Positions 1-64,000 of a DNA stretch of 64,000 bases are shown here, piece after piece (position 1 is the stretch's first letter; each line of letters starts with the position of its first letter). The position numbers and the translations under genes are program-made. A model generated the notes under the pieces. That model was not told the DNA's origin and ran no database searches. It was given only the letters and a program-made list of their open reading frames with translations. This stretch comes from Auricularia sp. M13 (lineage: Eukaryota; Basidiomycota; Agaricomycetes; Auriculariales; Auriculariaceae): assembly GCA_037042915.1 (NCBI GenBank), contig CM073193.1, forward strand, positions 806,001 to 870,000. Direction: 5' to 3'.

Positions 1-393
1 CGATTGCGGGCTCTTCTACTAATGAGACCAACGGGTTTCGTAGCCAAGAGTTGCCGCAAACGCCGTACATCACATCACCGCAGTGCAAATCCACGCGCGT
101 CCGCTCGCACCATTTTACAGACATATGCAAACTGCTGTCAATGCTGCCGCAGGGGACTGGGCCAGCAGGTGCGCATGCGCCTCTATCATGGCGGGAAACC
201 TGAAGTAAGGCAGTCCAGTACCGGGCGTTAGGCAGTTATAATGAGGCTCAGCTCAATAAGGCTCAGTGAGCGCACATATTTGAAGTTTGGCAACTCTTTG
301 CCTTGCGCCCACCGCAAGCCTTCGTTGCTCCATCTTGCCCGTTCGCTACAATGAACGTCGCTAAAAAGGAAGCTCTCATACCCAGGGCTAGAC

Positions 394-2508
394 ATGATGG
401 TGCGTCCGGAGCATACTCTTTTGCTACGTCTGACTTCGGAGACAGCACCTCGACTACTCACGATACGCGGGTCGACATTTAACGGCGTCCCTATCAACAT
501 CACCATGTCAATCGATGAGGTGGACCACGGCGCGTCCTCCAAAATATACAAGGGCCAGATGCAGGGCGATCCACCGCTGGTAGTTGCTGTCAAAGATTTC
601 GGCGTTGTGCTAGGAAGGGTTCAGGAACAGGCGCGGTTCCCCGCTCTGGAGATACGAGCCATCCTGACATCCTTATAGTTGCTTGTTCGAGAGCTCCGTG
701 CCGCACGCGAAGTGACTCTGCGCCATCGTTTCATTCTGCCGTTTATCGGAACGGCATTCATCGGACAACACCAGGCCATCGTGTCGCCCTACATGTCGAA
801 TGGTAACCTCCTAGAGTACCTGAGGAAGCATCCAGGCGCGGACAAGGAGCGGCTGGTATGTGGTCCACGCAGTCAGCACATTCTCACAGTTTAATAGCCA
901 ATATAGATTCTGCAGGTTGCAGAAGCCGTCGACTACCTCCATACCAACGCGGGACTTGTACACGGTGACCTCAAATGTGTATGTAGTACATTCGGCGCAG
1001 CATCGGGCCTCGCTCTAACATATCTCAGACAAATGTGTTGATATCAGATCACCTCAACGCTCTCTTAGCGGATTTTGGCCTTAGTACTTTCATTGAGAAA
1101 AACAATGAAACAACCACTAACAGTGCAATACGCTCTATGAGTACGATCGCATTCACAGCTCCGGAGCTTCTCCTCGGGTTATCTGACTTGGCGGCGCCCC
1201 TACCATCTAAATCACGGGAGAGCGATGTGTATGCGTACGGCATGCTCGTCCTCGAAGTCGGTCTTCTGCTTGTGCTACATGATCAAAACTGAATACACAT
1301 CTCAGGCTGTAACGGGCCAGGTGCCGTTTGCCGGCCCGAATTCCATGGCCATAATGTGGCGTATTTGCTCTGGTCAGCATCCTTCACGACCGACCGTAAA
1401 TGGATTTGTTCGCATTAGCTCCGAGTGGTGGGAAGTCTGCCAATCTTGCTGGAAGTTCAACCCCAGTGACCGGCCTCGTATGCAACATGTCCTGCGACGT
1501 CTCGCTGTGAGTCGACCGTGCATCTGCGTATTTTGTGGAAATTGAAGGAACTATGCAGGAATCTCATCTTCTCCCTAGTGAGAGTCGTGCAACATTCGAT
1601 ATCTGCCGTGCTGATAAAACCCACAAGTGCGAAAAATCTGCCTCTCCGGTCGCGAAATGGTTCGAACTGTTGCATATATGCTATGCGGGAGACGCATCGT
1701 CTCATGTTCCGGCAAGGCAATTGAGATACTGGACATCACGTCCGGTCAGTCGCTCTTTGTTGACAAAAATCCTCCCTGTCTTCCGGCTGCTGCAGCATCC
1801 CCGAAAGGCAGCGAAATTGCTTCCTCCGCCAGAAATTACACTATTCAGCGTCGGAACACAATCTCCGGTGACCCCCTTGGCCAGCCTATGCGAGGCCACG
1901 CCGGCGACATCATATGCATTGCCTATTCCCCCGATGGGACTCGAATCGTCTCAGGATCGACTGATCGGACGATTCGTCTCTGGGACGCATGCACAGGGGA
2001 AGCAATTGGAAACCCGCTTCAAGGGCACGAAAGTTGGGTACGGTCCGTTGCATTCTCCCCTGATGGCTGCCGCATTGCATCTGCCTCGCTCGACAAAACA
2101 ATTCGTATCTGGGACACTTGGTCGGGCGAAAATTTGGCGACATTGACAGGGCATTCTGGCACCGTGACGTCTGTCTGCTATCTCCCTAATGGCAGATTCA
2201 TTGTCTCCGGGTCCTGGGACTTCACAGTCTGTATGTGGGATGCCAATAGCCTCCAGCTTGTGCACACCATGCGAGGTCATTCTGACGGGGTCCGCTCGGT
2301 CGCTGTTTCGCCATCGGGCAAACACATCGCGTCTGGCTCATGGGACAACACAATTCAAATATGGGATGCGGAAACCGCGGCGCCTGTGGGGGGCCCTTTG
2401 ACAGGGCACACAAACGAGGTGAACTCGGTTGCCTTTTCACCTGACGGGAAGAGCCTCGTGTCGGGATCATTTGACGGTACTGCGCGCATTTGGGAGCTGT
2501 TCGAGTAG
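394..2508 (+). CDS. TKL-type protein kinase fused to a WD40 propeller
   Basis: Seven exons: 394-603, 679-855, 916-978, 1029-1256, 1306-1506, 1559-1577, 1628-2508, giving 592 aa. Phases close at every junction. The N-terminal half is a kinase: a VAVK lysine, HGDLK in place of HRDLK, a DFGLS metal site and an APELL motif. The Gly-rich loop is weak, with only IYKGQ recognisable. The C-terminal half (about residue 310 onward) has six or so WD40 repeats with GH...WD pairs such as LWDA, IWDT and IWDA. A 19-nt exon joins the two halves. Kinase-WD40 fusions are common in agaricomycetes and the kinase is related to the TKL group; substrates are unknown. The first exon may not be the true start, since an upstream exon cannot be excluded. 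Confidence 0.88.
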
Positions 2509-2857
2509 CACATCATGGACGGTATGTTAGTACGCAGTCCTGACAGCATTCCTCACCGCGTTCCAGTGTCAATCTGACATGACGAAGCGCGCCCGAGCGG
2601 CAGTACGCATCGAGTTGACGTTGGTAGAAAAGGAACGCACCTCTGTATACCGCCAGAGCATCCAGTTTATCGTTAGTTCTTTCATATGACTCAGTAGAAT
2701 AGCACATGTACGAGCGACGATCTCCCAATTCGCCACAATACTTAACAGCCGTGCTCATAACAGCCGTGCTGGAAGAGCGCTGGAAGGCGTGCTGGCTACA
2801 AGAAGCGGCGTACTATTTTGTGAAATTACCAAGGGTTGTATTGCTTAGTTAAAGCAA

Positions 2858-3487
2858 TCAAAAGGAGAGCAATTCGACAGCAGAGAGCGCAAACGCGACG
2901 GTGTAACCGATCGTGCGGACAGTGTGGTGGCTATCCCACTTGAGGATGCCATTGTCCGACTCGAGGCCAATGAGACTGCCCTCCTTTTGTCCCGATGAAA
3001 CTGCAAACTCCCTATTAACCACAGCGGATCGCAATCGTAATGGCATCAATACGCACCCTCATCCTCAAGTTCCTTGAGATGGCGCGCATTGGGCCGCATG
3101 ACGAACGCCGTCCAGGGCACCATCAGCACTATGGACGCCGCTGCCGCGGCGAGTAGCTGTCGTCTGTAGACGCCCAGGAACCCGCGCCCGGACACGGGGT
3201 CGGCGTAGTAGGCGGAGACGCCGAGACACAGGCAGCAAAGCGTCGTGACGGTGTCGGTCTGCGTCTTCTCGCGCTCGTAGATGTCTGACCAGAACTTGAG
3301 CCGCGGCAGCGGGTCGAGCGTCTTGTACATCGCGGGCAGCATCACCTGCGACGTCGAGATCGCCATTCCTAAAAAGATATCAGAGACTAGACGGACTGAC
3401 CTGTGATGATAACTTGCCAGCTGCGAGTCCGAGGCCGAGCGTGCTCACGACGCGAAGCGCAGCGACGAGATGGGGCCTGGTGGACAT
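2858..3487 (-). CDS. DUF1772 / anthrone-oxygenase-like membrane protein
   Basis: Three exons on the minus strand: 3418-3487, 3057-3368, 2858-3000, giving 174 aa, the usual length for DUF1772. The start begins MSTRPHLVAALRVV and runs into a first membrane segment ending GLGLAAG. The conserved KFWSDIYE and KTQTDTVTTLCC segments follow, then a membrane stretch (AAAASIVLMVPWTAFVM) and a last one near the C-terminus (IGYTVAFALSAVELL). Intron 1 (3369-3417) must be a GC-AG intron with donor GCAAGT, because only that junction gives the correct frame. Intron 2 (3001-3056) is GT-AG. DUF1772 includes anthrone oxygenases of polyketide pathways, but no polyketide synthase is visible nearby, so the substrate is open. 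Confidence 0.85.
3369..3417 (-). other. GC-AG intron of the DUF1772 gene
   Basis: Donor GCAAGT, acceptor TTTTTAG, 49 nt. Splicing at the nearby GT dinucleotides leaves the two halves of the protein out of frame or gives an intron of about 28 nt. The GC donor restores the expected LAAG-MAISTSQ junction. Confidence 0.75.
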
Positions 3488-3537
3488 ACTGGCGGTTTTT
3501 TCGTGACAGTGCGAGGGTCGCGGGGCCGCTTTAAACC

Positions 3538-4215
3538 GTCTGCATCGAGGTGACGGGCCGTCGAGAGTCAGGACGTCATGGAACGCGTCATGGCGTCGGG
3601 CGGAAGGCGTTTCCCATTAGGCGCCGGTGGCTGCAAGCTGAACCACCAAGTCGGCGCCGAATAGCAGGAGGATGATCATAAGCAAAGAGTTGCAGCGAGA
3701 GACTCAGCTCCTCCATGCATTGTCCAAAGGCGCCGGGCTCATCCGATAGTATCCCAGCCACCGTGGCCCCGCCCGGCTCCCTGCCGCGCAAATCGCGTCC
3801 TCCACCGCGCTCGCCAACCGCAGCAACACGCCCCGGATCCAAGCCGAGCCCATCAGCGCGAGCACCAATTGCAACTGCATACTGCTTGGCTCGTCCCCGG
3901 GAGTATCCCGCCTGCGCGGCGGTCGGCGACGCATGCGGGACGTCCGCTGGCGTGAGCAACCCTTCGACGGGGACGCCGTAGGGCAGCATCAATGCCATCC
4001 TCGCGCGTTGCGTGCTGGCAGAGCACCAGCGCATCCCGGTAGGTGGGTCGCGGACCCCGAGCGCGGCGAGAACCCGTCGTTGCGTGCCAAGCACACCGCC
4101 CTCCGGCCGGCGTTGTCGATGTCGCGCTGCACGTGTTCGAGCCAGCAGATACGCGTGTTGTCGAGCTCGGCGGGGTACGAGAAAAGTCGGCGCGCCCATT
4201 GGTAAGGAATTTTAC
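3538..4215. other. GC-rich stretch, possibly decayed coding sequence
   Basis: Long overlapping open frames occur on both strands. On the minus strand, coding-like segments appear in three different frames (LDNTRICWLEHVQRDIDNAG, then LPYGVPVEGLLTPADVPH, then LQLVLALMGSAWIRGVLL). This looks like a gene that has lost its frame, or one with introns I could not place. I recognise no family. Confidence 0.3.
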
Positions 4216-5215
4216 ACGGCAGACCAGACAGGCAACAGGTGACGCAGAATCTGGCTTTCTACCAAGAACTCTAGCGGGTTTGAGTCCCAGGTCGCCAAAA
4301 GATCAAACGGGTCAGACCCGCTGCAGCTCTGCCAGCTACAAGAGCGGCGCAGAGGGTAGCTACGAACCAAAGGCCGGATTACCATGAAGGCTGCGACCAG
4401 AAGAACTCATCGACTTAGGCGTCAGTTTATAGCAAGCCTCCAAATCCAAACCCGCGTCGAACACCGGTGCCCACTAGTCATTGTTTTAACGCGGTGGGCT
4501 TATCGGTTGGTCAACATGACCGGCCCTAAAGTAACTCGCTCCGGCCGGGCCGTTCAGCCTGGTTCCGCGCCTGAGCACAGTGCTTTCTCCGCATCTTCCA
4601 ACACATGCAGCCTGGGGCTCATATGTTATATAATGAAGATATGCTGCCACCCAAGAAGTCTAAAATAAAATTTGAGTTATTGAACAAGAGTATTATAATG
4701 TCATGTAACTTGAGGCACACCTTCAACCAGATTGTACCGTTCTGTACAACTTGCCACTGCTCTGGCTCCATAACGTAGCTGTACACCCGTGCTGTATCTC
4801 TTATAGTGAAAACAATGTTCTGGCTGCGAGGTAAAGCCTTGGCTGCTCGAGTATACAACGCGACTCCGCAGCAAGACGCGTGTCGTCACGCGTGTAATAA
4901 GGCGGAAGATCTTCGGAACAGCACCAATCAGTAAGCTCGGCCATTTAGAAGTAGACGCTATACAGCGACCCCGCCCGCACCGCCGGAAGAGGGGTCGCTG
5001 TTAAGACGTCGCTCTCAGGTAGACTAGGTGCCCACTGCCTGTGCATGCGCGTGCGAAGAAAGAGCTCATAAGGACGCCGTATTCGTCCGCTAGATTGTCA
5101 TCGAGAGCTGTAAGCCATCGGCAGTCTGATTTGTGAAGCCGAACTCGAGGCTGGAGAAGGAAAGTTTGAGGAAAGTGGACACCAGTAAATAAACTCCGAT
5201 TCGGACCCTTGTCAC
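4216..5215. other. no recognisable gene
   Basis: About 1 kb without a convincing reading frame. A short segment near 4275 reads like a tRNA B box, but no paired arms or A box could be found around it. Confidence 0.4.
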
Positions 5216-5711
5216 CAGTGTTGCATGGAAAGGCCTTTCCCTTAGCAAGGCCTTGGCCTTAGCAAGTCTTACATGAAAGGCTTACCATTTTCTCCGGATG
5301 GCAAGAAAGCCTTAAATGGCCTTAATAATCCGGACCGGATGCAGTCAGATCTGGATGCAAGTTTTACGGTTTGACTTCAAGCTCGCCAAGTTACAGCTCT
5401 TGTACTTAGTGCACGTTCTGCTGTCTTTGAGCAGCCATGGTCTACTTGACTACAGACCTATGGGCCGATTTCAGACGACGGTGACCTCGAGCAGTCTGGA
5501 GATGACTACAGTGGGTGAGAATATGCCACATTGCCGAATCGTTGTACCCGACACTAATACAACTGCAATGTCGGTAGCATATGAATTATGTTATTTCCAA
5601 GCATGGAGTCTGTAGTTAAGCCTTACAAAGCCCTTAATATTAAGGCCTTAATCATGGCTAAGGCTTAGCGATGCGAGAGGTCGAGTTTAAGGCCTTGATA
5701 TGCAACACTGA
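5216..5711. mobile_element. hAT-like MITE with 8-bp target duplication
   Basis: The element begins CAGTGTTGCAT and ends ATGCAACACTG(A). The 21-bp terminal inverted repeats differ at about three positions and run into AAGGCCT. An 8-bp direct repeat, cttgtcac, flanks it at 5208-5215 and 5712-5719. Eight-bp duplications and CAGTG ends are typical of hAT elements. The interior is rich in AAGGCCTT-like words and encodes nothing. One base at the 3' edge (5711) lies between the inverted repeat and the target duplication. Confidence 0.78.
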
Positions 5712-5882
5712 CTTGTCACCGAACCTTGTCCGCAAACACCGTCTCGTCGACGAAAATGGGGTGCGGATCCGCATCTCAGTTAGAATTACAAGATTACTTG
5801 TCACCGAACCTTGTCCGCAAACACCGTCTCGTCGACGAAAATGGGGTGCGGATCCGCATCTCAGTTAGAATTACAAGATTAC
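5711..5882. repeat. 85-bp perfect tandem duplication
   Basis: The unit starting acttgtcaccgaacc at 5711 is repeated from 5796. The two 85-bp units look identical base for base. The array starts exactly at the 3' edge of the hAT-like MITE and includes its 3' target duplication, so the duplication most simply followed the insertion. Confidence 0.9.
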
Positions 5883-5967
5883 AACAAGTGCGTAGACGCG
5901 GCGGCGGGACTTCTAGCCAATCCTGAGTGTAATTAAAAGGGCTCACCTTGCAATTGCAGGACATCTG

Positions 5968-8900
5968 CTAAATCTCCCCAGCGTCGGCGACGGCGCTCAT
6001 CTGCGTATGGCATTTATCCTGGACGTCTGCAGTACTCGTGGCCGCTGCTTCCCATGACGAAAGGAATGCAACCATCTCATCCTGCTCCTCCTTCACTGCC
6101 AGTTCGAGTGGCGTGCAGCCAGAATCGTCACGAGCTGCAATGGATGCCCCGTGGGCTAGCAGTATACGTGCGATTTCAACATGACCCCGCCGTGCTGCAG
6201 CATGCAAGGCTGTGGATCCATCGTTAAGCCTGTGCATGACGTTGCTTCCCCTGGTCAAAAGGAGAGAGCACGATGCAAGATGTCCCGAAAATACAGAGTC
6301 AAATAGTGGGGTAAAATGTAGGTGATTATTTGCCTCAAGGGCGGCACCGTGCTCAAGCAGCAATCCAATGATCTCTTCGCAGCCGTTGCGAGCCGCGTAG
6401 TGAAGTGGCGTATCCAAATTCAGGTCCGTAGCGTCGAGCGGCGCGCCAGATATGATGAGCACACGTGCAGTGTCATAATGTTTTTGCCAGACTGCAAGAT
6501 GCAACGCGGTGCGGTCTTGCAGACCACCGTAGGCGCGGATGTTGCTTCCCTTGGCCAAAAGGAAGGAGCAGACATCTGCTTTCCCCGAAAATGCAGCCTC
6601 ACATAGAGGAGTGCCGCCGTGAACGTCAGTCAAGTCGATCAATGGATGGCGGCGCTCCTTCGGTCGTGTGGCGGCGTGGATGTACCTAGCCATTGCATTG
6701 TTATGCGACGGTCCCAGCAGTTGCGGCCAGACGGGTCCGGCGTTGAGCTTGTACTGAGCAAGAAACCATTCGACGAGGTGTAGCGGTCCTGAAGCGCAGG
6801 CACGGTGGAACGGGGTGCTGCCTCGTTTGTTTCTGAAGACGAAGAGCTCCGTGAGTGAGGGGGGTGCCGGCGTAAGGTACCTCGTCAGGAACTCTGCTCC
6901 ATTGAGGCGGTCCTCCACGCGACCGATGATATGCCGAACCCATTGGTATTTAGCACCATCGGTGAGCTTGAGCGACATCTTTCTTTCCAAGATGGTCAAG
7001 CAAATGCGCAGCCACGTCGTGTGGGCCATCCCGTCATTGAACGCATAGAGAGGAACCAGAGATTTGTCGGATTTCTTCCTACAGTCTTCCGACTGAAGGT
7101 ACTCCACAGCAGAGAGATGGTTGAAACGGACGACCTTGCCGTGCTCAGCGTCGTCCGTAATCTGCAGAAAGGCCGGCAGATATGAGAGGATCAGAACCTC
7201 AGGGTCGGGCATGATATCCGGTAGAGACTCGTGAGGAAGGAGGAGTCTTTGGAAGGGCGGGTTCGTCTGAGGCGAGGTGTCCAGAGGCGGAAATGCGAAA
7301 GAGAGGAGAAGCTCAGAAACCTCGTGGGGAGACATGCTTCTGGGAGATAATGCAACACATTGCAGAACGTGCGCCGCGGGATTCGCCACGAATTTCGAGT
7401 CAGTGAAGCCCTCGAGAATCATGCGATACGTGTCGTGGATTGTAACGGGGACTTCGTTAAGCATCTTATCGACCGAGCGCGGGAGGGCCTTTCGCATCTG
7501 ATCGAGCTGAAGGGAGACCCAAAGGAACCTGCGCGGGTTAAGACCAGGGTAGATCTGATTAACAATGCTACTCGCATGCCACCGGACTTTTGCTTGAGTA
7601 GTGTCGCGACATTGTTCTTCTGTTGGTTGGACCATACGGGAAACTTTCCTGGCGTGTAGAGTTGCGCATAGATGAAACGGTTGATTGCCTTCTGGTGGTG
7701 AACGCTGTTGTTCAGATGCAGCCTATGCGTAGCGAATTTCCTCATGAATTGGACCAAGTCGTTGTTTTCGTTGCGACTAGTGACGATGATGCGAGCCTTT
7801 GTGCCCCGGAGTCGCTCGAGAAGGGGGACTACGGTCTCCCACTGCTGACGTACTTCGAGACACTCGTCGAGCGCATCGATGGCGACGATCCATGGTCGGG
7901 AATTGAGCATCGCTATCGCCGCGTCACGAAGGACCTCCTCGGACGCCTGCATCTCTAGTCCCCTCTCGTGAGCGAGCAGGAGTTCCGAAGGATACGCATG
8001 CAAGCGGTTCCCCAGCTGATAAACAAGCGCGGCGAGGAAGTCTCGGAGCCTCGGTTGCTGCGCCTGGTTGCGCATGTCAAAGTGAAAGAAGACTCGTTCC
8101 TCCGGCTGCAAATGATCGATAATTGCCGAACTATGGACGCGGTGTGGTCAGCAGATGAAGGCGAATGGAGATGAATCACTTACAGAAGGACGCTCTTTCC
8201 GCATCCCGCTGTGCGGGATACATGAGTAAGCCTTATATCATTTGGTGGAATGCATACATACGGCTCGAGGAAACCCAGTAAACGCCTGCCTCTCCGCTAT
8301 TCCAAGCAAGAAAACTCTTCCCCTTCAAGAACCAGCGCGGTTCTCCGACGCATCGTTTCAGAAGCTGACGTTGTCGACCTTCAAATGCGGGATCGACTCC
8401 TAGCCATTGTCGGAGGTCACGCGTATCTACATACTTGCAGTCAGGATTATGGACGCTGTAAACTGCAACTCGGAGGGCGTACCGGCAACCTCCTTCAAGT
8501 GCGCCGTATTGGCAGCAACGACTCCAAGAACCTGCCCATCGGCGCGGATGCAGTCCGAGACAGCCTTGATATGCGCGTCGAGGTCATTCACTTGTGCGGC
8601 AACACCGACGACTAGATGTCCCACGATCAAGTTAGACCGAAGAAAGCAACTTGAAAGCAACACTACGACTCAGCGCACCTGCGACATTCTTCAAGTCGCC
8701 CACCTCAGCAGCAACGACGCCCAACCTATCTCCTTCAATATTCACACGGTCGGCGACGGCCTTGACGTGGCCCGCGAGATCGTCGACCTTGCTCCCCGTG
8801 GCCATCTTGGAGGAGATCTCGGAGATGCCGGCGTTGGTCGAGAAGCCCAAGGCCAGCTACGAAATGTTGAGCGATAGGTCAACCAGATACGCAAAGGGCA

Positions 8901-10189
8901 TACATTAAGTTCGCCTTTGGCTTCGTCTAACGCACGCTTCTCGTCGGCGATGATTTGCGAGACCGTGGCCACAGCGATAAAGCGCTTGAGAGAGGGCGCG
9001 GCTCTGACGAGATACAGACGAATCACCGTGCGCAAAAGCAGCCTACAGGATAGCAGTAAGACAGCGCTAGTAATACGGCCATGCCGATCGAGAAGCGTAC
9101 CGCACGAGCTTGCGCACTTGCTCGTTCAATGTGGCGCCAACGTGGACATCAGGCGCGTAATTCTTGCGTATCACATCCGACAGAGACTCGATTGTCGATT
9201 GAAGACTCTCGAGATTATCTTTGGAGGCATTGAAGCTCTACCCGTCTCCGTTGAGGAGAACAAGCCTTTCCAGAGAGCCTGAGACATGCGTACCTCGTAA
9301 TGGTTGACCATCTGAAGGACCGTTTGCGCCATCGCCTTGATTGGAATAGGGCCCATGTTGTGGACCGCAACGCCGTCTGTCGCATTGACCGTTCCACCCA
9401 GCAGCACCTTGATACCGTCGAACAACGTGACTGTCAAGGAGATCCGCTTGCTGGCCCAAACACTGTCAACACCGGGATATCGACGCGGGCAGAGCGACAC
9501 GACATACCCGAGCTCCGACGTGTCTCTTTTCCAAGCGGACGGCTGGGGGAATGTCAGGACAGCTTTGCTCTCGACCAGCAGGCTGCAGCCGTTCTGTATC
9601 TGGTGGGGTTTATGATCAGCATGACCGTATCGGATGGCAGGTGTTCTGACCTGAAGCAGGTCGCGAAGTGCCTCGCAGGCTTTCAGGCAGTCTCCCAGCA
9701 ATACTTTCGCGTCGCGCCACTTGGTCAACCTTGAAACATAGGACATCTTCTGGTACGTCTTCATATCGGCCGCACACTGCGCGAAGAGGCTGAATATTGC
9801 GAGTGAGCGTGGGAACAGTTCACAGGCCAAAATCCGATGCTTACTTCGCTGCAATGTCAACCACTGGCTGCGCGAATACAGGAAGATCGACGAGGGAAAG
9901 GTTGGCGCAGCTAGCGCATACGGCGGTCGCGATATCTCCCGCCGTAACGCTCAGCTGCTGCGACGCGGTTTTGTAGACTTCCATGGCCTTGATAGAATTC
10001 GTCAGTACCCGCGCGAACTATGTATATGCATGTGCTTACTCGAGCGGTTGCTTCGAGCTGGGCCGCTGCGTCTTTCAGCCTGACCGCATCCTGCGGAAGC
10101 GTCGCAGAGCTAGTCGTGGCGTGCGAACTCTGAGGGGCGGACGACATGGCTGTCTCGGTCAGAGAGAGCTGTGGCACAGCCAATGTCAA
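5968..10189 (-). CDS. NACHT-ankyrin NLR-type protein
   Basis: Thirteen minus-strand exons: 10040-10189, 9845-9987, 9651-9789, 9508-9599, 9294-9462, 9101-9237, 8904-9042, 8679-8856, 8483-8611, 8262-8426, 8184-8208, 7572-8130, 5968-7528; about 1,190 aa. All phases close except the last junction. Order: helical N-terminus with coiled-coil-like repeats (GVVAAEVGDLKNVA, then GVVAANTAHLKEVA), a P-loop (SSPGCGKSVLL), the NACHT core with IVAIDALDE as Walker B and IIVTSR as sensor, a winged-helix-like stretch, then six or seven ankyrin repeats (TPLHYAARNG, TALHAAARRG). The P-loop core sits on a 25-nt exon. After KSGGM the frame slips by one: the best intron (7529-7571) leaves an extra base, and an intron starting at GTCCGG (7529-7587) would fix the frame but remove the SGGM motif. 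This may be a lesion or an assembly error. Such proteins act in fungal non-self recognition. Confidence 0.85.
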
Positions 10190-11044
10190 TGGCTCGACGG
10201 TTGCAATATTCGGGAAAGTACAGAACTCGGAGAGCTGAAGCCGATGTCACGTAGAGCCTGTGCCAATCAAGTCGGAGGGGGCTCTGCGGCGCCGGTATCT
10301 CGGGGTAGTCCTTCGCTGCGCACGCTGAGCACAGCGTCACATACAGCGGTCAAGGCGTCCAAGAACGCGTGAAAGTACGGGGTCACAAGCTCATTCACGC
10401 ACACTGCGCCACGCGGGTGACGCGAGGTCGGGGTAGCAAAGCCGCGGCGCCTGTAGCGCCATCGGAATCCTTGGGTGCAAACAAACTGCCGAGTAGGATA
10501 ACGAAAGAGACCTTGGTCAGTGTAGAGCCACGGTAAGCAAACTGTGCGGACCGCTGGAACGACAGTGAGCAAAAGGAAAGGAAAGGCGGCCCGATGCGCC
10601 TTTGATGTACATCTATGAAGACACTCGCTCTGGGGGCAAGCGTCAGGGCGACCGGCTGCAGTATGGCCATAGAGTGGGCAGATTCTGCTAGGGTTAGATG
10701 CAGGGCACAGCAACTTGGTTCCCTGGGAAATTAGGCAGCGCAGCACAGACAAGACGAGCATAGCGAATCTTAGCGAGTCGTGTTCGACCCAGCCGACAAC
10801 CACAGCCCGAGACGGCGCCGAGTTATGTGCGCGCATACTGGCTGCATAAACCGAGAGTAGCGCGCAAGTAAATCAAAAACTAAATTCGCCGTTCAGGCGG
10901 AACGCGTGTGTGCAAAGCAGGTAGGTAGGTAGGTAGGTAGATTCGGAGCTGACGGGCCCTTCTGGACTGCCTCCGCTGGTTGAGCGCCATCGCGGCAACT
11001 CGCGGTCCACAGGCTCTCAGATCTTATTATTAACCCTGAGCTCG
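10190..11044. other. intergenic stretch with a GGTA microsatellite
   Basis: No convincing gene was seen. A short tetranucleotide run (about five GGTA units) lies at 10919-10940. The stretch separates the divergent NACHT-ankyrin and lipoate ligase genes, so it should hold both promoters. Confidence 0.5.
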
Positions 11045-12458
11045 ATGACATGCGTGCGACGCGCATTGAGCACAGCGATACATAACGCTTCCCTCTTAAG
11101 CCCGCCTCAAATTATTGTGTCAAAGAGCACGGTGCCGTATCTGAATCTCGCAACGGAAGACTGGTGCGTTCACTCTGTAGCCTGCAGCCAGCTAATACTC
11201 ACTGTTTTCGACCTTAAATCGCGTTTTGGTATTGAATGAACCTCACGCTGCGCCATTTACTTGCGTGCAGGCTGTTGAAAAACGCGGAACCCGACCTCCC
11301 GACGCTGTTTTTGTACCGCAACGCGCCCAGCGTGATCATAGGCAGGAACCAAGTCCGTACGTCCCGGCTCACCGCGTTTCGCGTAACTAAGCAGCGCCTT
11401 GCAGAACCCATGGAAGGAGGTGAACCTCGCAGCACAACGCGCACGCGGCATCTGGCTCGCGCGGCGACGCAGTGGCGGCGGCACGGTCTACCATGTGAGC
11501 AACAAGGCTTGCTTGCATGATGTGAAGGCGCGCGTTGACATGTTGCAGGACGCGGGTAATTCGAATTACAGTATCCACCTGCCGCGCACGGCGTTCGACC
11601 GCGCGCGCACGGGCCGCGTCGTTGAGCGCGCCGTGCGCGACCTGCTCGGCGTACCGAACGCGCGCATGAACGCGCGCAACGACCTCGTCGTCGATGACAG
11701 CGACGGACGCGAGCTCAAGGTTTCTGGCTCGGCGTACAAGATTGCGGGACGGCGCGCGTACCACCACGGGACGATGCTGCTTGCTAGCGCGCTGGACGAG
11801 CTGAGCGAGGTGTTGCATAATGACAAGGCACGCTCTCCTTCTTGTGGTGTGTATATAATTTATTCTATACTGACGCTGCGCGGTATCGGTAGCCAGGTCT
11901 TGTGACGAAAGGCGTCGAGTCCGTGCGCGCGCCCGTGACGAAGCTGCACCTGTGGACGTCCAACGCGACGCACGACAACTTCGTGCGCGCCATGGCGCAG
12001 AGCTTTAACGAGGAGTTCGGGCTCGATGCCGAGGTTCGCGTTCGCGCATGCTTTTTTACCTCCTCTCTTATCTGACTTCGGCGCTGCGGCAGCCAGAGCT
12101 GGTGGAACCCTCCGCCCACCCGCAGATTAACGAAGTCGCGGCTGAGCTTGAGGTGCGCCTTGCTTTTTACTCCTTGTCCATCCGGTCGCTCGCTCGCTCA
12201 CGTACCGCGATTCGGCAGTCATGGGACTGGATCTACGGCCAGACGCCCGAGTTCACGCACGCAATGGCGCGAGACTTTGCGTGGGGCGCCGTCAGCGTGC
12301 GCATCCACTCCAAGCACGGGATTATCCTTGACGCTCGCGTCGAGGGCGTAGACCTTCCGTCTTTGGAGGGGCGGCGATACGGTACGCTGGGACTGGAGGT
12401 TTGGGCGTTGGACGAGAGACAGCGGGAGGTCGTGAGCTGGTTGGAGAATGTGATGTAG
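11045..12458 (+). CDS. AIM22: lipoate-protein ligase, mitochondrial (LplA/AIM22 family)
   Basis: Seven exons: 11045-11163, 11271-11352, 11405-11494, 11549-11846, 11897-12033, 12093-12152, 12219-12458; 341 aa, a normal family length. Signature motifs are present: NLATEDW, IIGRNQNPWKEVN, RRSGGGTVYHD (lipoate/ATP site) and GSAYKI. The C-terminal lobe has SWDWIYGQTPEFT. The enzyme attaches lipoate to E2 subunits and the glycine cleavage H protein in mitochondria. All phases close. For exon 4 a GT donor at 11847 is preferred; a GC donor at 11828 with acceptor 11892 would also keep the frame. A decayed copy lies 3.7 kb downstream in the same orientation. Confidence 0.92.
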
Positions 12459-13249
12459 ATGTAGAGGGTGCCTCAGTCCGCCTCATTCTTCATTTTCATG
12501 TGGGGTTCGCTGTCTTGCAATGCCCGGGGACATCCTAACATCTCTGGATGTTGAATCGTTCGCGAAGGGCTGGTACTCAGGGCGGAGTGGTTGGAACAAA
12601 TCACGTGATGTCCCCGCGTACACCCACCTGGGCAATACTACAGTATAAAAAGGCACAATATATACCCATGGAACTGTGTAACATTACAAATAGAACATCT
12701 GAACGTGATCTTCGCCATACTCGACTACACTATCAGAAACTTCAAGAATTTTGACCGCTGGATAAATTTGAGGGTGGTTCGCTGTGCGAATCTAAACCGA
12801 CAAAAGACCACCAATGGAACAGTACACCAAAACACCATTCCGGCTAAAGCCCAGGGGACGTTAGTACTAGATAAGTGCACTGTGCCCAGAATTGAGGTGT
12901 ATAGAATGCAAGGGACCAAAACCGATGCCCACATGAAATGCGGGATAAAATCGAACCAGCGTGGGTAGCCATCTCTCGCAGCAGCGCGATTCGCCTTGGG
13001 ATGACTTGGGTGAGTTCACAATACAAAAGGTGTACGAGATTTGAGACCTACATATCCTTCAGGTGTACCATACGACTTCACCACATTGCAAATCCATCCG
13101 ACCGCCACAAGGGAGGCCGTGGGTGAGATTATGAACAGGATTTTGCTGCTCGTTCTCAAGCTTCCCTTGTCAAAAATTTCCAGAGGCAGGCCTACGACAA
13201 TGGCAGACGCCCACATAGCGCTTTTGATGTCGATGACTGAGATCAGAAC
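12459..13249. other. no recognisable gene
   Basis: Only small unsupported frames. A TATA-like run (cagtataaaaaggc) lies near 12640 but no credible gene follows it. Confidence 0.4.
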
Positions 13250-14774
13250 TTATGCACGTGGGTCCAATGATGACGCACATTGAGCACAAACGCGACTATA
13301 AATATTGAGTCCGGAACGATATCGCGGTGTAATGGTTGAAAGACGACCCACCATAATCAAGACCTCCTTGCACGCCGGGCTATCGTGCATACGTACGAAC
13401 GCCTCCTGAAAAGATACGCCATCTATCTCTATCATGAGGAGGAGCAGGTAGTCGTCATACGTATCGTTCCGACGAAGCCAGTGAGGAGGGTGGGAAAACC
13501 ACTGCGGAGATTCGCGACGATTCGGCTCCCATAAGAGCAGTAGCGTGTCCACAGAGGGACGCCGTACGGGAAGGAATGCCCAGCAATGTAACATCCTCTG
13601 CCATGTCTCTACTGAGATCTCACGTGGACGTGTTCGTTGGGGTAGCCGGCCAGAGGACCGGGCAATGATAACTTTCTGATCGGTCTGTTCTTCGGAGTAT
13701 GGCCAGCGTCCCGTCATCAACTGAAGGCGGATGAGTACTGAGTCAAAAACACATGTTAAAGATCCATACCTCGAGTACCACGCATCCGAACGCCCATATG
13801 TCTGAAGCCTTGGTATGGCGCGCGTCGTCAGAGTTGAGTAGCTCGGGAGCCATCCAGCGGCATGTCCCTTTAACCACAGTCGAGAGTGTTTAGGGCGTTG
13901 CGCCTTCGGTTAGGACGGTCGCAAGGCCAAAGTCGCAGAGTATTGGTTCGCCAATATCCGAGGCGAGGATATTGGCCTAAACGGATACGCACAATGAATG
14001 AGTAATTAGCCATGTGGACGCAAGCCGGACACACGCATTTCAGGTCACCGTGGACAATATTCTTGCTGTGGACTGACCCACGCGTCAGTGTATAACGGAG
14101 AGGGGATGGGAAAGCATACGGTACTGTAGTCCCAGCAGAATCCCTCGAATCTACCAATATTTGAGCCTGCGCGCCTTCCCCCACAAATTGCTAGCTGCAC
14201 GATGCATACCGCTCTCTTTACCAGAAATTGGAAATGCTCAGACGAGCGCTGTCTGTACAGGTACCGCGATATTCTGCCGTTTTCGCACCACGGAGCGACC
14301 ATGGCAGGGTAGTCTCCCAGGCCGTGATATATCCCGTACATAGGAAGAACGTGCGGGTGATTGAGCGAGCTCCAGACGCGGATCTCTCGCAAGAGACGCT
14401 AACGGAGCCCGTGAGCTGAGCATCCGCACGCCGCAGGTGCGTCGAGGAATACGCACTCTGCGAATTTTCTGTGGAGATACGGCGGAAAGCTGGACAGACT
14501 TGATCGCTACCTGTTGCACCGATCGTTTATCTATGGTAAGTTCACAACTTTGGACATTTAATATTTGTTGACCAACCTGCTTTCGGAGGTCTGCGCCGGG
14601 AACATTCCAAAGCCCTCGGTGGATGAGCGCCATGCCGCCTCGGAGAGGGGGCCTCGATCCTCTGACTACTTGTGCGGTGATGTCGAGAGAGTGCAAGTCC
14701 TTGTCGTCGCCGACATGCAGGCGCTGAGCGATGTTCGTTGCAGGAAGTGAGGAGGCCGCGAGCGGCATGTTCAC
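13250..14774 (-). pseudogene. TKL-type protein kinase, broken
   Basis: Kinase pieces run in order on the minus strand: a degenerate Gly-loop (GGMALIHRGLW near 14640), VQQVAIKSVQL with the ATP lysine, REIRVWSSLNHPHVLPMYG, HSKNIVHGDLKC, then after an intron ANILASDIGEPILCDFGLAT, GTCRWMAPELL, SDIWAFGCVVLE and LMTGRWPY. An in-frame stop at 13890-13892 falls between the DFG and APE motifs and no splice site was found to skip it. The order and introns match the kinase half of the first gene in the window. The encoded protein would end before the activation loop, so this is most likely a dead or truncated kinase. Confidence 0.7.
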
Positions 14775-16139
14775 GCAAGTGATCTGATGTTGACGAGGAG
14801 GGAAAAGATGAGGTTCAAGAGTCTTTTAAAGAAAAAATTAGGTATCGCCGGGCCCGTGAGGCACGGACCGCCCGCTGTCCAACGTCGAATGGCCTATGTC
14901 TGTCAACAATTGAAGATGCATTCCCAATAGAGTACATCATGTGCAGCAGAATGCGCAGAGATTGGAATGCTGTACACGGGGAGAGGTCGGGAAACCCTCC
15001 CATAGAGATCTTGAGCGCTTGAGCATTGCCTTCGAGATGAAACGGGAAGAAGGGCGAACCACAGCAGATCTTGCCCGGAAGTTCTAAGGATGCAACGGTA
15101 CCGTCGACCGGTGACGACCTTCTTGAGACGGATCGATACGGGTACAGTTTGTCTGAAGGGCATCTTGCAACTTGCTCACCGCTCGCACGGGACGGGACGG
15201 CCTAGTGGTCGACCAAGCGATGCGTCAGCCAGAGCTCGGAGACCCGCAAACTGAACGCAAGCTGAACTTCACTGCTCGGCGCTGGGCAAGCATATAGGCA
15301 GCTCGCCGTTATACTAAGGGGGAGGCTAAGAGGCATCTCAGAAACCTCACACGACGATAGGAATGGCTTACAGGGAGAGTGGGATTGTAATTAATCCCGA
15401 CGGTGTATGTGTTTCCCAACAACGGCTTTGGTCCCGCATATTTGTGAGTTGATGGAATGTCACCCCAGCAACTGTATAGAGTGCTCACAGCGTGTCGTGC
15501 TAAAAGCCTGTTGAAGGCGCTGCATTGAGTGAGAACCCGCCTCACAGCCGTCGAAGCCTGCGACGGCAGTTGGACCTGGTCGGACACGTCCAGTCTCCAA
15601 CTATCGGCACGGCTGGCTCGAGGACGCCATGTTTGTAAACATAGGTATCGATCGCGACCAAGGATTGTGGGTCGCACATCGTGAAAACGGGAAAACACTG
15701 CCACTGAAAGACAGGACGCGCTCGGACTGCTCTGCGAGCTCGTCAACTTTTACCGGGAGGGGTAAAAGTCTGAGAGCTGAGCAGTCTGAGCACAACCCGA
15801 TTGGCTAAAAACGTGCTTCTTTCGGTGACAGTGTTCCCCAGTTTTGCTGATGCAGCCGCCACCGCAGATCCTGTCCTATACGAGTTAATACCAGGCAGGA
15901 AATGTTAACTCGACGACCGACTGCACTGCTGGCTACAATAACAGCCGATCTGACCCTGGCTTCGCTCCGACACGTTGCAGGATGCACAGCGTCCACAGCT
16001 TTGGATGTTCGCTAGGCAACGAAATACGTACTGGCAGGATGGAGCGTTAGTTCCTAAGGAATGTAGTTGACCGCTCCCCCGCATTGAGCTGACGAAAATG
16101 CGTGCGCCGCCCACTACGCGCACTTACTAGTATGCTACG
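14775..16139. other. no recognisable gene
   Basis: Scattered minus-strand frames of up to about 145 codons show no family motif or consistent splice structure. No repeat was noticed. Confidence 0.35.
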
Positions 16140-16870
16140 CTACCTTTCCCTTATGCGCTCAACTGGGCCTGTCTGCGCGCTTGAACATCTTCATGAACCG
16201 GCTCTCAAAGGACGCGGCTGACGCTGTTCGTGTGCCTTTCAAGTGGCTAGGCGGTGGCAGGCAGAACCTCTGGAAGGAGGTGAAGTTGAATGAAGTTATG
16301 AACCAAGAAGCGCGGCGCGCCGCCGCAGCGTCGCCGGCGTTTACCTCATGAGATTGCACTTGACGTCCTGCAGGCAGGCCGCGTTTCCTACTCATGCATA
16401 CCACCAACGCGACAATTTCCAACGCAGCACACGATGGCATTTTGTTTGCTCTGTGCAAAATTTCAACGACGTCGATGAGTTCGGGCTTGAGGTTACTGTA
16501 ACGCCGAGGTTCGTGCATTCCTTCTTTATGCCCGCCTAGGCCGCTGTCTGACTGTCGGCGCGTAAGAATCTCTGGCCATGCACAATTTTACGAAATTGGA
16601 CGTTGAGGTGCGTCCTATATCTGTACTATCCATTCGCCTTCACTGGTTCACGCTCACGCATCTGCAGCTGGCCGTTTGCAATCGTGGGACTCGATCTACG
16701 GCCAAACGCCCTGACTCGTGCACGTCATGGCGCGCGACTTTGCGTGGGGCGCCAGCGTGCGTATTCACCTTCCTCGACGCTCGCGTCTGGGGCGTGGATC
16801 TTCCGCCGTTGGAGGCAGGCGATACGGTACGCTGGGACGAGAGACAGCGGGAGGTCGTGCGCTAGTTGGA
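16140..16870 (+). pseudogene. decayed copy of lipoate-protein ligase
   Basis: Segments line up in order with the intact gene at 11.0-12.5 kb: AGGCAGAACCTCTGGAAGGA (compare NQNPWKEVN), a stretch like NATHDNFVRAM near 16410, GATGAGTTCGGGCTTGAGGT, then ACTCGATCTACGGCCAAACG (compare SWDWIYGQT) and the C-terminal block ending in GAGACAGCGGGAGGTCGTG. The frames are scrambled and the RRSGGG and GSAYKI regions are missing, so it cannot encode a ligase. It is in direct orientation relative to the parent. Confidence 0.82.
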
Positions 16871-17250
16871 GACGAGATCTGAGATAGACTCGGAGGACGC
16901 AAGCGTTGGCCTAGCAAATCGAATGTCGGATTCTTCGCACGCTGTGCCAGGATCTTGCGCTGGATTTTGCGGGGCAGATTTCATCAGTATCCAATGGATG
17001 CGCATCAGATCGCGAATAGACAATCGCAGCATCCGCGGATGGATATCTAATTGTCGACGGGTGCGTCGCTGGTTGACAGCAAGACCGCGGGCCGTTATGC
17101 AGTAAGGTGCCCGACGTGCAATCTGAATTAAGCGGTGCCTCGCTCAGCTGTTACGATACAAGCAAGAAGGCACTAACGACAAGGCATGCATGAGCAATGG
17201 GCAGCGCAAACAGAGCAGACGCTCACGCACATATATAATTAACTTAGATT

Positions 17251-17943
17251 AGAACCTCAGACGAACTGGACGTTGCCGAAGAGGGGCGTGATGTGGAAGC
17301 TGGCCTTGTCTGGCGGGCTCCAGGCGCCGAGGAGCTGGTCGGGGAACGTGGCGGGCGCGACGACGGTGCGGAAGAAGTTCATGCGCCACTTGGTGCCGCG
17401 CGCGGTGCCGGCGTCGACGTTGAACAGCGCAAGCGGGACACGCAGGGTCGACGTCCACGTGCTCTTGGCATTATCCAGCGTCGTGGAGGCCGCGAAGCCG
17501 TCGCCGAGCGGATCCTCGATGAAGAAGTGGTCGAACGCGGCGCCCTCGGCGCGCACCTTGCTCGGGTTGTACACGAACGAGGTGTAGGTGACGTTGTTCG
17601 GCGCGACCTCGACCTCGAGGTAGGTCGTGGGGTCGTTCGTGCCCTTGTAGATGAAGGCCTCCATGACCTCGTACTCCCAGATGTTGCCGTTCGTCGTGTA
17701 GTTCGGGTTGAAGAAGAAGTTGGTCTCATTGTACGCGGTGAACGTCAGGCTGATCGCGCTGTCGTCGTAGCAGAGGTCGACCTGCGTCGGCGGGAACGGC
17801 GCGAGGTCCGGCACCGTCTTGCTGTACTTGACGGTGCCCTTGCCGGGGCACGCGGGCACCTTGAGCGACGGCACGCTGGTGTGCTTCTTGCCCAGCCCGG
17901 GGGCGACGGCAGCAGCAGCGACGAGAAGGGCGTTGAAGAGCAT
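17251..17943 (-). CDS. secreted CBM9/DOMON-like protein
   Basis: A single uninterrupted exon of 693 nt, 230 aa, unusual in this intron-dense region. The N-terminus MLFNALLVAAAAVAPGLG looks like a signal peptide. The rest is a beta-rich domain with PPTQVDLCYDD, WEYEVMEAFIYKG, YLEVEVAPNN and TKWRMNFFRT, which I recognise as the CBM9-like fold found in many secreted fungal proteins. Several N-x-S/T sites (NETN, NVTY) fit secretion. Codon use is very GC-rich at third positions, suggesting high expression. A TATA box lies about 105 bp upstream. The ligand is not known; carbohydrate or haem binding are both possible for this fold. Confidence 0.78.
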
Positions 17944-18045
17944 ACTGTACTATCGAAACTTTTGTATGAGAAGGAGAGAGCGTGGACTTGGTGGGGACCT
18001 GAAGGAAGTAAAGTATTCCTGGGGGGTACATCAAACAAGTTGCTG

Positions 18046-18053
18046 CTTTTATA
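18046..18053 (-). promoter_or_regulatory. TATA box of the CBM9-like gene
   Basis: TATAAAAG on the minus strand, about 105 bp before the start codon at 17943, a normal distance for a fungal TATA promoter. Confidence 0.6.
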
Positions 18054-19174
18054 CAATGATCCTGCGCGGTTGTGGATCCCATCATTTAGCATGTCTGGGC
18101 GACGCAAGGCGACGCACAGCGTGTGTAATTGCCAATCAGGACATGAGCGATGGCACAGGTGCCTGAGCACGAGACACACTCTCGGGGGAGGATCCATGTC
18201 CAAGTCGGTTCGTTGTCTGCAATTCCTCGGGTTGTGGACAAGTCGGCGGTAGCGCCTCATGCAATACTCATGGCAAGCGCTGCGGCGCTAGATGACATGC
18301 ATAAAGAGCGTGTTACTGTAAAGACGATCGCAAAGCCATGAATGGAATGCGCGGCCGTGCATGACAGCGGACCTGTTTGACATCGTGCCACGCAGTTGCC
18401 AGCGCGCTTAAGCAGATCAGTGCTGTTGACGAGACAACGCACTGACAACGCCCTCGGTGTGAGGGAGTCAACGCAAAGCTCTGTCAAGTCTACGCACGGA
18501 GCGCGCTCGTGCAGGCAGTAGGCAAGAAGAAAGATGCAGATTTAAAGGACAGTCGCCATCCGGAGCAGAACCCAGAAATCCAACCATTGCCGGTTATCGT
18601 TAATCGTGAGATCCATCTGTCGACTCTCAAACTCAATGCCGAAGGCCTCAAACGCCTTCAATAAACCAAAAGCCCAAGGTAAGGACGAGGTTGTAGATAA
18701 AAGTATCATTGTCAAATAAAACTAATAGTATACAAAAAGGCACCAGAAGGCATCCATCAGACAGGCCACAACCCCACGACCGCTGCCTGCAATCCACCGG
18801 AGCAGAAAGCAAAGGACAGTGGTCAGCTTCATCGAGCTCCGCGAGCGGAGCATGTTCTCTGCTAAAGCAGGGTGTGGGCGGTGTCATCGGGTGGATGTGA
18901 AGAATGCGGCACATTTGAGTGCGCAAGACTGCAGTTAGTTTCTATAAATAGATCCTAGCTGAGTATGTTCTAAGGATACAACAGTCGTGGGAGGACGGGT
19001 ATATAAAGGACTGGTCCGTGCCCGCGGACAAAGTCGCGATCGACGGCGGATGCATCACACCGTCTCTAGTCCCTTCGACATTGCCTCTGCTAATCCGAGG
19101 GGACTAACGGCAGAAGGTGCCATTGTAACAACTTATCGTGTCCTTGATAGGCATCGCGAACGACAGTAACAATG

Positions 19175-19820
19175 CCTTGTCTGGGGAAAGGCCCTCCGCT
19201 CAACCTGATCATGACTTCTTCTTCCAAGCCGCCGCTTCCAACCCGTATCCTCGCTGTTCACAATCCGGATACCACGTTCCAGCATCTTCTCCGTGAGGGC
19301 TGGAAGTGGATGCTTGATGAGATCACGTCTGCAACCGCGAGTTCATGGCGGTCAGGACGTAGTTACATGCCACGAGAGTCAGAGCGTACTGTGTTTCTGG
19401 CCAAAGATCCCAATTCGGAATGTGCACAGTTCGCATCGTGGGGAACTTGGAACGGTCCAGCGCGTCGCAAAATGCGGACAATAATCGCATGTTTAGTTCC
19501 TGGTCACGCGACCCGCTGTATCTGCGACCGAGGCTACACATCCTCGTAGTGAGTATGCGTGAAGGAATGCTATAGACTGAGAACACACCAGATTCTTGGA
19601 TATGTGGGGTGCTAAGAGCTGGGGGATGTTCTCCACGAGGTTACACGCTGAGGTAACGGGAGGGAAGACCGTACGTTGCAGAGTTCAACTTGACGACAAG
19701 GCGTCGCTCGCGAACGGCGATTTGCTGGTGGTGGTACATTCAAAATCAGCGTCTTCGACCGACAAAAAGTTGTCCAGAATGGTGGCTAGTGTCTCGTCGG
19801 CTAGCTTATGGGCCATGGCG
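19175..19820 (-). pseudogene. F-box gene remnant with its middle deleted
   Basis: Reading the minus strand, the F-box start (MAHKLADETLATIL, then SKSPFASDALSSS) at about 19816-19690 jumps directly to the C-terminal exons (SRDQELNMRLLSAFCDALD and RTVHIPNWDLWPETQ) at about 19640-19200. The missing middle corresponds to roughly 49440-51280 of the intact copy in the other arm. Confidence 0.82.
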
Positions 19821-20191
19821 ACAAAGCAGGGACGCGCCAACGGGATTCACCGATGACGTGTCAAGTCCGCAACCACCCGGTCCGCAACCCCGAAATTCCC
19901 GTGCCTAGACCATCGCGCAGGTACTTGAGCTAGACAGCGAACCGGCGCTGCAATGACTGTTCGTTTCATTTCGCGCGTCCAGGGGCTGCTGCACTTTCAG
20001 TTCATTGACTCACTCTCGCAGGCGCGACTCGAGCCTCGCAGACTCATCATGGGTGCACCGCCCTTGCAGGCATGCTTCGCGCGAGCTTAATACACGCACC
20101 TTGAACACGAGGGTCAGGCGTGTGCTCCCATGGATGACCGTCTAAACTCCCGGGTTTCTTCATGAACAGAAGCTGGTCCCCACCAATATCC

Positions 20192-21381
20192 ATGTCGCAA
20201 AGAGAGCTTATCGTACCCGCGGCACGCCAGCAGACCATGTCTTCAGCTCTCTCCTCGCGACGTTCAGATCTTGCGGAGTATACATATCGTCGTCTGCAGC
20301 GCGATATCTTGCCGGCGTACGTAGCCGAGAGCCTCTCTCGTGGTCTTGCGACTATCCCACTCTATGCGGAAAAATCGTATGTAGTCACTATCATGGATTG
20401 CACCATATTTACCTCATCCGCTCCTCCTATAGGAAAGATGCCTATGGCGAGTCGGCTGCGATCCTCAGCAAACCTGTGGCGTTTTCTCTAGATGCTCGAT
20501 CGACGCTTAGTCGGTCTTTATGCGTGGCGCATGAGATCCAAACGAAGATACCTGGAATACTTCGCATATTGGAGACTGCTGCAAGAGATGAAAGCGACCA
20601 GCCCGTAGCTCACGCCATCAGTCAGCAGCAATTAGAAAATCTCGCCTGCATGGCCGAAACTACGCGTGATGCCTTCAGTCACCTGCACACTACTGTTGAG
20701 ACGGTACGCATCTGTATCATTGCGCTTGGTGTTTACCTGTCTCAAACGGAAGCAGATATCGCAGGAAATGGCCATGCACCTCCGTCAGACCCCTCTCACA
20801 TTTATTCCACGCTGGACAAGAGCTGCCCGGATTGCCAGCATCTGCGTATCGCTTCCTGCCTTCGCAGCAGCCGTCCTTTCCGCTGTTTGGAATACGACTC
20901 ACCCTATGCTTGCGTTCATAATGGCGCTCATCAGTGCTACAGCAGCGATGTGTGGTGGAATGGCCCCTTGCATTGCCCAATGTTCGTTCTGAAGCCGCTA
21001 GCGAGATCTTTTATTAATCTTCGCGAACACCAGGGTATTGGGAGGCAACCGATAGAAGCCCTCCGCGCGCCGACATACAAGCCGTTCGCATCGAGGCCTT
21101 CCGGTTATGCTATCCAGTCTCGTTGCTCAGGGCGTGGTGGCACAGATTTGCTGGAAATACCGAGCCGCTTGCGAGGTGGACTGAGGAACGCCGCTTGCAG
21201 CATGTGGTGTTGCAACTACATTCCATCGCAGACCATCTAGATCAGTATCTACGGGAAGTACGTAGCATCGACAACAATGCGTATCTCGCTTATGCAGTGA
21301 GAATAGATACAGGGGCTTCTCAGCTCCATCGAAGGAGGTATCGCCAAAGTCGGCGACGGGGCGAATGAGATGGTAGTATAA
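20192..21381 (+). CDS. twin-B, left copy: unknown membrane protein
   Basis: Five exons: 20192-20376, 20433-20703, 20756-20981, 21034-21257, 21313-21381; 324 aa, all phases closing. The N-terminal 150 residues are soluble and helical (ILPAYVAESLSRGLATIP, LDARSTLSRSLCVAHEIQTK). Exon 3 holds two adjacent hydrophobic segments, VSLPAFAAAVLSAVW and MLAFIMALISATAAMCGGM, separated by NTTHP. Exon 4 is amphipathic (VSLLRAWWHRFAGN, HSIADHLDQYLRE). I recognise no family. It converges on twin-A 86 bp away, and the same convergent pair is intact in the other arm. Acceptor use at exon 3 differs slightly from the right copy because the homologous CAAG there has become CAAA. Confidence 0.78.
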
Positions 21382-21467
21382 GCATCACGCTTTGATCAGG
21401 TCTCGCCAAGATGGTGGGGATCTGTATATGGCATCAATATCTCTCGTTTATGGAAAATGCGCACATC

Positions 21468-22364
21468 TTACTTGTCGTGTTCGTTGCGGCTGCGAGGGAA
21501 GCGAACGATGGGTGGCCGTGGATGAGCAAGTTGTAGCTCATTCTGAGAGAAAGGGTCCATGAAGTCGTAATAGGCTTCGCCGAGCTGCTGGCAGGACTGG
21601 TAAAATTGGGCCAATTCCTCGCGGCCGAAGGTGTGACCTGCGCTAGAGAAGAGTCCTACTCTTTTTCTCCAGAACACCTCGATGCGCTCCAGGCTGTCCA
21701 TCATCAGCTCCAAGTCGTCTCTGGTGTCAGCTCCGATTGCAGTAGTCTGCAGGTGCTGGGGAGCCGCTTGTAACGATGCGGACGGTGACGCAAATGTGCC
21801 AAAATTTCGCAGGAAGGCTGCAACGCCAGACTGCGAAGAACGAGAGCGGGCTGCGGACAGCTGCGACAGGGACACGTAGAAAGCATCCCATGCCAGTCGA
21901 ATTTCATCGACAAAATTTCGATTCGTCGAACAACCGCTGATAACCGCTTCGACAATCTCTTGGAAATGTGCGGGGTCGTTGCCGGACAGATCGTTTCGAA
22001 GAGTCGCGCCAGCAGTGTAGACACTCCATGAGATAAGCACTCTCGTGTCCGCAATGATGTTGGAGCATATGTGAGAATATGCATAGATGAGGCGTGCGCG
22101 GATCTCCAGCAGGTGTTGTCGTAAGGGCGTCGTTGCAGCCTCCGTGTCGTCAGCCAGAGCACAGGCTATGTCACGAACAGCCCTAGTGACGCGAGTCGCA
22201 GCGTCTGTAAGATCAACAGTAATCGGCCACAGAGCTCGAAGGTCGAGAGGATCCTCTGCAACGCTCTCCACGAATGTTAGTCGTGGAAACAGCTTAGAAG
22301 CTGACAGCGGCCTTACAGGTGGCATTTCCACTACTGTGACTTCTGTACTTAGTGCGTGTGCCAT
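21468..22364 (-). CDS. twin-A, left copy: unknown helical protein
   Basis: A single exon, 298 aa, starting MAHALSTEV; the frame stays open upstream to 22517 but MAHAL is the first methionine shared with sensible spacing in both copies. The protein is alpha-helical with no signal peptide or membrane segment: LTDAATRVTRAVRDIACALA, RQHLLEIRARLIYAYSHIC, YVSLSQLSAARSRSSQSGVA, LERIEVFWRKRVGLF. It has exactly the same length as the right copy (46785-47681) and about 77% identity by hand alignment. The first 130 residues are the most conserved; residues 190-230 vary most. I recognise no family. Confidence 0.8.
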   Translation of the reverse strand: MAHALSTEVTVVEMPPVRPLSASKLFPRLTFVESVAEDPLDLRALWPITVDLTDAATRVTRAVRDIACALADDTEAATTPLRQHLLEIRARLIYAYSHICSNIIADTRVLISWSVYTAGATLRNDLSGNDPAHFQEIVEAVISGCSTNRNFVDEIRLAWDAFYVSLSQLSAARSRSSQSGVAAFLRNFGTFASPSASLQAAPQHLQTTAIGADTRDDLELMMDSLERIEVFWRKRVGLFSSAGHTFGREELAQFYQSCQQLGEAYYDFMDPFSQNELQLAHPRPPIVRFPRSRNEHDK

Positions 22365-22756
22365 AGTCGTTGGGCTCGCGCGGGCTCCGATGGAGCTGGA
22401 TAGTAGGCAAGAGGTGCCAACATGTCGCGGGATTAGACGATTGCTTCCGAGCGCAAGTGAACCACGCTCCGGCTTCTCGGCGCTACGCGCGGGACCCATG
22501 AGATCGCAAATTCGCATCCCTCAACGCCTGAGAATATCATAAAACCAGAATAAATACTCGGAAAACAATGCAGAATCATCCATTTTCCAAGATCTCCGCA
22601 GCAAGCGATATGAAAAGCGCGGATAGCACACCAAGAACCTAATACGACAATCATTTTCTTGCTAGATACTTACTACTATTGTCAGAATTTATTATCAGAA
22701 CCGATTGATCTTATACTACCATGATATATGGGATACAACGTATGAGAGGATACTTA

Positions 22757-23060
22757 CAGTTAAGCTGCGTCCCTCTTGGAGACGGTGACTGTCATTAAAT
22801 CCCTTGCACAATCGACATCGCCCGCATTGTAAGTTGACTTGGCAAGCGCGCAAATGGCGTCCATAATACGCAGGCTGGCCTCGGACTCGTCACCAGGATA
22901 GCGGGCAAAAAAATGATTGAGCACAAGCCGCCGCCAACACGCGTCGCGAACGCGCCGGCCATCTGGGGAGTCGAGTGCCCGCGGCTCTTGGCGCGTTCCT
23001 CGACGGTCTCCGCGGTGTCCTCTTCCTTAGTCGCGGGTCGACTCCGGGTAGGTGCGCGAA
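22757..23060 (-). pseudogene. 3' fragment of tRNase Z
   Basis: Matches the last third of the intact tRNase Z gene (45820 to 46119), including the [13 protein letters not shown] and [13 protein letters not shown] coding stretches. A change near 22935 disturbs the frame (GGGTTG region). It lacks the metal-binding THTHGDH motif. Confidence 0.85.
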
Positions 23061-23161
23061 TCTCTTTTTGCTCATAGTATCCTGCGACTGTATGGATTAA
23101 CCTTGATATATGAAGGCTTGTCTGGAATATTTGCGTTCAAATATCTGCATTCAAATACCCC

Positions 23162-26100
23162 CTACGTTGTACCGGTCTCGACGCGGGCGATCACGGCACG
23201 AGCCCGCGCCGCTCCACGTTTGTCTTCTATTTCGACAAAGTATCGCAATGCATTCTCAGCTCGATGAAGCGCGAGACGTGCCTGGTCAAGCCTTTCCTCA
23301 AGCCTCGCGGAATGGAGGAGGGCGTTTGCGAGCTGAGGGAGGTAACCGAAGCGATGGAGCGCCACCATTGTTGCATTGAGCAGGTTAGCTGACGAGACGT
23401 CGTCGACTACTTCGGCTAGCCGAGCAAGCGCACAGACAGTGTCGGTGCAGATCCTGAACTGGGCGCGCACGACTGCTGCGAGTATGAAGTATCTGGCGGC
23501 CTCATCCAGTTGACCGTCTCCCTGTTCGATCCTGCCAGCCATGATGCATATTTTCGCCTCGTGCAGTGTCAGGGACTCGGCGGTATCGCTTGGATCCTTC
23601 CCCGCCCTGCAGATTGAGCGTGAAATCATGAGCATTGCCCGGGCTTCGTCGATGTGGTCGCGATACCAAGCCAGCTCGCCGTGCATCCAGGCCACATACG
23701 AACGCACGCGCAAAGCCGTGGGGCCGTGAGTTCCTGCCATAACCTCTGCTTCTCGCACAAGGTCCAGTGCAGCCGTCGTGTCGTTGCGAGCAAGATGCGC
23801 AATGAGCAAGTCGGATAGACAGAAGAAGTCGATCCTGTTATTATTTCTGCGACATAGATCAAGCGACTGCCGCAGCTCCTCTATGGCGAGCGCGTATGAG
23901 CCCCGGTGCACGAACGTTTGTCCGAACGTGAGATGGATCCAGGCCAGGCATCGTACGTCCTGTAAATACTCGCACACAGTCTGCGCCTCCCGTAATTCGG
24001 TTATAGCCTGGCTAACGTGCCCCGCTTCGCCATGGATGACAGCGATCTGGACCATGAGGTCCGCCACAATGTTGTCCGGGCCGGGTTGTATTTCGCCAAG
24101 TATCGCAAGAGCCTCCTCGTAGCACCGAAGTGCATCAGACACGCGTCCAACACGCTCGTACGTGGCCGCCAATGCCCGTTTACAGCGCGCTTCGGTGTCG
24201 CGGTAGCCATGTGCCTTGGCGAGCTCGATGACCCTCGCTGCCTCTGCGATCGCCGCCGACGGTGTCATGTAGTGCATCATGATCATGGATGCTTCGAGGA
24301 TGCGCCAAGGCGCGGCTTCAACGCGCTCGTACATGGCGCGCGCTTCAGTAAGAAGGCGCAGAGGGTCGCCCAGCCTCATAGTAGTATTTCCCATGGTTGT
24401 CGCACAGAGAGTCAATAGATCGCCAGTAAACGAATCGAAGCCGCCAGCCCGCGACACAGAGATAGCAACTGGCAACAGATTCTGAAGAGAGCGCATTCCG
24501 CCATTGGAATACAGAACACCGAGATTTACCGTAGCCTTCAGAGCATTGGTTTTATCAGCGACCTGTCGAAGAGAATAAATAATAAGAAATTCGAGGTTGT
24601 CGAGTTCAGGAAGTATCGCCGCCATGGAGGTCGAAATAGACGCGAGAGCATTGCTGTCGATGCACATGCGCGGAAGGTCGAAGAAATGTTTGTAAAGCTG
24701 CGCCGATTCCGCTTGTGTAGGAGCATGGTTGGCCAGCATGAACTCTCGGATGGGCGCGAGAACGCGGAGACGCTGGTCGGCCGTTTGGTAGACGAGGGCG
24801 GTCTGCAGCAGCACGGAAACGGACGGTTGATAATCCGTCGGCCCCCATACGGCGAGGTCGGTGTGCATGGCACCAACGGGGAGGAGTGACAGAAGACTGA
24901 GTAAGCGCTCGGCCGCGGGACGCTGTCGCATGCGCGGTGAATCAAGGGACGTTGCGATGGAGACGTCGAGCGCGTTCAGACGCTGCGTCCCGTCCCCTCT
25001 AGTCAGCATCGCAGTTTTCATATCGTACCACCGGCCCAGAAGCGTCGCCAGGGTTTCATATTGCGCCTGGTTCGCCATGAGAACGAGCGCCAATGGAACG
25101 TTCTCCATGTAACTGAGGATCTGGACGAGCATCGCGGTGGCCTCGCAAGAGTCTGGAATATCAGATATAGACATGAAGGTCTGCTTCGCAGCGTCGTCTG
25201 GTAGAGGGTTCAGCGGCGGAAGGAACGGCCTGCTCCAAGGGACACCCTGCGGCCGCTCTGCTCCCCGCATAGTAACGACGAGAGCCACGGTCCCGAGCCC
25301 TACGACCGACTGTAGCAGCTGCTCAGCGTTGGCGCGCGAGTCCGCCGCCTCCCATGCAGACTCGAAGTTGTCCAGGACGAGCAATGTCAGTGCTCTCGCG
25401 AGGGAGTGAAATAGTTCCTGCTGCAGCGCCGCGTGATTCTGGCCGCTGTAGCCGAATGCGCCGGCGATGATGCCCAAACAGTCTGCCTTGTATTCCGCGG
25501 CGTCGCACGCCACGAAGTAGCGGCGCTGCTCAAAGTGGTTTAAAACGCGCGGATGGTGCAGTGCGGCGAGCGCGAGCGACGTCTTGCCTATGCCGGGACC
25601 TCCCAGAATAGCAACGTGGCCGAGATTAGGAGCTGTGACAGCAGAGACGAGGGCCTCGAGCTCAGCTGCTCGTCCAAATAACTGAGGCAGCGGAGGCACC
25701 GGCGGAGTGCCGCGAGTCGAAGGTGATGCCGACTCAGCTGGCTGGATCTGGTAATCCAGCTCGGCGACCGTGGGAGATCTCTGCTCAGTCGCCGTGAGCG
25801 TCTCGCTCAGTTTGAGGTTTAGCTGGATCTGCGCACACGCGTAATTAGTGCTTACTGGAGACTATGGATGTTGATAAACGTACTTTCGTAAGGTCAAACG
25901 CATCGTGGAGATTGTCCCACATGCCAATGAGCTTCTCTTTGTCCCGTTGCTGGTACATAACCTGCGATATGTAGCTGCGTCGCGCAAGCGCTTCCAGGCC
26001 GGATTGTGTGTCAGCGATGAGGCTGCACGCTGAGCTCAGTTCTACGCGCATAGACGGTGCAGTGGAGCTGCGCACCGTTTTAGTTCGCCCATAAAAGGAA

Positions 26101-26382
26101 GCTCATTGACTGTCTCGGTGTTTTCTGGAGTGTTGGGTTCTTGTTGTACGCTGTCGAGGGCGACCACAAGATCCTGAACATAGCGTGCGAGTCGGCGAGC
26201 GTCCTCCTTGTTGAATCTCAGCGTCTGAAAAAAAAAACGGTGTCTGTCAGCTTCCGAATGGCTAGGCACAAACTCAGACCGACCAGCGCAGAATCGTTGA
26301 TGGAGCGAGCGACGTCGACGAGCGGTGAGTCTGTGCATGCCTCCATAGCATCGATCAACGCAGAGTTAACGTGTCCGGACAT
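23162..26382 (-). CDS. NB-ARC / TPR STAND protein
   Basis: Four minus-strand exons: 26284-26382, 26076-26224, 25884-26034, 23162-25828; 1,021 aa, phases closing. The intron between exons 2 and 3 is only 41 nt with a weak acceptor. The N-terminus is helical. The NB-ARC core shows GGPGIGKTSLAL (Walker A), LTLLVLDNFES (Walker B), VALVVTMRG (sensor) and NVPLAL (GxP). A winged-helix region follows (PAAERLLSLLSLLPVG, LRVLAPIREFML), then about 400 residues of TPR-like helices (GRVSDALRCYEEALAILGE, GSYALAIEELRQSLDLC). NB-ARC-TPR proteins are a known fungal NLR class linked to non-self recognition. Its stop lies about 100 bp from the edge of the inverted duplication. An additional upstream exon is possible. 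Confidence 0.86.
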
Positions 26383-27600
26383 GTGGAGCTTCAGCGAGGG
26401 AGATCAAGAGCCAGCAAAGTTGTTGTGCGCATACCCATGGGTAGGCGCGGCGCAAACGCGCCTATGAGAACAGCGATGATGAAATACGTGCCGGCGTGCC
26501 GGGAATGCAGAAGCAGCGTTGTTACTGCATGCGCTGCGTGAGCGGTGCCCCGAAAGTGAGCATCAAATGCCTGACGTCTGTGGAGAGGTTATGGAGAGAG
26601 GTGAGTAACCGGGCCAGACTGAACAGTCCTGTCGCATGGCGAGAAAGAATCTGGGAACGGATGATATCGTCGTCGCCGGCTCCTCTGCGCAGGTAGTAGT
26701 GCCTGTCCGAAGCAGCGAGCGCGTCACAAAGGCAGATAAAGTGGACAAGACGGGGAAGAACCGCGTGCAGGCCAAAGCCAGCACTGATAGGATCGCAGTT
26801 CAGAGATGCATGTCCGACGAGATCGTTGCGCCAGACGGGACAGCAAGCAACTATGCTATCACAGTGAGGCCATTATTCGAGAACGAAAAAAGAAATATGG
26901 CAGAGTACGCCTTCTCGTACTTCCAAATGCTGCAGTTACCAAGCGAACTCGGAATGCACAGCAGCACCGCACGTCGGCGAGATGCGCATTTTGTAGACTG
27001 AGGAGAGTTTTCTCCGGGAAGCAGTATAGATGCGTGCTCGGCTGGCGCGCGAGAACAGAGTGAATCGAGCTCAAGCGGTCAACTGGCAAACTCCGGAACC
27101 TTTGAGCTTGCTCCGGATCGGGTGATCCGGTTGGCGGTGGCTACTGGATTTTTAAACCTACGAGTCTGAACTGTCCGTCTCGCCTGAAATTCTCGGGATA
27201 TATCTTTTATATAATTGTGATTTTGGTCTGAGCCTGTGAGACATTGGGCCCGATAGCGGTTCGCTCTTACATTAGAGATTTAGCGGTGAAGTCGGGTTAG
27301 AGTCTTCAAGTTTTGAGAAATCCCACGCGAAACTCAGTCAAATGGCCCAATAAATGTAGATAGAAAACTAAAGCAGGTACTAGACGTTTCGCAGCTAAAA
27401 GCTGAAACCCTGCCGCCGTTCGATTGTCCACCACTTGCACATCCAATGAGCGCTTTTCGTACTCTCACCTCAATTGTGATCACCATACCTGCCGGGTTTG
27501 TTGCATTGACACATTTCCCAGATCGGTGTGGTTTGGGTGTGCTCCATTTTTACCGGCGCTGGACAGTCGGTTATCAGTTAAAGGCGGCGATGGCGACGCG
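26383..27600. other. upstream region of the NB-ARC gene, no clear gene
   Basis: Weak frames on both strands (for example a hydrophobic minus-strand segment near 26440-26480). It may hold an unrecognised first exon of the NB-ARC gene, but no phase-compatible start was found. Confidence 0.35.
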
Positions 27601-27716
27601 CCCATATACGAGTCCAATCCACACACATTCCATTATCCCTCTTCCTCTCTCTCTAAACCCTTTCTTATTTTCTCGCTGCATGCACCAGTCGCCCTACGAG
27701 AAGTCGCCCAGGCACT

Positions 27717-28327
27717 GTGCCCGAAGAAGAGTTTGTCAAGTTTGACAAGAACGACGCTTTCACGAACCGCGAGATTCAGACGGTATGCCCACGCTCCACT
27801 GTACTCGTCGTGCTAGAGACTGATGGCATGCAGATTGGTGTTGCATTGCAGCGCGGCGGCCGCGCTGCAAGGGCCCACGCACGACACAAAGCCTGCAACG
27901 CGCCTCGCGGCGATGAGATCCAGGTCGCCGAAAACCACACTTACACCACTCCCGGCTTTCTCTCAACGTGCTCCGTCTTGGTAACCCATTGTACCACATC
28001 TGCCACCCGTTCCACCCACTCAATTGCACCATCCAGATGCGGTGGGCACTTAGTGCCGACAAGGAGCTCACGCCTGTTGGCACTTCAACAGGCATCAACT
28101 GGCTCAATGATTACCACGATTACCTAGCAATCATCACCAAGGCCCTTGACCGCGGCACACCCAGCATCCTTGCTGTTTTCCGGGCCTGGGACAAGGAGGT
28201 GTTTGGAACGTCGCACTCTTATCACGGCGGCGACGGTCCCGACGCAGTTGAACTGCACCATGAAGAGATGGACGATGCATTGGGTCAGCTTGAGCAGAGT
28301 GACGAGGAAGGCGCAGAGGATAATTAA
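27717..28327 (+). CDS. hypothetical protein, C-terminal part clear
   Basis: The region 27968-28327 encodes a convincing C-terminus: NPLYHICHPFHPLNCTIQMR, then GTSTGINWLNDYHDYL, and an acidic tail LGQLEQSDEEGAEDN. The upstream part (from about 27717) has a different open frame and needs an intron I could not fix. Similar HPLNC-IQMRW proteins occur in many copies in agaricomycetes, often near transposons; their function is unknown. Confidence 0.45.
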
Positions 28328-28427
28328 TATTAATCTAATACACCGTTGCTAGTAAGCATCTTCGGTAAATGATTAAAACATTCGTCACGCTTTAACGTCA
28401 TATATGGAGCGGTGGCGCTTTGGACGA

Positions 28428-28505
28428 TATTCCCACTTAGTGCAATGGTTAGCTCGCGCGACCTGTTATCAACACGCTGCGGGTTCAAGACTGCCCTCTC
28501 CAGTT
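28428..28505 (+). repeat. tRNA-like sequence, possibly SINE head
   Basis: TAGTGCAATGGTTAGC resembles a tRNA A box and GGTTCAAGAC a B box, at tRNA-like spacing. The would-be acceptor stem ends (ttcccac / ctctcca) do not pair, so this is not a working tRNA. A tRNA-derived SINE or old tRNA relic is more likely. Confidence 0.35.
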
Positions 28506-29200
28506 GAATACAATTAGATTACTATATATGACGCTTCGTAGTATAACGTTTGTAATTAGAGTAGTACACATGGCTTGACTTACGAGAAACATCTACAATA
28601 GAGGCTTAGGAGGGGATATCTACCGTAGTAGAAGGTAATGATTAATGCACAGTCCGGACAATAATTTATTGCACGATCCATTTATTTTGCATCTGCATGG
28701 CCTTCACCGTCTGCCTGTCTCTTGCCCAATCTGAGTGACCTCGCGGATCTAGCATCGTCTAGCGGATCTGGCAGACCTTGCCCGAGACGCTGGGCCTGCA
28801 AGTCGTTACCTAGATCTAGTATATTAGATGCTAGATGGTTAGATATACATAGGTCCAGGAGGGCCCGGCCAGATATACCATTCGCACTTTTTCTGACACT
28901 ATCAAGGTACGTCTGGCGTTCACGAAGCTGCTGAGATAAATTGCTGACTCCATATCACTGTATAGGAGAGCGCGTCGGACGCCACTGTGAGGATGATCAG
29001 ATGCACCGCGTTCGTCGATATGGACTTTGCGCAGGACGAATACGAGCGTCCGCGACGGAGTGTCTTGTCGTCGTCGTTCGTCCATGCCGCAGGCATCGTC
29101 CGAGTCGAGCTAATCTGAGACTAGCTGCGATGTAGGCTGAGTACTGTAGCTCTACTACAATAGCTACCAACGAGCAATTAATCGCTGGCTTTGCGCGTAC
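28506..29200. other. no recognisable gene
   Basis: AT-richer than its surroundings, with short word repeats of TAGATCTAG type around 28800-28860. Nothing coding was recognised. Confidence 0.35.
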
Positions 29201-30070
29201 AGGAAAGTTGCGGGTCTGCGCCAGCTCTGGCCGCCGTCCCTAGCAACAGCCACGAGCAACGCCGACACCCGGGGACTAATGCCTGGTGTGAGCGTCACCC
29301 GTGGCAGCTGCTGAGGAGCACGTCAAAGAGCCCTACGCCACAGGTCCTGATATGCGGCTTAACCATTGTATCCCAGCTCGTTCGTAGCGTCATCGATCTC
29401 GTTGCGCCGTCCGCCTGCATGACGAGTATGGCGTTGTAGTTGTAGATGCACATCGGGGTCCACGCACAGAGTTGGTGCTGGCACGCATCGCGTCTGCACC
29501 TGCCACGGCGGCGCGGCACAGGGCGAGCATCGACGACTGAACAGAGTCTCTTGCCCTCCATATGCACGCGAGCACGAGCTCGTGGGCGTTATCTCCCTGC
29601 GAGACGCGAATGACTATGTAACGGCCGCAGCGGCTTGGGGCAGAGCGTGCACGACGTTCCGTATGGCCTTCGCGCGCTCGCGCTGGTTGTTCGCCGCGCC
29701 GAGTGCCATGGACGCAAAAATAGAATATGCCTGTACCCGGACATGCCAAAGCCCGCGGAGGGGCTGCTGCTAGGCGACAGCGGGCCTGGCAGGATGTGCG
29801 GCATCGGCAGCGATGCGACGGGCAACATGTCGACGGGACACTCTGCCACGAGTCTACCCTGCTTAAATAAGAATATCTATGCGGCCACAAAGCTTTAGAC
29901 GCACCTTGTCCCAAATGGTTGCAGCGCACGTGTGGCCGTGCTCGTCGAGCATAACGGTGAGCGACATGGAGTACTTAGACCTAAAGACGCGCCCACATAG
30001 GCGCATAGGCGGACCCTTGACAGCCCGTCCGGCTGCGCCACGCGTGGGGGTCAAGGAGCTGCGTTGAGCA
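29200..30070 (-). other. probable gene or gene relic, unrecognised
   Basis: Minus-strand segments look coding: SKYSMSLTVMLDEHGHTCAA then TIWDK before a GTGCGT donor near 29905, and SIFASMALGAANNQRERAKA with IRNVVHALPQAAAAV near 29650. They are in different frames and I could not link them with certainty. No family recognised. Confidence 0.35.
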
Positions 30071-30126
30071 TTGCGAATATGATACAATGCGCGTGAATAT
30101 CTTCTATGACTTTATGGGACACTGGG

Positions 30127-30741
30127 CTACCGCCATGGATGCGCGGAAGGAGGAACAAGCGCGGCCGCAACGCGTCGCCCTTCCTCGAGCAACAGGTTGA
30201 ATGTCGAACACGCATTGCGCTGATAATTTCGTTATGTTGAGACATTATAAAGGAGAAAAGGCTGAGCGTACTGTGTCCATGACATCTAGCGCCAACCCCA
30301 TCTCATTCAGAGCATTTCGCACATGCGGAGGAGGTTGAATCGCGCGCGCACCCGTGCCCACAATGACAAGCTCTGCCGGAGCGGATAAGTAGGACTTTAG
30401 TGTTCAATCTCATCCTGCGAATACTTGCCAGGCTTGGGCACGACGACCTCGAACGGCGCAAACAGCTCGGGATCCCATATATCCTCCGCGCGCTTCACAT
30501 CCCATAGAAACACGCGCCCGTTCATCAGGATGCATGCGCCGGGAAGCATGAGGCCGTCGGAGAGCTCGATGCCGTGGGTTGTGATGCGGCGAACATGCGT
30601 CGTCGTGAACTCCTCAGGCTCGCCGACGAGATTTACGAGCCCAGTTCCGCGGCGCGTAGGCGAGGCATGTAATTGGCGCGCATAGGTAAGGCTAGACCTC
30701 AGCGTCGTCCGCGCTGAACGCGCCATTATTCGTGCAAACAT
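30127..30741 (-). CDS. NDUFAF3: NDUFAF3-like (Mth938-domain) mitochondrial protein
   Basis: Three exons: 30429-30741, 30272-30372, 30127-30219; 168 aa. The N-terminus MFARIMARSARTTLRSSLTY is Arg/Ser-rich and fits a mitochondrial presequence. The Mth938/DUF498 core is clear: GIELSDGLMLPGACILMNG, FEVVVPKPELVIVGTGARA, IQPPPHVRNALNEMGLALDV, MDTRNACSTFNLLLEEGRRV. The family helps assemble respiratory complex I. Intron 1 (30373-30428) is a GC-AG intron with donor GCAAGT; only this junction yields the conserved PKPELVIVGTG. Intron 2 (30220-30271) is GT-AG. Confidence 0.9.
30373..30428 (-). other. GC-AG intron of the NDUFAF3-like gene
   Basis: Donor GCAAGT, acceptor CCGGCAG, 56 nt. A GT donor two bases downstream (GTATTC) leaves the conserved exon 2 out of frame. 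Confidence 0.8.
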
Positions 30742-31332
30742 GACAAAGTGATAGTCAAAGCAGAGAGCAGAGCTGAGAGATGGCAAATCCCGGCGCGCCT
30801 GCACTTCTTCTGCTTTTGCTTTCCACAACATTTCGGATACAGTCATCGCTTTCAGACAGTCCGCCACAAGATGCATTGGCATATGTCTTATTCAGATATC
30901 AACTGCAAGCAAGAATTGCTCCGGGTGGCATCGCACTCTATTAACAACAGACACTGGCAGTGAGCCTCTGCGCACGGCTGCTCCGCATCTCACGCGCTTT
31001 ACGGCCTGAAAAGACGGTGACGAGAGTTGGCGCGAGTTGCGAGGCTGTTTCAAGATGTTTGCGTGGTCGCATCGCAGATCTCTTCTTGGTTCTGAGCGAC
31101 TTCACTGACTGCGATGGGCGGCAAGAAATGACGGGCTCGCAATCTGTACCGCGCCCAATATATGTGACAGGAAGAGTTGACGCCTGCTAGAAGTTTGCCT
31201 CCTGATCTTCCTACAGCGCTGTTCCTCGGCACCGCACGAGCGCAAGCAAAGCATCCACTCCACAGCTGAGCATTTCGCATAGCCTTATCACACGCCTGTC
31301 TTTTGCACCTTGCTCTTCCTGATTTCAGGAAT

Positions 31333-33308
31333 ATGTCCTCCCTCGCACCGTACAACGTCTCTCTGGCTTCAGTCAGTCCTTTCTTTATGTACGTGGGAAG
31401 GGCGGCTTGAAGAATGTCGTAGGACTAACAGCTCCTTCGGCAGATATTCCCCCACTCGAGACGGCGATGCGTCCATAGTAAGCACACTGCGCGATACTGC
31501 ATTGGCAATTCAATGGAGAATCTCTAGACTTGGAATTCGTCCTACACAGATTCGCCTGTCTGGCCGCCGATTGCGAACCAGCAGGAGCCGAAGGGCATCC
31601 CATACAGGCGCACGATGTCGGACTCGGCGACGATGGATTTTAGCTATCTTGGTGAGCTTTTATGTCCTCCTATTTGATTCGTGTTGAAGATTCGTCAAGG
31701 TACGGATGTGCACCTGTGCTTGACGGATGGCGGCGCATCGTATGCTCTCACTGTGGACGGGTCATCTGTGGAAACCGCAGTTTCTCAGGAACACACCGCG
31801 TGTGCTGATTATCCTACGGGAACGGTATTGCTTTCGTCGTCGGGCGTGCGCATGGGAAACCACCAGGTGCATCTGAAAGTGACAGCGTCGTCGGCCAAAG
31901 AATTCCGCTTCTTTGGAGCGGTGGTTACTATGGGTGTTACGAGTGGAAGGTATGTGCCTACAGCCCCCCAAACGTATCAATCTGCGCCCGGTCTCACCGT
32001 TACTGTGCTAGCTCTCATGTTCTCGAGAAACTGGTTGATGATCAAGACGCCGCGTGGACCATGAAGCCCGGCAGGGGAGGCGCCGACGCATGGCAGTCCG
32101 GTAGCGACCCGGAGAGTAGCCACCTAATCAACGACGGGCACAGTTGGACGTGCATCTACGACTCGGTCAACACCCAGAGCGCCTCATACACGTTCACCGG
32201 CGCAGGTGGCGTCCTGCTCCGCGGCACCGTCGGCATGGGTCTGGAGGTGTACTCTGTCGACTTCGACGGAGAGCACACGGATATGGATGCCACGAGCGTC
32301 TGGCCCGATCCAAGCAGCGTCGTGTTGTTCATGCGCGGGGGGCTCGACCCGAAAAGGCAGTACACCATCACCCTGAATAATTTCAACGAGAACTACCCGA
32401 CGTGCGACAAGCTGTACTACCTCCCGCCCAGTCAGCACCTTCTTGCGTGCTGCGTGAACCTGGATGGCCTCGTGTTGCTGGGAGACGGCAGTGGGACCGC
32501 CGTGCCTTTACCACAGCCATCTTCTTCCCAGTTCGTACTTCCTTCTCTTCTTCCGTGAATTCATTGAGAATAGGCTAACTCCATCACGGATAGCATCGGC
32601 AGCGCTCCTCAGTCACCACCAACCTCCACCGCAGATGCGCCCGCTGTGACGTCTGCTCTACCATTGTGAGTACATATTAGACGTTCTGTGCCCTCATGGT
32701 GCGCTCACCTGTTCCCATTCAGGACAAATCCTGAGCTGCCAGACGGCTCTGTTACCTCGTCTGCAAGCGCCTTGACTGCAACATCACCGCCAGGGCATCG
32801 ACGAAGTGTGGGAGCAATTGCCGGCGCCAGTGTAGGTGGCGTCTTTGGCGCCATCATGATTCTGCTCGTCGCGTTCGCTTGCTTGAAACTATGGCAGAAG
32901 AGGCTCTCTGCGTCAGCCGCGCGCGAGACTCGGGCATTCAGCTATACTCCCTCCGTCGATATGATCCAATCACGCCGGGATTCAGCGTCAATGGGAATTC
33001 GGCACCCCTCGCAGGCGCGGGGGAACAAGCTTTACGCTCTCGCAAGTTCAGCCTCAATTCCCAAGCCTGAGACGAGCGGGGCCATTGCGACCGAGGTGTC
33101 CAGCTCTGCGCCGTTTGGAACGGAAAGTATGAACCCTTCCGAGGCCAGGTCGGTTACCACGTCCAGCTCAAGGCAGAGGCAGCGGCACATGCCACCGGAG
33201 GTCCTGGAGGAGGTCCTGGCGTTCGTTGCAGAGAGGATGGACGGTGAGACCTTATCGGTACGTCAAGGCAGGGAGACCTCAGCCTTGCCTCCGAGATATC
33301 GCTGGTAA
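31333..33308 (+). CDS. single-pass membrane protein with beta-rich ectodomain
   Basis: Seven exons: 31333-31388, 31444-31477, 31528-31651, 31700-31949, 32012-32530, 32594-32665, 32723-33308; 546 aa, all phases closing. Two beta-sandwich-like blocks come first (DVHLCLTDGGASYALTVDG; SYTFTGAGGVLLRGTVGMG). A Ser/Thr/Pro-rich stretch follows, then one membrane helix (GAIAGASVGGVFGAIMILLV) and a polar tail of about 150 residues. This architecture is a large unnamed family in agaricomycetes, usually annotated as hypothetical membrane proteins, and the tail could signal. No clear signal peptide is seen, so topology is inferred from the tail alone. The short exons 1-2 are the least certain. Confidence 0.72.
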
Positions 33309-33641
33309 TGTGATTGGGGCTACTGGGTGACAACGCCTGCAGAGCGGGCGGGCGATGAGTGCGAGGGACGTTGTTTACCGTGACACCACCGAGAAACTCT
33401 AGCCATTCAAGTACAGTGTAGATAATTGTACACAGGATCAGCTGACAGACAGAACACCGCTACTTTGGCTACAACTACTATAGTACTGATACCGATTATG
33501 AAAGTGGCGTAGTAGGGCCTGATGAAAGGAAGGCAAATGCTCCATCACGTTGACTGCTTCAGCTCTTCCTCCATCTTCTCCAAAGTCGGCAAGCCCCAAC
33601 GCCACATCCACTGGCCGTAAGTCAGCTGCTGGGCCGTGAGC

Positions 33642-34879
33642 CTACCGTCCGGGTCCCACTTCACCATCACAGCATCGTCGTGACTTCTTGCACCTCGTCA
33701 TCGCCAAAAGGTGTGCTAGGAAGAAATTTGGCACAATCATCCCGGTCGTCTTGAATGTCAAGCACGCGGTCGGCCAAGGGATATGGCGAAACGACAAATC
33801 CTGAGAAATGAGGCACCACTCGCCGACGTCGTCGAAGTACTTGCTACGGTTCTCCCACTTGTCCCACCAAGACTGCGGCGGGTGTCCCAATGCTCCGATA
33901 CCAGCGATGAGCTTCTGATCTGGGGTTGTCATGAAATCCATGAAAATGTCCCGTCGCGCGTAGACTGCGAAGAGGGCAAGCGCCAGCGTCCAGATATCGG
34001 CGGTCAGTCCAACCGGGCGTCCATAGCTCTCAGCGAAGATAGATTCGGGTGCGCGGTAGTTACGAGCTGTGTTGAGCGAGAACATTCGGTCGATCGCAGG
34101 GGGCCACGATTCACCAAAGTCGGTCAAGAGAATGCGAGCATCGGAGAGCGTCATTTTGTGAGATGCTTGGCAGAATGCACGGGGCGCGACTGCATACGGT
34201 GGAAAACAGGAGTCAGTAAGCGGGGCGCCATCCCAACGTCGAATGGGTTCGATGTAAGGCGGATGCGTCGCATTGAAGAGCTCAGAAGACATGAAATCGA
34301 GTTTGGGCCACCAGGACATTTCCTAGATGGAGATCTACTGGCGAGTCAGAATTGCATGGTAGCGTTCATATAGAGGTGAAGCCTACCGCCGTGAACAATT
34401 CCCTGAGAATGCACAAACGTTGCGGCCTGTATCATTTGCGCGCAGATGGCACGGGATACCTCCAGTGGAAAGAGGTAGATTGAATCCGAAAGTTCTTTGT
34501 ACATTGCGAGGCTCGAACCGCCAGGTACGCTCATGAGGCATTCATGCCTGCGCGGCGGCATCGGCGAGCTGTTGGCATATCTCAAGTTCGCGTGCATCTT
34601 CGTTGGGCAGGGAGGCAAATTTGATCTTGACGGCGACGTAGCGCTGCTCGGGCTCGTCGCGTGCAAGCCACACTGTCGAATATGACCCGAAGCCGAGCTT
34701 GTTGAGTATTCGTAATGTCCAAAAGCGAGCCGGTCTCCAAGCTTCACAGGGTGGTAGCCGCCATCTTTGCAGCGTTCCAACGATTTAGCTCCATCTACGG
34801 GGACGTATTGGAGCGGTGGTATCTCGGAGGCCATCGCCGTGGACGTCGAATGTTGGCTTGATCCAACTCTCCGAGGCAT
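33642..34879 (-). pseudogene. SRPK-type protein kinase, broken
   Basis: Fragments in three frames follow the order of an SRPK-like kinase: YVPVDGAKSLERCKDGGYHP, NKLGFGSYSTVWLARDEPEQ, RYVAVKIK, ALMSVPGG-like SVPGGSSLAMYKELSDSIY, FVHSQGIVHG followed after an intron by DLHLGNVL, then ILLTDFGESWPPAIDRMFSL and NYRAPESIFAESYGRPVGLT. Catalytic HGD, DFG and APE-like RAPE motifs survive. At least two frame changes (near 34720 and 34300) are not explained by introns. The family is strongly expanded in agaricomycetes, and dead copies are expected. Confidence 0.75.
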
Positions 34880-35079
34880 GCCAATTCGGGTGAAGCCGAT
34901 TGTCTTACCATTGCAATACCTAGCTTAGGTCCCATCAAACTAAGGAGGCATGGAGAGCAGAACAGTTGGATATCTCACTGCAATTTTCACTATAAGATGC
35001 GATGCAACTTGGTCGGAAGGTACGATCTACTTACATGAAATGTACAGATAGTCGCAGTACAACGAGCCTCAGCGAGCTC

Positions 35080-36239
35080 TTACAGCCTTGCTGAAGATAA
35101 CGGTGTCAGGGGACTCGCCTCACCCTCTTCCAGTTCATCTGACTTCCGAGCCTTGACCTGCGACTCGGATACTTCGCCCATCTCAACGTCCCCGTCTGTG
35201 GCGGCACCCTCCTCGCCCTCCTCGCGGCTGGGAGCGGCAGGCGAGCTCGCGGCCATCGAGCTTTCGCGCGTGCCTAGCCCAGAGAGCAATCGCGGCTTGA
35301 ACGGTCGCGCCGCCGCGTTGAGCGTGGGCGCGGGTTCGGGCGTCGAAGAGGACGCCTGCGCGGCGCCCTGACTTTGGCTCTGACTCTGACTCTGACTCTG
35401 GCGTTTCCGGCGCGGGTCATCGTCGTCGTCGTCCGGGTGCTCCCGCTCGCGTTCGTGCTCGGGCGAGGCAGAGCGCGATTGCGAGTCTTCCTCCAGCTCG
35501 GGCTCCTTGCCCATCAGCCGCAGCGTTTGCAGCTCGGACACGACCTGGTCGAACGCGCTCTGCCGCGACAGCATCGAGCGCTTTTCGGCCTCTAGCTGCG
35601 CCTCGATGGAAGAAATCTCCTCTTCCAGCGCTGATATAGACCTATATAGATCGGGTAAGTAACTCGAACGGCGTGGCAGAGCTACAGACATACTGTTCGA
35701 GCTCGGACCGCGGTGCGAAGAGGTTCACTTTCTCCGCAATCTGGTCGTATTCGAGTTTCCGTTTGCGATGGACCTGCTCCACCTCAAGGACAGACTTCAG
35801 GCGCTCGATTTCTTCGCGGAGTTCGTGCTGCTCTGCCTCTGAAGGTGCGCGTCAGCGACTGCAGGTACAATGCCGGGACGCATTCGCGTGCTGCAGCCCA
35901 GTACAAGGCGTTCATAAACGACAGTAGGAGAGCAAGGCACATACCTATTCGTTTGCGCTGTTCTTCGTATAGCAGCACTTGTCGTTCTTCCGCGTCGCAG
36001 ATTAAAGCGCGAGTCGCTAGCGTAGATTGGAACGCGGCCAGGTCATCCATGAAAAATTCGCGCTCCTGGGCCCGCGCAGAAGGCTCTGCCTCCGATAGCG
36101 AGTGAAATCGTTTGGCAAGGCGACGAAGGGCCCGTTCATCGTTCATAAGTCGGGAATGTATCAGAGAATCTGAGACAAGGTGTTCATTTGCAGGTAAGAG
36201 ATGATATGAGTAGCGCTAACCTTCTTCCGCGGCAGACAT
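35080..36239 (-). CDS. THOC7: THO complex subunit 7
   Basis: Four exons: 36221-36239, 35945-36169, 35694-35838, 35080-35641; 316 aa, phases closing. The start reads MSAAEEDSLIHSRLMNDERA, a typical THOC7 N-terminus, followed by LRRLAKRF and long coiled coils (ERLKSVLEVEQVHRKRKLEY, SISALEEEISSIEAQLEAEK). The C-terminal extension is acidic and repetitive: a DDDDDD run, an SQ repeat (SQSQSQSQSQSQ) and ELEEGEASP. THO couples transcription to mRNA export in the nucleus. The first exon is only 19 nt. Confidence 0.88.
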
Positions 36240-36914
36240 AAGCGGGAATGCGCCATTAGAAGGCGACGCGGATGCCATAGCTGCGGCCATGGAGAGCGGG
36301 AAGAGAAGCGCGGCATCGGTCTTTGAATTGCGACAACACGCTCTTCCTCGCTCCGCTGCCTGCCCGGAATGGCTGCCACCGCTTCTGATGTGCGCGACGC
36401 GCCGTCGCTACCCGCGGCTCTACATATGCTTCCCTGGCGTCCCGGAAGTCTTAGGGCGGCGCGAGAGCCCCAGGGCGCTCCCCCACGAACTCTTCTCGCT
36501 CATCGCAAACGCCGCGCCAAGTCTTGCGCCCACGCTAGCTCTGCAGAGATTTGAGTCAAGGCCCGACATTCACTGCTGAGATACGCGCAGGATTCTAAAT
36601 AAGGATATCACAGCACTGTATCCGCCGCAAAATATTTCGACTATTGAACTTCCACTTCCCCATTCCGCGCAATTTTGAGACTGGGTGTCTGCACTAGCAA
36701 AGAATTTGGCCTTTCCCTTGCATACTTGCAATATTCCAGGGAACTTCTCTTTCACCACCTTTTCCAATTCTCAGCCTTTCCATCTTGTCTTCCCGAGCCT
36801 CGACAATCAATGGTCTTACAAGCCAATGAGAATGTGTGCATTCCCATCTTGACATCCATTTCTCACAACACTAGTATTCAGCAGTCTCCCGAGTTTGAAT
36901 TGATGGCACATACT
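36240..36914. other. intergenic, no gene seen
   Basis: Only short unsupported frames between the THOC7 start and the end of the left BTB-like gene. Confidence 0.45.
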
Positions 36915-37995
36915 CTAGGGCTCCTTCTTGAACGGATTGAACTGTCGTTCAGTGGAGGATGGAGGTACATCAGAGCACTCCAACCAAAGCCTCAAATCGT
37001 TCTCTGTCCAATGCTTTAGTTGAAACACAGACTACGAACCGACGTACACACATACCTTGATCGCTGACCATTCGAGTAGCACGGCCTGGATGCGCTCGGC
37101 CACCGAGTGGCCGCACTCGACGCACGAACAGCGGTACACAATTGGGTTGAGCGCGGTCTCGATCTGAGAACTCGAAGTATCCGGCCTTTCAGGCACATCG
37201 GCGAATGAGCGACGGCTCAGCGCAGGCCACGGGACGCGGACGCACCGCGCGTTCGCGACCAGCTGCGCGCCCGCGAGCGTCCACGGCAGCAAGACGTCGC
37301 GCTCGCGCTCCTCCTTTCCGCAGACCGGCGTTGCGGCGTGCGCGGGCGGCGGAGGCGCGCCGAGGATGCGCCTGAGCGCCTCGACGCGGCCGAGGTGCAG
37401 GAAGAACAGGCGGCGGAGGTACACGGGGCCGATGTGGATCGCCCACGCGTCGTCGATTGTGCTCAGGTCGAGCGCGAGCAGGTGTGCGCTCGCCGCCACC
37501 GCTAGCAGCTCCTGCTCGTGGTGCGCCGCGAGCCCAAAGACGTCCCTCGCGCCACCAGGCCGGTTTGTATGCGTGAGAAGCTCGCTGGAAAGGGCTTCGC
37601 CGGGGGCAATCGGAGGCAGGCCGTAGCGGGTGGCGGAGGCCACCGCGCGAGCGAGTGTCGGCCAGTCATATGTTTCCAGATGAGGAAGAGAATAGATCTT
37701 GCAGAGGACAATTGTGAGAATTTGCGAGTCCTCGGGTATGCGGATGGCAAGAGATGTGGGCTGAGCCAGGAGCCCCGCGAGGCTGTTTGACGACGTGCGG
37801 CGGATGACCGCCGCGTGCACAAAGAAGAGCACATTATCGAGTGAGAGGATATTCAGGTCCGGCACAGCGTTGTTTGCTGAGCTGTGTAGAGCATCTGCAC
37901 TGAAGATGGTCGAGGTAATAGGAGTATACGGGTCCTGGGCGACGGATGAGTTGAGCGCACTATGATAGACCAGGCCAAAATACCGGAGAAGTCAT
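36915..37995 (-). CDS. BTB/POZ-like protein, left copy
   Basis: Three exons: 37984-37995, 37056-37934, 36915-37013; 329 aa, phases closing. The first exon is only 12 nt (MTSP). The N-terminal half looks BTB-like: LSLDNVLFFVHAAVIRRTSS, NSLAGLL and PEDSQILTIVLCKIYSLPHL. The second half has LDLSTIDDAWAIHIGPVYLR and LFFLHLGRVEALRRILGA, then YRCSCVECGHSVAERIQ with a CxC...C pattern. BTB-like proteins of this type are expanded in agaricomycetes and often act as substrate adaptors, but that role is inference. An intact homologue lies in inverted orientation at 41744-42779. Confidence 0.78.
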
Positions 37996-38599
37996 GTGGG
38001 CCCTGGGGACGCACGCACTGGATCAGAGATAGAGGTTTTCTGCGACAATTCTGGCTTTCTGACTGCCAGCTTTTATGCATGGCAGCCTACATCGGCGAGC
38101 TCGGATGCAGGATTCGACGGGTTCGGTCGGATCTTCCGTCGGGGCTTCCATGAGGATAGTACGACGTCCCGCCCTCAACGAAAGGCGGACCGTCCTCAGA
38201 ATTTCCTGGAAGCGAGAGCGGGTTGGATTCACTCCACACTACACAAACATCTGTGTTGTGGAGCTCGAGTTACCGGCTCGGACCAAGATCACGAGAAGCA
38301 GGGCTGCTGAAACGTGCGCAGGACAGAGAGCCAGCTCATTGCGAAGGAGAGGTAGAAGGATTGATATCACAGCAATCGAGACCGAGACAAAGTCAGCAAC
38401 TCGAGGAATCAAGCCGGTCGACCAGACGGTCAAACGCGTAGAAATCCAACGTGTCGAAGAAGTTATATCGGTAAAGACAAGGATCAAGCAGTGTCCTAGT
38501 TGCGGGCGGCGAGGAGCGAGGGCGAAGGAAGTAGCCATCCCTTGCGAAATGCGCCAACCGAGATGTGGTGTACAGGAGGCTGCGGAGCAGAGACTTGCT

Positions 38600-39100
38600 T
38601 CCAAAACAAGATAGATTGCATGCCTAGAGCGCGCCGTCCGAGGGCTGCACATACAGGCGCATGGCAAGCGCGTCCGCGCCGTCCGCATCTGGAATCGAAT
38701 GTATGGCGATCAGAAGCAAGACGGTGCGCCCCGCACGGGAACGAGCTCACAGGATCCCGTCTCGGTCTCGTGCACGCCAAAGCCCGGAGTGCCGCGTTAA
38801 GGGCAGATGGCGGCCCTGTTGAATTTACATACGTGCAGAGAGACCTACGCTGCGCGGTGCACGTTCGCCATTGCCTGTTCTGCAAGTGAGAGAGCCTCCG
38901 GCTCAGTAGCAGCAACCTGGCGCTCGCGCTGGCAGTGCGCAATACGCACGTCTCAACCTTGAGCCGCTTCGCGAGGCCGAATCGCCGGTATGGCCGCAGG
39001 ACGGAGCGCGACACGGAGGTGACATGCCCATGCGGCCCGCCCTAGGCCTTCTGCGCGTCGTCGTTATCATCGTCTCTGCGCATCGCGCTGGCAGTGGGCA
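38600..39100 (-). pseudogene. decayed copy of NAA10, 3' half
   Basis: Minus-strand matches to exons 5-7 of the intact gene: [20 protein letters not shown] then AKRL, the start of the next exon (NRQWRTCTAQR in a shifted frame against [10 protein letters not shown]), and CGRRGRACHAPVC-like out-of-frame remains of [13 protein letters not shown]. Several stops and frame changes; the N-terminal exons are missing. Confidence 0.82.
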
Positions 39101-39348
39101 ATGATCACGAGTGACACCCGGGCCGGACGAAAGCGCAAAAGTCCGATTCAAGTCGTGCCCGGAAATTCGGCGCCGAAATATTTTTCAGACGATTGCACTA
39201 TCCCTGCAAGCGCAAGTGCTTGAATTCTGTTAAGTTTCTTTCTTGAGGCACGTCGGCGCCTGATTTCCAGGTACGGCCTTGTCGGACTACAGTACTTGCA
39301 GTTCCGGTGTCACTCTCCTCCGCATTCCATTCACCACTCGCGTTCAGG

Positions 39349-40173
39349 ATGAACATACGACAAGCACGAGTGCGCAGCAGCATTGCCCATTTCAAATGAC
39401 AAGTTGAACCAATGCACTACAAGCCAGAAGACCTGCTTGGCATGCAGGCGTGCAATCTCCAGAATCTGCCTGGTGCGCGCACGCGCCTGCCGCGCAATCA
39501 TCTGCTTTGCTGATGCTGACGGTCTATACTCTAGAGAATTACACGATGAAGTACTGTGCGCAGCCATGCCATACTGGGATCGACCCAAAGTGAACGGCGA
39601 ATGTTCCTTGCCCAGACTTCTACCATCTGCTCTCGTGGCCGGCGCTCTCGTACGTCGCGGAGGACGGCAAGGGGCGGATCGTGGGCTATATTCTGGCGAA
39701 GATGTGGGTACCGCCATCAATTTTAAGCACAATGTCCTCTGGTTGACGCGGCCGGGATGCGCAGGGACGACGACAGCGACGAAGCGCAGAAAGGCGAACC
39801 GCACGGACATGTCACGTCCATCTCCGTCCTGCGGCCCTACCGGCGGTTGGGCCTCGCCAAGCGGCTCATGGTGCAGAGTCGTGAGTCGGGTCTGCGTGCG
39901 CTCGCAAGGCTGTCCGTGTTGACTTGGATTGGCAGAACAAGCTATGGCCGACGTGCACCGCGCGGCGTACGTCTCGCTACATGTGCGCAAGTCCAACAGG
40001 GCCGCCATCGGGCTGTACCGCGACACGCTCGGCTTCGGCGTGCACGACATCGAGAAGGGTTACTGTATGTGCAGCGCCGACGGTCCACCGTTTGCTGATC
40101 GCTTTCAGATGCGGACGGCGAGGACGCGCTGGCCATGCGGCTGTATCTGCAGCCCTCGGACGGCGCCTTGTAG
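39349..40173 (+). CDS. NAA10: NatA catalytic subunit, N-alpha-acetyltransferase
   Basis: Seven exons: 39349-39369, 39424-39472, 39535-39555, 39616-39703, 39765-39880, 39936-40064, 40109-40173; 162 aa, all phases closing. The start [15 protein letters not shown] is the hallmark NAA10 N-terminus, followed by [19 protein letters not shown]. The acetyl-CoA motif is [11 protein letters not shown] (R/Q-x-x-G-x-G/A). Then come [20 protein letters not shown] and [23 protein letters not shown]10 acetylates nascent protein N-termini at the ribosome together with NAA15. Exon 3 is only 21 nt. The usual long acidic C-terminal tail is absent; the protein ends at PSDGAL. Confidence 0.93.
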
Positions 40174-40826
40174 GAGCCAAATCTGTTTTGTCTTGCTTTT
40201 GAGCTTTTGCTCTCATGTACTTACCATCCAAGTCACTGTTTTCGCAATGGATATCAAATCCCTTCACCCTCGCCGCAACAGCTGAAGCTGTATGATGCAG
40301 CTGCTGACGATCTCTTGACTGGGACGATGCTACTCGAAGCTCCGTCGACCACAGCGCCGCTGCTTTATACCGTCTTTGATGACGTGATGCTGTTGTGCCA
40401 CTTTTCTTACTCGCCATGCATGAGTTCGCTGCTTTGTCGCGCGGTCGGCTTGGATGGCCTGATTCCTCGAGTTGCTGGATCTAAACGCTTGCGACCTCAG
40501 CTGCTCTCTTTCGCACTTGGGCTGATTTTCATGACCATATTTCCCGGCTTTCCGGTCAGGATGTCCTTCAGACCATGGCAGCTCTGGCCCGTTTGCTTTC
40601 GACCTTGGATAATAATCGGCTTCGTCTCGCAGCCAGAGTTTCTGACTCTGAGAGTCACGACCTTCGGCACTTTGGAAATACCGGTCCGCATCGGTAGGCT
40701 GGTGCTGAGACGACACTCGGAGCCCCCGCTTGTCGTACCAGCATGGCCATTAAGAGGTAAGCACTGCTCGCAGTCTGCGCACCGTCTACCAGAATGTGCT
40801 GCGGACGGAGCTTTGAGCGAAACCTA

Positions 40827-41557
40827 CAGTCATGGACCGGTCCTTGACACAGCACCGGTCCTTGACACAATCACTTCCCGAAGCTGCAATTCAGCCTCAA
40901 ATATTATGGCTTTAACTCCCCAATGTATACACTAGCTAGGGCTATGATAATGCGAAGTTGCAGAGGATTTGGACTTCAAATGCCTGGGCAATAAGCGAAG
41001 CATTCACAAATGTTCGGTCATTACCGACGGGCAAGCTTTCCCCTGCGTCTTTCCTCAGGACTCAGCACGATGTCTCATTTCAGAACCACTGTATCAGTAA
41101 GTATACACATATATCTACCTCTGAAAAAAGGAAGGTAGCCAAAATCTCCATTCCTTGGTCGTCAGAAGTGGATAGCAAGAAAGCCGATGTTTGCTGTTGG
41201 GAACATAACTCAAAATAACCGACTTTCTTGACTGCAGATAATAGAATATAACTATTTTTGACGTTTTCATCAAGTCCCATGCCATTGGGATGCACGAATC
41301 TCGTTGAAGGGCTGCTGTGGGTGCGGGCAAGCACACTGAATGGGCCTGTGTCAAGGAGCCGGGTTTGGCCGTTTTGCACCCGTTCAGAGAATCGTGCTCG
41401 TTCTCACCTTAAACTAATTCCCCCGACCTGAAACCTTTTGAGGGCGTAGCCAAGACACATCTTTAGCGGAATGCATAGAAATTTCGCGAGGGGAAGTAAA
41501 ATACAAAGCCCCGTGATGGAAATTCAAAGTTGTGTGTCAAGGACCGGTCCATGACTG
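40827..41557. mobile_element. Tc1/mariner-type MITE with perfect 25-bp inverted repeats
   Basis: The element begins CAGTCATGGACCGGTCCTTG and ends with the exact reverse complement, CAAGGACCGGTCCATGACTG. The perfect inverted repeat extends 25 bp. Both sides carry TA (40825-40826 and 41558-41559), the target duplication of Tc1/mariner/pogo elements. A second copy of the ACCGGTCCTTGACACA word follows the 5' repeat. No transposase frame. It is absent from the matching place in the left arm (near 38150), so it arrived after the duplication. Confidence 0.88.
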
Positions 41558-41743
41558 TATCTATCGCTGAAGAGAACGACGTCGTACGAGTACCTACGGA
41601 AGATCCGACCGAGCACGTCGGAGGGTCTTGCCTCCGAGCCCTGCCGATCCAGGCCGCCATACATGAGCCAAGCAAAGAGAAACAATTACACACTGCAGAG
41701 GAAACCTCGGTTTCTGCTCTCGGGCGCGCGCCCCTAGGCCATC

Positions 41744-42779
41744 ATGACTTCCCTGGTATATCGATTTGCTCGATAACGCCGTTCATAGCAGCTCATCCGT
41801 CATGCAGCTCCCGGAAACGCCTATGGTCTCAGCCATGTTTAGCGCAGATGCTCGATACAGCTCAGCCAACAACGCGCCGCCCGACCAAACCATCCTCTCA
41901 GCAGATGACATGCTCTTTTTTGTGCACACGGCGGTCATCCGCCGCACTTCGGCAAACAGCCTCGCGGGTCTCCTAGCTCAGCCCAGTCCCACCCCAATTC
42001 AAGTACCCGAGGACTCTCAGACTCTCACCATACTTCTCTGCAAGGTCTACTCCCTCCCCCACCCAGAAATATACGACTGGTCGGCACTGGCACGCGCGGC
42101 GGGCGCCGTCGCGCGATACGGCCTACCGCCGCCCGCTGCCGACGAAGCACTGCACGCGGCGCTGCTCGCGCACGTCGGTCGGCCGGGCGGCGCGCGGGAC
42201 GTCTTCGGCCTCGCGGCGCACCTCGGGCTGGAGCCGCTGGCGGTGGCGGCGAGCGCGCATTTGCTGTCGCTCGACCTCAGCACGATCGACGACGTGTGGG
42301 CCATCCATATCGGCCCCGTGTACCTCCGCCGGCTGTTCTTCCTGCACCTCGGCCGCGTCGAGGCGCTCAGGCGCATCCTCGGCGCGCCCCCGCCGCCCGC
42401 GCACGCCGCGACGCCTGTGTGCGGCACCGCTGAGCGCGAGCGCGACGTCTTGGTGCCGTGGATGCTCGCCTGTGCGCAGCTGGTGGCCAGCGCGCGGTGC
42501 GTCCGACCTCCGTGGTCTGCTCTCAGCCGTCGCTCACTGTTCTTCCACTCGGATGTGGCTGAAAGGCCAGATACTTCAAGTTCTCAGATCGAGACCGCGC
42601 TCAACCCGATTGCGTACCGCTGTCCATGCGTTGAGTGCGGACACGCGGTGGCCAAGCGCATCCAGGCCGTGCTACTGGAATGGTCAGCGATTAAGGTCTG
42701 TGCACACGTGGGTTCTCAGGCTGTTACCAAACTGAAGCCTCGGGCAGAGAACAATTTGAGACTTAGAGGTACTCGATAA
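41744..42779 (+). CDS. BTB/POZ-like protein, right copy
   Basis: Three exons: 41744-41755, 41808-42695, 42738-42779; 313 aa, phases closing. Same structure as the left copy, including a 12-nt first exon (MTSL) and a 42-nt last intron of equal length. BTB-like part: LSADDMLFFVHTAVIRRTSA, NSLAGLL, PEDSQTLTILLCKVYSLPHP. The C-terminal half has LDLSTIDDVWAIHIGPVYLR and RCPCVECGHAVAKRIQAVLL. The C-terminal exon is shorter than in the left copy and ends NNLRLRGTR. Third codon positions in the middle are strongly GC-rich. Confidence 0.8.
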
Positions 42780-43743
42780 TCCACACTCGGCTCCGAATCC
42801 CTCCTTCGCTGATCGGCAGTTCAATAAGCACAGGCAGTTCGCAGGTATTCTGCAATGCGTACACGAAGGAACACGAGAGTATGTGTCATCAACGCATACT
42901 GAATCCTTAGCGTCGTGAGATGTGAACGGTTAGACAGGAATCGAGTGATTTTCAACGGACGAAGCACCACCGATCTTCCAAATCCGGGAAGGCACTGTGG
43001 AGAGGATGAGGCTTAGAAAGACGATGAAAGAGAATTGTGCCGGTCGCTAAACGGGGGGACTTTTCAAGTTTACAGGTCGGATTCTTTGATAGTAGAAACC
43101 AACCAATCCTCCAACTTGCGCGGAGCGGGGAAGTGGAAGTTTAATCAGAGAACACATGTACAATGTCTTGCCCTTTCGTCTCCGACATTCAATGCATGAC
43201 GGCGAAGGGCATACGTTTCGGAAGATTCGGGTGACGCCGCGGACCAACTGTCGACTATACGATCGTGCGCATGTCAAAAATATGCTGTATGCTTCACAGC
43301 TGTCCACAAAAACATCAGCATTGCATGCAGATTTCTCGGCTTGTCGCAGTGATCTTCGCTGACTACTCGGATACTCTGTTTTCGTTGAAGGCGAGTTCAG
43401 AACGACTAGTACCCGTACCGCGGAGGTCGAGACTGCCGCTCGGTCGCCCTTCCCACCGCCTTGCGATAGCAATCGTGCAAAGGAGCGGACATGAAGACGA
43501 CTGCTTTGAGGAATTGGTCCAAGATGCCATCTGAACCTTGGCGAAGTCAATCCGGAGATCCAGTTTCCTGCCATGTGCTACCCCGAATCCGCCCGAGCAA
43601 CACACCACCCTGTCCTGGATTCTGCACAACATGCACGTAAAGGCGGGGACGAAGACATGTATACTTAGCTGATCAGCGGGGAGAATTCGGATGAGTGTTG
43701 ATTCCTTTAGTTGGGAGCGAATGACAAGTGGGACGAAAAGTTA
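42780..43743. other. no recognisable gene
   Basis: Overlapping minor frames only, the longest about 175 codons on the minus strand at 43047-43574, without motif or splice support. Confidence 0.4.
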
Positions 43744-44485
43744 TTATCTGCGCCGTTGCTCTGCATCCCACCATTTTCTGGCGTCTGAGTCCCCCGGGGG
43801 TGGCTGCCAGAACTTACACCGCGATCGGAATGCTAGAGAAACACGACGTGAGTTCATGCCTTCCGCAATGGTGAAAACAGCACTGTAAGTACCATCGAAA
43901 GAGCGCTGTCTTATGATCTGTTCCACGGTTAATTCGTTGTGAATCTGCGTCCGCTGCGCGATACGGTCAGAGGCTGGCGCTTGTCAACTAACAATGACGA
44001 CGACAAACCTTGACTTCATCCGCGTACAGCTCGCCTTGTAGTCGTCTTCTCAGCCGGGCGTCCTCCTCAAGCGTCGTATCCCTACTGGAGAGTGCAGCCC
44101 GCTTATCCTCCATTGACTTGTCCACAACGTCGACGCAGTACTGCACGACTTCAGCGCGACCTTTCCAATGTGCTATCATATTCCTCAGCTCCGATGCTAG
44201 CCATACTGAGCGAGGAAAGGAGAACGTACCGACGAGATGCGTCCAGAAGAACGCACAGGCATCATCAGACAGATTTCCTGAGCCGTAAGTATCGCCCGCG
44301 CGCTCGCGCTCGCGAAACTGTGCGGTGGTGCGGTTGAGGCGCATGGTAATGGTGTCGTCGATTTTGCGGTACTCGCGCAGGAGGTCTGACCATATCAAGT
44401 CCGCGCAGAGCCATTTCATTGATGAATAAAGGCCGCGGCGGACGGGAGGGGAGGCTCGCCTTTGAAGAGCGAGAGCTGGCTGCAT
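43744..44485 (-). CDS. caffeine-induced death protein 2 / MIX23-like
   Basis: Three exons: 44009-44485, 43893-43953, 43744-43832; 208 aa, phases closing. The family pattern is clear: DLLREYRKIDDTITMRLNRT, CAFFWTHLV, RAEVVQYCVDVVDKSMEDKR, then RTQIHNELTVEQIIRQRSFD and the C-terminal FRSRCKFWQPPPGD with ARKWWDAEQ. The second intron is 60 nt and happens to be open, so an unspliced form would stay in frame. In yeast the related MIX23 is a mitochondrial intermembrane space protein; fission yeast Cid2 gave the family its name. The exact start is uncertain because another in-frame exon may precede 44485. Confidence 0.82.
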
Positions 44486-44872
44486 ATGTCAGGCGATAAA
44501 CGCGCCACAGCGGGCGGCGAGGATAGGCCTTGGGCATAATGGCCAGCGCTGCCCGTAGCCTCTGGTGCTGAGCGTGACATCGAGTGCAGCGGCTGGAAGA
44601 TTAGATGACAGTGACGGGCAGAACGGCGCTCGCGGCTGTCCCCGCTCCTTGCTCTCGACCAAATGGCCCCTTCAGCTATGGCTTGAACATTGTCCTATCG
44701 GGGAAGTGAACTTTCATGTTTCCCCAGTTGATAATCACGAAAATTCACCTGACGATTCGCATTGCGTTCCGGCTGTATTCTACCAAGACCATAGCAAGAG
44801 GCAAGTTGTACTATTATAGCGAGAAGCCTGATTTATTGGCAAACTGACTTGACTTTGTTCCATCCTGCAGCC
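44486..44872. promoter_or_regulatory. divergent promoter region
   Basis: About 390 bp between the divergent CID2/MIX23-like and tRNase Z genes. No TATA box stands out. It should carry both promoters. Confidence 0.4.
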
Positions 44873-46119
44873 ATGTCGTCGCTCAGCTCCATAGAACTGA
44901 CATTCCTGGGTACGGCCTCTGCCCAGCCGTCTTCGACTCGCAACCACTCGTCACTTGCTCTGAAACTCTCCGGTGACACATGGCTATTTGACTGTGGCGA
45001 GGCTACCCAGCACCAAATCCAGCGCTCTCGCGATGTCCGCATGGGCCGTATTAGCAAAGTTTTCATTACCCACACGCACGGCGACCATATCTTTGGGCTT
45101 GCACCCGTCATGGCAGCCATTCTGAACGGCGCAGGAGGCACTGCAGGTGGCGCAGAGGACGATCGGGTCGCTGCAGCTGAAGGCGCGCCGGTGAGTCACT
45201 CCAGATCTGACCATGAAACTCTGTTGTTCATGCGCTGTTATAGCCGTTCGAGATCTACGGACCCTTGGGCACGCGCGCTTATGTCCGTGCATCGCTCAAC
45301 TTCACGCACACGCTGCTCGAAGGGCGCTACGTCGTGCACGAGCTGCGATTCCCACACGACCCGCCGAGCGGCACGGACGCAGGGTCGCTCCTCCCCGCGC
45401 ACGTCTGCGAGCTGCCCGACGGGCGCGACATCCCGCAGGCCGCGGACGGCACATGGCCAGACATCTTCGTGTCGCCGTTGCTGCGCGTGTCCGCGGCGCC
45501 GCTGTTGCACAGCGTGCCGTGCGTCGGCTACGTCGTGCACGAGCAGCCGGTGCCGGGCAAGATGGAGCCGGCGCTCTATACGCCACACATCGCGCGCAAC
45601 GCGACAGCCTTGCGCGCAGCCGGCATCAAACAGCCCATGTCACTTCTCGCGCGCGTTCAAGTCGGCGAGCACGTCGAGTTGCCCGACGGCACGCTTCTAA
45701 CACCACCCGCGCGTCGCCCGGGACGCAAGATTGTCGTACTTGGCGACACGTACGACCCGGCGCCCATTGCGGCGCTCGCCCAGGACGCGGACCTGCTCGT
45801 GCACGAGGCGACCAACGCGCACCTACCCGGAGTCGACCCCGCGACTAAGGAAGAGGACACCGCGGAGACCGTCGAGGAACGCGCCAAGAGCCGCGGGCAC
45901 TCGACGCCCCAGATGGCCGGCGCGTTCGCGACGCGTGTTGGCGCACGGCGGCTCGTGCTCAATCATTTTTCTGCCCGCTATCCTGGTGACGAGTCCGAGG
46001 CCAGCCTGCGTATTATGAACGCCATTTGCGCGCTTGCAAAGTCAACGTACAATGCGGGCGAAGTCGTTTGCGCGAGGGATTTAATGACAGTCACGGTTCC
46101 CAAGAGGGACGCAGCTTAA
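44873..46119 (+). CDS. tRNase Z, short form (metallo-beta-lactamase fold)
   Basis: Two exons: 44873-45190 and 45244-46119; 397 aa, phase closing. The N-terminus has the tRNase Z pattern [20 protein letters not shown] and [20 protein letters not shown]. The zinc motif is [11 protein letters not shown]. Later motifs are [41 protein letters not shown] and VLNHFSARY, which supply the remaining metal and active-site residues. The length fits the short (ELAC1-like) type rather than the 800-aa long type. The enzyme removes 3' trailers from tRNA precursors. The last third is duplicated, inverted, at 22757-23060. Confidence 0.92.
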
Positions 46120-46248
46120 GCGTACGTTGTCTCACATACGTTTCAGCACATATATCATGGCAGTATAGTATGAATGAATTCTGAGTATAAACTTCTGACA
46201 AAAGTGACTGTCTAAAGTTCTTGAGAGTTCTTCAAGTTAGTGTACTAG

Positions 46249-46527
46249 CACTGGGCCCGGCATTGAGTGGTGGTCGAGAGTTGTTAGAGATTATCAGCAT
46301 GATTTTCTGCAAGAATCCATGAGTATCCATTGAAGGTGGCACAATACAAATCTCGGTGGCACTCTCTCACCCATTACAAATGATATTCCTTCAATAGGTG
46401 AATAGTCTGAATGGTGGTGCCGAGATTTGTTGACAACTACCCTCAAATTATTGTCGTACATTCTTGCAGAAACTCATGCTAATAATCTCTTAGAAATGAC
46501 AACCACTTCACTATCCCGGGTCCAGTG
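46249..46527. mobile_element. MITE-like element with long imperfect inverted repeats
   Basis: Starts CACTGGGCCCGG and ends CCGGGTCCAGTG. Inverted similarity continues inward for about 70 bp, including GATTATCAGCATGA against GATTATTAGCATGA and the shared TTTCTGCAAGAAT. A shorter inverted pair, AATCTCGGTGGCAC / GTGCCGAGATT, lies in the middle. Flanking TA is clear on the right and near the left end. It is absent from the left arm. Confidence 0.68.
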
Positions 46528-46784
46528 TAGGCTTTTATTATCGGTTGCTATCCAGTTGTTAGAAGATGGATGATTCTGCATGGATTTGTCCGTATCCTCA
46601 TGTGGTATTATGGTGTAAGGCATGGGGGGAGGTAAAATGCAATCCAGTAGGCCGCCCGGCGCATAGCGCCAGGCTGTCGGAACGTGGTTCACTTGCGCTC
46701 GGAAGCATTCGTCTAATCCCGCGACATGTTGGCACCTCTTGCCTACTATCCAGCTCCATCGGAGCACGCGCGAACCCAACGACT

Positions 46785-47681
46785 ATGGCACACGCACTAA
46801 GTACAGAAGTTTCAGTAGTGGAACTGCCACCTGTAAGGCTGCTGTCAGCTTCTAAGCTGTTTCCACGACTAACATTCGTGGAGAGCGTTGCAGAGGATCC
46901 TCTCGACCTTCGAGCTCTGTGGCCAATTACTGTTGATCTTACCGACGCTGCGACTCGCGTTACCAAGGCCGTTCACGACATAGCCTGTGCTCTGGCTGAC
47001 GACACGGAGACTGTTGCGACGCCGTTACGACAGCAGCTGCTGGAAATTCGCGCACGACTCACCTATGCGTATTCTGGAATCTGTTCCAACATCATTGCGA
47101 ACACCAGAGTTCTCATTTCATGGAGTGTCTATACTGCTGGCGCTACTCTTCGGGACGATCCTTCGAGCGACGACCCCGCCCATTTTCGAGAGATTGTGGA
47201 AGCAGTTATCAGCGCCTGCTCGACAAGTCGAGTAGTTGTGGATGAGACTCGGCAGGCATGGGATGCTTTCTATGTGTCCTTGTCACAATTATCTTCCACC
47301 CGCTCTCGTTCTTCGCAATCTGGCGTTGCCGCATTCCTGCGTAATTTTGGCACATTCACAACACCGATCACGTCATCACAGGCGAATTCCCAGCAATTTC
47401 GCACTGCAGAAATTGGAGCTGGCACTGGCGACGAATTTGGGCGGTTAATAGTTAGCCTGGAGCGCATCGAGGCGTTCTGGAGAAAAAGAGTGGAACTCTT
47501 TTCTGGCACGGGTCGCACTTTCGGTCGCGAAGAACTGGCTCGCTTCTACCAGTCCTGCCAGCACCTTGGAGATGCCTATCTCGACTTCACAGACCCATTT
47601 ACACAACACGAACTCGACCTCGCCCATCCTCAGCCGCCCATTATTCGCTCCCCTCGTACTCACAGCAAATTTGACAAGTAA
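46785..47681 (+). CDS. twin-A, right copy: unknown helical protein
   Basis: A single exon of 298 aa beginning MAHALSTEVSVVELPPVRLL, the same length as the left copy. Predicted all-helical: DLTDAATRVTKAVHDIACAL, QLLEIRARLTYAYSGICSNI, RQAWDAFYVSLSQLSSTRSR, RFYQSCQHLGDAYLDF. No signal peptide, membrane segment or known motif. The frame is open upstream to 46566, and the 5' flank (RGSLALGS-RLIPRHVG) is itself conserved between copies, so an earlier start is possible. It converges on twin-B, with stops about 90 bp apart. Retention of a full frame in both arms, while neighbouring duplicated genes decayed, suggests the product is used. Confidence 0.8.
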   Translation: MAHALSTEVSVVELPPVRLLSASKLFPRLTFVESVAEDPLDLRALWPITVDLTDAATRVTKAVHDIACALADDTETVATPLRQQLLEIRARLTYAYSGICSNIIANTRVLISWSVYTAGATLRDDPSSDDPAHFREIVEAVISACSTSRVVVDETRQAWDAFYVSLSQLSSTRSRSSQSGVAAFLRNFGTFTTPITSSQANSQQFRTAEIGAGTGDEFGRLIVSLERIEAFWRKRVELFSGTGRTFGREELARFYQSCQHLGDAYLDFTDPFTQHELDLAHPQPPIIRSPRTHSKFDK

Positions 47682-47770
47682 GCTTTGTAAATTGCGCACA
47701 AGGGCAGACGATATTGACGGGGATACATAGATCAGAGACGTCCTGGAGAGACCTGATTTAACTCTGACGT

Positions 47771-48954
47771 TCAGACCATGTTCGAGTTGTCGCAAGCTGT
47801 AGCGTTTTCTCCTTCCACGGAATTGAGAATGACCTGTACCTGTTTTTCGGCGCATCAGGATGCCGTGTAACATGCAAAATGTCACTCACTTCTCGTGAAT
47901 ACTGATTGAGAAGTTGTGCAATAGATTCCAGTTCGCACGTCACGTTGGTGATGCGGTGGGTTGGGGTCCACAGTGTCAGCGTATAAAACATGTAAGCTAG
48001 CTTCTGCCACCACTTCAGAAGCAAGGAGAGCGGGTAAGACAACCGGTAGGTCTCCACGCGCACGGCCTGTATGTCGGCGCGCGGGGGGGCTTTCCTAGTT
48101 GTCTCCCAGTACCCTAACGATCGAAAGTCAGGCACAGCTGTCGATCTTGATGGAGGATTGTAAACGGACATTGGGCAATGCAGGGTCCCATTCCGCCGCA
48201 CATCGCGGCGGCGGCGCTGACGATCGCCATTATGAAGGCAAGCATGGGGTGCGTGGTGTTCCAGGCAGCAGAAAGGACAGCAGCCGCGAATGTCGGGAGC
48301 GAGACGCAGATACTGCCGATCCGGACAGCCTTTATCCAGTTAGGAACGGTTGTAATGGAGGCTTCGCGGACGTGTGTCGACATCTCTTGAGAAATCTGCA
48401 CTTGCTTGAGATGCGGATAACAGAATGGTTGCATTACATACCGCCGCTGCAACGCCATACAGCTGCTTAAAGGCATCGCGAGTGATTTGGACACTACAAG
48501 CGAGCTTGTCCAGCTGTTCCTGACTGCTACGAGCCTGGGACGGGGTGATATCCTCCCCTGCGACGTCTAGTATACGAAGAAGTCGACCGATCTTGGTCTG
48601 AATCTCATCTGCAACAAATAACGACCGCCTGAGCGTCGATCGCGCATCTAGCGAAAATGCGACGGGTCTATTCAGGATAGAACCCGAGCCATGGTCGACG
48701 CATTGCCTATAAGACATAGTGAATGGTTCATAGACTGTAAGACTACGGCATTGCATAACATACGATTTCTCCTCATAGAGCGGGATGATCGCAAGACCAC
48801 GGGATAGACTTTCGGCTACGTGTGCCGGCAGAATTTGAGCTTGCAGATGAGGCAAATCCACAAAGTAAGAGAGAGACCCTTCCCTCGTCCCAAGAGCTAC
48901 CGATATATTCTGGGGTCGATATGTAGCGACGATGAGCTCCCTAGACCGAGACAT
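47771..48954 (-). CDS. twin-B, right copy: unknown membrane protein
   Basis: Five exons: 48764-48954, 48442-48706, 48170-48395, 47890-48113, 47771-47839; 324 aa, phases closing. Exon borders match the left copy one for one, and exons 3, 4 and 5 have exactly equal lengths (226, 224 and 69 nt). The membrane part is VSLPTFAAAVLSAAW, NTTHP and MLAFIMAIVSAAAAMCGG, followed by GPCIAQW and an aromatic helix (SLLLKWWQKLAYMFYTLTLW). A possible glycosylation or turn motif, NTTHP, between the hydrophobic segments is identical in both. Function unknown. Convergent with twin-A. Confidence 0.8.
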
Positions 48955-49313
48955 GGATTGAGAGTAGGGGAGATTCTGCTTACGATGAGACCCGGGGATT
49001 TAGACAGCTCATCCTTTGAGGTACACGCCTAATGCGCGTGTTGAAAGTTGAAGACGCGTGTATCAAGCCTGTACGAAGCATGCATCCAGGGCCCGGGCGG
49101 TGTTCTCAGCTCTGTGCTCCGATTATTCTGCGAGAGACAGTCAAAGGTTGGGGCGGGCCAACGCACGTCTTTTAATATAAATATGGGCACGCTGTCCCTC
49201 CAGGGTCGTGATATAGGATGGTCTGTGCGCGGGGAATTCGGCGTTGCGGACCGGGATGTTGCGGACTTGCACGTCATCGGTAAATCCCGTATACGCGTCC
49301 CTTCTTTGTCGCC

Positions 49314-51779
49314 ATGGCCCGCAAGCTAGCCGACGAGACACTAGCCGCGATTCTGGCCAACTTTCTGTCTGTTGATGAAGCCGATTTTGCATGCACGACC
49401 GCCAGCAAGTCGCCGTTTGCGAGCGACACTTTGTCGTCGTCGACCGTATTGCTCGTGTGCAAGCGCTGGTTGCGCGTCGCGACCCCCTTGCTCTACGGAA
49501 CGGTTATTCTGCGCTCTCCGGCCCAATCTAGTGCTCTAGCCGCCGTGCTCAAGCGACAGCCCACATTCGGAACCTATATTCGGAAGGTCCGCGTCGAAGG
49601 AGGTGTCGGCGCGTCAATCTGCAAAATCTTCAAAGCAGCGCCAAACATCACAGACTTGTGCTTAACTCTGGATCTGTACGCCAGCGATAACGTCACGCAC
49701 ATGTACAAGGCTTTATTTGACAGCGTCGCTCCCCAGCGCCTGGTGCTATGCAGTTCCTGGGGCTACTATCTGAACGGCAATAAGCCTATGAATGCAGCTC
49801 TCGATGCGCTTGAGGTCTGCATCTCGCAGTGGCCTTCACTGGTGCGCAACTCGTCCTTCTTCTAGTACATGTGCCCTGACGAAGACCCAGCGCGTCTTAA
49901 CGCTTGCAGACAACCTCGTGACAAAGTCTTCGCGACTCCACGACGCGGTATGCAAGGCGCAGCACCTGGAGCTTATCGATTTCCCTCAGCCGTGGAGTAC
50001 CGACAGGGGTAGATTTCTCTCGCGGTTGGCAGAACGCTGCTCAGCCCCAGTAATTCGTGTGGGTTGGTCGTCCCAGGGCCACGACCTGATCGGGCGACCG
50101 AAGGATTTGTTTTCCGAGCTATCTCCTGTGGCTCAGAAGAAAGTGCAGTTCGCGGAACCCATTGTGAAGAAGTGAGTCTGGTCGGTGGCTTCTCGAGTTA
50201 CCGATGCAATAACGTATCTCAGGGCCGCACTTTCGGTCGTCGCTCTTGCGTCCAACCCATCGTACATGCCCCTGTCCAATGTACCAGCAGAGACTCGTCG
50301 GATTATCTGGACCCGCATTCTCGACATCGTGATCGTGCACACGAAGGGAATCGACTTCAACAAATTTATAACAGAAGACAATTTCGATCCTCTAGAGGAC
50401 GATGACGAAGATCTCGCTGCGGGTGCTCGGGCATTGGCAACGCTTCCACGTGGTGCAATTCTTCAGTGCATGTCCGTTTGCAAGGAATGGAAGGTGCGTC
50501 GGATCGTCAGAGTGTGCAGCGATCGAGCTCACCACAATCTATATTCCGCTAGGACATTGCTACGGGCCTTTCCTGCCGATATTTGCGTCTCACGAATCAC
50601 CAGAAGGTCCAAAGCTTCATGAAGTGGGTAATATCGCGCGAGGATGCATCGGACCTCGTGAGCTTGGCTCGCACACTCGACCTTGGCAGCGATCGCGCTG
50701 CGGAGGTTGAGAGCATCTGCGACCAGTCGTTCCTCGGCCATTTCATCAACCTCCGGTCATTCAACAGCGGGGACGTGCCCATCTCCTCGACAGCTTTGGG
50801 GACGCTCTCCATGGCTCACCTCCGCACGCTCAAAATCCGTTCTTCTACTCCCGGGACGTACATCCTTCCGCCGTTCCCGTCGCTGCGCAAACTGGAGTGG
50901 ACTATCGAGATTTTGCCTCAGACATTCGAGGCCTCGTCCACGGATGCTAGTCCGTCCCTGCCCCTGCTCGAGACGCTCTCTGTCCGGGGCACGGGTGCGA
51001 GCAAGTTGCTTGCCAGCCTGAGCAAGTTTAGGTCCGTGCGTCTTCGGCAAAAGGTTCGCACCCTGACTGCCTGTCTCAGGTTACCAGCAATTACGTTGCT
51101 CGATTTCAACGACTCCGTTAACTCTCCGGAAGACCTGCGGGTATTTTGCGTCAGGAATGGGCAGAGTATCCGCACAGTGCGCAACCTTGGAACCTCGAAC
51201 CATCTGACTACTCTACTGCCCACATGCCCGGCTTTGAAAAGCATTGAACTCAGCAACGTACACGTATGTCTTCCACACTGTTACCTCAGCATGTGGCTTA
51301 CATTCATGGGAAGTTGCCACGCCTCGTGGAGAACATCCTCCAGCTCTCCACACCCCACACGGCGCTAGAAGAGATTACATATCCAAGAATCTGGTGTGTT
51401 CTCAGTCTATAGCATTCCTTCACGCATACTCACGACGAGGACGAGTAGCCTCGGTCGCAGATACAACGGGTCGCGTGGCCAGGAACTAGACATGCGATTA
51501 TTGTCCGCATTTTGCGACACGCTGGACCGTTCCAAGTTCCCCGCGATGCGAACCGTGCATATTATGAAATGGGATCTTTGGCCAGAAACACAGTACGCTC
51601 TGACTCTCCTGGCATGTAACACGTCCTAACCGCCATGAACTCGCGGTTGCAGACGTGACCTCATGAAGCATCCACTTCCGGCGCTCGCGGAGAAGATGCT
51701 GGAACGTGGTATCCGGATTGTGAATAGCGAGGGTACGGGTTGGAAGCCGCGGCTTGGAATCACCAAGAAGAAGTCATAA
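49314..51779 (+). CDS. F-box protein, intact copy
   Basis: Eight exons: 49314-49841, 49891-50171, 50223-50493, 50553-51031, 51080-51263, 51314-51393, 51449-51592, 51653-51779; 697 aa, all phases closing. The N-terminal F-box-like segment is LADETLAAILANFLSVDEAD followed by VLLVCKRWLRVATPLLYGTV. A second VCKEWK unit follows near residue 350. The rest is leucine-rich and repeat-like (LPLLETLSVRGTGASKLLAS, SLRKLEWTIEIL), as in SCF substrate adaptors. Members of this family are numerous in agaricomycetes. It would recruit substrates to an SCF ubiquitin ligase; substrates are unknown. A truncated inverted relic lies at 19.2-19.8 kb and a disrupted direct paralogue follows at 52.8 kb. Confidence 0.85.
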
Positions 51780-52322
51780 CTGAGCGGAGCGCCTTTCCCC
51801 AAATATGGCATTGTTACAGTCGTTATGCCTATCAAGGCGAGCAGTACTGTACAGCACATGAATGTACAGTATATGTAGCTACAACATCACCTTCCGTCAC
51901 ATACAATGGACTCTTCACCCGTAACGCGGAAGGACTGGGTGCTATCATCTTGTGTCGTTAGTCGCACTCAAATTCGCAGCGGAAATGTCGAAGAGACCAG
52001 AGACGGAAGGTGTGGTACGTCCGCCGTCGGTCGCGACTTTTGCCTCGGGCACGGACCACCCCTCTATATACCCGTCCTCCCGCGAACTGGGATTCCTTAG
52101 AACATACTCAGCTAGGATCTATTTATAGAAACTAACTGCAGTCTTGCGCACTCAAACGTGCCGCATTCTTCTCATCCACTCGATGACACCGCCCACACCC
52201 TGCTTTAGCAGAGAACATGCTCCGCTCGCGGAGCTCGATGAAGCTGACCACTGTCCTTTGCTTTCTGCTCTGGTGGATTGCAGGCAGCGGTCGTGGGGTT
52301 GTGGCTTGTCTGATGGATGCCT

Positions 52323-52789
52323 CATGTATTGCCTATGTAATCGTTTCTTGTAACTTACAGCAAGCATGTTAATCATAGTTTTTCGAATTTGCCCAACACG
52401 GAAAGTTCAAGGCCGAGAAGCTTGAAGCTTGAAGTTTGAAGTCGGAAATCTGGGGAAGAGAAGTGTGTATCAGCTCATAACCAGTATGTATTGTTGGCAA
52501 GCAAGCGGTGGTGTATGGCATGCTAGGTACAATGTCAAGTCCTTTGCCGTCACCTCCGTGTTTAGTGGGTTTCAGGTGTTTTCAGCACCTCTCAGCACTA
52601 CCCACTGTGACAGTCCATCAGAGATCGATTTGACCAGGTCCATGGGATGTGAGTTTGTCGTAAGTATGTCTCAGTGTCTGCGACCAGCGCGACCAATCTG
52701 TGAGTGACGAAATACATCCGCCCCCACGTTACGTTACGCGTTTCGGAAAATCCCGTCTACGTGTTCCTTCTCTTCCACCACTCGCACCA
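52323..52789. other. intergenic stretch between the two F-box genes
   Basis: Contains a short run of the heptad AAGCTTG-like word (52425-52442). No gene seen; it probably carries the promoter of the second F-box gene. Confidence 0.4.
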
Positions 52790-55616
52790 ATGGCCAATAA
52801 GCTGGCAGACGAAACGCTAGCCGCCATACTTGCGCATAGCCTCGCCGTTAGAGACGCTGATTTTGCTTGTACTACTGCCAGCAAGTCACCGTTCGCGAGC
52901 GATGCCTTGTCGTCGTCGATGATACTACTCGTGTGCAAGCGCTGGCTGCGCGTCGCGACGCCTCTGCTATACGAGACCGTCGTACTACGCTCAGTCCCAC
53001 AGGCAACCGCGCTAGCGTCTGCGCTGAAGGCGAATCGAGAGTTTGGTCGTTTCATCAAGAAGGTCCGCGTCGAAGGCGGCGTCGGCGCGTCTATCTGCTC
53101 GGTCTTCAAGGCCGCGCCAAACATCGCAGAATTGGCTCTGACGCTCGACCTATATGCTACCGACAACGTTTCCCACATGTACAAGTCGTTATTCGACGCC
53201 GTCTCTCCTCGCCGGCTAGTTCTCTGCAGCTCGCTGCACAGGCTGAACAACAACAAAGTAACCACGCTCGCCATCGAAACTTTATGCAAGTGCATAGTTG
53301 AATGGCCAAAATTGGTGCGCATGGCACTCCAGCAGGCTCGACGGAACTGACGGAATCCGTCCCAGCGCGTGGTTGCTTTGTCGGAGGCTCTAGTTGTCGA
53401 TTGTTCCCGAATTTACGAGGCCATTTGCCGCGCCTCTCAGTTGGAGATGATCCACATTCCACAACCTGAGTCCTACACCTACAAATCCGAATTCCTGTGC
53501 ACGTTGGCAGAGAACTGCTTGGCCCCGGTCGTTCGTGTCGGCTGGCCTGCCCAAGGCATAGACATATATGGGAGGTTCAAAGACCACCTAGTGGAGCTCA
53601 GTCCTCGTGCCAGGGAGAAGGTCCAATTTGCGGACTCAGTGAAGGGAAAGTGCGCATGCAACGCTGTTTTTCATACTGCTGCTTAGTCGTTTTCAGACCT
53701 GACGTTCTTCCAAGCAACCCGTCGTTTATACCATTAGCCAACACTTCGCAGGATATTCGATGCAAAATCTGGAGCAGAATCCTAGAGATTGTCATCATGC
53801 ATACTGGCGGTATCGACGAGGATACGTTACATGCAGATTGGTGGCACCATGTCAAATTGGAGGACCGGCTCCCGCGTGGTCCTGTGCTTCAATGCATGCT
53901 CGTATGCAAGGAATGGAAGGTATGCACAATCTTCGTACCCGAAAACATGAGACTAATATTTGACTGACCATTGGTTAGGACATCGCCGCTCCGTTGGCGT
54001 GCCGAAAAGTCGCTCTCACGAACTGGAGGAGGTTCGAAAGCTTCGAGCGTTTCCTGAGCGCTAACAGAGAAGCCTGCTTCCCTGACCTCGTACTGTACCC
54101 ACGCGTCACATTACCACGGCCTTCGACCTGTGACATGGGGGACACATTACCACGAGCAGTCTGTGACATGTGACCCTTACCTACCGTCAGCGCAGAATCA
54201 TCCTATTTTTAAGCATACAATGCGACTCTGCGAGAGTCCAATAAAGAGGATGAAGTATGATCATATATAACATGAGATAGCATAGTAAGTAAGGCCTATT
54301 GCGCGCAGTGCAGGAAAAAAATGGCATATTTCGAAGCTTTGGACATGTTGTGACATGTGGGAAACATTACCACCACCCGTTTGTGACCCGTGACAATCGC
54401 GTTTTATTACCACACCACGAAGGGCCTGTGACCCGTGACGTGGTAATGTGACGTGTGGGTACAGTACGCTCTCTCAAGGTCTGTGGCGACATCCTCATCA
54501 ATGTCTACGACGTCAGCCGCGTTGAAGCTACCATCCGCTCGGGCGAATATCTTAAAAGGTTCATCAATCTCGAGGAGTTCGATAGCGGGCGCGCCAGCGT
54601 CTCTCCAAAGGCACTGAAGGCTCTGACGTCCACCGCTGGGCAGCATCTACGCAAATTGGTTCTGCGTTCCGCTGACCCCGGCACATACACCCTCCCCGCT
54701 CTGCCCTGCCTCACGCACTTGCACTGGGAGATCGATGACCCCCAGATCACGCTCGCATTCAAGAAGTCCAATCCGACTTTTCCCGTCCTCGAGGAGCTCG
54801 CTCTGTCTGGATATGCATCTGGACTGCTTCTCCGGAAGTTTGCTAAGTGCAGGTAAGTGCGAGCGAGCGAGGTTAACGAACGATATGTGGTGACTCATGG
54901 CCGCGGACAGTATGCCCGCCCTGCGTGTCCTGGAGTTCGACGTGGATTGCAATGAGAAGGATGTTCAAACCTTTTGCTCCGTCCACGGAGGTCAGCTTCG
55001 TCGCGTCACAAACGCTGGTTGCCTGGACATGCTCCGCACCATTCTCAGCTATTGCCCCAAAGTTACGACCCTCGACATCAGCTGGGCTAGTGTGCGTCTC
55101 CCCGCCAGCGGGTGCTATTAGTTTCTCAAGGCCTCCCCACGCTCTGACAGATGCCACCCACTTGCATGGGTCCTGTGCTGCTTGGCGCACCCCATACCGC
55201 CCTCGAGGAACTTATCATACCGCCGCTTGAATGCCTGTGTGTGCATCCTATCTCAATCCTCTGCCGAGCTGAATTATCGCACACAGGCAAGGGAGCAGCG
55301 CGCCGGCCGAGGACGAACCTGAAATAGCGCTTCTGCATGGATTCTTGGAACAGGTATTACCAGAGCGCTTCCCTGCACTACGGACGGTGCAAATCAGGCA
55401 GCGCAATCTTTGGCCTACGACGCAGTACGTTTCTCGCAAAGTGGCAATTTTTTCTGGCTAATTTGATTCGACGCGAAGGCGCAAGATAGCGAAACACCCT
55501 ATGCCTCCGCTGGCAGAGATGATGCTTGCGCGCGGGATTCGTTTAGTCGACGAGGACGGCGTCGGGTGGAAACCTCGGCTCACAACTACGAGGAAGAAGC
55601 ATACCGACGTGATATA
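52790..55616 (+). pseudogene. F-box protein paralogue interrupted by a MITE
   Basis: Exons 52790-53314, 53366-53649, 53697-53919 and one from 53979 follow the same plan as the intact F-box gene and close in phase. The N-terminus is MANKLADETLAAILAHSLAV with LLVCKRWLRVATPLLYETVV, and VCKEWK recurs. Exon 4 is split after FPDLV by a 372-bp MITE (54093-54464); coding resumes as RSLKVCGDILINVYDVSRVE. Further on, VLEELALSGYASGLLL and the last exon (IAKHPMPPLAEMMLARGIRL) are recognisable, but a frame slip near 55185 separates HLHGSC from APHTALEELIIPP. Either the MITE is spliced out as part of an intron or, more likely, the gene is dead. Confidence 0.8.
54093..54464. mobile_element. MITE with 26-bp inverted repeats inside an F-box exon
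   Basis: Begins CTGTACCCACGCGTCACATT and ends AATGTGACGTGTGGGTACAG. The 26-bp terminal repeats differ at one position. TA is duplicated on both sides (54091-54092, 54465-54466), as for Tc1/mariner-type elements. The words CATTACCAC and TGTGAC(A/C) recur several times near both ends as subterminal repeats. No coding capacity. Near-identical termini point to a recent insertion. Confidence 0.9.
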
Positions 55617-55804
55617 ATCATCATATCCTACCTCACCAGGACATGATGACCTTGGTTGTTCCATTGACATATATATTTCAGACTCAGACAATAAATCCGT
55701 TCTGGTTCAGTACGAATCATTGTGAGATTATTACATAGCTAGTAAATAATAATACAACACGCAGAAAGTCGATGATCAAAGTAGAAAATGCGAGGCAAGG
55801 TCGT

Positions 55805-58800
55805 TTATTCGGGGAAGAAGTGCCACACACCGTCATATTGGTTCGCGGTAGTGCTATCGAGCCCGTATGTGTCCTCCATGCAGTTGAACGCGTCCTGCTT
55901 CGTTGGGCCACAGAAGTAGTTGTAGTCGCCCGAGCCCTTCCATTCGGCGATTGCGCACTCAAGGTAGCCCCCGCCGTCCTTGTCTAGGCCAACCCAGAAA
56001 GGATAGCCGCCCTGCTGCGACTGGCATCCGAACGTCAGGAATATCGACCGCGCCGCAGGCGGGCGCGAGGTCGGGTCGTGCTCGCGGACCTGGTAAACAT
56101 TGTTGCAGCGCGGGTTGGAGCCTGGGTTATTACCAACCCAGGCGTTAAAATGCCAATCGTCGAGGTTCGAGCCAGACCCGAGGCCGACGGTGAACTGCAT
56201 AGGGATCTCAGCCGTCTGTGCCTGCGGTACAGATATCACGTACAGTGCTGCCAGACCCCATCGTACGCGCGATTTGCATTTTATTGTCAATGACAGCTCT
56301 TCCATTACTGTCAAATACACCGAGTCTGCCCAAAGTTCCAGGTGGATTGCACTCGGACATGGGAGGACGACGCGGCATCAGGTTCTGAAAGGGAAGTGAG
56401 TCGGAGCGATGCTACATAACACTAGTGCACTCACCATGTGGTTGAAGTTTGACGGCGTCTGTAGGAGCAAGAACCATGAGTACTGCACTAGTCAGGCCGA
56501 AGCAAGACTTACAACACCCTGATGGTACACCGGGAAGCACTGTGGCACAGGGATCACTCCTGTAAGCAGCGACACCTGGTTCATCTTCGCCTGGTACGCT
56601 CTGAGCACAGCGTTGGCGCGGTTACTGCGTTATTTCCACCATCAGCACACCAGCGAGGAAGATGAACGACGTCAACTTACACTGAACCTTGCGGGTAGGC
56701 CGAGATCGTATTCTCGAGCCACTCGTAGAACAGCAACGGGATGCTCTTCGAGTCGTGCGGGGGGCTGGTTGGCGTGATTTCGCTCAGGATCGTCATGACA
56801 TCGCCCGCAACGGAGCGGAACCGCGCAGCATTCTGGTTGAAGTCTGCAAGTGGTTTACTTGCTGTTGACAGCGACACAAAGGGAAAGAACGCACAAGAGC
56901 CAAGCGCGGCGAAGTTGCGCGCGAAGAACTCGACGTTGTAAATGGCATCGGCGCTGTTGACAAAGTCGGATATCGAGTTGATGAGTTGTTCCTGTGGCGG
57001 ATGGTTCGGGTCGTTCCGGTTGTTGTTCACGACGTTGCTCTTTGCTTGCTGCAGCGTGGTCAGAAGGCGGCTTGTGGTCTCGATAAATGATCTTACATTC
57101 ATTGCCCGGTCCGCCCATACCATGTTGTTTGTCTACACAGTCTTCAGCTCTGACAGCTCGCGAGGTCAATAGCATAGCAACCGCTTACGTTGTCAATGCG
57201 GGCAAGAATGGCGTCGCCAATATTGCCATTGGCACCTTCAATCCGACGGTTGTGGAAGATGTTGGTTTCGTACCTGTGCACAAGCATCAGCCCCGCGCCC
57301 GAGTCGCTCGGGGGAAAATAGGAAAATGTACCATGCACATCCTAGGTTTGCCATGGCCCCACTTGCGAGCCATTGGTCGATATATCCGAGCCTGGAAAGG
57401 AAATCAATTTTGTGGTTGATCTTTTCATGCAAACCGCGCTCACTCGAAGACGTGTTCCTCTGCACAACATATTAGCTCGAGCGGACCGACGTTCCAGATT
57501 GACAGACGTACGAGGAGAAGCACCACCAGGAAGCGGGCGTCCTGGCACTCCTGTGCTACCCAGACCAGTGTTGGCAGTGCCGTCTGAGATTCTTCCAACG
57601 CTGTAGAACGTGCCAGCCCCTAGCGATACCAGGTTTGGAGACGTGGCGACCGCGTTGGGGCAGCCGGCGGCTTGGATGTCTGGACAGGTGCACTGGCTCA
57701 GTGACAGCATACCCAACTATACAAGGGTACTCACGACGGCCGCCTGCTCGAGGAACAAGCTGAGGGAAAAGCATATCCCGGCCCGCGAGCGTCAGGGATT
57801 CATTGATGAAGCGCCGACGAACGAATGTGTCGGCCTCGTCTCCAGCGTTCTCCGGGTCGGGTCCGGCAGTATAAACAGTTGGCGGTAGAGCGCACTCCGT
57901 TTCTTCTGGGTCATCGGGGTCCTCGTCGGGATCCTCGGGATCTTCAGGCGGCGGCGCACCAGGAGGCGGAGGAGTAGGGATAGGGAACGGATTAACCCAC
58001 GGTCCCGTCCAACCTGGAGGAGGAATGGGCCATGGTGTGATGCCGATCCGTATACCGACGTCGAGAGGCATGCAGGGGTTGATGAGTCCTCCGAAGAGCA
58101 GGTTAAAGAAGCTCCCGCCGTTGCAGGAGTTCTTGTCGTCCTTGGGGTTGTCGATACGACGCGGCGGGTCGCTCGACTTCTCTGGCACAGGCGCCGTTGA
58201 GGAGTACGTGATCGAGCCCGTAAGTGGCGCCGTGAACGTTACTGTTTTCGCCGATGGAGGCGGGAGAATGTGGTATGCTGCGAGGGGAGTTAGTACATTC
58301 CCTCGCAGAAGCAAGCGACCACTCACTCCAGGTGGGTGTAATGAACGATCGCGGTGTGATGAACGGCGGCAAAGGCCCGCGAATGGGCGTCCCGCCTGGT
58401 GCAAGAGTAATTGTCACGTCGTCGTCGTCGTCCCCACCAGGCGGGCCAGGGAAAACAATCGACGTCGTAGTCGTTGGGATAGGAATGACCATGACCGTGC
58501 TGGTGCGCGTGACAACCTCTGTCGTAGTAACGACTGTTCCACCAACAGTAACGACGTGCGTCGATGTTTGAATGGTCGCCGGGTGGGTGATCTTGCTCGT
58601 TGTACGGGTACTCGTTCCACTGATCACAGTCGGAACCAAGGTCGTTTCAGTCCATGCAGGTTGGGTGACTGTCTCGGTGGCCGTCGAAGTCGTCGCGCCG
58701 ACCCGAGTGCGCGTGGTGACGGTGTACACGCCGGCCGATTGGGAGAACGTCTCGGACGCAGCGCCGCTAGACGGGTACGGGTTTGGATCTAAAAGAATAT

Positions 58801-60259
58801 AAACAACGCGGGTATAACAGGCGATGTCGCACTCACTCCAGACAATAGTCGTCATTGAAGGAGTTCCTCCAGGACCACCAGGTTCACCCGGATCGCCTGG
58901 GCCACCACCGCCATTGCCCGACAGTACTTGGTCTGCCGACCAGACGAACGTGCCAGAGAAACAGGTGCTCCCTGCGAATTGCTTCTTCGCATCCCAGGTG
59001 TCCTGCCGGTCGAAGGTGATCAGGTCACCATTGTAGTTGTACCAATACGTCTTGGTCGCGTCGTCGTATGTCGGTTTGATACCAGTCTGCTGAAGCTGGC
59101 GCTCGATTTCGAACTGCGCGAGGTAGCCCGAGGTGACAGTGCATTCGCCTGGCGCGCCGCCACCGCTGCCGGTAAGCTGGTACGGGGAAAGGTAAGCTCG
59201 GTGGGACTAGAAGATTGCCGTCGGAGCCCACCTTGCATCCATAGCCCTTGCAGTTAGGATCAGCGAGCTTGAACGTGCGTCCATAGAATGCAAGTCCAAG
59301 GTTGGTCTTCTCAAGCGGGATCTTGGCGCGCACGTAGAGCGAGGCGCTGTCGCGCATGTCTTTGATGCTCGACTGAGGATTCGTGACTGGGTCCTGGTCC
59401 TGTCATGACACTTTAGGGTCTCGCGGATGCACGCATGGAATGCAGAATCCTACTGTAATATTGACATCCCATGGGCCGTGGTAATCGTAAGCTATGTAAT
59501 GTAAGTCGACGGCTAGTATGTTGGGGTAGAAACGTACACATCATGTTGATATAGTCCAGGTTCGGCGCAATCTTGTCAATTTCGAAACCCTTCAGGAACC
59601 AGTAGCCCTGCGTGCCAAGGGTAAGCCTTCTGACAGTAGACGATAACCAAAGATACTAACGGCGGGAGCGGCTGAATACAGCATCAGCATATACCACACA
59701 AGCCGCAGGGAAGAACTCAACGCACCTATAGACAAGGCGAACTTCGACGGCGACAGCCTGGCGCGCAGCTCTTCAAAAAACGCCGTCAGGTTCGGCGTGT
59801 CTGCAAGGCTTGTCAGCATCTGGGTGAACAAGTTCGCGTGAAGGCAGACCGACCTTCCGGAGGACCTTGACGTTCGATTGCAGCGGGATATTCTGCAATG
59901 CGAGTTTGAGCTATAACTTCACTGTACGGCCGCCGCCGACGACGACGCACCGAAATCGATGTCTGCAATGCGCTGTTAGACAACGCGCCGGTAGCCAACA
60001 AACAACTGGACGGACCGATTCCGTTCAACTTGAATCTGTTTAAGAACAGCTCGACCGAGTCGATGAACGTGCGTCGATTACTGCTGGTCGAGACCATCAC
60101 CGAGAAGAGGTCGCGTGTCGGGTCGTCCACACTATGCGCAGGTAAGGCAAGGCAGCAAAAGCCAGTGCAGACGCACGAGAAGGCCCATCCACCAACGGCG
60201 ATGACAACCTGCATCGAGGGATAGCGGCTCGCCTTGACGTCCACACAAGGGTGGCGCAT
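55805..60259 (-). CDS. GH18 chitinase with long C-terminal extension, N-terminus missing
   Basis: Many short exons on the minus strand; borders only partly fixed. From the 5' side: YPSMQVVIAVGGWAFS, an intron, VDDPTRDLFSVMVSTSSNRR, then NGI-DIDFEYPAAIERQG with the GH18 DxxDxDxE catalytic motif assembled across two introns (about 59940-60010). Next come GTQGYWFLKGFEIDKIAPNL, KTNLGLAFYGRTFKLADPNC and FDRQDTWDAKKQFAGSTCFS. A Gly-Pro-rich linker (58860-58920) and Thr/Val-rich linker follow, a DDDDD patch, a Pro-rich stretch, and a long helical and Cys-containing C-terminal region ending in NQYDGVWHFFPE. Coding starts abruptly at about 60259: the signal peptide and first strands of the barrel are not found upstream. 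Confidence 0.75.
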
Positions 60260-60518
60260 GACTTAAGCGCCCGCTCGGCACTAGAGGGGGAGGGTCCCCT
60301 GAACTGGAATTTCTGGAATTTTATTTTATTATCAATAAATCGTTCAATTTGCATCCAGATTGAACCCAGAGGCTGCCAGAGATGTAATTGAAGGTATCTT
60401 AGCCTTGTCTGGCGTGTAATGCTGCACAGGCCGGCACCGGCGGTCGCGGTGCATCCGGTATTCATCCGGAACCTTGGTGCAAATCATCCGAAGACCGGCG
60501 TGCTGCGCAAAATCAAGC

Positions 60519-63500
60519 ATGGCTGCGCCAAATCAGAGTCGTCACAAGAAGAAGAACAAACAAACTCTCTATGCAGAGGTGAGTGCACTTCTTTCCTTCA
60601 TCATGTTTTACATACTCAGGGCGGGATTGTGCATTAGAAACCTGACGATGATGCCGTGTACTGTGAAGAGTGCAAAGGCTGGGTCGATTGCTCGCTCGGC
60701 GGTGTCAAGAACATGGTCAATCATAACAAGAGTAACGCGCACAAGCTCAACTTCGCCCGAAACCATCCGTCGCAGGTCAAAGGACCTATGGACCGCTTTG
60801 CCGTCAAAAAGCCAACTACACAGCCCAGCCAGCTAAACGCTCCTGCTCTACTCCATAATAAAACATCGGGCAGCTCGACATCATTGCCTCTGGCCACTGT
60901 CGAAGCTTCTTCCAGTAGCGCAGCAATCACAGATGTCGCGCTTCCAGCAGATGCCGCGCTTGCACTATCGGCCATTCAGACGCTCCGGACCGCGACTCTC
61001 CGCTTGTCTCCCGATGTTCCCATCGGTGCATCGGATGATAAGCTCGCTGTGTTTGCATTCCCCGCCCCAGACCCAGACTGCGACGACCAATGCGAGTTTG
61101 TAGGTCAAACCATGCACCGCGTCTTCAGTTATGGACTCGATCATGAGGGCTTCTGTGCCCTTGTCCGCCGCGGGACGTACGGGCTCGAGGGTTTCTGTGA
61201 CTGGCTGGAATTCTTCGTTCGGCACCACCAACTGGGCTCAGGAATAGTCTCTGCCAAGATTGAGCCGCTTCTCAAAGCCGTTGAGTCATTGTACGTTTTT
61301 TTCGCTAAAATAAATCCAATGCCACTGAATTCTGTCAGGTCAATGCCCGCTGTTGATTCCCCATGTGTTATCGCCGATGACAGCGTGCCGATGCTGCCTC
61401 CGCCACCGACGCCGTTGTCCGACGTAGCCGTTTTCGAGGACATGCTCGCGGCTTTGCAGGCACCACAGGCCATCAACATCTTCCCAGCGGACCCGGTGCT
61501 CGAGTTCTATAGGCCTCCGTGCCCCGGTCTTCGCGTGCCCGTTCCGGAGGGCCAGTCGTCACACCGCGCTTATAATTTTGCTATGCATGGCTACAGCGCG
61601 TTGCCATGGTCATACCGGTCCGCAGGCGACAACGTCCTTCTCTATGCACAGCAGTGCACGGGCTATAGTGCTTTGTTTTCGGATTCTGCGCCGTGTGAGC
61701 CCTGTCATGCGCTTTCCAGCATACCCCGTCTTCAGAACCATTTCGGACGGATGCAGCACGGTGCACACGAGCGCACGCCACATCAGCACCTTTCTCACGA
61801 CCAGCTGGTGGAACTTCTTGACCGAAAAAATACTCTTCTCGAGCGGATGCGATTTCAGCTGTTGTCCGCTGGGCAAAAATTGGCAACACTAGCTCGGGCC
61901 AATGACCGCAGTCGCCGAATCTTGCAGTTTATTGCTGAAGGGAAGGTTCAGCGCGTTAGCACTGTCCTGTCTAATGCATTTAACCGAGGCTATGGGTTGC
62001 TTGGGATTATGAACCTGTTGACCGATGCTGCGAACGGCCTATACCACGCCAAATCGTACACAGAAGCAGAGTTCCGGAAAGGCTTTATACTGCTGCGTTT
62101 TGGTGGCGCCCGCACTGCCGACTTTGGCTATCGCGCACTCGGGATGCCTTCGCCGCGCAGTGTGCGCCGCCACATGCCTGCGGCGGTGTTAGAGGCATCA
62201 CCGGGCATGCCAACGGTTGACGAGTTGTCCCGAAACTTGTCGACAGCTCTGAGCGCAAGCTCATGCACCTTCTCTTCCCGCACGTCCGGTTTCACGCTGA
62301 TGATGGATGAAATCGCGCTGGAGAAGCGTCTTCGCTGGGATCCGGCGACAAATATGATCCTTGGTGTCTGTCGCGAGCACGGACATGCATGTGCTCTGGA
62401 GTTTCGCACCGGTGACGAGGCAAAGGGATTATTTCGCGCGCTTGAGAACAAAAAGGTACACCTGGCTTCTGAGGTACGCTGAGTTGTTCATGGCCTTCCT
62501 TTTTGTGACATTATACCTCAGGCTAGTGTTGTCGCCGTTGGTGCATTTGCGGCGGACCCGCGCCTTTACCAATCCCGGCCGTTTGGAATTTCTGGCTCCT
62601 GCAAAGCGGAGACTGCGCAGGGCCAAGAGGTTCTCCTTCGCGCCGCACTACAAGCGTGCCAATCGCAACGCGAGTCACTGGGGCGCTGTTATTGTATTGC
62701 TTCTGACGGTGCCGCGCACCGTCGCCAGGCTATGGCAGCGATAACAATGTCCGCTTCGTTGTCTCCGTCATCTCCGATCTATTCGCAGCTCTCGGCTCTC
62801 TCTTTCATGAACCTCTGGTGCGGGGAGGACGATCTCACAGGCGACATGGACTTCAAACATGTTGTGAAGCGTTTCCGCAACACGCTTCTCAGATTGGCCG
62901 GTACCACTGTCAATGGCATAACTGTGCGCTCCCTTTCTCTCAGAGCGCATCTGATCGATTCTGGCATGCCGGAGGCCACAGCGGATGCTCTGCTGAATCC
63001 AGACGATGAACAGGACGTTGTTCTGATGTATCGTCTGCTTGCAGGAGTGCTTCACCTTCCTGAGACGCCTACGAAGCCTGATCCGATATCATCTGAGGTC
63101 CGGCGCGTCCTCTGGCTGCTTGGTCAGCTCTACTTCTTCATTCTTGGCGCGTACACCAACACGTCGCTGTCGTTGCGGGAGCAGCTTGAACATCTCTCCG
63201 CGGCTGCTTTCATCGTCTTCCAGCTGTACCGGATGGACCGCACCGCATTCATGCCCAGCCAGCTCTATATCGACGTGATGATCATGATCAAGAACGTCTA
63301 CTTTTGCGTCGCAAAGGCGAAGGTAGACGATCCTCTCGGAAAGTTCTGGATTATCCTCCTGGGGACTGATCGGCTGGAAGGCAACTTTGGGATCTCGCGC
63401 ACTACTGTCGGCAACGATTCTAACGCAGATGTCTACCAGCTCGCAACACGGTTCCTAGCCATTGTTCAGATCGCGCTGATTCTGTCCGAGCATCCCGAAT

Positions 63501-64000
63501 GGGACCGCGGACCACGACGTTTGCACTTACCGCCTAACGTGCTTGCACTGCGAAACGTGGACGTCGACAAGCGGCTTGATCATATCACACCAGCCATCTG
63601 GACTGGGGATCTGCACGTGGCTGATGTCGTTCTCCTCACGTGTTGGAATCACGGCCGCGAGCTGGCTGAGGCCACACTCGCCTCAGCCGACATTGTGGCC
63701 AACTTCGATGACCTCGACGCTGCTGATGGTTTCGATATTTTCTGCCCTTTCGGCGAGTCCGTGATGAAGGACTTCGGTCCTGACAGCTCCGATGACTCGC
63801 TTTCATGCGATACCACCCGTGCTTCACCCACAAAGGACGACTCTCACCAGAGTGCAACTGCCGGCTCCAGCGGCAGTCCTGCGCCAGGTTGTGATGGCCC
63901 TACCACGGACGAGCTCCGTCCCGCTTGCGCAGATGTCGAGGAAGATCTCATGACAGAGGTAGTTGAAGCCGCATTCGATCGTCAGGAAATTCCGTTTTCC
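60519..64000 (+). CDS. transposase-like protein, cut by the window edge
   Basis: Exons 60519-60578, 60638-62473 and 62522 to beyond 64000; at least 1,125 aa. The start is basic (MAAPNQSRHKKKNKQTLYAE). A BED/THAP-like zinc-binding segment follows: YCEECKGWVDCSLGGVKN and MVNHNKSNAHK. Later come FTLMMDEIALEKRLRWDPAT and LGTDRLEGNFGISRTTVGND, which recall the catalytic DE...  and D-LE--F segments of P-element/THAP9-type transposases; this link is tentative. The family is found in many copies in agaricomycetes. The frame is intact to the edge, so it may be an active element or a tamed host gene. Terminal repeats could not be placed. Confidence 0.65.

What the first reader, a model, noticed from the sequence alone, without database searches (positions are those of the whole stretch)
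18747..52322. Large inverted segmental duplication bracketing 23 kb
Segments 18747-23060 and 45820-52322 carry the same genes in mirror order: F-box, twin-B, twin-A, tRNase Z. The right arm has complete end genes; the left has a tRNase Z fragment and a gutted F-box gene, so the right is probably the source. The 23-kb interval between the arms could invert by recombination between them, which would make strains polymorphic for gene order.
Basis: partly seen in the sequence, partly recalled or inferred. Interest (0 to 1): 0.85.

Follow-up and report, generated by a model that had tools for sequence, protein, structure and literature searches.

The report
Inverted duplication with an older core
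A stretch of four genes was copied backwards about 23 kb away in a probably fungal chromosome, and the two inner genes of the copies differ far more than the broken genes at the edges, so the copies have a mixed history and carry two old versions of one gene pair.

Summary
The inverted duplication is real: 18748-23058 (left) matches 45816-52322 (right), collinear and in reverse orientation. The right arm lies in a complete-looking setting (ELAC1-like tRNase Z, F-box-like gene). The left has a frameshifted tRNase Z tail and a gutted F-box-like gene, so the left is the copy.

The outermost blocks are 96% and 98% identical and stop abruptly, although the left genes there are broken. The core, about 65% identical, holds the 3' part of gene A and all of gene B. 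Models of A and B are open in both arms. B has dS about 1.4 and dN/dS 0.23, and its introns are no more alike than random DNA. So core and ends differ in age: two old A-B lineages sit between recently shared ends. Capture of a divergent haplotype (my favourite), core replacement, or gene conversion of the ends could explain this; I could not separate them firmly.

Flipping of the middle was not testable: no genome or relative was at hand, and the longest exact run shared by the arms is 90 nt. A and B have no significant family match in the libraries searched.

The parts
18748..23058 (-). left arm (derived copy), about 4.3 kb
   Evidence: abrupt loss of similarity on both sides (42% outside 18748, 32% outside 23058)
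45816..52322 (+). right arm (parental setting), about 6.5 kb
44873..46119 (+). short-form tRNase Z (ELAC1-like), two exons; its last 304 bases lie in the right arm
22760..23058 (-). tRNase Z tail, broken (two frame-disrupting gaps, no 5' part)
46785..47681 (+). gene A, right, 298 aa, single exon as modelled
21468..22364 (-). gene A, left, 298 aa, 78% identical protein
47771..48954 (-). gene B, right, 324 aa, five exons modelled, two adjacent hydrophobic segments
20192..21381 (+). gene B, left, 326 aa, five exons at matching positions, 58% identical protein
49314..51779 (+). F-box-like gene F1 (end exon placed by eye; not every intron modelled)
19205..19816 (-). gutted F-box-like remnant: 5' and 3' ends kept, about 1.9 kb of the right-hand sequence missing
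46683..47152 (+). high-identity island (91.7%) over the 5' part of A, inside the diverged core
47357..49236 (.). diverged core (64.5%): A 3' end, B, and B upstream spacer

Best explanation
A segment running from the tail of tRNase Z through A and B to just past an F-box-like gene was copied in inverted orientation to a site about 23 kb away, beside an nSTAND-TPR gene. The copy (left) broke tRNase Z and lost most of the F-box-like gene, but both A and B stayed open and selectively constrained. SHOWN: the two A-B copies are much older relative to each other than the ends of the arms. INFERRED: the copied segment came from, or later exchanged with, a haplotype carrying a different old A-B lineage. 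One genome now holds two old A-B types, while the flanks look recent. Recombination at the edges of the core, including one tract over the 5' part of A, made the mosaic.
For: Five collinear inverted matches. Segmentation: ends 0.957 (n=299) and 0.978 (n=229) against 0.323 and 0.423 just outside; core 0.645 (n=1855); two-state log-likelihood -2277 against -2466 for one state. B: dS 1.41, dN 0.32; A: dS 0.54, dN 0.13, with dS 0.05 in the first 50 codons and 0.49-1.83 in the later blocks. Four B introns: identical at 27/56, 25/46, 27/52 and 23/49 sites, against a mean of 0.48 (maximum 0.62) for 40 random 52-base pairs. Selection on protein cannot by itself raise intron and synonymous divergence. 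B is open in both arms through four introns at matching places. Differences in the broken pieces lean to synonymous: 8 of 13 in the tRNase Z tail and 11 of 19 in the F-box 5' remnant. Together P=0.02 against a null where the left was dead from birth and the right fully constrained, hinting that both lineages diverged while functional. F1-F2 is an old tandem pair (dS about 2), so the right outer border looks original.
Against: The haplotype step is inferred from one sequence. Several separate high blocks also fit repeated gene conversion between the arms. P=0.02 is modest: each piece alone gives 0.08-0.10, and the 3' F-box remnant was not codon-tested. The A 5' island by four-fold sites reaches 37 of 5000 shuffles, so it is not overwhelming, and its Fisher test (P=0.0014) used a cut chosen after seeing the data. 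The high blocks differ among themselves (0.90-0.98), so not all are one age.
Confidence: 0.5

Rival explanations
1. Old inverted duplication, perhaps one event that also made the inner NAA10 repeat. Ectopic gene conversion between the arms keeps the ends and the 5' part of A alike, while the rest of A-B escaped or was protected by selection.
For: Several separate high blocks, one inside the core. The inner inverted repeat 36643-39087/39753-43145 is concentric in gene order and also has its broken copy on the left. Conversion can stop exactly where homology ends.
Against: Both outer borders jump straight to 96-98%, so conversion would have to reach both borders. No copy of MIX23 or of the tRNase Z 5' part was found on the left, so one event needs large later losses. 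Flanks as diverged as B introns could hardly seed conversion unless it was continuous.
Confidence: 0.33
2. Recent simple duplication, after which one A-B core was overwritten from a third, divergent A-B copy elsewhere in the genome.
For: Abrupt recent ends with an old core.
Against: No third copy showed in the window (blastp among ORFs of 60 aa or more). The genome was not available.
Confidence: 0.1
3. Assembly artefact: a second haplotype of a dikaryon joined in reverse.
For: Flank identity of 90-98% would suit alleles, and tRNase Z stops abruptly at the border.
Against: The left tRNase Z tail has two frame-disrupting gaps and the F-box-like gene lacks about 1.9 kb. A 4.3-kb piece would need misjoins at both ends. 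The right arm alone carries a MITE-like insert (absent from the left in the alignment), which alleles could also differ by.
Confidence: 0.05
4. One reading: uniform duplication whose arms flip the 23-kb middle.
For: Inverted arms exist, with exact runs up to 90 nt.
Against: The arms are only 76% identical over aligned sites (which includes about 190 flanking sites). There are no data on orientation.
Confidence: 0.1

Closest known systems
Inverted segmental duplication with a mosaic of conserved and diverged blocks (gene-conversion mosaics)
   Same: Inverted arms, uneven identity, broken genes at the copy's edges.
   Different: Here the coding core is the diverged part and the dead edges are the conserved part. 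Conversion itself is not shown.
het-B locus of Podospora anserina (PMC10890737; passages seen)
   Same: Two tightly linked genes in divergent haplotypes bounded by conserved flanks.
   Different: het-B is allelic, uses HET/lectin and PII-like proteins and was tested genetically. A and B show no Pfam match above cut-off, and no alleles were seen here.
Narrow-footprint balanced het genes of Aspergillus fumigatus (PMC11138114; abstract and outline seen)
   Same: Old divergence confined to the genes and several hundred bases around them.
   Different: Population evidence exists there; here there is one sequence with two copies in one genome.
Inversions formed through staggered breaks with inverted duplications (PMC5080602, PMC12368964; search listing only)
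   Same: Inverted duplicates bracket a segment.
   Different: That model, as I recall it, makes one border of each arm new. Here both borders of the right arm look original.

Membership tests
Segmental duplication (inverted) | Collinear multi-gene similarity in reverse orientation | tested here: met
Segmental duplication (inverted) | Copy distinguishable from source by truncated genes | tested here: met
   tRNase Z tail only on the left, with two gaps
Recombining inverted repeat that flips the middle | Long near-identical arms | tested here: not met
   longest exact run 90 nt, 76% overall
Recombining inverted repeat that flips the middle | Two orientations in strains or reads | not testable with these tools
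   no genome held
Gene-conversion mosaic | Blocks of clearly different synonymous divergence within one gene | tested here: met
   A: 37/5000 shuffles; dS 0.05 in the first 50 codons, 0.49-1.83 after. The block pattern is met; whether conversion caused it is not shown
RIP-mutated duplication | Directional C-to-T excess in CpA context | tested here: not met
   T in right 138 vs left 136; A in right 151 vs left 151; no CpA excess evident
Balanced allorecognition locus | Old alleles in populations, trans-species | not testable with these tools
   one sequence only
Homeodomain or pheromone-receptor mating locus | HD or STE3 domain in the diverged genes | tested here: not met
   A and B have no Pfam match above cut-off at E<=5

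The most novel reading that the evidence does not exclude
A-B is an undescribed two-gene recognition or killer cassette of a mushroom-type fungus. It would exist as ancient alternative types between tRNase Z and F-box genes, with an all-helical soluble partner A and a partner B bearing a membrane hairpin. This genome would hold two types at once through an inverted copy, the way some self-fertile fungi carry both mating types.
Probability: 0.07. Interest if true: 0.8.

Novelty: new member of a known kind. Interest (0 to 1): 0.42.

Why it matters
If the core is an old allelic lineage, A-B becomes a concrete candidate for long-kept polymorphism. One of the papers seen (PMC8229728, passages) says the mechanisms of somatic incompatibility in basidiomycetes remain completely unknown. 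If instead conversion homogenises the ends, the locus is a natural test of how selection shields paralogs from conversion. Either way, the duplication should not be dated from its overall identity.

Tried and rejected
RIP: no directional transition excess. tRNAs or Rfam families at the borders: none in the window. Target-site duplication around the left arm: none seen by eye. Microhomology at the F-box deletion: nothing convincing by eye. Staggered-break inversion: disfavoured, because both right-arm borders look original (inference). Accelerated protein evolution as the cause of the diverged core: rejected, since introns and synonymous sites are diverged too. Structure of A: AlphaFold2 mean pLDDT 38.8, helical, not usable for a fold search, so none was run. 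Family searches for A and B: Pfam at E<=5 gave only a sub-threshold MgtE match to B-left (E=0.17). NCBIfam at E<=1 gave only a sub-threshold M20 peptidase match to A-left (E=0.094). PADLOC was run for right A and right B only (plus the nSTAND gene), at E<=0.01: none. PHROGs was not searched. PDB by sequence gave nothing below E=0.48 for A-right, the first B-right ORF and the B alignment. Viral contigs for A and B, and prokaryote contigs for B only, gave no relative. The idea of a xenorhabdolysin-like binary pore former is a lead recalled from memory; a paper search for it in basidiomycetes found 0 papers. Paper searches on inverted duplications and conversion in fungi gave listings from which I read nothing further.

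Full report
What is there. Self-comparison of the window shows five collinear reverse-strand matches joining 18748-23058 to 45816-52322. From the centre outwards both arms read tRNase Z, A, B, F-box-like gene, with A and B on opposite strands and tail to tail. The right tRNase Z is complete as modelled and is ELAC1-like (PDB match E=1.1e-21). The left has only its last part, minus 1 and 4 bases. The F-box-like gene is gutted on the left: about 125 coding bases at the 5' end and the 3' end remain. The F-box name itself is weakly supported (E=0.088 on the tandem sister gene F2).

Which arm is the copy. The right tRNase Z runs through the inner border of the right arm, and no trace of its 5' part or of MIX23 was found in 18000-39500. 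F1 continues into a tandem sister F2 with dS about 2 over 182 codons, so the outer right border looks original as well. The left arm lies about 100 bases beyond the stop of an nSTAND-TPR gene. I read the left as the inserted copy; no target-site duplication was seen by eye.

The mosaic. A two-state segmentation of the arm alignment gives right-arm blocks 45816-46119 at 0.957, 46120-46682 at 0.669, 46683-47152 at 0.917, 47153-47298 at 0.753, 47299-47356 at 0.931, 47357-49236 at 0.645, 49237-51868 at 0.902, 51869-52093 at 0.784 and 52094-52322 at 0.978. Just outside, identity is 0.323 and 0.423. The high and low identity values used by the model were set by me, not fitted. The one-state log-likelihood is -2466 and the two-state path -2277.

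The core is old, not merely fast. B has a five-exon model in both arms with introns at matching positions and no stop. The proteins are 58% identical. dS is 1.41 and dN 0.32, giving a ratio of 0.23. The four introns agree at 27/56, 25/46, 27/52 and 23/49 positions; forty random pairs of 52-mers from the window, aligned in much the same way, gave a mean of 0.48 and a maximum of 0.62. A is 78% identical with dS 0.54 overall, 0.05 in its first 50 codons and 0.49 to 1.83 in the later blocks. At four-fold sites A has 41 differences in 133, with a 23-site stretch free of differences at codons 11-45; 37 of 5000 shuffles match this. B has 60 in 106 and no such stretch (2723 of 5000). Selection on protein sequence would not diverge introns and silent sites, so the core has an older split than the ends, or the ends were made alike later.

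Two ways to get there. In the first, the copied segment came from, or exchanged with, a haplotype with another old A-B lineage. Borders that jump directly to 96-98% identity fit this. So does the lean of differences in the now broken pieces towards silent changes: 8 of 13 in the tRNase Z tail and 11 of 19 in the F-box 5' remnant. With the right copy assumed fully constrained and the left dead from birth, P is 0.099, 0.085 and 0.021 for the tail, the remnant and both together. This is a hint, not proof, and the 3' F-box remnant was not codon-tested. In the second, the whole duplication is old and conversion has kept the ends alike; several separate high blocks fit that. The bases just after the tRNase Z stop differ at 21 of 85 sites against 13 of 299 in the tail, so a boundary of history lies close to the stop codon in either case.

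The inner repeat. A second inverted repeat, 36643-39087 against 39753-43145, lies inside the middle. It carries NAA10 (the PDB match on the right copy is to ard1, E=2e-10; the left is a fragment by eye) and a gene X with 77% identical aligned protein, which had no Pfam match. X has dS 0.54. X looks BTB-like to me by eye only. Whether the two repeats stem from one event is open. The absence of MIX23 and of the tRNase Z 5' part on the left speaks for two events or large losses.

What A and B might do. B has two adjacent hydrophobic stretches near residues 175-221; A has none. The model of A is low-confidence but helical (pLDDT 38.8). No significant family match was found in Pfam or NCBIfam for both copies, nor in PADLOC for the right copies. 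A two-part membrane-active system is therefore a lead recalled from known binary pore formers, not a result. Passages of PMC10890737 describe a linked gene pair in divergent haplotypes with conserved flanks, and the abstract of PMC11138114 describes balanced divergence limited to several hundred bases around het genes; these are analogies.

Flipping. The arms have 14 exact shared runs of 30 or more bases, the longest 90. That allows exchange but gives no sign that it inverts the middle. No genome is held for the window, and no relatives were found in the scans made. The organism is not identified; that it is a fungus, probably a basidiomycete, is my inference from short introns (46-57 bases), gene content and G+C.

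Verdict. A real inverted segmental duplication, correctly spotted and placed. Its main interest is the reversed age pattern, with an old functional core between recent dead ends. Flipping remains a guess.

Noticed in passing
36643-39087 and 39753-43145: A second, older inverted repeat inside the middle, with NAA10 (left copy a fragment) and gene X (77% identical protein).
   Followed up: partly
46249-46527: MITE-like insert with 108-base imperfect terminal inverted repeats (72%), in the right arm only.
   Followed up: partly
52790-about 54900: F2, an old tandem sister of F1 (exon 1 dS about 2).
   Followed up: partly
23162-25699: nSTAND-TPR gene directly beside the left arm.
   Followed up: no
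5711-5882: Perfect 85-base tandem duplication close to the end of an ankyrin-repeat frame.
   Followed up: no
12215-12447 and 16678-16872: Direct repeat pair, 72% identical.
   Followed up: no
48954-47771: B carries two neighbouring hydrophobic stretches, like a membrane hairpin.
   Followed up: partly
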